A stretch of DNA of 35,447 nucleotides. It comes from a virus. This document shows, piece after piece, positions 1 to 35,447 of the stretch. The notes beneath the pieces were generated by a model that saw only the letters and a program-made list of their open reading frames with translations, searched no databases and was not told the origin of the DNA. The stretch spans positions 1 to 35,447 of IMG/VR virus record IMGVR_UViG_3300017735_000041; one strand, given 5' to 3'. A program made the translations under genes and the position numbers. The first letter of the stretch is position 1. Each line of letters begins with the position of its first letter.

Positions 1-26
1 AGCTAGATGGGTTGAAATTATCTAAT

Positions 27-58
27 CCGAAGTGGTCTTTCCGCTTCGGGTTTTTTTT
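27..58 (+). terminator. Rho-independent terminator
   Basis: A 9-bp stem (27-35 with 41-49, one G-U pair) closes a 5-nt loop and is followed by eight T. It ends a plus-strand unit that begins left of the window and isolates the glycosyltransferase gene from it. Confidence 0.85.
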
Positions 59-83
59 GTCTAGAATTAATTAAGTCAGTTTG

Positions 84-89
84 TATAAT
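84..89 (+). promoter_or_regulatory. TATAAT box before glycosyltransferase start
   Basis: A perfect TATAAT lies 6 nt before the ATG at 96, just after a terminator. No convincing -35 hexamer is present at the usual distance. If this is a -10 element, transcription would begin at or next to the start codon, giving a nearly leaderless mRNA. The same arrangement recurs before the gene at 1633. Confidence 0.4.
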
Positions 90-95
90 AGCACA

Positions 96-1187
96 ATGAA
101 TTCACTTATAGTAGAAGCTCCAATTAACTCCCTTTCCTTCGGAAACGTTTCGTATAATATACTTCGCGAACTTTGGCGTAAGAATATTAATGTGATGTGG
201 TTTCCTAAATCAGGCAATTCATCGCTTGAATCCTTTGACAAGAGTGATTCAAAATTTGTAGAATGGTTACAGGATTCAGCAAATAACGCCAACAAGAGAA
301 TCAAACCCGATATGCCAACTTTTCAACTTTGGCACTTGAACGGTTCTCAATCTAGAATTGGTGCAACTCAAAATCTTTATACTTTTTATGAATTAGATCA
401 ACCGACGGAACAAGAAATTAATCTAGCTAAATTTCAAAACAAAGTTTGGTTTTCTAGCAACTACGCCGCAGAAGCCTTCAAGAAGCATGGCGTAAATACA
501 GATGTGCTTCCCTTGGGGTTCGATGAAGACTTTTGTAAAACAAATAAGCAATATCTAAATCCAGATATAGTCCATTTTGGATTAATGGGGAAGTTTGAGA
601 AAAGAAAACATACCGAAAAAATTATTCAACTCTGGTTAAAAAAGTATGGAAACAATAATAATTATCAATTAAGCGTTTGCGTAACGAATCCATTCTTCAA
701 GAAAGAAGAAATGGAAAATATTTTAAGCAATTGTCTAGGCGGTAAAAGATATACAAATATTAATTTCTTACCTCATCTTAAAACAAACTCTGAGGTAAAC
801 GACCTACTTAATGCAATTGATATAGATCTTACTGGATTAAGCGGGGCTGAAGGTTGGAATCTACCAGCTTTTAATGCTACCTGTTTAGGTAAATGGTCAA
901 TTGTGTTAAATGAAACCGCCCATAAGGATTGGGCTGACAATGATAATTCTATTTTAGTTGATTCAAACGGAATTCAATCGTGTTACGATGATAAGTTTTT
1001 TAAAAAAGGTTCTCCATTTAATCAGGGAAATATATTCACTTGGGATAGTGACATTGTGTCTCAAGCTATGGATTTAGCTGTCTCAAAAAAGGGACAACTT
1101 AACACTAATGGAGAGCTTCTAAAAGATAAATTTTCTTACAGTCGCTCTGTAGACCGCTTACTTAAAGGGATTGAAGGGATGTCTTAA
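96..1187 (+). CDS. GT-B fold glycosyltransferase (GT4-like)
   Basis: A 363-residue protein that probably transfers a sugar from a nucleotide-sugar donor, acting in the infected cell's cytoplasm. The C-terminal half contains SGAEGWNLPAFNA (about residues 249-261), the counterpart of the E-G-x-x-x-P donor-binding motif of GT4-type enzymes. It is preceded by an HFGLMGKFEKRK segment typical of the second Rossmann domain, where a strand leads into a basic residue pair. No signal peptide or membrane segment is visible. I chose the ATG at 96 over an in-frame TTG at 81, because the TTG would place the TATAAT box inside the gene. It heads a two-gene unit with the Hsp20 gene, between two terminators. 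Phage glycosyltransferases modify phage DNA, virion proteins or host surface glycans; nothing here shows which. The family call is fairly secure and the substrate unknown. Confidence 0.75.
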   Translation: MNSLIVEAPINSLSFGNVSYNILRELWRKNINVMWFPKSGNSSLESFDKSDSKFVEWLQDSANNANKRIKPDMPTFQLWHLNGSQSRIGATQNLYTFYELDQPTEQEINLAKFQNKVWFSSNYAAEAFKKHGVNTDVLPLGFDEDFCKTNKQYLNPDIVHFGLMGKFEKRKHTEKIIQLWLKKYGNNNNYQLSVCVTNPFFKKEEMENILSNCLGGKRYTNINFLPHLKTNSEVNDLLNAIDIDLTGLSGAEGWNLPAFNATCLGKWSIVLNETAHKDWADNDNSILVDSNGIQSCYDDKFFKKGSPFNQGNIFTWDSDIVSQAMDLAVSKKGQLNTNGELLKDKFSYSRSVDRLLKGIEGMS

Positions 1188-1219
1188 TATTGGCATGGGC
1201 TTTGCAAAAGAGGAAGTCT

Positions 1220-1585
1220 ATGTATTCAAACTTATTAAATCAAATTGAAAGTGCCTTTTATGAAGGTCTTAGCGATAACTCTTTCCAAAAACACGGAAAA
1301 GGTTATGTCGGTCCATCAGAGATTGAAGATGAAGAAAATCACTACCTAGTAAAAAAGGTTATTGTCGGATTTGATTCAAAAGAAATTACTGCAAATGTTC
1401 GCAAAAGCGTTTTAAAGGTTTCAGTTAATGATGATAAAGGTAAGCTCAGTGAAGTCCTTAGCTTAAGGATTGATAACGATAGTATTGATGTTACTAAAAT
1501 TTCATCTAACCTTAAAAATGGAATTCTTAAAATAAAACTTCCGAAATCAGAAAACTCTAAAACTGTTAAAATTCCAGTAGAATAA
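1220..1585 (+). CDS. Small heat shock protein (Hsp20/alpha-crystallin family)
   Basis: A 121-residue cytoplasmic holdase-type chaperone by family. The C-terminal two thirds form an alpha-crystallin domain: a VKKVIVGF strand, the edge strand VLKVSVND, and the diagnostic GILKIKLPK near the end, matching the G-V-L-x-L-x-x-P-K signature. The protein ends in IPVE, consistent with the C-terminal I-x-I/V anchor of sHSP oligomers. I chose the ATG at 1220 because AGAGG lies five to six bases upstream; an in-frame TTG at 1190 would add ten residues without a ribosome-binding site. It follows the glycosyltransferase by 32 nt and ends at a terminator, so the two are probably co-transcribed. Hsp20 genes are known from T4-like cyanophages, where a role in virion folding or host stress is supposed but not proven. 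Confidence 0.8.
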   Translation: MYSNLLNQIESAFYEGLSDNSFQKHGKGYVGPSEIEDEENHYLVKKVIVGFDSKEITANVRKSVLKVSVNDDKGKLSEVLSLRIDNDSIDVTKISSNLKNGILKIKLPKSENSKTVKIPVE

Positions 1586-1590
1586 ATTAA

Positions 1591-1622
1591 AGCCCTCGAT
1601 TGAAAATGTCGGGGGCTTTTTT
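1591..1622 (+). terminator. Rho-independent terminator after Hsp20
   Basis: The stem 1591-1599 pairs with 1609-1617 (one G-U pair) around a 9-nt loop and is followed by a T-tract to 1622. The T-tract runs straight into a TATAAT box for the next gene. Confidence 0.85.
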
Positions 1623-1627
1623 ATAAT
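1622..1627 (+). promoter_or_regulatory. TATAAT box before gene at 1633
   Basis: TATAAT ends 5 nt before the ATG at 1633 and overlaps the terminator T-tract. No ribosome-binding site fits in between. Spacing resembles that at 84-96, so a very short or absent leader is possible. Confidence 0.35.
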
Positions 1628-1632
1628 TAATT

Positions 1633-2046
1633 ATGCCACTATACTTATATGAAAATAAAGAGACTGGAGAGGTCTTAGAGGTCCTACAAGGGATGAACGA
1701 TACTCATGAGTACCAAGGCGAGGATGGTTCAGAAGAAGGCTTATGGAGGCGTGTATACGTTAACCCTAACATGTCTACAGACACCAAGCTAGATCCTTTT
1801 AGCGAATCTTCATTCAGAGCTTCAACTGTAGGTAAGAACGATACCTACGGAGAGCTCTTTGAGCGTAGCGCTGAAGCGTCTGAAATGAGAGCACAACAAG
1901 CTGGTGGAATTGACCCAGTAAAGCAAAAATCGTACGAGGACTACAGGAATAAGACAAATGGAAAACTACACCCACGAGAACAAAAGGAAAAATTTAGTAA
2001 GGCCGTAGAAAAAGCTAACAAAGCTGGAATTAATGTTGAGCTTTAA
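1633..2046 (+). CDS. Small phage protein with FmdB-like N-terminus
   Basis: A 137-residue hydrophilic protein. It opens MPLYLYENKETGEVLEV, which has the length and strand pattern of the N-terminus of FmdB-type zinc-ribbon proteins, but there is no cysteine in the whole protein, so it cannot bind zinc in the usual way. The rest is charged and probably helical, with a lysine- and glutamate-rich tail (HPREQKEKFSKAVEKANKAG). The start is fixed by the upstream terminator and TATAAT box. Its stop codon overlaps the stop of the convergent tube-like gene (2043-2046), so no terminator separates them. I cannot assign a function. Similar short proteins occur in T4-like marine phages as hypothetical proteins, from general knowledge rather than a search. 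Confidence 0.7.
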   Translation: MPLYLYENKETGEVLEVLQGMNDTHEYQGEDGSEEGLWRRVYVNPNMSTDTKLDPFSESSFRASTVGKNDTYGELFERSAEASEMRAQQAGGIDPVKQKSYEDYRNKTNGKLHPREQKEKFSKAVEKANKAGINVEL

Positions 2047-4508
2047 CTAAAAACAAGATTAGAAAATTCTGACCTAATAAGACCATTTAAATCAAGAAAC
2101 GGATAATCCGTATCTTCTCCAGGTACAAGTGGTAAGCTACTTTGAACTGGATTTATTGGTGTAAATGTGGCATGGGAAGTTCTAAAATCTGACAATATCC
2201 AATAGCTACCCCCCCAACCAATACGGACGTCCCCTGCTGAATTAGTATATCTAGGTTTTCCATTTGACATCTGTAGAAATTCAAAAACAATAGAATCATA
2301 TGTAAAGCTAGTAACTGAGCCCCCATTTGCTACAGCTGAATTAATGAAGTCATTTAACTCGAAGGTAAAGGCTAAATCAGCAACAACATCTGATTGAATT
2401 GAAGAATTATAATTTTGTGATGATAATTTAGCATCTTTAATTTTAAAATTAAAATTATCACCAACGTCATTTTTTCCACTAATATACAAATCATAGTCTT
2501 CGTCAGAATTTAAAAAATCTTTTAAATTTGACCTGTCTCCATCTACTTCGAAATTAGATACTCGATTGGAAAAACTAAATGTGCTTTCAGAGGGAAATAA
2601 TGCTTTTCTTTTTACTGGATATTTTTTGCCTAAACTATAAATTGTTTTTCTTGGAATTGGTAAACTTAAATTAAAATCTTGAATAGAATCAGATTGAACC
2701 AAAAAATTTCCGACAGATCCACTACCACTTATTATTACGTTAGTTGAGTAATGTGGAATAATATTATTAGAGCTACTTGAATAATATTTATGTACTCCAG
2801 ATATGCTTGTAGTTAAAGTTTGATTTTGTATTCCAGTCAAGTCAAATGATGGAACACTTACATCATTATATATTAAATCATTAGAACTTGTTTTATGAGG
2901 ATTAGTTTGTTCAGCCTGAACATTGCTAGCAGTAAAGGAATATGTGGATCGCATTAAACCATTAATGGATTGAGAAATATTCACATTATTTAAAAAACAG
3001 TTTCCAAAAGATAAAAATTGACCAAAAGATGCTCGATTATTTTCTGGAAGACTTTCATCGTTCCAACCAACAACAACATCTTCATCTCCTTCATTCCAAT
3101 CATCTACAAAAAACGCTATTGGATTTGAAGCTTCTATTTTATATAGTAATCCATCTGTTAAGTCGTTGGCTGGATATTCAACTGGAGTAAATCCAGTTCT
3201 ATGGGGGCTGGTTTTTGATCCATTTAAATTTATACTATGTTGAACATACCAATTATCTCCACTCCAGTATGATATTTCCACATCTGTATTAGAATAAGGT
3301 GCAACAATTTCCCAGTCATCTGCATCTAGAGTTCCGTCAGCATAGCCATCGCCAGCAAATGCAAAATATTTTGAAAGTTTAGAAAATCCAATATGACCAG
3401 CCTTACTTGATCCATCTCCATCAGCTATATCAGTTGCAAAAGCTCCTAATGAATCTTCTACATTAGAAGGCTTATAGAATATGTCTGGAGTTTGACCAAC
3501 AATATTTGATTCTAAGTGATTTCTTCTTCTATATACATCCTGTTCGGCTGGGGCCATAATCTGTGCGTCTACAGCGCTGTTTGAATCTACAGCACAGATT
3601 ATATTTTTATTTGCATTTAATGTTAATACTGCTTGATCAATATCAATATTAGAACCTAAATTATCTTCAATTGTATGCTTTAACTGTTCACCAGCATTTA
3701 ATGTAAAAGTGCCGCTTGGGGTGCTGTTTATTCCAGATCGACCTCTACCACCTGATCCAATTTTTGATCTCTCCCAATGTAAATCTACAGTGGTATTATC
3801 TTCTAATCCTAACATAAAAATATTATGTCTCGGCTCTCTTCCAAAGAAACTCCCAAATTGCTTTCCACTTAAACTCATTGGTACCAAGGCCTGGTTTGCT
3901 CCGTTACCAAATACATGAATTGGGTTATTGCCATAATACACTTTACCAGATTGTACATCTATATGAGCTGCTGTTGGATTTGCGTAAGGCCCACCGATTA
4001 TATTTCTACTAGAACCATCAAAATTTTCTTCGTAGATTATTGTTCCAGAACTTGGAGCAGCAAACCAACTCTGTCGCGCATCTGATAGACTTTTAAAGCA
4101 GTAATACTTAACCTCGTTAATTAATATATTTTTATCATATAAATCTTTTTTTGCGTCAGTTCCTCTTTCTGGACCGATATAAGCATAAAAATTTTTATCA
4201 GTATTTAAATTATCCCTAACTCCAGAACCGCTAATCAAAGAAGAAAATAAATTACCAAAATCTTCAAAAGTATTTACATTAAAATTTACATCTGGGGCAT
4301 TCCGATTTGAACTATCTATAATAGTCTTTGATCCTAGTGCTCCAACATTTTCCCTATTAATATCTACGGAAAAATCAATTCCTTGAACAAGGGGCAAAAA
4401 AGATAAATTTGATCCGCTATTTGATACAGAAGAATGAGCTGGCGCATCACTCTGTAGAAGGGCAATATTTTCGTATGTAATTATTTGTCTGTCTGGATTT
4501 ATAGCCAT
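2043..4508 (-). CDS. Mosaic tail protein with tube-like domains and a large insert
   Basis: An 821-residue probable virion protein. Residues 1-135 and about 490-735 resemble the tail tube protein at 15627: both have a strand-rich C-terminal unit with the pattern LSLPIPRKTIYSLGKK, a long variable hairpin, and DAKLSSQNYNSSIQSD (compare LKLDSQSFSSSIGPN). Between them lies a beta-rich region of about 350 residues (140-490) with YWSGDNWYV and a DDWNEGDE loop; it faintly recalls the IgGFc-binding-protein N-terminal domain, which is uncertain. The last 80 residues form a further small module with NGKPRYTN and IGWGGSYWILSD, a pattern I associate with repeated surface modules in aquatic proteins. It is the last gene of the tail unit, its ATG overlapping the preceding stop as TAATG. 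It is probably distal tail or tail decoration and may contact the host surface; the exact role is inferred. Confidence 0.65.
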   Translation of the reverse strand: MAINPDRQIITYENIALLQSDAPAHSSVSNSGSNLSFLPLVQGIDFSVDINRENVGALGSKTIIDSSNRNAPDVNFNVNTFEDFGNLFSSLISGSGVRDNLNTDKNFYAYIGPERGTDAKKDLYDKNILINEVKYYCFKSLSDARQSWFAAPSSGTIIYEENFDGSSRNIIGGPYANPTAAHIDVQSGKVYYGNNPIHVFGNGANQALVPMSLSGKQFGSFFGREPRHNIFMLGLEDNTTVDLHWERSKIGSGGRGRSGINSTPSGTFTLNAGEQLKHTIEDNLGSNIDIDQAVLTLNANKNIICAVDSNSAVDAQIMAPAEQDVYRRRNHLESNIVGQTPDIFYKPSNVEDSLGAFATDIADGDGSSKAGHIGFSKLSKYFAFAGDGYADGTLDADDWEIVAPYSNTDVEISYWSGDNWYVQHSINLNGSKTSPHRTGFTPVEYPANDLTDGLLYKIEASNPIAFFVDDWNEGDEDVVVGWNDESLPENNRASFGQFLSFGNCFLNNVNISQSINGLMRSTYSFTASNVQAEQTNPHKTSSNDLIYNDVSVPSFDLTGIQNQTLTTSISGVHKYYSSSSNNIIPHYSTNVIISGSGSVGNFLVQSDSIQDFNLSLPIPRKTIYSLGKKYPVKRKALFPSESTFSFSNRVSNFEVDGDRSNLKDFLNSDEDYDLYISGKNDVGDNFNFKIKDAKLSSQNYNSSIQSDVVADLAFTFELNDFINSAVANGGSVTSFTYDSIVFEFLQMSNGKPRYTNSAGDVRIGWGGSYWILSDFRTSHATFTPINPVQSSLPLVPGEDTDYPFLDLNGLIRSEFSNLVFS

Positions 4509-5542
4509 TAAAATTCTGGTGTTACAGGATGAACAATCTCAACAAATGTAGCTTCAATTGTGTTAGAGTCCTTATAATCAAAAGTATGTTTCCACGAAGG
4601 GCAGTAAAATACTTTATTTTCATTGATCAAACCCCCGCCGTAGTAATAAACAAATTTTCTATACCCAAGGTGGCTCTCCAGAAAATGCAATATAGAGTAA
4701 GTTTCTTTTTCGCTCCTATTACTAAACACAAGTGATAGTTGATCTATTCTGTTTTGATTACGCGATATGTTTAATTGTTGACTAAATGATCTTGTAAAAG
4801 AATTAATTCTAGTTTGATGTGAAATTGGCACAGAAGTTTGTTGATTTGGATCCCAAAAAAACACTCTCGTTGAATCTTCTGCTACTCCAGTATAAGTATT
4901 TAAGCCAGAAATAAGTGACTGGTTGATATTTTGATTCCTCGGCTCAGTTAAATAAAAATAATTATCAAAAACATTACTGTTTGCAGATCCAGTCTCCCCT
5001 GTGACTACGTCAAATTTATCAAAACTTAAATCAGAAGTGGGGAGTGTCCTGTCAGCGACAAAACCCATTCCATTTTGCAAAACAGGAGAAACTCTATTGT
5101 TGAACATGTTTACATTTAATTCGTAAACGCTATCATTGATTGCCTTAATGTCATAAGATTCAATTTGCGATCCACTAAAATTTTTGTAATAACCTGTATC
5201 TAAATTTATCTGAACTTTGTTTTTTGATTCTCCAAAATTAATACAATCTTCTATTCCAGAAAAAGCAGTATTTCCAGTAATCTCTCCAGTTGTGGCGTTT
5301 TCAATTCTTCTTAAAATACTTTTTGTAGTTTCTTTATTTCCTTGAAAAGAAAAACTCATTTTAGCTTTTATAGAATTAATACCGTTGGCCATAATAAATT
5401 CATTATAATTAGATCCGCGCCAAGAAGAATTAAATGCTTCAAATTGTATAGAGGATCCATAAATAGGTGATCCTGTAAATCCAAGCACACTGCCAGTTGT
5501 AATCGAATTACGATTATAATTAAATTTTTCTATAAAACTCAT
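4508..5542 (-). CDS. Minor tail protein with two gpM-like domains
   Basis: A 344-residue protein. The C-terminal part (about 225-344) has the layout of lambda gpM-type minor tail proteins: a strand with LSLVFSNRSEKET, a helix LHFLESHLGYRKF, then FYCPSWKHTF and a final strand ATFVEIVHP. The N-terminal part (about 30-160) repeats it: MSFSFQGNKETTKSILRRIE, then a strand region ending VYELNVNMFNNR. This looks like an internal duplication. Proteins of this family sit at the distal end of the tail next to the tape measure, which matches its place directly after the tape measure gene. The start is well supported: AGGAG at 5550-5554, inside the end of the tape measure gene, is 7 nt from the ATG. Its stop overlaps the next ATG. 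The tail-tip role is well grounded in family and position. Confidence 0.7.
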   Translation of the reverse strand: MSFIEKFNYNRNSITTGSVLGFTGSPIYGSSIQFEAFNSSWRGSNYNEFIMANGINSIKAKMSFSFQGNKETTKSILRRIENATTGEITGNTAFSGIEDCINFGESKNKVQINLDTGYYKNFSGSQIESYDIKAINDSVYELNVNMFNNRVSPVLQNGMGFVADRTLPTSDLSFDKFDVVTGETGSANSNVFDNYFYLTEPRNQNINQSLISGLNTYTGVAEDSTRVFFWDPNQQTSVPISHQTRINSFTRSFSQQLNISRNQNRIDQLSLVFSNRSEKETYSILHFLESHLGYRKFVYYYGGGLINENKVFYCPSWKHTFDYKDSNTIEATFVEIVHPVTPEF

Positions 5543-8500
5543 TTATTTTCTCCTAGTGAAAAGAGATCCAGAAACGCGCTTCTCCTCATTAATGACACCT
5601 ACAACTACATCCTTAATCCTCTTTGCGAATTCCTTTGTTTGGGTCGGATCTGCGCCGCCGTTTGAACTTTCATCAACAGAAGCGTCTCCCTTTTCCATGT
5701 TTATTGTTATGTTAACCTCTCCAACACTTTTTCCATCACCAGAAGACGAGTTGCTAGAATCAGATATTGCATTACCTGCAGCCCCCCCGTTTGAGTATCG
5801 CATCATGTTTATATCGTCTAAGTTTTGCTTGCCGACGCTGGAAGCCGCCGCAGAAGATAATACATACTCTCCACCCATGAGAAGGGCGTTAGTGTTTGAT
5901 CCAATTTCTCCGCCATTGGCTTTTCCTTGATAACCAGGAGGTAAAAATGGATTATTATCTATTAACGAATTACCTGTTTCAGGAGATGAAGTAGAAGTAG
6001 ATTTATTTTGAAATAATCCACCAAATGTACCCAATAGATTATCGCCCGCCTGCTGGGCGGTTGATGAATATGGCCCAAGTATATTACTATTTTTATATCC
6101 CGCAAATGGGGAGTTCTTTGGTCCCTGCATTGGAGCTTTGTTAAACATTCCCCCAAGTGCTCCCACTCCAGCGCTTACCCCAGCAGTTATAAAAGAGCCG
6201 ATGACTGCTTTTTTAAACATTTCGCTTCGAGCTTTTTTAGCCTCCCTAACCCTTTCTTCGTCTTGCAATTTTGCTAAATATAAATCATAAGCTTGTTCTT
6301 GGGCTTGCTTTAACGATCTTCTAGCTGGGCTATCTCTAAACCTACCAAAAGTCGTAAGTCTTGAGCTTTGAGTTTCTAAGTCTATAGAGGCGCTCGAGCC
6401 ACCAGATCTAATTACGTCCGTTGCTCCTGATGTGCTTTGTTGAAAAGCAAAATCTAATAAATTCTTTTTACCTATAATTGCTCCTTGGCCACGAGTCCCA
6501 GGAGTAAAAAACCCCCCAGGCTGAGCTGGTGAATCAGGTTGATATCCCGAGGCAAATCCCCCACTCTTCATTCCGCTTATTGAACTTGAATTTAATTGAT
6601 CTAAGAAACCCTTTCCGTATTTTTGTACTGCTGATTTTTTAATAACATATTCTCCACCAGTTAAAGCAGCTGGGATATCATCCCTCACTCCAGATCCTCC
6701 TGATACTATGCCTCCAGAATTAAATCCAAAAAAGTTTTTAATTTTATTACCTACACCGCTAAAAAATCCTCCGCCACCACTGCCGCCACCGCCAGTGATA
6801 CCTCCACTAATGCTGTTTATCAATCCGCCTCCGCCCGTGCCCTGGCCAAACAAAGCGTTAGTTGCTTGAGTGGCCAGTCTTTGATTTATTTGATTTTGCA
6901 ATTCTTGACCAAAATTTAAAGCGATCTGCAGAAAAGCGTCACCGACAGTATCATAAGCACCAGTCGCAAGATTATTAAACGTTTGGCTTAATGACTGTTC
7001 TAAATTGTTAGCTAAAATATTAGGCAGATTTTCCGCTTGGTCTATTAATTTTTGTTGCGCGTTCTGTGAATATTTAGCTAAACCCTTGTTGGCTTTTGCT
7101 GTCTCTATCGCTTGTTGTTTTCTAATTTCTAAAATTAGTTTGTCTTTTGTTAGGGCTTCTTCAAGCTGATCATTTTGGACCGTAGCTAACCTAACCTGTT
7201 CATCAAGATCGTCTACTTTTATGCCTTCTATTTTTGATATAGCTTTTTGTATTTCCTCAATAGATCCGTACTCACTAACTTGCGCTAAAATAATATCTAA
7301 TTTTTTCTTATCTATTGCTTTTAGACTTTTTTGAAGTTTTGCTTGTTCTATTAAAGATGTTCTTACTTTGAGTCTTTCTCTCCTAGCCTCGGTTTCTAGA
7401 TTATCGTTTTCGGAGGCAAAAGAAGACCTTGCTCTTTGAACGCTGCCCATTGGCGTTCTGTTCATTGTTGCTCTCATTGCAGATGTTCTTGCGGCAGATA
7501 TGTCTATTTGATTCCGTCTCCTTGAAGCGGCCATCGCTGCTTTTGTAGCAGCATCTCCAGCTGAGATTCTGTCTACTTTATCAGTAGCTTCCGTTGCTCC
7601 TTTTGCAAGTTTTTTAAGCATTTCATTATAAGCTTTTTCTATATCTATCTGAAATTGACTTAAACCTTGTGCTACTTTTTCGGAATCGCCCTTAACAATC
7701 CCATCCGAGAAATTCTCCCTCTGACCCTCAATTGTCTTTTCAAAAAAAGATGTTACCAGCTCATCTTGAGTAGCAAGAAATTCTTTCACAATTTTCGGGT
7801 CAACATTTTCTTGTCCAGAAAAACCAGCGATAATTTCGTCTACATCTTTAAAAAGACCAGTCGAAAAAGCTTCTAAAATAATATCTTTATCTCTAGTTTT
7901 GAAGTCTATGTTTCCGAAGTCTTGCGACCCAGTAAAACGTGCTGGACTAGGATCAAAACTAAACTTGTCCTTGTTTCCTACGCTGATGTCTCTCTTCGTG
8001 ATCGACGCGCCTTTTAATAAAGTTGAATTTTGTAAAGCTTTATTACCCTCAAGTATACCCGATAATCTTATTTCATCATCAGTCGCTCCCTTTAATATTG
8101 GTGTCGCAGCTTCTATACCCGCTCTTTCTCGTGCTGCTCGGACAGCCTCGGCTCTACTCTTAATGTTGCTGGTAACATCTTTGCCCTCTGTCCCTTTGCC
8201 AAGGCTACTTCCTGCTTCATTTATTTTTTGAGCCGCTAATTGAGTTTCGCTTGCCAATATACCAAGACCCTCTCCGAGGGTTTGAAACAAGCCCTTACCA
8301 GTAAGTAGCTTCATGGCTACACTTATACCTGTTAAACCCAAAGCGACTGGTCCAGCAACCCCTTTAAGTATTCCGAAAACTCTCGTTAAACCTTTAGTGC
8401 CCTTCCCCAACGCTGCTAGGCCTTTTATTCCTCCTTTGCCAGGACCGAAAACACCTAAAGGACTAGCTCCGACTGTCGACAGAACTAACATTGTATTAAT

Positions 8501-11500
8501 TGCGCCACTCATCGCGTTTCCAAATTCTTGCATCTTGCCACCCTGCTCAGCAAACGTGCTGGTCAAGGCACTTACGCCCAACTGCAAAGCAAAAATCTTT
8601 CCTATTGAAGCATCTAAAGCTCCAGCGGCTTCATCAGCAGAATCTCCCAAATTATCTACTTTATCTTTTGCTCCACCAAATCTTTCGTTTGATGCGTTGC
8701 GCTTTGGAGCAAGTCTTGCAAAATTTGGTATCGCGCCAGTTGGCTCATCTCTTGTATTAGTTACAGCAAGACCCATTGGGTTTTGGGCGTTGCGAAGTTT
8801 TCCGCTTTGATTAATTCTTATTTGGTTTATTGGCATACCAGCGGCTTGCTCTCTTGCAACGGCTTCGTCTAAACCCCCACTAGCAAAATTAGGAATGTAA
8901 CCATTAGAAGCCATTCCTGTTTCTGTGGCTATTTTTTTAGCAAAACTTGCAATATTATCTATAGAATCACTGACTTTAAACTCGCCTTTGGATTTGCCGC
9001 CTGCTGAACCAAAAAGTACTTTTAATTTTTTTGAAGCTGCTGGGCTAGGATTTCTTATATCAAAATCTCCCGCACCTTTTTTAACAACGGCATCATTTAT
9101 CCCTAGCGCCTCTGAGGTCGCTATTTCAAAAGCCGAACCTACGGCAGATCTTAATGCGCCGAATGCGCCCTTTGTACCTCCAGAAGAAAATTTACTTCTT
9201 AAATTACCCCCGCTTACTGACCTACCGTTAACGGCTTTTGTTAATATGTCTGCATATTTTTTTGATTCTTTTACTAAAGCATTAGTTATGTTTTCTTCAA
9301 GAAACTCATCTTGAGGATCTCCAGCAGACTCAACCCCTCCTGGTATTTTTGGACCAAACGCCGAGAATCCAGAAAGAGAAAATGGAAAACTCTTTTTTCC
9401 TTTTTTAAATCTTCCATTTATTGGTCTGCTATCAGTTCTTGAAAAATTAAGCTGGGGAACTAGATAAGAATATGTAGAAGCATTTAGATTTAATGGTTTT
9501 ACTTTAGCCTTTTGCTTGGCAGCGAGTGCAGCATCATATTCCTTTCGGGCCTTGCCTTTTAATTTTGATGGATCCATCCTTTCAAGCTCAGAAAGATTGT
9601 TAGTTCTATATCTATTACTTGTAGGAAGACCAGCTCCAACCCTACTTCTAACAAAATTTGGTATATATCCATTAGCCGCATTTATCTTTCTAGCGCCAGA
9701 CGGTAGACCCATAGCCTTAACCATGTTCTTGTTAAATATAGCATCTCCGCCACCAGCATAATTCGGTACGAAATATTCGCTTGAGTTTGCGACCATTGTT
9801 CCGCGCTTACCAGAACCGAAAGCAAAGTTTGGAATAGAAACTACCTTAGAATTTGCGGGCGCACCACCAACTCCTCTAGATACATCACGAGCTTCCGCGG
9901 CAACATAACCGCCAGCGCCTCTGCCAGTTTTTCCTACGCCGCCTTCGCCGCCCCTAAAGCCTCCTTTAAAAAGACCAGGGGTTACGGTCGATGCAGCTCT
10001 TTGAACTCTGGCTAAAGCGGCGGCTTGTTGATTGTATATTTTTAAAAGTAATTGTTCTTGGGCAACCTTGTTACCCTCAAGCTTTAAAATTTCTCTTTGT
10101 ATATCTTCGTTCTGAAGTAATGTTTGCAAAACAGACTGTTGCAAAATATTTTGCTGCATAGCTGCTTTATTAATACCTAGAATTTGTTTCAAAGAAGTGG
10201 CTCCAAATTTAGCCAAATCCAAAAACAATTTAATAAATATAGCGCCTATTAAAGCTAGACCAGGGCCAGTCAAAACACTTCCTATTCCCTTGATTATTCC
10301 TTGGGCAAACTTAGCTCCCATTGAATCTCCTTGCAATAAATCCGTTATACCATTAATTATTTTTGAAAAAGTTTTTAGGATATCTCCAGCCGCATCTGTG
10401 AAACCTATTTCTCCTAAAACGGAAGCTAGTTTTTGACCACCAACAGTTAAGTTATTAATTAAGGCTTCTAGAGTTTGATTTAGTTTTTCGTTCTTTGCAT
10501 CAAGTGCTCCAGTTGCACCCGCAGAGACCTGCAATGATTTAGCAAATTGGCTTTGCCCAGAATTTAGATCTTCAACTAAACTGATCAAAATATCTCTCTG
10601 ACGAACACCAGCGACTTTTTGAATAATTTCTCCAGCCTTAAGACTTTTTAGCCCAAGCTTATCTAGTTCTACTGCGAGGTCTTGAAAAAGAGGTATAGCT
10701 CCTCTTACGTTCCCTGAAGCATCTAGAACATCAATTCCCAACTGCTCAAGGGTATCTAATGTATCAGTCCTGCTGAGTCTCGCAAAAATTGTTTTAAATG
10801 CATTACCAATAACAGCACCACCACGTTGAGTCCTTTCCTGAACAGTTGTAACAACACCCAACAACTCATCAAAAGATACTCCAGCCACACGAGCAGAAGC
10901 CGAAGCTCTCTCGAGACCGTTAATTAGATCTTCCGTAGAAACAGCGAATTTTGTATCAACTTCCGCTAGCTTATCTGCAATTTGGGCGACAGTTAATCCA
11001 GCGCCCTCGAAGCCCTTGATTGCGGCGGTCAAACCCGAAACAGCTTTTTCTGAATCAATTCCAGAAACACGAACCAACTTTAAAGCCGTAGAAACTCTAT
11101 TTAGTGATTGCTCTACACTTAAGCCCTGCCTAGAAAGCTCTAAGGCACCCTCAGCGACCTGATCAAAAGATGTACCAGTTTGTTGAGCTACTTTAAATAT
11201 GCCGTCGCCAAATTTTTGTAATTGCTGCTGTGTGCCGCCCAGAATTGTGTTAATTTTTGCAAAAGTAGCTTCTACTTTGATAGTATTTGAAACCAAAGCC
11301 CCAAAAGCTTGTGAGAGTTTATTTATAACAGCTACAGAGGCACCGAAAGCTAAAACACGAGCATTAGACGCTTCTAACGATTTTTGAAATTCAGAGGCTT
11401 GTCCAGTTATTTTTCCTAGCGGCCTAGAAAGTTTGTTTATAGATCCTGCTCCTCCGCCGAAGTCTACACCCTTAGCCTTGGCTTGAATCCTCGCTAATGC

Positions 11501-11560
11501 CGCGTCTACCTTCTTTGAATCTACTGGTGAAAATGTTACTGGTACTTTTGCCGTTGCCAT
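5543..11560 (-). CDS. Tail tape measure protein
   Basis: A 2005-residue protein that sets tail length and is expelled during DNA injection. Residues about 65-340 form the conserved phage tape-measure core, including GTSFDQVAEGALELSRQG, GAGLTVAQIADKLAEVD and ERTQRGGAVIGNAFKTIFARL. Hydrophobic segments lie near residues 417-455, 1080-1110 and about 1790. IPNFA-type repeats occur near 573, 598, 630, 889 and 942. Around 800-865 lies a possible PD-(D/E)XK-like fold (FE, GDFD, EFK). Two C-terminal GGEYV motifs (DDIPAALTGGEYVIKKSA and ALLMGGEYVLSSAA) are common in tape measures. The central region 1350-1500 is charged and helical. By the rough rule of 0.15 nm per residue the tail would approach 300 nm, unless the protein is processed. 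GTGTAA lies 11 nt before the ATG, and no other start is close. Confidence 0.92.
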   Translation of the reverse strand: MATAKVPVTFSPVDSKKVDAALARIQAKAKGVDFGGGAGSINKLSRPLGKITGQASEFQKSLEASNARVLAFGASVAVINKLSQAFGALVSNTIKVEATFAKINTILGGTQQQLQKFGDGIFKVAQQTGTSFDQVAEGALELSRQGLSVEQSLNRVSTALKLVRVSGIDSEKAVSGLTAAIKGFEGAGLTVAQIADKLAEVDTKFAVSTEDLINGLERASASARVAGVSFDELLGVVTTVQERTQRGGAVIGNAFKTIFARLSRTDTLDTLEQLGIDVLDASGNVRGAIPLFQDLAVELDKLGLKSLKAGEIIQKVAGVRQRDILISLVEDLNSGQSQFAKSLQVSAGATGALDAKNEKLNQTLEALINNLTVGGQKLASVLGEIGFTDAAGDILKTFSKIINGITDLLQGDSMGAKFAQGIIKGIGSVLTGPGLALIGAIFIKLFLDLAKFGATSLKQILGINKAAMQQNILQQSVLQTLLQNEDIQREILKLEGNKVAQEQLLLKIYNQQAAALARVQRAASTVTPGLFKGGFRGGEGGVGKTGRGAGGYVAAEARDVSRGVGGAPANSKVVSIPNFAFGSGKRGTMVANSSEYFVPNYAGGGDAIFNKNMVKAMGLPSGARKINAANGYIPNFVRSRVGAGLPTSNRYRTNNLSELERMDPSKLKGKARKEYDAALAAKQKAKVKPLNLNASTYSYLVPQLNFSRTDSRPINGRFKKGKKSFPFSLSGFSAFGPKIPGGVESAGDPQDEFLEENITNALVKESKKYADILTKAVNGRSVSGGNLRSKFSSGGTKGAFGALRSAVGSAFEIATSEALGINDAVVKKGAGDFDIRNPSPAASKKLKVLFGSAGGKSKGEFKVSDSIDNIASFAKKIATETGMASNGYIPNFASGGLDEAVAREQAAGMPINQIRINQSGKLRNAQNPMGLAVTNTRDEPTGAIPNFARLAPKRNASNERFGGAKDKVDNLGDSADEAAGALDASIGKIFALQLGVSALTSTFAEQGGKMQEFGNAMSGAINTMLVLSTVGASPLGVFGPGKGGIKGLAALGKGTKGLTRVFGILKGVAGPVALGLTGISVAMKLLTGKGLFQTLGEGLGILASETQLAAQKINEAGSSLGKGTEGKDVTSNIKSRAEAVRAARERAGIEAATPILKGATDDEIRLSGILEGNKALQNSTLLKGASITKRDISVGNKDKFSFDPSPARFTGSQDFGNIDFKTRDKDIILEAFSTGLFKDVDEIIAGFSGQENVDPKIVKEFLATQDELVTSFFEKTIEGQRENFSDGIVKGDSEKVAQGLSQFQIDIEKAYNEMLKKLAKGATEATDKVDRISAGDAATKAAMAASRRRNQIDISAARTSAMRATMNRTPMGSVQRARSSFASENDNLETEARRERLKVRTSLIEQAKLQKSLKAIDKKKLDIILAQVSEYGSIEEIQKAISKIEGIKVDDLDEQVRLATVQNDQLEEALTKDKLILEIRKQQAIETAKANKGLAKYSQNAQQKLIDQAENLPNILANNLEQSLSQTFNNLATGAYDTVGDAFLQIALNFGQELQNQINQRLATQATNALFGQGTGGGGLINSISGGITGGGGSGGGGFFSGVGNKIKNFFGFNSGGIVSGGSGVRDDIPAALTGGEYVIKKSAVQKYGKGFLDQLNSSSISGMKSGGFASGYQPDSPAQPGGFFTPGTRGQGAIIGKKNLLDFAFQQSTSGATDVIRSGGSSASIDLETQSSRLTTFGRFRDSPARRSLKQAQEQAYDLYLAKLQDEERVREAKKARSEMFKKAVIGSFITAGVSAGVGALGGMFNKAPMQGPKNSPFAGYKNSNILGPYSSTAQQAGDNLLGTFGGLFQNKSTSTSSPETGNSLIDNNPFLPPGYQGKANGGEIGSNTNALLMGGEYVLSSAAASSVGKQNLDDINMMRYSNGGAAGNAISDSSNSSSGDGKSVGEVNITINMEKGDASVDESSNGGADPTQTKEFAKRIKDVVVGVINEEKRVSGSLFTRRK
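5550..5554 (-). promoter_or_regulatory. Shine-Dalgarno site for gpM-like gene
   Basis: AGGAG, 7 nt before the ATG at 5542 and embedded in the last codons of the tape measure gene. It shows that canonical ribosome-binding sites are used inside operons of this phage. Confidence 0.7.
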
Positions 11561-11571
11561 ATAATATGGTA

Positions 11572-11577
11572 TTACAC
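11572..11577 (-). promoter_or_regulatory. GTGTAA element before tape measure gene
   Basis: GTGTAA preceded by AAAATA, 11 nt before the tape measure ATG. The spacing is longer than the 8 nt seen at five other genes. No Shine-Dalgarno sequence is present. Confidence 0.5.
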
Positions 11578-11598
11578 TATTTTATCGGCATTTCTTAA

Positions 11599-12570
11599 TC
11601 AAAGTCCATGCATCTCAACCATATCTTTCATATTTAATGAGCCACCCTTCTTTTTTATTGCATCTCCTAGCGTGATGGCGTTTTGATCTTTATCTTTTAA
11701 GTGAGCAATATCATCCTTATTGGCTCCAAAATAAGTCGTAGCATCTGATTCTCCTGCGCTTTTGCCTTCTTTTTCTGTTTTTTGGCTATTATAGAAATCT
11801 ATCAATAGGTCTGGATCCTTTGCAATATGATCTGGTATATCCTTTTGAGAGTTTTTGAAAATATTTAAAAAGCTTCTCGAGTAGCTTATCATCTTCAATT
11901 GAAATGCTGTCAAATTTTTTAAAGGTTCTCCAAACATATTAATAACATCTTCGGAATAAGGCATGTATGGGCCAAAAAAGGGAGACAACACAGCCTTCGA
12001 TATGTTCCCGTCATTCATTCTGTTGAAGAACTGGCCCTCTAAATCTGCGAGCTCTTTGGCTGTTTCAATGTCTTGATAATCTAAGTCGTCAAATGGAGAT
12101 GTCTTAAATTCCTCATCTAAAAATAAAAGACTTTCAAAAAAATCTTTATTGACTTTTCTTTCTGCGTATTTTTCTGCCGTAAGCCCAACAAGTTTCTCCC
12201 TTTCAAAAGATAGTTTGTTTAGTTTGCTAATTTCTAAATCTATTAGCTTTGAGTGTTCTTTTCTTTTTGATGGTAATACAATTTTAGATAAAGAGGTTTT
12301 TAAATTTTCTATAAATTTCTTTTTATCTTGTATCTCTTTTTCAGATTCGTCATCCCACATGTCATCCTCAATTAGCATTTTTAAAATACTTTTTTCGGCC
12401 AACAAGCCTCTTTCTTCGGCTTCAGCTATATATAGTTTTCGTTTACCTAGTATTTTTCTTGTATCTAATTGATGAAAGTGCTTAATATAAATTGGACCTA
12501 AACTAGAATTCAAAACACTAAAACCTTCAAAAACCTCAACAATGATGTCGGCTAATTCATCGTTATCCAC
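11599..12570 (-). CDS. Putative tail assembly chaperone (second of pair)
   Basis: A 323-residue, mostly helical and charged protein directly upstream of the tape measure gene, the position held by lambda gpG/gpGT and equivalents. Landmarks are YIAEAEERGLLAEKSIL, a basic stretch LPSKRKEHSKLI, and REKLVGLTAEKYAERK in the middle. The only usable start near the 5' end is a GTG at 12570, inside the end of the previous gene; the AGAGG before it touches the start codon and is too close to act normally. The first internal ATG codon is about 65 residues in. The frame is +1 relative to the upstream gene and opens just after a stop, so production by programmed frameshift from the previous gene is an alternative. 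No catalytic motif is seen. The chaperone role rests mainly on position. Confidence 0.5.
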   Translation of the reverse strand: MDNDELADIIVEVFEGFSVLNSSLGPIYIKHFHQLDTRKILGKRKLYIAEAEERGLLAEKSILKMLIEDDMWDDESEKEIQDKKKFIENLKTSLSKIVLPSKRKEHSKLIDLEISKLNKLSFEREKLVGLTAEKYAERKVNKDFFESLLFLDEEFKTSPFDDLDYQDIETAKELADLEGQFFNRMNDGNISKAVLSPFFGPYMPYSEDVINMFGEPLKNLTAFQLKMISYSRSFLNIFKNSQKDIPDHIAKDPDLLIDFYNSQKTEKEGKSAGESDATTYFGANKDDIAHLKDKDQNAITLGDAIKKKGGSLNMKDMVEMHGL

Positions 12571-13300
12571 CCTCTTGTTGCTTTAAAAATTCTTCTATAT
12601 CTTTTTCGCTTGATTGATTGTTGTAAAACCAATAAGACACAACAAGCATTAGTTTGTTTAAGGCTTCTTTTTCAAAGTCTTCGCCATCTTCATCCTTCTC
12701 ATATAAATTATTAAGTTGATCCTCATATATAAGTCCATTAAAAAAGCTTTTTTCTTCACCCTCTTCAATGATTACGCCAAGCTGTACAGCGTACCACAAT
12801 AACATTGACCTTTCAGCCCTGGCGTCAGCAGTATGTTCGTATACACTCTGAACAGACATTTCTACGTCAATTAAATTTTTTCTAATTTGGACAAGTTCTA
12901 GTTCTAATTCTTCTATTTCTTTTTTATTTTTTTTCTTATCTGTCGCAGATAGCATTTGAATCTTGTTTGTGATTTCATTGCTTCTTTGAAGTTTTCTAAG
13001 AGTATCCTTAGTCTCTTCTTCGGTTAGGCTCCCCCCAGTGTCAGCATATTTTTTTACAAGCATATCCTTTGTAACAATACCCTTTTTGATATTCTTACTA
13101 AGTTCGATCGCGTACTGAGCCTCAGCTTCATCAACAATACGGCGGCTTGGCTTTTTAATTACAAATTCAACTGGAGTTTTAACCGTCTTGTTTTGCAAGA
13201 TAGTTTCTGTTTCACCAGTTTCTTTATTTTTGCGGTTAACCTCTACCTGCTTTTTTTCGCTCTTGTTTACCTGAAATTTATAAATATACTTTGTTTTCAT
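12563..13300 (-). CDS. Putative tail assembly chaperone (first of pair)
   Basis: A 245-residue charged protein. The N-terminus (about 1-55) reads as beta strands with many lysines and a VEFVIKKPSRR segment; residues 55-150 are helical with probable coiled coil (KKNKKEIEELELELVQIRK); the C-terminal third is acidic and ends EEFLKQQEGG. It precedes the second chaperone-like gene with an 8-nt overlap and lies two genes upstream of the tape measure, as gpG-type tail chaperones do. The ATG at 13300 follows an AT-rich leader without a Shine-Dalgarno sequence, shortly after the end of the small gene at 13305. No enzyme motif is visible. If a frameshift joins it to the next frame, the fusion would be about 565 residues. 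The function is inferred from position. Confidence 0.5.
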   Translation of the reverse strand: MKTKYIYKFQVNKSEKKQVEVNRKNKETGETETILQNKTVKTPVEFVIKKPSRRIVDEAEAQYAIELSKNIKKGIVTKDMLVKKYADTGGSLTEEETKDTLRKLQRSNEITNKIQMLSATDKKKNKKEIEELELELVQIRKNLIDVEMSVQSVYEHTADARAERSMLLWYAVQLGVIIEEGEEKSFFNGLIYEDQLNNLYEKDEDGEDFEKEALNKLMLVVSYWFYNNQSSEKDIEEFLKQQEGG

Positions 13301-13304
13301 GATT

Positions 13305-13595
13305 TTAATTTTTAAATCTAAATTCTACTGTTAGATTTTCAACTTCATTATTATAATCCCTCAATACAGAATTTCCATTATCTAAAACCCTTTTTCTGTA
13401 GGCTTGAAAATGGTCTTCATCAAAATAATCAGCCATTTCAATAATGCTGTGATATTCTTTCGGCAGGTTATCATATAACTTTCCAAAGTTAATTTCGTGG
13501 TGAGACTGCAAGTCCTCCAGAGTGTTCAAAAAAGATTTGAACAGAAAACGGATATAGTAATCCGACCTATCATTTAAAAAATCCTGAGCTTTCAT
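13305..13595 (-). CDS. Small unknown protein heading the tail unit
   Basis: A 96-residue protein I do not recognise. It is helical and aromatic-rich (SDYYIRFLFKSFLNTLEDL near the start, EMADYFDEDHFQAYRKRV in the middle) and ends in a strand, LTVEFRFKN. No membrane segment or metal site is visible. It is the first gene of the minus-strand tail unit. GTGTAA lies 19 nt upstream of its ATG, as one half of an inverted repeat whose other half serves the divergent gene at 13641. The AAGGA before the ATG is adjacent to it and too close for normal use. Its place next to the chaperone genes suggests tail assembly, but this is a guess. Confidence 0.6.
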   Translation of the reverse strand: MKAQDFLNDRSDYYIRFLFKSFLNTLEDLQSHHEINFGKLYDNLPKEYHSIIEMADYFDEDHFQAYRKRVLDNGNSVLRDYNNEVENLTVEFRFKN

Positions 13596-13614
13596 TCCTT
13601 ATTCCCAGCATTAT

Positions 13615-13632
13615 TTACACAAAAAAGTGTAA
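13615..13632. promoter_or_regulatory. Divergent GTGTAA inverted repeat
   Basis: TTACAC at 13615-13620 and GTGTAA at 13627-13632 form an inverted repeat with six A between. The rightward copy is 8 nt before the ATG at 13641; the leftward copy is 19 nt before the ATG at 13595. It appears to serve both transcription directions. Confidence 0.6.
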
Positions 13633-13640
13633 AAGTAGAC

Positions 13641-14120
13641 ATGGCCACTTCTCTCATTTCAGACTCCCAGAAAACTGCTATCAAATCAATCATCGACGAT
13701 ATACACGAAACATTTGCTAGAAATATCACTGTATATAAAGATGGTGTAAAAATTTTAATAGCATCTAGCCAGGAATATAACGGAATATATGGTAAAACTT
13801 ATTCTGGAGAATCTAGCACATCTACCACCTCTGAATCTCACACTGTTAAAGCTAGAATAAAATATATAAATGCCAATGAAGAATCAATGTCGGACGGACA
13901 AATAAATAGTCAATTTGGTATAGAAGTAATAGATGGTTCCGTAAGAATTACCGTAGATGCGTCTGGTTTCAATATTTTAAAAGAAGCAAAAAGGTGTGAA
14001 TTTGAGGGCGGAAAGTACAAGATAGTCACAAAAGGAAATCCTACTGGTATATTTGGGCCCCAGTACTATCATTTTTATTTACAGCCAATTGAGGAACTCC
14101 AAGACGCACCCACATCATAA
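13641..14120 (+). CDS. Putative head-tail connector (neck) protein
   Basis: A 159-residue protein, first of four plus-strand genes leading to the tail tube. The N-terminal 25 residues look helical; the rest is beta-rich, with a serine/threonine-rich loop (GESSTSTTSESH) followed by VKARIKYIN and a C-terminal half containing GSVRITVDASGFNILKEAKR. The size and beta-barrel-like pattern suit head-closure or stopper proteins of siphoviruses, and the position just before two other neck-type genes agrees. There is no sequence motif that proves it. The start is supported by GTGTAA exactly 8 nt upstream; no Shine-Dalgarno sequence is present. Its stop TAA overlaps the next ATG as TAATG, implying translational coupling. 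Confidence 0.5.
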   Translation: MATSLISDSQKTAIKSIIDDIHETFARNITVYKDGVKILIASSQEYNGIYGKTYSGESSTSTTSESHTVKARIKYINANEESMSDGQINSQFGIEVIDGSVRITVDASGFNILKEAKRCEFEGGKYKIVTKGNPTGIFGPQYYHFYLQPIEELQDAPTS

Positions 14121-14707
14121 TGGCCCTTGATTTAAAAATTGTAGCCGACCTAAAAAAACAAGCGCCAAGGATACTTAGGAACGAAATACAAAAAAGAGGT
14201 AGGGCGGCTTTTCAGAAGATTAAAAATCAAATGATTGCCGAGTTTTTGAATCATCCAGTCACTATAGAGATAAAACAAGGAGTAGATGCCAAAAATATTA
14301 GTGGCACTTTGGGCGGATCAACTAACCTGTATTCATTTATAGGATTTGAAGATTCCTCAGAAGACCCCACAAAGAGCATAGAAAATATTTTACAAGAAAC
14401 TAATTTTGAATTTGTCACACTCAAGGGCAACTCAATTGAATTTTCTATTTACATACCAGACGCGAAAGACGTATTTGATGTTACCCCCATGCCTTGGGCC
14501 ACTGGAAGAAGTTGGGCGAAAGGTATAGAAACGGGTATATCTGGATTGGGTTATTATTTGAGAGTAAAAAGAGAAAACAGTAGATCTGGGCTTGGGATAC
14601 AATCACCAAGAAAAGTTAGAAAAAATGGATCACAATTCAAAAACATTCAATACATATCTGCCCTCCTCAATAAATACAAAAAACAATTTATAAATTTAAC
14701 TATATAA
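14120..14707 (+). CDS. Putative tail completion / neck protein
   Basis: A 195-residue basic protein. A long N-terminal helix (KKQAPRILRNEIQKRGRAAF) is followed by a beta region with GTLGGSTNLYSFIGF and then PMPWATGRSWAKGIETG, and ends in a lysine-rich helix. The helix-then-sheet plan recalls HK97 gp10-type tail completion proteins, and I associate the GTLGG...LYSFIGF pattern with neck proteins of uncultured marine phages; both are judgements from memory. The start overlaps the previous stop. The gene is followed after 16 nt by the next gene, which carries its own GTGTAA element. Neck role is moderately likely. Confidence 0.5.
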   Translation: MALDLKIVADLKKQAPRILRNEIQKRGRAAFQKIKNQMIAEFLNHPVTIEIKQGVDAKNISGTLGGSTNLYSFIGFEDSSEDPTKSIENILQETNFEFVTLKGNSIEFSIYIPDAKDVFDVTPMPWATGRSWAKGIETGISGLGYYLRVKRENSRSGLGIQSPRKVRKNGSQFKNIQYISALLNKYKKQFINLTI

Positions 14708-14709
14708 TA

Positions 14710-14715
14710 GTGTAA
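14710..14715 (+). promoter_or_regulatory. GTGTAA element before gene at 14724
   Basis: GTGTAA ends exactly 8 nt before the ATG at 14724. A TATAAT sequence (14703-14708) overlaps the end of the preceding gene immediately upstream. No Shine-Dalgarno sequence is present. Confidence 0.55.
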
Positions 14716-14723
14716 ATACCTCT

Positions 14724-15584
14724 ATGAAACCGCAATATCACCACGAATTAATGACCAGCTTTCTCTTGTGGTTTGATCACGAGCTGCTTCAAAAGGGTGA
14801 AGCCTATTCAAATAAGACTGGAACACTCTTTTCAAAATCAGATAGCAGGGTGCCAAGTTCTTGGACGCCGCTTCAAAGCAACTACAAACAATGGGTTAAC
14901 GATTCTTCGGTAACTGGCGAAGTAAACCCAATTATTGCTAATCCAAACTCAATCTTAAATGCTGGTTCTCAATTAAATAGGTCAGAATATATTTATGATT
15001 ATGAAAATGGAAGAGTTTTGCACACTGGTGCGGGCGAAGCCGCCAACGTAACAGGAACTTTTGCCGTAAAAGATTTTAATATATACCTGACTAACGATAC
15101 AGAAGAAGACTTAATCATAGAAAATAAATTCACATTGAATAGCAGATATGGAACACCCACTATAAAAGGCTTAGAGCCTTACGATCAAATGGTTCCAGCT
15201 ATATTCTTAAACTGCGAGTATATGAGAAATGAGGGCTTTGCCTTTGGGGGAGAAGATAAAACAAACAATTCTATTAAGGCTGTTGTTCTCGCTGAAAACG
15301 AATATCAATTAGATGGTTCCTTGTCTATCTTCGCAGACTCTGTCAGAAAATCTTTTGCAAAAATACCCTTTTCTTCCCACCCCTCAACGGAATATGGCGA
15401 CGTAAAAAACGGCTCTTATAGTTATTCATCCCTAAGGGACACATACCTTCAAAGCAACCCATATTTCATTGACGACGTCACCGTTTCTAAACTTTCACAA
15501 AAACCACAATCCTCCCTGCCTGGCGACATAAAAGTCGGGTTCATTGATTTTGAGGTATCTACAGTAAGATATCCTAGATCATAA
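14724..15584 (+). CDS. Putative neck / tail terminator protein
   Basis: A 286-residue protein between two neck candidates and the tail tube gene. The N-terminus has a helix with an aromatic motif, LLWFDHELLQKGEAYSNKTG, then WTPLQSNYKQWVNDSSVTG. The middle contains a strand-rich segment (GTFAVKDFNIYLTNDTEED), and the C-terminus ends in a strand, KVGFIDFEVSTVRYPRS. There are no catalytic or membrane features. A position immediately before the major tail protein is typical of tail terminator or adaptor proteins in siphovirus gene order, and the same N-terminal pattern is familiar from uncultured marine phages. The start is supported by GTGTAA at 8 nt. The role is inferred from context. Confidence 0.5.
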   Translation: MKPQYHHELMTSFLLWFDHELLQKGEAYSNKTGTLFSKSDSRVPSSWTPLQSNYKQWVNDSSVTGEVNPIIANPNSILNAGSQLNRSEYIYDYENGRVLHTGAGEAANVTGTFAVKDFNIYLTNDTEEDLIIENKFTLNSRYGTPTIKGLEPYDQMVPAIFLNCEYMRNEGFAFGGEDKTNNSIKAVVLAENEYQLDGSLSIFADSVRKSFAKIPFSSHPSTEYGDVKNGSYSYSSLRDTYLQSNPYFIDDVTVSKLSQKPQSSLPGDIKVGFIDFEVSTVRYPRS

Positions 15585-15604
15585 TTTCACAATCAAACAA
15601 ATAA

Positions 15605-15617
15605 ACTGTAAACAATA
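15605..15617 (+). promoter_or_regulatory. ACTGTAAACAATA element before tail tube gene
   Basis: This 13-mer is identical to one at 21057-21069 on the minus strand, before an internal ATG of the protease-scaffold gene. Its CTGTAA core, a one-base variant of GTGTAA, lies 15 nt before the ATG here and 14 nt before the other. Both ATGs are followed by G. It may mark a variant promoter for highly made structural proteins. Confidence 0.5.
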
Positions 15618-15626
15618 TAAAATATC

Positions 15627-17021
15627 ATGGCTAAAAATAGAGTTATTTATCAATCCGACGCGCTGTTCGCGAGTAAATCAGTAGATTCTACTGGTATAAA
15701 CGATCACGAACAACTTCGCAGAGTACAATCTGCTAATTATTCACTAAACATCACTCGCCAAGACGTGAACCAATTTGGTCAGCTTGCTAGACTCGAAGCT
15801 ATTATTCTTGAGGCTCCGACAGTATCCTTTGACATGTCTTACTATCTTGGAGATGGATACAACGAGCAAGTCCTTAATTTCTTAAATAGTACTGGCCTTG
15901 ACGGCGGCTTTGTATCTGGACAAATTGCCTCATCAAGTGGCCAAAATTTCTACATTTTGACGGCTCCAGAAGGGGTAGACGCAAACTTTGATCCATCTTC
16001 TGCTGACGCTTCAGGCGGCTACAACACAATCGGTATTGGAAACGCTTTCCTTACCGACTACAGTCTAGAAGCTTCCGTGGGCAGCATTCCAACAATTTCC
16101 GCTTCTTTTGAAGGCACAAACATGAATGCGACCGCAGGCGTATCTGGTACATCTGCAGGTTATTCTGGTATTGAGGGTGTTGGTATTGATCCCACACTCG
16201 GAACAGCTCTACCAAATCAAGCCGTCTCTGGCTTCACTGGTGATGGCTTTACTGGTGTAGGTGTCGTTCTTCCAGTTGGCAATCAAGCTATTGGAGCAAA
16301 TATTCCTACGGCTCTTCGCCCAGGAGACATTTCTTTATCACTTGGTAATGCAGATGGCGACGCTTTTGTCGACCTTGATGGTGGAGGCTCAGCTCACGTT
16401 CAAAGTATATCGATTTCAATTCCTCTCGGTAGAACTCCTATCGACAAGCTTGGATCTCGCTTCTCTTTTGCGCGTGTTGTTGATTTCCCAATCACTCCTA
16501 CACTCGCTGTTTCTGCAATCGTTTCCGACACGCAGGGCGCGGCCCTTACTGATATTATTAACGATGACCAATTTATTACTGATCTTCAGTTTACATTTAA
16601 GGATTCAGATTCAAGCAATACCCCAAGAGCATCGTACAAGCTTACTAATCTAAAGCTTGATAGCCAGTCATTCAGCTCTAGTATTGGTCCCAATAAGACC
16701 GTTGACTTGAACTTCTCACTGTCAATTGGTGGACCAAATGACGATGTCAATAATGTGTTCTTCTCTGGTTCGAACGTCAATACACCTTTTGACGGAACCG
16801 CTCCTGTAATTACTCTGGTTGGCAACGCTACTATTAACCTCTCAGTAGGTGACGCGTATTCCGAGCTCGGTGCGACAACAGATGACGGTACCGCTGTGGT
16901 AATTGATTCGAGTGCTGTTGACACGAGCGTTGCTGCCACTTACACAGTTACTTACAACGCAACTGACGCAGCTGGTAATGTGGCCACCGAAGTTACAAGA
17001 AGTATTGTAGTTTCTGCTTAA
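15627..17021 (+). CDS. Major tail tube protein with C-terminal Ig-like domain
   Basis: A 464-residue virion protein, probably the building block of the tail tube. Residues 1-200 form the first tube-like unit (NYSLNITRQDVNQFGQ, then FLTDYSLEASVGSIPTISASFEG). Residues about 240-385 form a second (SISIPLGRTPIDKLGS, then LKLDSQSFSSSIGPNKTVD), as in the three related proteins of this window. Residues about 392-464 are an added Ig-like domain of the DUF5011/HYR type (APVITLVGNATINLSVGD, then TYTVTYNATDAAGNVA), of the kind displayed on virion surfaces. It is the last gene of its unit and is followed by a strong terminator. Gene position after the neck genes supports major tail protein. The ACTGTAAACAATA element upstream suggests high expression; no Shine-Dalgarno sequence is seen. 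Confidence 0.75.
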   Translation: MAKNRVIYQSDALFASKSVDSTGINDHEQLRRVQSANYSLNITRQDVNQFGQLARLEAIILEAPTVSFDMSYYLGDGYNEQVLNFLNSTGLDGGFVSGQIASSSGQNFYILTAPEGVDANFDPSSADASGGYNTIGIGNAFLTDYSLEASVGSIPTISASFEGTNMNATAGVSGTSAGYSGIEGVGIDPTLGTALPNQAVSGFTGDGFTGVGVVLPVGNQAIGANIPTALRPGDISLSLGNADGDAFVDLDGGGSAHVQSISISIPLGRTPIDKLGSRFSFARVVDFPITPTLAVSAIVSDTQGAALTDIINDDQFITDLQFTFKDSDSSNTPRASYKLTNLKLDSQSFSSSIGPNKTVDLNFSLSIGGPNDDVNNVFFSGSNVNTPFDGTAPVITLVGNATINLSVGDAYSELGATTDDGTAVVIDSSAVDTSVAATYTVTYNATDAAGNVATEVTRSIVVSA

Positions 17022-17066
17022 TACTTTAGGGTGGAGCGAATAGCTAAGAAGCCCTTCTAATTTACA

Positions 17067-17094
17067 AAACCCCCTCATTCGAGGGGGTTTTTTT
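17067..17094 (+). terminator. Strong terminator after tail tube gene
   Basis: A perfect 10-bp stem (17067-17076 with 17081-17090), ATTC tetraloop and T-tract. It lies between convergent genes; its A-rich left flank could give weak leftward termination as well. Confidence 0.9.
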
Positions 17095-17163
17095 ATGCAC
17101 AAAAAAGCGCAACCCGCATACAGTGGTCACGCTATTGTAAATCAGTATTTAGCTATCTTAGTC

Positions 17164-17604
17164 CTAAGACTCAATTCCACCAACTTGACGTGGGCTTGAC
17201 TGGTAACTGTTGTAATTCGTCACTAATACCGAGAAGGCGTCATAAGAGTCCTGAGCGAGGCTTTTGTAGACTTTGGACACTTCATTCTTATTAACAAACG
17301 TAATGGCGTTATCACCGTCTCTGACGCTTACAATGTTGCCATTTGTATCGTCAGCTATTCCACGAATAGTTTTTCGTGTTTGTTTCATATAATAATGATA
17401 TAAATACATCTCTTTATAGATGCTCTCTTCTTCTAGACCAAATCCAGATATATGCCCACTATCTCCAGAGAAACTAGTATAAAGTACATTATTTAACTGC
17501 CCAAGGTTATTATCAAGCCATCCAGAAATAGATGCTTCAGACACTCCAACAGAATCAAATTCATTTACAAAAATAGAATTAGCTAAATTTCCTATCGTCG
17601 ACAT
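17164..17604 (-). CDS. Putative head-tail adaptor protein
   Basis: A 146-residue, mainly helical protein, last in the head unit. The N-terminal half carries SISGWLDNNLGQLNNVLYTSF and the middle EESIYKEMYLYHYYMKQTRK, two helices with conserved aromatic residues; I associate this pattern with the neck or adaptor position of uncultured marine phages. The size and helical content suit HK97 gp6-type adaptors that sit below the portal. The start ATG at 17604 follows the stop of the SAP-like gene by one base, so translation is probably coupled. It ends close to the convergent terminator at 17067-17094. No metal or catalytic site is visible. The assignment is moderate and rests on size, fold guess and position. 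Confidence 0.45.
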   Translation of the reverse strand: MSTIGNLANSIFVNEFDSVGVSEASISGWLDNNLGQLNNVLYTSFSGDSGHISGFGLEEESIYKEMYLYHYYMKQTRKTIRGIADDTNGNIVSVRDGDNAITFVNKNEVSKVYKSLAQDSYDAFSVLVTNYNSYQSSPRQVGGIES

Positions 17605-17605
17605 T

Positions 17606-17872
17606 TTAAGTATTATCTAAAATATTTTTAATTAAGTCCGTCTTTCGTCTTGGGCTATCAATACCCAGTCTCGAACATATTGCTTTTAGTTCTGACGTGC
17701 CTTTTGTTCTCAAGTCCGACTCAGAATATTTAGGTTTTGTTGGTGTGGGCTCAACAGCAACAGGCTGTTTTGCTGGTTTAGCAATCTTTTTTTTAGCTTT
17801 CTTGGCAGCCTTTTTCTTGGCTGGTCTTTCTTTGCCGTCAGCTATGATTAAGTCGTTTAGTATGTCATCCAT
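17606..17872 (-). CDS. Small lysine-rich protein with SAP domain
   Basis: An 88-residue protein. The middle is a lysine/alanine-rich linker (KKKAAKKAKKKIAKPAKQP) and the C-terminal 35 residues match the SAP fold, a two-helix DNA-binding motif: TSELKAICSRLGIDSPRRK with the L-x-x-L-C/G-I-x-x-x-G/R-x-K-x-x-L-I pattern. The basic linker plus SAP would bind nucleic acid, so a role in packaged DNA or head completion is possible. There are two candidate ATGs; I chose 17872 rather than 17881, because GTGTAA then lies exactly 8 nt upstream as in four other genes, while at 17881 the start codon would overlap the element. It is followed by the adaptor-like gene after one base. Confidence 0.6.
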   Translation of the reverse strand: MDDILNDLIIADGKERPAKKKAAKKAKKKIAKPAKQPVAVEPTPTKPKYSESDLRTKGTSELKAICSRLGIDSPRRKTDLIKNILDNT

Positions 17873-17880
17873 ACATAACA

Positions 17881-17886
17881 TTACAC
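17881..17886 (-). promoter_or_regulatory. GTGTAA element before SAP gene
   Basis: GTGTAA, preceded by a T-rich run, ends 8 nt before the ATG at 17872. Its last base is shared with the ATG at 17881, which argues for the downstream start. The element lies in the 33-bp gap behind the gene at 17906. Confidence 0.5.
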
Positions 17887-17905
17887 AAAAAAAGACGGCA
17901 AAAGC

Positions 17906-18496
17906 TTAACCTCTCTTAAGATATTCCTGCCTTAGCGCTGACATCAATCTAATTCTGTCGTAACTTGGAGTAAATCCAAGCTTCATCGCCATCTCTTGCA
18001 ATTCCGATAGAGTCTTGCCCTTCAGGTTTTCTTCAAAATCTGAAATAGAATCAGAAGCTAAAACCGCTGCCTTTTCTGCTGTTCTCCCACCAGTAGATCC
18101 CCAGTTTGACGATCTCCACTCATGAAATGCTTTGACCAGTGATTCGTCTTGCAAATCTTGATCAGCAAATACTCTAGCCGCAACTCTATGTGCTAGATGA
18201 GCTTTTTGCGAATAGTTCATATTTTCCAGCTTTCTTTTAAATACTCTGGTATCGTTTGTGCCAAATGGAGAAATTTTATCAGCTCCCATCAATTTTTCTT
18301 CAGCTTCTTTCTCGTCAATTTCGTCCCTCTCTTTGCCGTCTGCGTAACTTAATTTATCCATGGGATCTACCTCATTGGAGTTCTGAATTTCTTCATTATT
18401 GACTTCGTCATTTTCAATAGCTGCGGTGATATCCGATTCAACAAATTCTTCCTTCAAATCGTGAAGGTTTTTGCTTTCTTTAATTTCTTCTTCCAT
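17906..18496 (-). CDS. Acidic protein with C-terminal SAP-like domain
   Basis: A 196-residue protein directly after the major capsid gene. The first 75 residues are very acidic (MEEEIKESKNLHDLKEEF at the start). A middle helical segment follows, MNYSQKAHLAHRVAARVFAD. The last 35 residues resemble a SAP-type helix pair: KTLSELQEMAMKLGFTPSY, then DRIRLMSALRQEYLKRG. The neighbouring 88-residue protein has the same kind of C-terminus, so the two may be related or act together. The ATG at 18496 has no Shine-Dalgarno sequence and no GTGTAA nearby, and a terminator separates it from the capsid gene, so its promoter is not obvious. It is possibly a head completion or DNA-binding head protein; this is inference. 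Confidence 0.55.
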   Translation of the reverse strand: MEEEIKESKNLHDLKEEFVESDITAAIENDEVNNEEIQNSNEVDPMDKLSYADGKERDEIDEKEAEEKLMGADKISPFGTNDTRVFKRKLENMNYSQKAHLAHRVAARVFADQDLQDESLVKAFHEWRSSNWGSTGGRTAEKAAVLASDSISDFEENLKGKTLSELQEMAMKLGFTPSYDRIRLMSALRQEYLKRG

Positions 18497-18529
18497 ATCA
18501 ATATATTAAAATAAACATTTAAAAATTCC

Positions 18530-18561
18530 AAAAAAAAGGGCCACCCCGAAAGGTGACCCTT
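18530..18561 (-). terminator. Terminator after major capsid gene
   Basis: Read leftward: a 10-bp stem (18552-18561 with 18536-18545, one G-U pair), 6-nt loop, then a T-tract (A at 18530-18535 on the plus strand). It should stop or reduce transcription leaving the capsid gene. Confidence 0.85.
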
Positions 18562-18580
18562 AAATTTGTAATGATCGTTA

Positions 18581-19693
18581 TTAGACGATAACTCCAACAA
18601 GAGCACGATCGTCAAGAACGATGCGGCCTTCTTCGAGTGAACCGAAGTAACCGATCTTGCTTTGACGGATGCTGTATTGGTCATCAGCGATCAAGTTGAA
18701 CTCACCACCGCTTTCGCTGTCAACAGCTACTGGGCGGATTAGAGACTCACGGCTACGGTCGATACCAACAACGATTTCGTCGGCATTTGAAGTTGTTCCT
18801 TTATCGAAGCTAGAACCGATTTCGTTGCCGAAGACGGTGTTGAACTTCTGGCCGACACCAAGCTCATTAAGCTCGATAACATTGATACCGTAGAACTCAG
18901 GAGCGCCAGCGGCCTTGTAAGCTTCTTCAGCGATAACGTTAGCAGTCTGAACTGGGTTGTTAAGAGCTGTTGCAGTTCCCATTGGTGAAGCTTTAGTGTT
19001 GATTGGGTTGTAAGCAATCGCACGAAGCTCTTCAACGATTTCAGGAGAACAGAGGATATCTGTTACACCGCGTCCTCGACCAGCCTCAGGAGTACCTCCA
19101 ACAAAAGAGCTTGAGATTCTCTTTGCACGAGTCATAAGAGCATTAAGATCAGCAAGAGTAAAGCGATCTGCAGTTCCTGCATTAATTGCGTGAGGAAGGC
19201 TGTTAGTAGTAGCGTTAGCAAGTGCCTTCATAACAACATTAGCAGAGATGCTATTTTGCTTAAGAAGAATTTCTTGCGCAACACGAGTCATTGTCTTAGC
19301 GACAACATCCATGCGGCTCTTAGCAGCATAACGACGATCAAAGCTTACAGCTGAATCGAGGCTATATGTAGCGATCTTAAGCTCAGCAGATGTTGGGTGC
19401 ACTTCCGAAGTTGGAAGGCCACCAGCACGGCTTTGGCTATAAACTTGAACATAATCTTCATCAGAAACGTCGAAGTATAGATCCAACGGAATCGAAGGAT
19501 TGTCATCAGCGTTATATTGAAGAGTAGTGAAGAGGTTGGACAATACGGGAGCATTGTTTACAACTTCAGCGAGGACAGGTCCGATAAACTCAGCAAGGGC
19601 TGTTTGAGCTTCATAAGCAACATCACGGTTGCGAGAAGCCATTGCCTTTACAAGTTCGACTTGTTCTGGAGTATTTTTTAAAGTGATTTTCAT
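18581..19693 (-). CDS. Major capsid protein (HK97-like fold)
   Basis: A 370-residue virion shell protein. The N-terminal 30 residues are charged and helical (TPEQVELVKAMASRNRD); a spine-helix-like segment follows around 115-165 (FDRRYAAKSRMDVVAKTMTRVAQEILLKQN), then a P-domain-like region with GRGVTDILCSPEIVEELR and a C-terminal domain ending YFGSLEEGRIVLDDRALVGVIV. The length and order fit HK97-type capsid proteins without a delta domain. It follows the protease-scaffold and decoration genes, as expected, and is followed at once by a strong terminator. The codon choice looks more uniform than in its neighbours, as is usual for a highly made protein. The start is ATG with a distant AAGGA; no better start exists. 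Whether the N-terminus is cleaved is not visible. Confidence 0.85.
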   Translation of the reverse strand: MKITLKNTPEQVELVKAMASRNRDVAYEAQTALAEFIGPVLAEVVNNAPVLSNLFTTLQYNADDNPSIPLDLYFDVSDEDYVQVYSQSRAGGLPTSEVHPTSAELKIATYSLDSAVSFDRRYAAKSRMDVVAKTMTRVAQEILLKQNSISANVVMKALANATTNSLPHAINAGTADRFTLADLNALMTRAKRISSSFVGGTPEAGRGRGVTDILCSPEIVEELRAIAYNPINTKASPMGTATALNNPVQTANVIAEEAYKAAGAPEFYGINVIELNELGVGQKFNTVFGNEIGSSFDKGTTSNADEIVVGIDRSRESLIRPVAVDSESGGEFNLIADDQYSIRQSKIGYFGSLEEGRIVLDDRALVGVIV

Positions 19694-19713
19694 ATTTTTT
19701 TAATTCCTTTTAA

Positions 19714-20331
19714 TTATCCTAGTTTCACAATGACGTAGTCACCTGCGAATTGTTCTAAATTGCCGCCTTGAGGGGCGCGTGAACCTGTTCCAATAACTGT
19801 TCCAAGAGAATCAGCAGCACCAGCAGTAGCACCGCCGATTTTTCCAAGAGCTGACATTTTAAAGCCTCCACCGACTACGAATGCGTCGCCTGTGATAGCA
19901 GCTGAAGAAAGAGTAAAGATACCCTTTGTTGCAACAGGAACTGTTTGACCAGGAAGAACAGCTTGTAGCTCTTCTTTCTTGGTTGTATTATAAAGAAGTT
20001 TTTCACCGTTCTCATCAGCTTTAGCTGTTTGATTCAAGGTCAATCCGAGAGGGATCGAGCCAGAAGCAGCAGCTTCAACTTCTAGAGGGTTAGTGGGATA
20101 CATTCCCGCGCCAACGTGAGGGTAAGCTTCATTACCAAGGTATGAGTTAACTCCGTAGGAGACAACATCTTGGTTGAAATTACCGTCTTTGACCGAGACA
20201 AAAACGCCGTTTGATCCATTTCCGTCATCAGCAGCAGTAGTGCTGGGGAGGACCTGGGCGTCTGTAAGAGCAAACATGTTTACCACGTCTTGCTCGCTGT
20301 ACTGTCTGAATGGTAGTAGTCTAAGTGCCAT
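19714..20331 (-). CDS. Capsid decoration-like protein, short form
   Basis: A 205-residue protein between the scaffold and capsid genes, the place of lambda gpD-type decoration proteins. It starts with RLLPFRQYSEQDVVNMFAL and has a highly conserved centre, DENGEKLLYNTTKKEELQA followed by TVPVATKGIFTL, and ends GTVIGTGSRAPQGG then YVIVKLG. All these blocks recur in the 465-residue protein at 22243-23640, which carries about 250 more residues between TKGIFTL and GTVIGTG. Glycine, alanine and strand content suit a surface-bound virion protein. It has no cysteine. The ATG at 20331 follows an A-rich leader without Shine-Dalgarno sequence, 30 nt after the scaffold gene. The decoration role is inferred from position and composition. 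Confidence 0.6.
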   Translation of the reverse strand: MALRLLPFRQYSEQDVVNMFALTDAQVLPSTTAADDGNGSNGVFVSVKDGNFNQDVVSYGVNSYLGNEAYPHVGAGMYPTNPLEVEAAASGSIPLGLTLNQTAKADENGEKLLYNTTKKEELQAVLPGQTVPVATKGIFTLSSAAITGDAFVVGGGFKMSALGKIGGATAGAADSLGTVIGTGSRAPQGGNLEQFAGDYVIVKLG

Positions 20332-20361
20332 AATTTTTTTAGTTAAATTTTATTAGTTTGT

Positions 20362-21048
20362 TTATCCAAGGACGTTATCGCGGCTAAATGCAGCAGCGAA
20401 CTTTTCCTTCAAAGTTGTTTTAGAAGCTTGAGCTTCGTTATTGTTGGGAAGAGGCTGGTCAGTAGCTTCTGCATTTTCAAGAGCTTCTTCGACGTTGACC
20501 TCTTCGGTCACTTCTTCGGATGCTTCTGATGTTGTGCTGAGACGCTTTTCAATTTCAGCTTCAACTCGAGCGGCGATTGCCTCTTCTTGTTTTGCTTTAG
20601 CTTCTTTGCTCTTCGATGCCCAAAAAACAGTAAGTTCTTTCTTGAACGACGCGAAGGATTCTTCGGAATCGTCAAGACCTTTAATTTTTTCAGCAATAAA
20701 TGCATTGTCGCTTTCTTCAAGATCGTAGGTAGAATCAATTTCTTCCATGCGAGCGTTAAATGTAGCAACAGCTTCTTCGGCCTTTTTCTCGGCTTCGAAA
20801 GAGTTAATGCGTTCTTGAGCAGTCTTAAGCTCCTCTTTCATAGATTCTACAGAAGCTTGAAGCTCTTCTCTCGCAGATGCGATTTCAGCCTTCTCTTTTT
20901 CCGTAGCTTCTAGAGAAGCTTTGTACTCATCGTCCTTTAATTTAATGGCATCGGCAAAAGTCGATGTCATGCCAGCGACTGCTTCTTCAGAAAATTTCTT
21001 TTCCGCGAGAGAGTCCTTTAGTTCTGATAGTAGAGTTTCGAGTTCCAT
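20362..21048 (-). CDS. Nested scaffold protein (in-frame internal start)
   Basis: A predicted 228-residue product identical to the C-terminal part of the protease-scaffold, starting at Met283 (MELETLLSELKDSL). The start coincides with the boundary between the protease and the coiled-coil region. Directly upstream is ACTGTAAACAATA followed by ACTAAAATT and the ATG, closely matching the leader of the tail tube gene at 15627. Lambda makes its scaffold Nu3 from an in-frame start inside the protease gene C, so the design has precedent. Separate expression is inference from the shared leader. Confidence 0.45.
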   Translation of the reverse strand: MELETLLSELKDSLAEKKFSEEAVAGMTSTFADAIKLKDDEYKASLEATEKEKAEIASAREELQASVESMKEELKTAQERINSFEAEKKAEEAVATFNARMEEIDSTYDLEESDNAFIAEKIKGLDDSEESFASFKKELTVFWASKSKEAKAKQEEAIAARVEAEIEKRLSTTSEASEEVTEEVNVEEALENAEATDQPLPNNNEAQASKTTLKEKFAAAFSRDNVLG

Positions 21049-21894
21049 AATTTTAGTATTGTTTACAGTATTTTTTAAATTTTGTGAAATTTTGTCATTA
21101 ATTTTTTTTAAATCTGAAGCCTGCGTCTTGTTAGATTTAGAAACTTCTTCATCCTTTGATTCTTCGTTTTCGTATTCATTGCTGATTACGCCCTTAACGT
21201 TTGCGGCTGGTTTCATAGTAAATCCAATACCTAGAGGATATACTTTTCCAGTAATCAGTCGGTAAACTGGACGACCATCTTCAGTTGCTCCTTTACCACC
21301 AAATGCCTTTAACATTCCTTTCATTTCTTGCACTTGTTCTGGATCAGAAATAATTTCAGCATCCTTGAGGTTTTTACTGCCCACTGCAATTTTATATTCA
21401 CTAAACCCGATTTCCCAACTTGCAGAAACCATGTTGTGCATTTTGTTATTAGGATTGGTGCTTTTTTCTAGTGTGCTAAAAAATTCTTTATCTACCGTCT
21501 TGTAAACAACTGCGCCAAGAGCTATATTAAAAGGGTCGTTTTGTTCTTCGTCTACATTAACCAATATCGTACTATCTGAATAATCGCTGAAACCAGCGTT
21601 TACAATATGACCAACAATTTTCTTTTTGTTGTGCTCAATATTTGTGGGTTTATGTATGAATTGCTGAACAGACTCGATTGCTGTTTTAGTGTCTATACCG
21701 TCTCCATTTTTATTGAATTCGTTGACAACAGCAGCATTAAATGCAACGCCCATCAAATCAATATTTTTCTCTAAATCTACGGAGCTTGGAATTAACTCCT
21801 TTAAATTTTGAATATTGGCTTTAGTTACATTAATGCCAGCAATTTCTTCACAGGCTTTGACTTCAAATTCGAAAGTTGTAGTGTATTTATGCAT
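20362..21894 (-). CDS. Prohead protease fused to scaffold protein
   Basis: A 510-residue protein. Residues about 1-245 form the serine protease: PTNIEHNKKKIVGH supplies a candidate catalytic histidine and MVSASWEIGFSEY the candidate serine, the order of herpesvirus-type prohead proteases. Residues about 250-510 form an acidic, lysine/glutamate-rich coiled coil (EKEKAEIASAREELQASVES and similar), typical of scaffolds that are cut out as the head matures. An in-frame ATG at 21048 (residue 283) has the ACTGTAAACAATA element upstream and could yield free scaffold. I chose the ATG at 21894, which overlaps the stop of the previous gene; an ATG at 21927 would lie deep inside that gene. It precedes the short decoration gene and the capsid gene. 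Confidence 0.8.
   Translation of the reverse strand: MHKYTTTFEFEVKACEEIAGINVTKANIQNLKELIPSSVDLEKNIDLMGVAFNAAVVNEFNKNGDGIDTKTAIESVQQFIHKPTNIEHNKKKIVGHIVNAGFSDYSDSTILVNVDEEQNDPFNIALGAVVYKTVDKEFFSTLEKSTNPNNKMHNMVSASWEIGFSEYKIAVGSKNLKDAEIISDPEQVQEMKGMLKAFGGKGATEDGRPVYRLITGKVYPLGIGFTMKPAANVKGVISNEYENEESKDEEVSKSNKTQASDLKKINDKISQNLKNTVNNTKIMELETLLSELKDSLAEKKFSEEAVAGMTSTFADAIKLKDDEYKASLEATEKEKAEIASAREELQASVESMKEELKTAQERINSFEAEKKAEEAVATFNARMEEIDSTYDLEESDNAFIAEKIKGLDDSEESFASFKKELTVFWASKSKEAKAKQEEAIAARVEAEIEKRLSTTSEASEEVTEEVNVEEALENAEATDQPLPNNNEAQASKTTLKEKFAAAFSRDNVLG
21057..21069 (-). promoter_or_regulatory. ACTGTAAACAATA element inside protease gene
   Basis: Identical 13-mer to that at 15605-15617. 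Its CTGTAA core ends 14 nt before the in-frame ATG at 21048. It lies within coding sequence (the NTVNNTK region), where conservation of such a string has no obvious protein reason. Confidence 0.45.
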
Positions 21895-22243
21895 CCTTTT
21901 CTTCAGCATAAGACTTGGAAGCCTCACCTTCTTTTTTCATTTTTTTAAGAATCGCTTTTTGTAAAGCTGGCGGCAATTTCTTTTGCTTGTCTGTTAAGCC
22001 CCCCTTGCCAACTTCATTCATCATGGCTCTCATCTTGCCATACTGTCCTGCACAAGCTTTCATGGTTTGTTTATCGTCCATGTCGCTTGTATCGGTTAGC
22101 GCCTTGTCGTCCATAGCACAAACGCTCATGTATGACTTATACATAGCTTCTTCGGTATCGCTGTATTTTTTCGCAATAGATATTTCGATATTGCCGTTAG
22201 AGCGATCTACGCTCATTTCTAGTGGGTTTTTGATTTCTTTCAT
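21887..22243 (-). CDS. Small unknown head-region protein
   Basis: A 118-residue protein, basic at its C-terminus. The N-terminal third (EMSVDRSNGNIEISIAKKYS) is probably a strand pair; the middle is helical with two cysteines (SVCAMDD and MKACAGQYG); the end holds KKLPPALQKAILKKMKKEGE, a motif I associate with short proteins of uncultured phages. I do not know a function. It lies between the long decoration-like protein and the protease-scaffold. Its ATG overlaps the previous stop as TAATG, and its own last codons contain the ATG of the protease, so all three are translationally coupled. A head assembly role is possible by location only. Confidence 0.6.
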   Translation of the reverse strand: MKEIKNPLEMSVDRSNGNIEISIAKKYSDTEEAMYKSYMSVCAMDDKALTDTSDMDDKQTMKACAGQYGKMRAMMNEVGKGGLTDKQKKLPPALQKAILKKMKKEGEASKSYAEEKDA

Positions 22244-23640
22244 TATTTGCCTATTTTTATCATATAATAATTTATTTTACTGTCGTCTTTTTGACCGATC
22301 GGAAGCGTGTTTTTCCAAAAAATATCAGAATAAATCCCATCTGTTTTTTCAGAGTGCATGCTGCCCGTTCCAATTATAGTTCCGAAACAGAAAGGATCGG
22401 TTGGTTTACAAATAGCAATTTTACCCAACTCTCGTGTGAACACTTGATCGGTCCCGTCAATATAATGCAGGCCATCGTAACCATTAATCGGACCATACGA
22501 GCTTGAAGTTTTAATTCCTGAATTTATAACTGACACTCCAGTTTGATGAGCAAATCCATATTTAATACCAAGATTACTCTTTCTACATCCACCAGAATAG
22601 CTGTTATAACTATCAAGCGTTACTCTTCCGACTGGAGTGAACTCAGACGGGGAATTACTCTGAAGGTTTACGCCGTTAGGGATAAGGTCGCCCACCGCGA
22701 CGGTGACATCTGTATCATTTAACATACAAAGAATTATAAGATTTCCAGTATCTGCATCGTAAACTCTCAAGTTTCTCCAGTGAGCTTGTGTATAATCATT
22801 GCCATCTGAAGTTCCAAAAATCATAGCAAAGCCCTGGTTATCATTTTGAATAAAAGTGTGATCCTCCCATTCATTATTTTTTGTCTGCGTTGAAAATCCA
22901 ACATTGCTAGAACTACTGCCATTGGCTAAGTTAGTTCTTATTAATGTCCCAGCCGTCGTCAAGCAGGAGACTACTACCCTAAATCTCAAATCATTAAAAT
23001 CCGTTCCGTCTTTTTTTAAACGGGGGTACAAAGTTTCAGTCACACTCATGATATTTAATCTAAACTCGCCGTCTACACCATCAGTTGAAACCCCGAATGT
23101 ATCTCCGCCATCGTCTTGAGCAATAGCTGCACCATCGAAAGATTCTACATGAAATGTGAAAACACCCTTTGTGGCTACAGGCACTGTTTCGCCTGGTAAA
23201 ATAGCTTGTAGTTCTTCCTTCTTCATTTTGTTGTAAAGAAGTTTTTCCCCATTTTCGTCGCCTATCGCGGTAGTATTTAAGGTTATTCCCAGTGGCATAT
23301 CATAACCCTCAGTTGGCATTATATTCAATGGGTTTACGGGGTAAGTTTCTGATACAACAAAAGGTAGTGGCCTAGATGTGGAAACTGCTGCATTACCATA
23401 ACCATTGAATCCGTTTTGATTACTTTTTCCTAAAAAGTCTGGATGTTGATAATCTACAATATCTTGATTGAAGTTCCCGTTTTCTATTTTAACAAAAGTT
23501 CCAGCGGCTCCATCGTTTCTTATCTCGGTTTGTGAGTTAAGGTTTGTCGATTCTGAAGCGTACATCGGATGCAAAGAAAAAAGATTAACTACATCTTCTT
23601 CTTCGTATGATCTAAATGGTAATAATTTTGTGTTTTTCAT
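22243..23640 (-). CDS. Capsid decoration-like protein, long form with insert
   Basis: A 465-residue paralogue of the 205-residue protein at 19714-20331. The N-terminal 170 residues align along their length: LLPFRSYEEEDVVNLFSLH, GNFNQDIVDY, DENGEKLLYNKMKKEELQA and TVPVATKGVFTF. The C-terminal 40 residues also align (GTIIGTGSMHSE, then YYMIKIGK). Between them lie about 250 residues not in the short form, rich in strands, Asn, Gly and Asp, with WEDHTFIQNDNQGFAMIFG and HWRNLRVYDADTGNLI, resembling a carbohydrate-binding or jelly-roll-like surface domain; that resemblance is only impressionistic. Its ATG overlaps the portal stop as ATGA. It may be a minor head decoration that displays the insert on the capsid. 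Confidence 0.6.
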   Translation of the reverse strand: MKNTKLLPFRSYEEEDVVNLFSLHPMYASESTNLNSQTEIRNDGAAGTFVKIENGNFNQDIVDYQHPDFLGKSNQNGFNGYGNAAVSTSRPLPFVVSETYPVNPLNIMPTEGYDMPLGITLNTTAIGDENGEKLLYNKMKKEELQAILPGETVPVATKGVFTFHVESFDGAAIAQDDGGDTFGVSTDGVDGEFRLNIMSVTETLYPRLKKDGTDFNDLRFRVVVSCLTTAGTLIRTNLANGSSSSNVGFSTQTKNNEWEDHTFIQNDNQGFAMIFGTSDGNDYTQAHWRNLRVYDADTGNLIILCMLNDTDVTVAVGDLIPNGVNLQSNSPSEFTPVGRVTLDSYNSYSGGCRKSNLGIKYGFAHQTGVSVINSGIKTSSSYGPINGYDGLHYIDGTDQVFTRELGKIAICKPTDPFCFGTIIGTGSMHSEKTDGIYSDIFWKNTLPIGQKDDSKINYYMIKIGK

Positions 23641-25583
23641 TTTGAGTGGTATAAAATTGCTGAAGGATAAATTTCTAACTTATGAGATTCTGAAACTTTA
23701 AAGATACCGTTAAGTGTACCTAGTTTTTCAATTTCACTAAAATCATTTACACAAGAAACTACAGTGTTTTGCCAATTTTCTTTTTCAGAAGAACAGATTA
23801 CAGATTCACAAAGTTTTTCTAACATCGCTTCTTGGTTTTCATCTAACGATTCTGCCCCAAGTTTTTCTAACATTTTTTCCTTAGCAATGGAGCTTAAAGA
23901 TTCAACTTCGTATATAGTCCCTTGAATACTTTCCCTCGAAAATTTGTCTCCAGAGCCTTCTGGTCTACCAGGCATTGCCTTCGTAGGTTTTGATGCTTCG
24001 TCGGGTTTTTCTGAATCTTCGCCATCTAATTCCATCATTGGAACGCCGCCAACGACTGGATTAAAGTAACCCTTTTCTCTTTGTTCAACGAACTTCTTTT
24101 GAGCTGGCGCCAATTCTTCTGACAAGGGAAATCTTCCAGTGTGGAATAAATCCATACCTTGTTCCGCTGTCATAATTCCAAGCTCCATAAGTCTCGTGGC
24201 GACGCGCATAAGCTGAACTTCATCACGCAAATCGATATCTTTAAACTTAACCGTTGGGTATGATCTGAATCCTAAATCTTTAGCTATGCGTCTGATTTCT
24301 GGCTGTAAAAAGTCTTGAATAAAAGCCTCACGAGCTTCCTTCAATCTGTCTAAAAATACACGAGCCTTTATTTGAGCGCCATTATACTTATCATCATTAA
24401 GTATTATATTCTGAAGGCCTTCTTTAATATCTTTGTTGATCACTTCGTATTTTCCTGGACCGACGACCTTATTAATATCAGGAATAACAAAGTCAGCTTT
24501 AGTTGTATAATCAGAAACTAAGACTCTGCCCACAGATTCATTTTGAAAAAGTTTTTGCATAGCCATGACGTTATTTGGATTAATTCCGCCCTTGTCTGGC
24601 TCTGCCCCCATTGTAATCATAAGAATAACATTCTCAACGGTTCTCATGATGGCTTGATCCATCTTTTTCATTTCAAGCTTAGCGTTAATGTCTTCAAGAA
24701 CAGGATAACCAAAAGGAATAGCAAATGGCTCGTAATCTTGCTTCTTATAGAAGCTATATGAAATTTTATCGTTTTTAAGGTTTATCTGAAGGCCGTCCTT
24801 GAAATAAGCTCCGTTCTTGATTTGTTTTCTCACTTCTGGGTCTAGGCCGTCGAAGACAGCTTGATCGTAATCGTTCTTAGGATTAGCTAGCCTTTCCATA
24901 TCAAACTCGGAAAGAATTTTTGCATAGGCTCCGTCTTTAGTATTGAACACAGTACTACGCTTTGCTACAATTTCGAAAGGGTTTAAAACAATATATTTTA
25001 AAGGAAACTTGTTTAAAGATGGTCCGTCAGATACGTTTTGAGAAAACTTCTTATAATCATCTAGGCTAAATTTACCATCGACACGATAAAGAAAAACGTT
25101 ACCACTTCTGTAGTACTCTCTGAAATATTGATCTTTTAAGTCCCAAATCTTAATTCTGTCTAGCAGTTTCTCGAAAAAATTCCTAGAGGTAGCATTTCCG
25201 TCCTCTAAGTATAGTTCTGCATTGGCAAACTCCGACATCATGTCAATAGTATTTCTAAAAATAGGCACATTTGCGTATGCTTTTTGGCAAAGCTCAATAG
25301 CTTCCCTGACATTGATTCCATCGGATGAAACTTCGTAAGGAAGAAGCCCTCCTCGAATTTGACTATATTTATTTTTCGGAGTCGTAACAGAAGATTTATT
25401 GATCCTCGTGCTTGTGCTAGAAGATGACATAGAACCAGATCGGCTGTAGGATCCTTCAGAAACATGATATGCTTCTCCCATTGTAGCTGGCTCAACTACT
25501 TCTTGGGCCGCTGATACTTGCGGTGGAACTCTTTTAAATTTATTCCAGTACTCAGATTTTTTCTTATATTGTCTTTTTGGCAT
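23637..25583 (-). CDS. Portal protein
   Basis: A 648-residue protein forming the DNA gate at one capsid vertex. The N-terminus is basic and serine-rich; the portal core starts near residue 80 (GLLPYEVSSDGINVREAIELC), with YREYYRSGNVFLYRV near 165 in the wing and clip region. A long helical stretch RVFLDRLKEAREAFIQDFLQPEIRRIAKDLG near 440 fits the stem and wing helices. The C-terminus after residue 550 is acidic and probably disordered, then ends in a helical tail. Position just after TerL and before the head genes agrees. GTGTAA lies 25 nt before the ATG with a TATAAT between, so the head unit may start here. The length is typical of T4-like and other large portals. Confidence 0.82.
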   Translation of the reverse strand: MPKRQYKKKSEYWNKFKRVPPQVSAAQEVVEPATMGEAYHVSEGSYSRSGSMSSSSTSTRINKSSVTTPKNKYSQIRGGLLPYEVSSDGINVREAIELCQKAYANVPIFRNTIDMMSEFANAELYLEDGNATSRNFFEKLLDRIKIWDLKDQYFREYYRSGNVFLYRVDGKFSLDDYKKFSQNVSDGPSLNKFPLKYIVLNPFEIVAKRSTVFNTKDGAYAKILSEFDMERLANPKNDYDQAVFDGLDPEVRKQIKNGAYFKDGLQINLKNDKISYSFYKKQDYEPFAIPFGYPVLEDINAKLEMKKMDQAIMRTVENVILMITMGAEPDKGGINPNNVMAMQKLFQNESVGRVLVSDYTTKADFVIPDINKVVGPGKYEVINKDIKEGLQNIILNDDKYNGAQIKARVFLDRLKEAREAFIQDFLQPEIRRIAKDLGFRSYPTVKFKDIDLRDEVQLMRVATRLMELGIMTAEQGMDLFHTGRFPLSEELAPAQKKFVEQREKGYFNPVVGGVPMMELDGEDSEKPDEASKPTKAMPGRPEGSGDKFSRESIQGTIYEVESLSSIAKEKMLEKLGAESLDENQEAMLEKLCESVICSSEKENWQNTVVSCVNDFSEIEKLGTLNGIFKVSESHKLEIYPSAILYHSK

Positions 25584-25608
25584 AAGTATAATACGATTAT
25601 AAAGTTAC

Positions 25609-25614
25609 TTACAC
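25609..25614 (-). promoter_or_regulatory. GTGTAA element before portal gene
   Basis: GTGTAA after an A-tract, 25 nt before the portal ATG, in the 57-bp gap behind TerL. A TATAAT sequence lies between it and the ATG. The 25-nt spacing is the same as at the fibre gene at 34166. Confidence 0.45.
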
Positions 25615-25640
25615 TTTTTAAAAGTTACTTTTCAACTTTT

Positions 25641-27491
25641 TTAAATAAAGATCGGGGTAAATCCGTGGTTAATTTCTTCAGGAATATTCATCATATCATA
25701 ATATATGTTCATTCCCCAGTTGCCTAGTATTAAAGCAGAATAAGAATCCTTTCTCGCTTTATCTACGCCTTTTTGTCTTTTTAGATTAGGCGGTAAATCA
25801 AAACTTTGAGTTCCTCCAGCCGAACTTGAAACTTGTATGAGTGCACATTCAGCTTTTGTTAAGTCGATCATGTCTTTTTGGTGCTCAATAAAATCAATCA
25901 TCTTAGCTCCCACATTCTTTTCGTCCTCATATTTTGAGAACTTTAAATCCTTTATCGGTATTCTTTTAGCTTTTTGCGCGGAATAGTTGTCGTCCATGGC
26001 TGTCGCTCCAAAATATAGTCTCTTTCTATCGAAGGCCGTTTGCAGCATTTCGTTTGCATTTCTTATCCACACCGATAAAGGCTTCCTTAAGTGACATATG
26101 ACTTTACTTTGGACATTATATTTTCTTCTAGCTTCTTTCAAATCCTTTACATAGTCGTGCGGATTGTTAAAATCGCCTTCGAACATACCTATTTCTAACT
26201 TATCCTTTTTAAACAAGTCGCTTTCATTGCAAGAATTCATGAATTGGACTCCTCCGTTATAGTCTCCAACAATCATAATGACATTAAAGTGATCCAATAT
26301 ATACTTGAAGTAGGTTATGTGTTTCTTCAAATTTGTTCCTGGCAGCGCATAACTGTGCACCAGTACACCTTTTTTCTCTTCTGGTAGTAGTTTTATAACC
26401 TGTATAGCAAAATCGTCAGAAGCTTCAGATTCAGACCAAGAGGGGTCAAACGCCAAAATGTATTCAGAACCCTCTTCTCCAGCAACTTCTATAGAGGGGG
26501 ATTCTCCATCTTCAATGGTGCAATCAGCCATTTTGCTAATTTTGAAATAACCAGCACTATCATCAGTGAACTGGGCATTGAACTCCCTATCAATCTGTGA
26601 TTGGCTCATTGTACCCTTAGCTTGCGAAATTAAGTTTTCATCATACAGGGCTTTAGGCGCACAATCGTAGCTGAACTGCATAATACATCTCCTACCTTGG
26701 TTTTTTGCCCCAGGATTAAAAATCATATTTTCATAGGCTTGATACATTTTATAGAGATACTCAAACTTATAGGATGCTGAAGACAGTCCAATCATTTTAT
26801 TCGATGGCCACTCTGTCCTTTCGTCTTCCGCCATCTTTCCAGCCTCAATCATTGAGTCTTCTGCGTCTTTAATTTTTTGTCTTTCCGTTGGATTTTCTAC
26901 AACAGCCAGGAACGGCATAATAACTTCATTTAATACCTTTTCTGGCATCAGTAGAAGCTCATCAACGATAATCCGTTGAAAACGAAAACCACGAAGTTTT
27001 TCTCCGTCGCCCAGCGGCAGGGCCGTGATACGACTCTTGCCTATTTGCATAGACCATTCGTCGTTAGACTTACTCACCTTACCTATACACTGCCTAAACA
27101 GTTCAGCTTTGGGGTCTTGCGATATATCCTCAATCTTGCGAAAAATCATTTTAGACTGCCTAAATGATTTAGATATAATTCCAATATGTACGCCTTGATT
27201 CATCATTGCATCCAACAAAGCGAAAATACCAGTAGAGAATGATTTCGACATACCACGAGACCAGATACCCAAAAAGTAATCGTTTTCCATCATGGCTTTG
27301 ACAGCCATATGTTGAAACGGAAATAGCTCAATACCAGTAAGTAATTCTGTGGTGAAGGTCACATTTTCCTTCATAAATTTATATAACCAAATTTTAGCTT
27401 TAGTATCCTCCAGATATCCTTCTAGATCCATAATCTGTTGGTTAACTGGTTCCCTTTTTAGGGGTTTCTGATTACCCGCATCCCAACTCAT
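25641..27491 (-). CDS. terL: Terminase large subunit
   Basis: A 616-residue packaging motor that translocates and cuts DNA at the portal. The ATPase domain shows a Walker A-like segment SRGMSKSFSTG (residues 78-88) and a Walker B RIIVDE (173-178). The nuclease domain shows acidic residues in YILAFDPSWSES (Asp349) and VIMIVGDYNGG (Asp410), as expected for an RNase H-like terminase nuclease. The length fits T4 gp17-type proteins. The start is certain: AAGGAGG at 27496-27502 lies 4 nt before the ATG, and the ATG overlaps the ERCC4 nuclease stop as ATGA. It precedes the portal gene. No small subunit is recognised with certainty; the gene at 28395 is a candidate. Confidence 0.9.
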   Translation of the reverse strand: MSWDAGNQKPLKREPVNQQIMDLEGYLEDTKAKIWLYKFMKENVTFTTELLTGIELFPFQHMAVKAMMENDYFLGIWSRGMSKSFSTGIFALLDAMMNQGVHIGIISKSFRQSKMIFRKIEDISQDPKAELFRQCIGKVSKSNDEWSMQIGKSRITALPLGDGEKLRGFRFQRIIVDELLLMPEKVLNEVIMPFLAVVENPTERQKIKDAEDSMIEAGKMAEDERTEWPSNKMIGLSSASYKFEYLYKMYQAYENMIFNPGAKNQGRRCIMQFSYDCAPKALYDENLISQAKGTMSQSQIDREFNAQFTDDSAGYFKISKMADCTIEDGESPSIEVAGEEGSEYILAFDPSWSESEASDDFAIQVIKLLPEEKKGVLVHSYALPGTNLKKHITYFKYILDHFNVIMIVGDYNGGVQFMNSCNESDLFKKDKLEIGMFEGDFNNPHDYVKDLKEARRKYNVQSKVICHLRKPLSVWIRNANEMLQTAFDRKRLYFGATAMDDNYSAQKAKRIPIKDLKFSKYEDEKNVGAKMIDFIEHQKDMIDLTKAECALIQVSSSAGGTQSFDLPPNLKRQKGVDKARKDSYSALILGNWGMNIYYDMMNIPEEINHGFTPIFI

Positions 27492-28405
27492 CTTTCCTCC
27501 TTATCTAAAAAATATTGCACGTCTACGTCCCATAACTTTTTGCCCAAGAAAAGTAGTTTAGGTATTATTTCTTCGCTATGTTTCCTGCCATCTGTGAAAA
27601 CAAATTGACAATTCTCAGCGAATTCGTGTTGTACAGAAATTAAATTAGAAAACACCCAACCTAGTTTTGGGGCCCTTCTCCCTTTAGTAAACACAGCTTC
27701 TTTTTCTATTGCTTTAAGAGATTTTTCTACAACGATATACATGTAGCTATCCAGTTCGACGCATCTTTCCATCTCTCTCCTAAATCTATCCACTTGCCCG
27801 CCAAAAGTTGATAAGAAATCACCAGCGCTTTTTCTATCCACAAATGTATTAGTAAAATCATTTCCACCTAAAGTATAATCACCAAAATCTAACTTTAAAA
27901 TTGAAGATCTCTCAAATTCTAATGGCTGTTGCTCTCTAGTATCGATAAGAACTTCGACATCTACACTACTATTAAATTCCTTAGGCATGCCCTTGTGGAA
28001 TATGGGTTTTGCGCCCATGGCCTCACAAGCTTTAGTATATGTGCCGAAGTGTTTTTTGTAAATATCTAAGTCTGGCAATTGTCGCTTGAGAAGCTCTAAA
28101 TAAAAGGGTGCGTTTTTGTATTTCTTTCTTTCAATTCTTTTTTTACCTAGGTCAAGGATGTAGTCCTTAACTTCTTGATCTGGCGCAGACTCACACCACT
28201 TTACTAGTTGTGATCTATTAATAAAATCATTTGTAAAGTATTCATCCTTCTTCTTAAAAGGCAAAGGGTTACCATTTAACTTATTAAATCGTGGATAATG
28301 TTTAACATAATAGTCAGCCACATACATCTTATGTGCCTTAAGATGAGCATGAAGACTTTTTTCTGTCTCGAACTCGACTCCACATTCTTTACATTTATAA
28401 GACAT
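27488..28405 (-). CDS. C2H2 zinc finger - ERCC4 nuclease fusion
   Basis: A 305-residue protein. Residues 3-25 form a classical C2H2 finger (C5-x2-C8-x12-H21-x3-H25, YKCKECGVEF). Residues 26-145 are a basic helical linker. Residues about 150-240 form an ERCC4/XPF-type nuclease: LIDTREQQP (153-161), GDY (175-177) and DRKSAGD (190-196), which is the G-D-x(n)-E/D-R-K-x3-D active site. Such nucleases cut branched or flap DNA. The start at 28405 is preferred over a TTG at 28423, because the TTG would only add six residues within the previous gene. It overlaps both neighbours and directly precedes TerL, so packaging or resolution of replicating DNA before packaging is likely. The enzyme family is secure; its substrate is not. 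Confidence 0.8.
   Translation of the reverse strand: MSYKCKECGVEFETEKSLHAHLKAHKMYVADYYVKHYPRFNKLNGNPLPFKKKDEYFTNDFINRSQLVKWCESAPDQEVKDYILDLGKKRIERKKYKNAPFYLELLKRQLPDLDIYKKHFGTYTKACEAMGAKPIFHKGMPKEFNSSVDVEVLIDTREQQPLEFERSSILKLDFGDYTLGGNDFTNTFVDRKSAGDFLSTFGGQVDRFRREMERCVELDSYMYIVVEKSLKAIEKEAVFTKGRRAPKLGWVFSNLISVQHEFAENCQFVFTDGRKHSEEIIPKLLFLGKKLWDVDVQYFLDKEER
27496..27502 (-). promoter_or_regulatory. Strong Shine-Dalgarno site for TerL
   Basis: AAGGAGG, 4 nt before the TerL ATG. It shows that the host ribosome uses standard Shine-Dalgarno pairing, which makes its absence at the GTGTAA-headed genes notable. Confidence 0.75.
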
Positions 28406-29441
28406 CTTCAATACCGATACCAAGAACGCGAGCTTTCCAAGCCGCCATGCCCTCTAATTTTTTAGCTTCTTCTCTAATTACTTCCTTTTGCATTTCAGCA
28501 ATACGAACAATATTTTTTCTCTCTTCTTCTTCCTGGAACAACTGGACGATAGCAAGAAACGACGCAGTTTCTTTTTGTTTATTCGCTAATCTTGCTCCAC
28601 GATCTCCCTGAAGTTTTTTTGTCAAGTTTTCAATGCGAGTCTCACATTGATGATATTCTGAACTTTTAGCCTTAATAATTTCCGCTAAGCGAACTGTCAT
28701 TTCATCCTGGTCGTCGGCACTCTCAAACATGTCATTCAGTTTTTGTAAGTGGCCAGTAATTAACTCAAGATTAATTATTTCTTTGGCGACATTCATGTAT
28801 AAATTTAATTCGTCTGCAGTAAGATCGGGCTTGTCCCAAGTCAATCTAATAAATTCTTGCTCAAACAACTCTTTGTCTCTATGACTCGTATAGTTATTTA
28901 CAATAGCAACAAATCTTGAGTTGTTAAGGTTGACCCTTAGCTTATCACAGCAATGTTTTTGATTTCGAGACATTCTACTTTCTTCCAGCCCGAAACCAGT
29001 TGAGTCATTAATTTTTTTAATAATTCTGGAAACTGCTTGGGGTGCAATGTAGTTACCCGCAGAGTCTTCTCCTCTATCTTTTTCTTGCTCTTTTTCTTCG
29101 TTAACTATTTCATTTACAGCTCTCCACTCCTTGGACAGTCTTGTTATCTTAGTCTTAAATACAATATCTGCTATTTCTGAAGTATTTAACTTATCGTTTT
29201 TTAATTCTTTAATTTTTTCTATTTGACTTTCGGTCAGAGTTACGTCTTCCGTTTTGTCTCTTTTCGTCGTTTTAGCCTTCAAACCATTTTCTGCTAGGAA
29301 TTTAGTAACAGCTCTGCCTTCTTTAGATCTTCCATCAAGGGCATCATCCTCAAAAACAATCTTAGTAATGTTTAGAATATTTGCTTCTTCTTGAAATATT
29401 TCTAAAATTCTATCCTTTTGATCTTCGGTTAAATTAATCAT
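28395..29441 (-). CDS. Helical DNA-binding-like protein, possible small terminase
   Basis: A 348-residue protein. The N-terminus holds two copies of a helix-turn-helix-like unit: residues about 4-52 (LTEDQKDRILEIF, ITKIVFED, SKEGRAVTKFL) and about 68-115 (LTESQIEKIKELK, IADIVFKT, SKEWRAVNEIV). The rest is helical, with a CC pair near residue 165 and a C-terminal coiled coil rich in Glu, Lys and Arg. Two DNA-binding units plus helical oligomerisation fits terminase small subunits, and it lies two genes before TerL; a transcription regulator tied to the sigma gene is the alternative. The start is supported by AAGGA 6 nt upstream, within the sigma gene, and the ATG overlaps the sigma stop as ATGA. 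The function is unproven. Confidence 0.5.
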   Translation of the reverse strand: MINLTEDQKDRILEIFQEEANILNITKIVFEDDALDGRSKEGRAVTKFLAENGLKAKTTKRDKTEDVTLTESQIEKIKELKNDKLNTSEIADIVFKTKITRLSKEWRAVNEIVNEEKEQEKDRGEDSAGNYIAPQAVSRIIKKINDSTGFGLEESRMSRNQKHCCDKLRVNLNNSRFVAIVNNYTSHRDKELFEQEFIRLTWDKPDLTADELNLYMNVAKEIINLELITGHLQKLNDMFESADDQDEMTVRLAEIIKAKSSEYHQCETRIENLTKKLQGDRGARLANKQKETASFLAIVQLFQEEEERKNIVRIAEMQKEVIREEAKKLEGMAAWKARVLGIGIEDVL

Positions 29442-30109
29442 ATTATGTCCTTTTCGATAATTATTTGCTTGGCTTTTTGTTGAAAAATTTTTTTAAGATT
29501 TTTTATTTGCTTATAGCCAGCAGATCTTTTCTTTTCGTTAGTTTTGAATCCTAAATACTTTGCAATTTGTTCGTCGGTACTGTTCTCTATGAACATCATT
29601 TTAAATGCACGAAAATGCCTCTTACTAAGATGAGGTTCCATCTCTGCTGACAATTTTTCTGTCGCAGATTCTAAATTCAAAAAACCATCCTTTTGAGCAT
29701 TGACTTCATTTATATGGCCCTCCATGGTAACAGCGAGTTTTATGTCGTAAGCAGCTTTCTTCTTCATGGACCACTGTTTAAAGTCTTCGCAAGATTCGTT
29801 TTGAATTCCATTCGCTGTTTTCGAGCAGCCGTCTCCACCGTTATTAAATTTGCATTGCAGACACGGTCTTACATAATTTCCATAATGGTTTCTTAATAAG
29901 TTTTTAAATTGGTTAGAAACTACCCTACTTAACCAGGGTTCTATAGGTTTTGATTGATCCCACAAATGCCACTTTTTGTAGATGTGAGTCATAATTATTT
30001 GTTTTATGTCATCGTAATCTATATAAGCTACCGCATCCAAATTCCATTTTGCTCTTTTTCTTTCTACCGCCGCATTAATTTCTTTTATCTTATCTTCAAA
30101 ATCATACAT
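29438..30109 (-). CDS. Phage sigma-70-like factor (late sigma, gp55-like)
   Basis: A 223-residue protein that should direct host RNA polymerase to phage promoters. Residues 30-75 match sigma region 2: YDDIKQIIMTHIYKKWHLWD, then PIEPWLSRVVSNQFKNLLR, which resembles the -10 recognition helix of ECF and T4 gp55-type factors. Residues 83-107 hold four cysteines (C-x2-C-x8-C-x11-C), a probable zinc site inserted after region 2. The C-terminal part (158-205) has LSKRHFRAFKMMF and STDEQIAKYLGFKT, a region-4-like helix-turn-helix, with basic residues at the end. Coupled starts link it to a zinc-ribbon gene before and a helix-turn-helix gene after. The family match is good; the gp55-like label reflects size and phage context, not a search. 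Confidence 0.72.
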   Translation of the reverse strand: MYDFEDKIKEINAAVERKRAKWNLDAVAYIDYDDIKQIIMTHIYKKWHLWDQSKPIEPWLSRVVSNQFKNLLRNHYGNYVRPCLQCKFNNGGDGCSKTANGIQNESCEDFKQWSMKKKAAYDIKLAVTMEGHINEVNAQKDGFLNLESATEKLSAEMEPHLSKRHFRAFKMMFIENSTDEQIAKYLGFKTNEKKRSAGYKQIKNLKKIFQQKAKQIIIEKDII

Positions 30110-30432
30110 TATAGGTCATCAATTTTTTTGATAGAAATTTCTCTTCTCTTGGGGCTTGACTTGCCGCCTAAAGAACCTATAGTTTGTTGCATTGAAGCAC
30201 CAAAATCTTCAAGCTCGTATTCTAGCTTTGATATATTTGGTATATTGCTGGCGTCAGTGTAGCCCTCAGAATCTTCAGAAGATTTTGAAATCTTGGCTGA
30301 CGCTTCCGCGCGCGCGGGTTCAACTTTTTTAGATTCACCACCTTTTAAATTTGCTCCACAACTAGGACAAAAATTTGGAGGATTGAATTTATATTCGAGC
30401 TTAGTGCCACATTCAAAACAAAATTTATTCAT
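30109..30432 (-). CDS. Zinc-ribbon protein next to the sigma factor
   Basis: A 107-residue protein. Residues 5-26 form a zinc ribbon with two C-x2-C knuckles (FCFECGTK and FCPSCGAN). The remainder is low-complexity, Ser/Ala/Glu-rich, with a short acidic helix (KLEYELEDFGASM) and a C-terminal strand-like tail REISIKKIDDL. The gene ends in TAATG, shared with the sigma gene start, so translation is coupled and the two proteins may work together, for example as a small transcription cofactor comparable in place to T4 gp33. The latter is speculation. The start ATG at 30432 has an AT-rich leader without Shine-Dalgarno sequence. Confidence 0.6.
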   Translation of the reverse strand: MNKFCFECGTKLEYKFNPPNFCPSCGANLKGGESKKVEPARAEASAKISKSSEDSEGYTDASNIPNISKLEYELEDFGASMQQTIGSLGGKSSPKRREISIKKIDDL

Positions 30433-30460
30433 AACTTATATTAAATCAAAAAATATTTTT

Positions 30461-31156
30461 TTAAATATTATCTTCTAGTTTTTTAACTATGAACTTTAGG
30501 ATTTCACTTCTTTTAATGTCTTCGTAACCAAACTCCGTGCAAATAATTCCATTTTCTTTTGATTCTTCGTCGTTGAAAGTATTAAATATTTTATTAAATC
30601 CACTTTGTTTTATATCGGCTTGCGTCATATCTCCGCAGATTATTATTTTTGAATCTTCGCCAATTCTCGTAAGCACAGTCATTAATTCGTTGTAAGTAAA
30701 ATTTTGAGCTTCGTCTATTATAACAATTGTGTCATTCCAGTTTGATCCTCTAACAAAATTAACTGGCATGCATTGGAATTGATTTTTATCGCGAAGTGCC
30801 TTTATATCCGAAGTATGAAGCATCTCGTCCATCTTATCATAAAAAGGTCCAGCAAAAACCCCGAACTTTTCATCAATTGATCCAGGGAGCGATCCAAGGC
30901 TTTTTTGCGAGCTTTCTGCTATGCTTCTAACATACAGTATGTCTTTTTCCAAGTTAGAGTTCATCATAACCTGTAAAGCCGAGTACACGGCCATATAAGT
31001 CTTGGCTGTACCAGCTGGCCCAGATAAAAACATTAATTTAGTTTTATCTTCTAGGGTATTTTTTAAAAAATCAATCTGGTTCTGAGTGAATTTAAATTTA
31101 CGTTCCTTGAACCTTATTCTTGGGTTCAACTGGTTGAATTCAAGTTTATTAGGCAT
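30461..31156 (-). CDS. phoH: PhoH-like ATPase
   Basis: A 231-residue P-loop ATPase of the PhoH family. The Walker A motif is GPAGTAKT (46-53) and the Walker B motif is VIIDEAQ (145-151); the helicase-like pattern ICGDMTQAD near 180 and the arginine-rich GSNWN segment before Walker B fit the family. PhoH genes are widespread in phages, especially marine ones; their proposed links to phosphate stress or RNA handling are unproven. The length is close to PhoH2-less, PhoH-only phage forms. It lies between a tube-like gene (11 nt upstream) and the zinc-ribbon/sigma group, so it may be transcribed from the promoter at 32025. The start is the ATG at 31156; no Shine-Dalgarno sequence is seen. Confidence 0.85.
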   Translation of the reverse strand: MPNKLEFNQLNPRIRFKERKFKFTQNQIDFLKNTLEDKTKLMFLSGPAGTAKTYMAVYSALQVMMNSNLEKDILYVRSIAESSQKSLGSLPGSIDEKFGVFAGPFYDKMDEMLHTSDIKALRDKNQFQCMPVNFVRGSNWNDTIVIIDEAQNFTYNELMTVLTRIGEDSKIIICGDMTQADIKQSGFNKIFNTFNDEESKENGIICTEFGYEDIKRSEILKFIVKKLEDNI

Positions 31157-31167
31157 TTAAGCTTTTT

Positions 31168-32016
31168 TTATTTTAACAATTCTGTAATAGTCAATGAACC
31201 TCTCGCTAAGTCGCCACCAGCGATAGAAATATTTTCTGAAGTTATTCTTCCATTGATATTGGTTGAAAAAATCTCATCGAGTTTGGAATTTTTTACAGTC
31301 ATTGATAAATTTCCAGGATTTGAACCAGTCAAAGGTACTAGAGCCTGTATGTTATCTCCCCTAATTGAAATATTTTGCTCCGCCGTCACTAGCTCTACAA
31401 CAGTGGGGTTATATGATCCAATTTCGTAAACTGGTAAACGATTTGCATTAAATTGATATTGGATTGTTTCAAATACTGAAATATCATTTAAAGGCGATCC
31501 ACCAAATGTAGAATAAGCTCCATGCCCGTAATCTGCAAAATTCAAAGCCTCGATAATAGAATCTTCTTCTTCCACAATCTTACCTCCAGCACTAGATATA
31601 GTCAGAGGATTGTAAATAGCAAAATCACATTGAACTAAAACTGGAGAATAGGGTGCTAGCGTATAAGAGAAAGAAGTAAGAAAAGCTCCACTACCAGATA
31701 TTCCGCTTGTGGCGTCACCTAGTCGAAAAGCCGCTCCAGTATCACCTACGTCACCTGTGAAGTCGGTTGGGTTAAATTCTCCAGTGCTTACATAACAAGA
31801 AAAAGAAAGAGAAGAATTAGGGGGCCCAGCAAGATTAAAATTATCTCTAGTTGGGGTTTTTCCCAAAAGCCTTACTGGCGCTATATTTGGCGTATAGTTG
31901 AGTTGAACCTGTTCACAGAACACTCCCGAATTGTTTCCGTCTACACTATCTGGTAATGTGCTACTATTTACTCCTCCAAAATACAACGGTACGTCCTTAT
32001 ATGATATATATGCCAT
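31168..32016 (-). CDS. Tail tube-like protein (282 residues)
   Basis: A beta-rich protein sharing the two-unit plan of the tail tube protein at 15627. The first unit has CEQVQLNYTPNIAPVRLLGK and then FLTSFSYTLAPYSPVLVQCD; the second has VTAEQNISIRGDNIQALVP and ends with ITSENISIAGGDLARGSLTI, the counterpart of the strand that closes each paralogue. There is no extra C-terminal domain. It may form a minor tube ring, a tail terminator or a portal-proximal tube protein; the sequence does not decide. GTGTAA lies exactly 8 nt before the ATG, after an A-tract. It is followed by PhoH after 11 nt, so this promoter could feed the whole PhoH-sigma-TerL group. Confidence 0.55.
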   Translation of the reverse strand: MAYISYKDVPLYFGGVNSSTLPDSVDGNNSGVFCEQVQLNYTPNIAPVRLLGKTPTRDNFNLAGPPNSSLSFSCYVSTGEFNPTDFTGDVGDTGAAFRLGDATSGISGSGAFLTSFSYTLAPYSPVLVQCDFAIYNPLTISSAGGKIVEEEDSIIEALNFADYGHGAYSTFGGSPLNDISVFETIQYQFNANRLPVYEIGSYNPTVVELVTAEQNISIRGDNIQALVPLTGSNPGNLSMTVKNSKLDEIFSTNINGRITSENISIAGGDLARGSLTITELLK

Positions 32017-32024
32017 AAATTTTA

Positions 32025-32030
32025 TTACAC
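32025..32030 (-). promoter_or_regulatory. GTGTAA element before 282-residue tube-like gene
   Basis: GTGTAA after an A-tract (six A), exactly 8 nt before the ATG at 32016. No Shine-Dalgarno sequence is present. A further leftward GTGTAA is found at 32168-32173 within a GTGTTACAC palindrome. Confidence 0.55.
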
Positions 32031-32068
32031 TTTTTTGCTATCTATTGGAATTGGTTTTATAAACGAAG

Positions 32069-32111
32069 AAGCCCCGAAATCCTTATTCTGGACTTCGGGG
32101 CTTAAATTTTT
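32069..32111 (+). other. Orphan hairpin in a divergent intergenic region
   Basis: A 10-bp GC-rich stem (32069-32078 with 32094-32103), an A-C mismatch, three more pairs and a 7-nt loop, followed by AAATTTTT. It looks like a plus-strand terminator, but no plus-strand gene lies upstream for 15 kb. The rest of the 212-bp gap (32017-32228) holds no gene; from 32112 to 32164 I see nothing recognisable. Confidence 0.6.
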
Positions 32112-32214
32112 GTACAAGAGCTAGCGAAACACGCCACGCGATTAAGCTAATGGAACGTGAAAAGTGTTACACTTATAATTAATAAAAAAGAAAAAAAAAA
32201 TTAAAAAGGAAAAA

Positions 32215-32220
32215 GTGTAA
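32215..32220 (+). promoter_or_regulatory. GTGTAA element before gene at 32229
   Basis: GTGTAA after a run of A, exactly 8 nt before the ATG at 32229. The 50 bp upstream are almost pure A/T, and a TATAAT lies at about 32175. An AAGGA some 16 nt before the ATG is too distant for normal Shine-Dalgarno use. Confidence 0.55.
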
Positions 32221-32228
32221 AGTAATTC

Positions 32229-33023
32229 ATGGCAGTAGAAGGATCTCACGAAGAACATGTAATAATAAATGGAACTCTATTGCAGGGGGTTTCAAATACC
32301 TCATTTGAACAGAATGTAGAAGAACAGCCCGTTTCTATGGTTGGTAAAGATTTTGCTGGCAAAACAACCACAGGGCCGACTCAAGTCACAGCCGCAATCG
32401 ATAAGTATCTTTTGAATAACGACTTTGTAACGACTTTAACGGGACTCACTGATATTTCTGGACAATTCGAATATGGGGATAATCTTCTTGATTTCTCTCA
32501 AGCGGTTATAAATGGATATGCAGTTTCTACGGCTGTCGGAAGTTTACCAGAAATATCTTTTGACTTATCTATATACGGAAGTTTGAGTGGCGGTGGCACA
32601 TCAATTAGATCGCTAGCATCAGATGAAAGCGCAGTAGAAAATGTTTCTCAATCAGGACTAATTGTTACTTTTGATAAAAATCAAACAAACGCTGTACAAT
32701 CCTTTAATTTTTCTGAAACTTTTAATGTTGTGCCAACGTATGGATTGGGGCAGAAAACGCCAGCAGATATTTCTATTGTCGGCCCCATCGTTCAAGAGGC
32801 TAGTATATCTATAGAAGTTGAAGATTACGAAGTAGAAGAAACGTTTTCTTTTTTAAGTGGTTCCAAGGATAGATCTAGAAACATTGAGTTAAAGATCAGT
32901 GGCGACAATGGTATATTAAATACCTTCTCATTGCAAAATGGATGCTTGGCCAGCGAATCTATAGTCTCCAACGCTGGTAATACTACGACAGCTCAGTTGA
33001 CTTATAGAGGGTACAGAACTTAG
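32229..33023 (+). CDS. Tail tube-like protein (264 residues)
   Basis: A beta-rich single-gene unit related in plan to the tube-like proteins at 2043, 15627 and 31168. The first unit runs from VSNTSFEQNVEEQPVSMVGK to VINGYAVSTAVGSLPEISFD, matching FLTDYSLEASVGSIPTISAS in the tail tube protein. The second has VQEASISIEVEDYEVE and ends with CLASESIVSNAGNTTTAQLT, the closing strand pair. It lacks any extra domain. The likely role is a tube or tail-associated virion protein; the function is inferred from similarity inside this window. The GTGTAA element is 8 nt upstream. Its stop codon overlaps the end of an extended reading frame from the convergent gene at 33104. Confidence 0.55.
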   Translation: MAVEGSHEEHVIINGTLLQGVSNTSFEQNVEEQPVSMVGKDFAGKTTTGPTQVTAAIDKYLLNNDFVTTLTGLTDISGQFEYGDNLLDFSQAVINGYAVSTAVGSLPEISFDLSIYGSLSGGGTSIRSLASDESAVENVSQSGLIVTFDKNQTNAVQSFNFSETFNVVPTYGLGQKTPADISIVGPIVQEASISIEVEDYEVEETFSFLSGSKDRSRNIELKISGDNGILNTFSLQNGCLASESIVSNAGNTTTAQLTYRGYRT

Positions 33024-33103
33024 TAATCAAAAAATGTAAATGATGCAGTTGTTGGTGCGGTATCAGGAGGATAGTCATAATTTATAAAAAACTCCAAAAA
33101 TAC

Positions 33104-34093
33104 TTAAGAATCGTAAGTAAAATAAGAAACATCCAATGAAGAAAGGTTAAGAGTAAAGCCTGGGGTAGTATAGGATTCAGTTGACCCGAAAACTGAGGCA
33201 AATCCCGCGTTTGTTGAAGGGTTCCAAGGTGCGTAGGCGTAGTAGGTGAAATGATCTCCACCCCAAGCCCAAGTCCATGAGTTGGGGCTATTACTATTCT
33301 GGAGATAAGCATCAGTATATTTGGGCAGTGCTGTAACTGAATGTCTAGCTTTTGAAACTCTAAGTATGGGGAACGGGGAAGATTCCGCTTGTACGTTAAT
33401 TACAGCGGCATTTTGTGGCTGAGATCCTAGATTGTATATAATACCATTTGGATCTTCTGGATAGCCGAAATCGTAAGAAGTATAGCTCACGGATCCATTA
33501 GCTCTTTGAAAGTGGTCTATGTTCTCATAGTTTGGGCCACTCAAATATCCATTACTGAAAGTATGATAGTACCCTCTCATTTTAACAAAATCTTTAAGTC
33601 CGTATCCAATAAAATTATCAGGGTTAGTGGTTGCTCCGTTATACATAGCTGCAATGAAAACGTTTGTTCCGCCAGAAGTCTTCACCTCGCCAAAAGAACT
33701 ATTATTATATTCCGCTCTACCTAAATCGTAATTATAATTATCACCTCCAAACCGCGAGTCTTGTGACCTCGTGCTTATTCTTTCTTTTGGTTGCGTTCCG
33801 TTTCCAAGGTCGTCGGCGGTAACGCTCCAATTTCCAGCTAGTCCATTAAACCTGCCATCATCTGCTTCAATAAATGTAGTCGCGCTACCCACCACCTCTA
33901 TTTTGTACAAATTCCAAAATATCTTCATAGCGTTAGCAAGAGAGAGCTTCTTTTCTGCGACGGTAGGCGGGGTCCCTTTTCTCGTCCCTCCTAGGGTCAT
34001 GTAATCATGAGCGCTTGATACATCTACGTTAAACATGGGAAACGGAAATCCGTTTCCCGCTCCTAGCGCTTTGAATGGTGTTGCTATCGGCAT
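33104..34093 (-). CDS. Unrecognised, probably structural protein
   Basis: A 329-residue protein I do not recognise. It is rich in Gly, Asn, Ser, Tyr and Phe, with few charged helices: features of tail fibre, baseplate or receptor-contact proteins. Landmarks are ATPFKALGAGNGFPFPM at the start, LANAMKIFWNLYKIEV near residue 55, and WTWAWGGDHFTYYAYAPWN near 285. It is a single-gene unit with GTGTAA 9 nt before its ATG. The annotated end is TAA at 33104, but the same frame continues for 27 more codons, reading FINYDYPPDTAP and ending SFTFFDY, to a stop at 33020 that overlaps the convergent gene's stop. That suggests a once longer protein, or readthrough. No cysteine or metal site is visible. Confidence 0.6.
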   Translation of the reverse strand: MPIATPFKALGAGNGFPFPMFNVDVSSAHDYMTLGGTRKGTPPTVAEKKLSLANAMKIFWNLYKIEVVGSATTFIEADDGRFNGLAGNWSVTADDLGNGTQPKERISTRSQDSRFGGDNYNYDLGRAEYNNSSFGEVKTSGGTNVFIAAMYNGATTNPDNFIGYGLKDFVKMRGYYHTFSNGYLSGPNYENIDHFQRANGSVSYTSYDFGYPEDPNGIIYNLGSQPQNAAVINVQAESSPFPILRVSKARHSVTALPKYTDAYLQNSNSPNSWTWAWGGDHFTYYAYAPWNPSTNAGFASVFGSTESYTTPGFTLNLSSLDVSYFTYDS

Positions 34094-34102
34094 ATCAATT
34101 AT

Positions 34103-34108
34103 TTACAC
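34103..34108 (-). promoter_or_regulatory. GTGTAA element before gene at 34093
   Basis: Leftward GTGTAA after an A-tract, 9 nt before the ATG. It shares the 72-bp divergent gap with two rightward copies. Confidence 0.5.
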
Positions 34109-34125
34109 TTTTTTTTGAGTCCTCA

Positions 34126-34140
34126 GTGTAATTAGTGTAA
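34126..34140 (+). promoter_or_regulatory. Double GTGTAA element before fibre gene
   Basis: Two copies, 34126-34131 and 34135-34140, nine bases apart, in AGTGTAATTAGTGTAA. The nearer copy ends 25 nt before the ATG at 34166, as at the portal gene. An AAGAGA-type purine run lies about 10 nt before the ATG and could serve as a weak ribosome-binding site. Confidence 0.45.
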
Positions 34141-34165
34141 AGTTCACTAAGAAAGAGATTAAAAT

Positions 34166-35447
34166 ATGGCTACAATAAAAATATCGGATTTACAACAATT
34201 CTCATCAGTAAGTACTGGCGATTTCGCGCTAGTTATAAATACCGAGACAAGGACTCCAAAAAAGATAGCGATATCAGATCTAGTCACTATTGATCGCGAT
34301 AATATTTTTTCAAGATATAAATTTTCTCGAGGTTCTTCTCTTACTGGGTTCGATCAATCTTCAATCTCGTTTCAAGCTAAAAACTTAGAAAACCAATTCG
34401 TGTATAACATCCCTGAAACAATCACTTTCATCGGATTTTCTGCATCTGCGGGGCTTTTAAATCAAACTTTTAATTTATCAGGAATCAAAGATGACAATTT
34501 CTATTGGTCAGGTACAGATTTCTCTATTCAAAAATCTGGAGAAACTCCACATTGGGACATTTATAGCGGATCAAGTGTTTTGTTTAAACTTACTGGTAAT
34601 ACAACTTATCCTCAATTTGGCCCAGTAGATCCATTGACAATTAGTGGTTCTGGGACAAACGAAAGTGGGGTAGTTTCAAGACAAGTAAAAACACAGGACA
34701 CTCCATTTTTAACTTCCTCAGTTAACGGAGAAATTACTGGTTTGATAGAGTCTACATTTAATATTAGTCTTCCTACTTTTGAGTCTGCTGAAATAAATTA
34801 CAAGCATGGCACAACTTATTACCCTGCATCTAGTTCGGCAAATTTTACATTTAGTAACAATAATGAATCGTTTAAAAGTTTGAACGAAAAGGGGTCTGTC
34901 ACCTCTATTACTACTACTGGCGCGTCAGGTCAAACAATTTTTGAGCTAGATGTTTCGGGCTTTTCAGTTAATAGTATTACAGAGTCTCTTACTGGAAATT
35001 TAGGTGACTTTAATTTTTCTCAGCCTTTTGTTAATAATTTTCAATTAACTGATAGTATTAAAACAACTGGGGTTATACTTACGGATTCGTATGAACTTTC
35101 GCAATATAAACCCCAACTAGCTATTCATAGCTTAGATATTGATAATGACGGGAATGTTTCTAGCGAAATTGATGTATTGCTTCTTCAAAGATACTTTAAT
35201 GGGTTGACTGGTAACGATTTGGTTTCTGGAATAACCTTTACTACTGGAGTTGGACAACGATATCTTTCGTCAGAAATAGAGAGCTTCATTCAGAGCGGCC
35301 TTGATTTAAATGCTTATGATATAAACGAAGATGGTATTGTCGGATCGGATGATATTACTTTTATTACAGGTTTTATTTCAGGTCTGGCACCCGCCTCTAC
35401 TGGAAGAAATGGATCAAAAGAACCCCACTTAATAAGTAATCTACAAA
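34166..35447 (+). CDS. Fibre-like protein with dockerin-like repeats (incomplete)
   Basis: The gene runs off the right edge; 427 codons are visible without a stop. The N-terminus (MATIKISDLQQFSSVSTGDF, then ALVINTETRTPKKIAISDL) is typical of phage fibre and appendage proteins. Residues 50-310 are beta-rich with repeated Ser, Thr and Gly. Residues 324-345 (DIDNDGNVSSEIDVLLLQRYF) and 385-405 (DINEDGIVGSDDITFITGF) are two calcium-loop-plus-helix units of the dockerin type I pattern, D-x-N/D-x-D-G followed by a hydrophobic helix, separated by about 60 residues. In the first copy the later aspartate is displaced by one. Dockerins bind cohesins, so the domain may dock another virion or host-surface protein. 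The start ATG at 34166 is the only sensible one. The fibre role is probable and the dockerin call is good. Confidence 0.7.
   Translation, partial: MATIKISDLQQFSSVSTGDFALVINTETRTPKKIAISDLVTIDRDNIFSRYKFSRGSSLTGFDQSSISFQAKNLENQFVYNIPETITFIGFSASAGLLNQTFNLSGIKDDNFYWSGTDFSIQKSGETPHWDIYSGSSVLFKLTGNTTYPQFGPVDPLTISGSGTNESGVVSRQVKTQDTPFLTSSVNGEITGLIESTFNISLPTFESAEINYKHGTTYYPASSSANFTFSNNNESFKSLNEKGSVTSITTTGASGQTIFELDVSGFSVNSITESLTGNLGDFNFSQPFVNNFQLTDSIKTTGVILTDSYELSQYKPQLAIHSLDIDNDGNVSSEIDVLLLQRYFNGLTGNDLVSGITFTTGVGQRYLSSEIESFIQSGLDLNAYDINEDGIVGSDDITFITGFISGLAPASTGRNGSKEPHLISNLQ

Follow-up and report, generated by a model that had tools for sequence, protein, structure and literature searches.

Phage promoters that consist of a single element have been described in phiEco32 and T4. 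The promoters read by the phiEco32 sigma factor gp36 have the form tAATGTAtA, lack a -35 box and start transcription 6-8 bp downstream (PMC8948821). The late promoters of T4 (TATAAATA, gp55/gp33/gp45) serve structural genes. Leaderless mRNAs are also on record. In the Thermus phage phiYS40 the middle and late mRNAs are reported to be leaderless (PMC3594737). In Deinococcus-Thermus a -10 motif adjacent to ORFs drives leaderless genes at a fixed spacing (PMC12340547), and leaderless genes with an ORF-adjacent -10 are also known in other bacteria (PMC3160421).

The locus considered here shares something with each of these systems and differs from each. It lies in a viral sequence of 35,447 nt (the window; IMG/VR record IMGVR_UViG_3300017735_000041), in which the hexamer GTGTAA precedes start codons at a set distance. 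The likeness to phiEco32 lies in a phage sigma factor, presumably acting with the host polymerase, in a promoter that has no -35 box but one -10-like element built around TGTA, and in dNMP kinase and PhoH genes near the sigma gene. However, the element here is GTGTAA and not tAATGTAtA, and the AATGTA sites of phiEco32 lie about 38-60 nt before genes whose starts carry Shine-Dalgarno (SD) sequences. Comparison of the sigma protein with gp36 by hhalign detected no similarity (probability 0.1). As in T4, the promoter would have a single element and serve structural genes. TGTAAATA and the T4 element TATAAATA are one base apart, but the T4 element itself is not used here. T4 also differs in that its sites lie 14-28 nt before the ATG, with SD leaders. 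The sigma protein has no similarity to gp55 in hhalign (probability 0.6), and no DnaN-type clamp was found in six relatives.

The resemblance to phiYS40 lies in leaderless phage mRNAs and in TTGACA at -35 counted from the ATG. However, phiYS40 has strong SD signals too, and no GTGTAA class or phage sigma factor is reported in the account of it considered here. The bacterial leaderless -10 elements also stand a few nt before the ATG. They are cellular, of the form TANNNT and read by the housekeeping sigma, whereas here there is an extra, phage-specific element.

GTGTAA in the window

It is the spacing of GTGTAA that stands out in the window, and not its number. Enrichment in count was considered and rejected, since the 17 copies observed against 13.5 expected are not significant (this total was reached in 18 of 100 shuffles). 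In contrast, GTGTAA stands exactly 8 nt before 5 of the 32 gene starts, where 0.008 would be expected per spacing (P = 2e-13 uncorrected; about 3e-8 when multiplied by 4096 hexamers x 36 spacings). The original prediction had likewise placed the significance in the spacing, and the positions it cited are all correct: gaps of 8 nt at 13641, 14724 and 32229 on the plus strand and at 32016 and 17872 on the minus strand; a gap of 9 nt before the start at 34093, of 11 nt before that at 11560 and of 19 nt before that at 13595; and one of 25 nt shared by the putative portal gene (25583) and the fibre gene (34166). It was also right that the five 8-nt genes lack an SD sequence. The gene with the 19-nt gap, which is outside these five, carries the SD sequence AAGGA. 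The further statement that GTGTAA heads most transcription units holds for about ten starts and has to be limited to these, because six other copies (2159, 13744, 16940, 19063, 23747 and 32167) have no start close downstream.

Table 1. GTGTAA cores, the genes behind them and the left-end features of the window
Feature	Position	Strand	Remarks
GTGTAA core, 8 nt before ATG 13641	13627..13632	+	same layout in G001, G002, G003, G007, G008, G011
159-aa gene behind GTGTAA core, no SD	13641..14120	+	
GTGTAA core, 8 nt before ATG 14724	14710..14715	+	
286-aa gene behind GTGTAA core, no SD	14724..15584	+	
GTGTAA core following A-rich tract, 8 nt before ATG 32229	32215..32220	+	
264-aa gene behind GTGTAA core, no SD	32229..33023	+	
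GTGTAA core, 8 nt before ATG 32016	32025..32030	-	
282-aa gene; heads minus-strand run including PhoH, terminase and putative portal	31168..32016	-	
GTGTAA core following T-run, 8 nt before ATG 17872	17881..17886	-	
88-aa gene behind GTGTAA core; weak Rho_N match	17606..17872	-	
GTGTAA core, 9 nt before ATG 34093	34103..34108	-	
329-aa gene behind GTGTAA core	33104..34093	-	
GTGTAA core, 11 nt before ATG 11560	11572..11577	-	orthologues: gap 9 in G001, G002
Tail tape measure gene, 2005 aa	5543..11560	-	
GTGTAA core, 19 nt before ATG 13595	13615..13620	-	conserved in G001, G002
96-aa gene; short leader with SD AAGGA between core and ATG	13305..13595	-	
GTGTAA core, 25 nt before putative portal ATG 25583	25609..25614	-	gap 18 in many relatives
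Two GTGTAA cores, 34 and 25 nt before fibre gene ATG 34166	34126-34131 and 34135-34140	+	
TATAAT, 6 nt before glycosyltransferase ATG 96	84..89	+	read from sequence
Glycosyltransferase gene	96..1187	+	orthologue has phage sigma gene just upstream in 15 relatives

Spacing in relatives

Relatives were collected by means of the terminase gene (the best 80 of 144 IMG/VR contigs, 86-100% protein identity). In the first set of relatives GTGTAA stands at gap 8 in 71 of 664 distinct leaders and never at gaps 0-7. GTGTAA-N8-ATG occurs 54 times in 13 records, against once for the reversed control, and is present in 16 of 18 further records that were found through the sigma gene. The original prediction had proposed a scan of relatives. 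Run on 20 contigs (1.43 Mb, with 1566 starts from mechanical longest-ORF calls), such a scan gave a gap-8 peak of 106 cases where about 0.3 were expected, followed by 45 at gap 9, 21 at gap 10 and 7 at gaps 0-7 together; the background per spacing is about 0.3-0.5. Orthologues inflate these raw counts, and 48 gap-8 cases are left when look-alike genes are removed. The hexamer in the opposite orientation occurs 0-2 times at every spacing in these contigs and forms no peak. There is almost no variation in the hexamer at gap 8, and the variants found in any number are GTGTAT (10) and ATGTAA (3). GTGTAT occurs in the divergent genomes G028 and G031.

An unbiased scan, in which each hexamer was tested at each spacing before starts, put GTGTAA at gap 8 above all other hexamer-spacing pairs in most relatives (e.g., p 9e-25 in G017). 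The second outstanding signal was CTTGAC/TTGACA at gap 29-30. Across the 20 contigs TTGAC[AT] precedes 83 starts at gap 29, 28 at gap 30 and 18 at gap 28, with few elsewhere. With the A of ATG as +1, TTGACA at gap 29 occupies -35 to -30, the standard position of a sigma70 -35 box, and -10-like bases are found at -13 to -7. The genes of this class are mostly small, lie away from the structural genes and have a pyrimidine at -1 in 90% of cases. Judging by these elements, the class is one of host sigma70 promoters that serve another set of genes and are aligned with the start codon. GTGTAA stands where a -10 element would, with no -35 box to accompany it, and the base profile of 60 leaders holds the core, AT-rich flanks and the -1 pyrimidine only. 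In the same scan the control phages T4 and Microcystis phage MaeS gave SD-type or leadered signals, phiEco32 gave SD signals, and phiYS40 gave TTGACA at gap 29 plus strong SD signals.

The start of transcription

On sequence grounds, the reading of GTGTAA as a promoter is well supported. The idea of a phage-specific promoter core, put forward in the original prediction, gains from its single orientation, its position, which is in most cases where a transcription unit begins, its -10 geometry and the presence of a phage sigma factor in the genomes. Genes with gaps of 8-10 nt are preceded by intergenic spaces (median 18 nt), whereas other genes mostly abut (median -1). An SD sequence is found in 0 of 101 of these genes versus 11% elsewhere. 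We infer that transcription has a leaderless start at the ATG and that the phage sigma factor is linked to GTGTAA. The A of ATG is most likely the first base of the transcript, and this would be the reason for the fixed spacing. One clue is the base at -1, which is a pyrimidine in 56 of 60 gap-8 genes (93%) versus 51% of other genes (p 8e-12). This excess fits a Y(-1)A(+1) transcription start and so supports a start at the A of ATG. Another is a strong GC-rich terminator hairpin whose T-run ends right at the core; this was seen at 7 starts, which belong to two gene families. The message must then begin no more than about 14 nt from the ATG, unless the terminator leaks.

What if GTGTAA is a promoter core but transcription begins a few nt off the ATG? 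The mRNAs would then have very short leaders and would not be truly leaderless. Genes with gaps of 9-11 nt are common, and the phiEco32 sigma promoters start 6-8 bp past their element (PMC8948821). However, the gap-8 peak is sharp and coincides with the -1 pyrimidine, and T stands at -1 in 64% of gap-9 genes, as if the start tracked the ATG. Very short leaders are unlikely. A start at the ATG need not apply to all genes either. The core lies 18-25 nt from the ATG in some GTGTAA genes, which means that not every one of them would be leaderless, and where the gap is longer, as in the 96-aa gene (13595), the SD sequence sits between the core and the ATG.

The phage sigma factor

The likely reader of GTGTAA is a 185-aa sigma70-family protein, encoded at 47932-48489 of G001. 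It matches Pfam PF04542 (Sigma70_r2) at E 5e-4, which is below the curated cut-off, and PHROG 351 (sigma factor) at E 1e-9 to 3e-12, and sigma factors account for 38 of its 39 PDB profile matches. The matches listed for its AlphaFold model (pLDDT 76, medium confidence) are sigma factors throughout, with weak Foldseek E-values (best 1.6e-3). Towards the C-terminus it resembles PHROG 36 (transcriptional regulator) and is modelled as helices with sigma matches, again with weak E-values. The protein was found in 22 contigs, where it has conserved residues throughout and invariant ones in its region-2 and region-4-like parts. It seems to keep a region-4-like helix-turn-helix, even though no -35 box is seen in the promoter.

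All relatives whose sequence covers the locus encode the sigma70-family protein. The gene order is dNMP kinase, sigma, SSB and glycosyltransferase in G001 and G017, and sigma adjoins the glycosyltransferase in 15 genomes. Because the window has its glycosyltransferase at its left end, the sigma gene is expected just beyond. No contig extending the window leftwards was found, so the window's own sigma is unseen and the protein is known from relatives only. In the window, however, a terminator precedes the glycosyltransferase gene, and the TATAAT between this gene and the left end is a candidate sigma70-type leaderless promoter with no TTGACA in view. In 11 of 14 genomes a TTGAC/-10/ATG promoter stands at the head of the sigma operon, some 870-950 nt upstream of the sigma gene, and no GTGTAA promoter was found within 2.5 kb. 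Apart from GTGTAT in G028 and G031, no motif variation co-varying with sigma was found, so the link between sigma and motif rests on their co-occurrence.

Perhaps the sigma-like protein is not the reader of the promoter at all, and a phage RNA polymerase, or the host polymerase with an appropriated sigma70, takes this role. A promoter without a -35 box would fit this, given that the sigma protein has a region-4-like part. However, every locus-spanning relative has the sigma70-family gene, whose operon carries a promoter of the sigma70 type, and a search of G001 and G002 for the DFDGD polymerase motif gave no convincing match (this covered DFDGD-type enzymes only). A different reader is accordingly rather improbable.

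Other roles for GTGTAA

GTGTAA might act in the mRNA, as a non-SD ribosome-binding element at a set distance from the AUG. The original prediction had named a translation signal as its alternative, and the part of this that stands is the fixed spacing to the start codon, together with the lack of SD sequences in the motif genes. The rest is disfavoured. GTGTAA is concentrated after intergenic gaps and not in the tightly packed genes, which also lack SD sequences. In the two families with a terminator directly before it, an upstream transcript would stop before reaching it. The TTGACA class shares the +1 alignment yet has no such element. Moreover, the core is kept at gaps of 18-25 nt, and the 96-aa gene has its SD sequence after the core. 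With all this, a translation signal is very improbable. An operator of a DNA-binding regulator is hardly credible: TTTACAC-N6-GTGTAAA at 13614-13633, where the cores of 13615..13620 (minus strand) and 13627-13632 (plus strand) stand back to back, and GTGTTACAC near 32165 are palindromic and the inverted pairs are conserved, but the pairs arise because the genes are divergent, most sites are single, one-way and at one spacing, and the reverse hexamer has no peak.

A probable, largely leaderless programme

The whole reading, which we hold to be very likely, is that GTGTAA is a late promoter of the phage sigma factor that gives mostly leaderless mRNAs, beside a leaderless sigma70 class. GTGTAA would be the -10-like core of this promoter, without a -35 box, and would be read by host RNA polymerase with the phage sigma70-family protein of about 185 aa. 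Initiation 9 nt after the core would fall on the A of ATG in most genes, which would make the mRNA leaderless. A message that starts at its start codon needs no ribosome-binding leader, and it would probably be translated by the 5'-terminal-AUG route. The element would thereby set both the transcription start and the start codon. The other class would consist of host sigma70 promoters (TTGACA, TATAAT/CATACT) with the same +1, and its mRNAs would be leaderless too. Since the sigma operon is headed by a sigma70-type promoter and lacks GTGTAA, we infer an order in time from host sigma70 to phage sigma to GTGTAA genes. Host sigma70 would make early leaderless mRNAs, including that of the phage sigma factor, which would then make the late ones. 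That the programme of the lineage is largely leaderless, with host sigma70 and phage-sigma GTGTAA classes that both have the A of AUG as +1, is likely.

We know of no earlier phage-specific late promoter whose element includes a set distance to the start codon. A search of the open-access literature did not find the combination of a phage sigma, its own -10 element and start-codon-locked spacing beside a sigma70 class locked in the same way, and a literature search for GTGTAA in phages gave nothing relevant. If the reading is true, sequence alone would tell, for a common uncultured lineage, where transcripts start, to which temporal class genes belong and which start codon exactly is used. There would also be a natural system in which one base is both transcription and translation start in many genes, and in-vitro work on a defined sigma-promoter pair would not require the host. 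This raises the question of how leaderless mRNA can support high-level synthesis of structural proteins in the host.

Relatives and host of the phage

The phage group is widespread and uncultured and, judging by the IMG/VR sets in which it occurs, apparently marine. As to the host, a terminase search of 84,980 genomes gave one contig of 6.2 kb, all phage and binned as Patescibacteria, which is too weak a basis for naming one. A conserved non-coding stretch of G002 had no match in Rfam. A capsid search among known phages found no relative. The terminase has about 25% identity to known phage relatives, and the putative portal has 24% identity to that of Microcystis phage MaeS, which differs from the present phage in its SD starts. 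For the 282-aa gene at 31168..32016, 17 relatives were found.

Promoter arrangement and sigma divergence

Two copies of GTGTAA, the proposed -10-like core of the late promoters, lie back to back at window positions 13614-13633 (TTTACAC-N6-GTGTAAA), and each serves one of the divergent genes 13595(-) and 13641(+). The pair is also kept in two related phages (G001 29824/29831 and G002 69409/69416). Both polymerases could not bind it simultaneously.

The most divergent carriers of the phage sigma70-family protein (L128-L149; G028, G031) show 42-46% identity, and in these GTGTAT is in use alongside GTGTAA. Its use in G028 and G031 is a possible starting point for a test of sigma-promoter covariation. 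Elsewhere, one orthologous gene (G001 49586; G017 40508-41476) is preceded both by TTGACT close to -35 and by GTGTAA close to the -10 position, a layout that would suit transcription in both periods.

Non-coding elements

A conserved stretch, possibly a small RNA or else a site on the DNA, is flanked by a terminator and the promoter of gene 32229. It contains CCACGCG-TTAAGC, followed by AGTGTTACAC and a long A/G tract, and a minus-strand GTGTAA lies inside it (32167-32172). A GC-rich hairpin element, without a match in Rfam, occurs in up to six copies per genome (74-90% identity), placed between small genes of the TTGACA promoter class.

Locations of the non-coding elements
Element	Location	In relatives
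Conserved non-coding stretch	window 32100-32228	G001 9850-9952; G002 49880-49975
GC-rich hairpin element, ~78 bp	L105 16043-16120 (= G002 36043-36120)	copies in G001, G003, G006, G017

Host lead and window proteins

The sole host lead is a MAG named Patescibacteria that includes a 6.2-kb contig of the same phage group (L127), which is probably mis-binned there. The 88-aa late gene product (window 17606-17872) matches Rho_N weakly, below the cut-off (E 1.4e-4). Read by eye, the fibre protein (window 34166-35446) contains the dockerin/EF-hand-like stretches DIDNDGNVSSEIDVLLL and DINEDGIVGSDDI.
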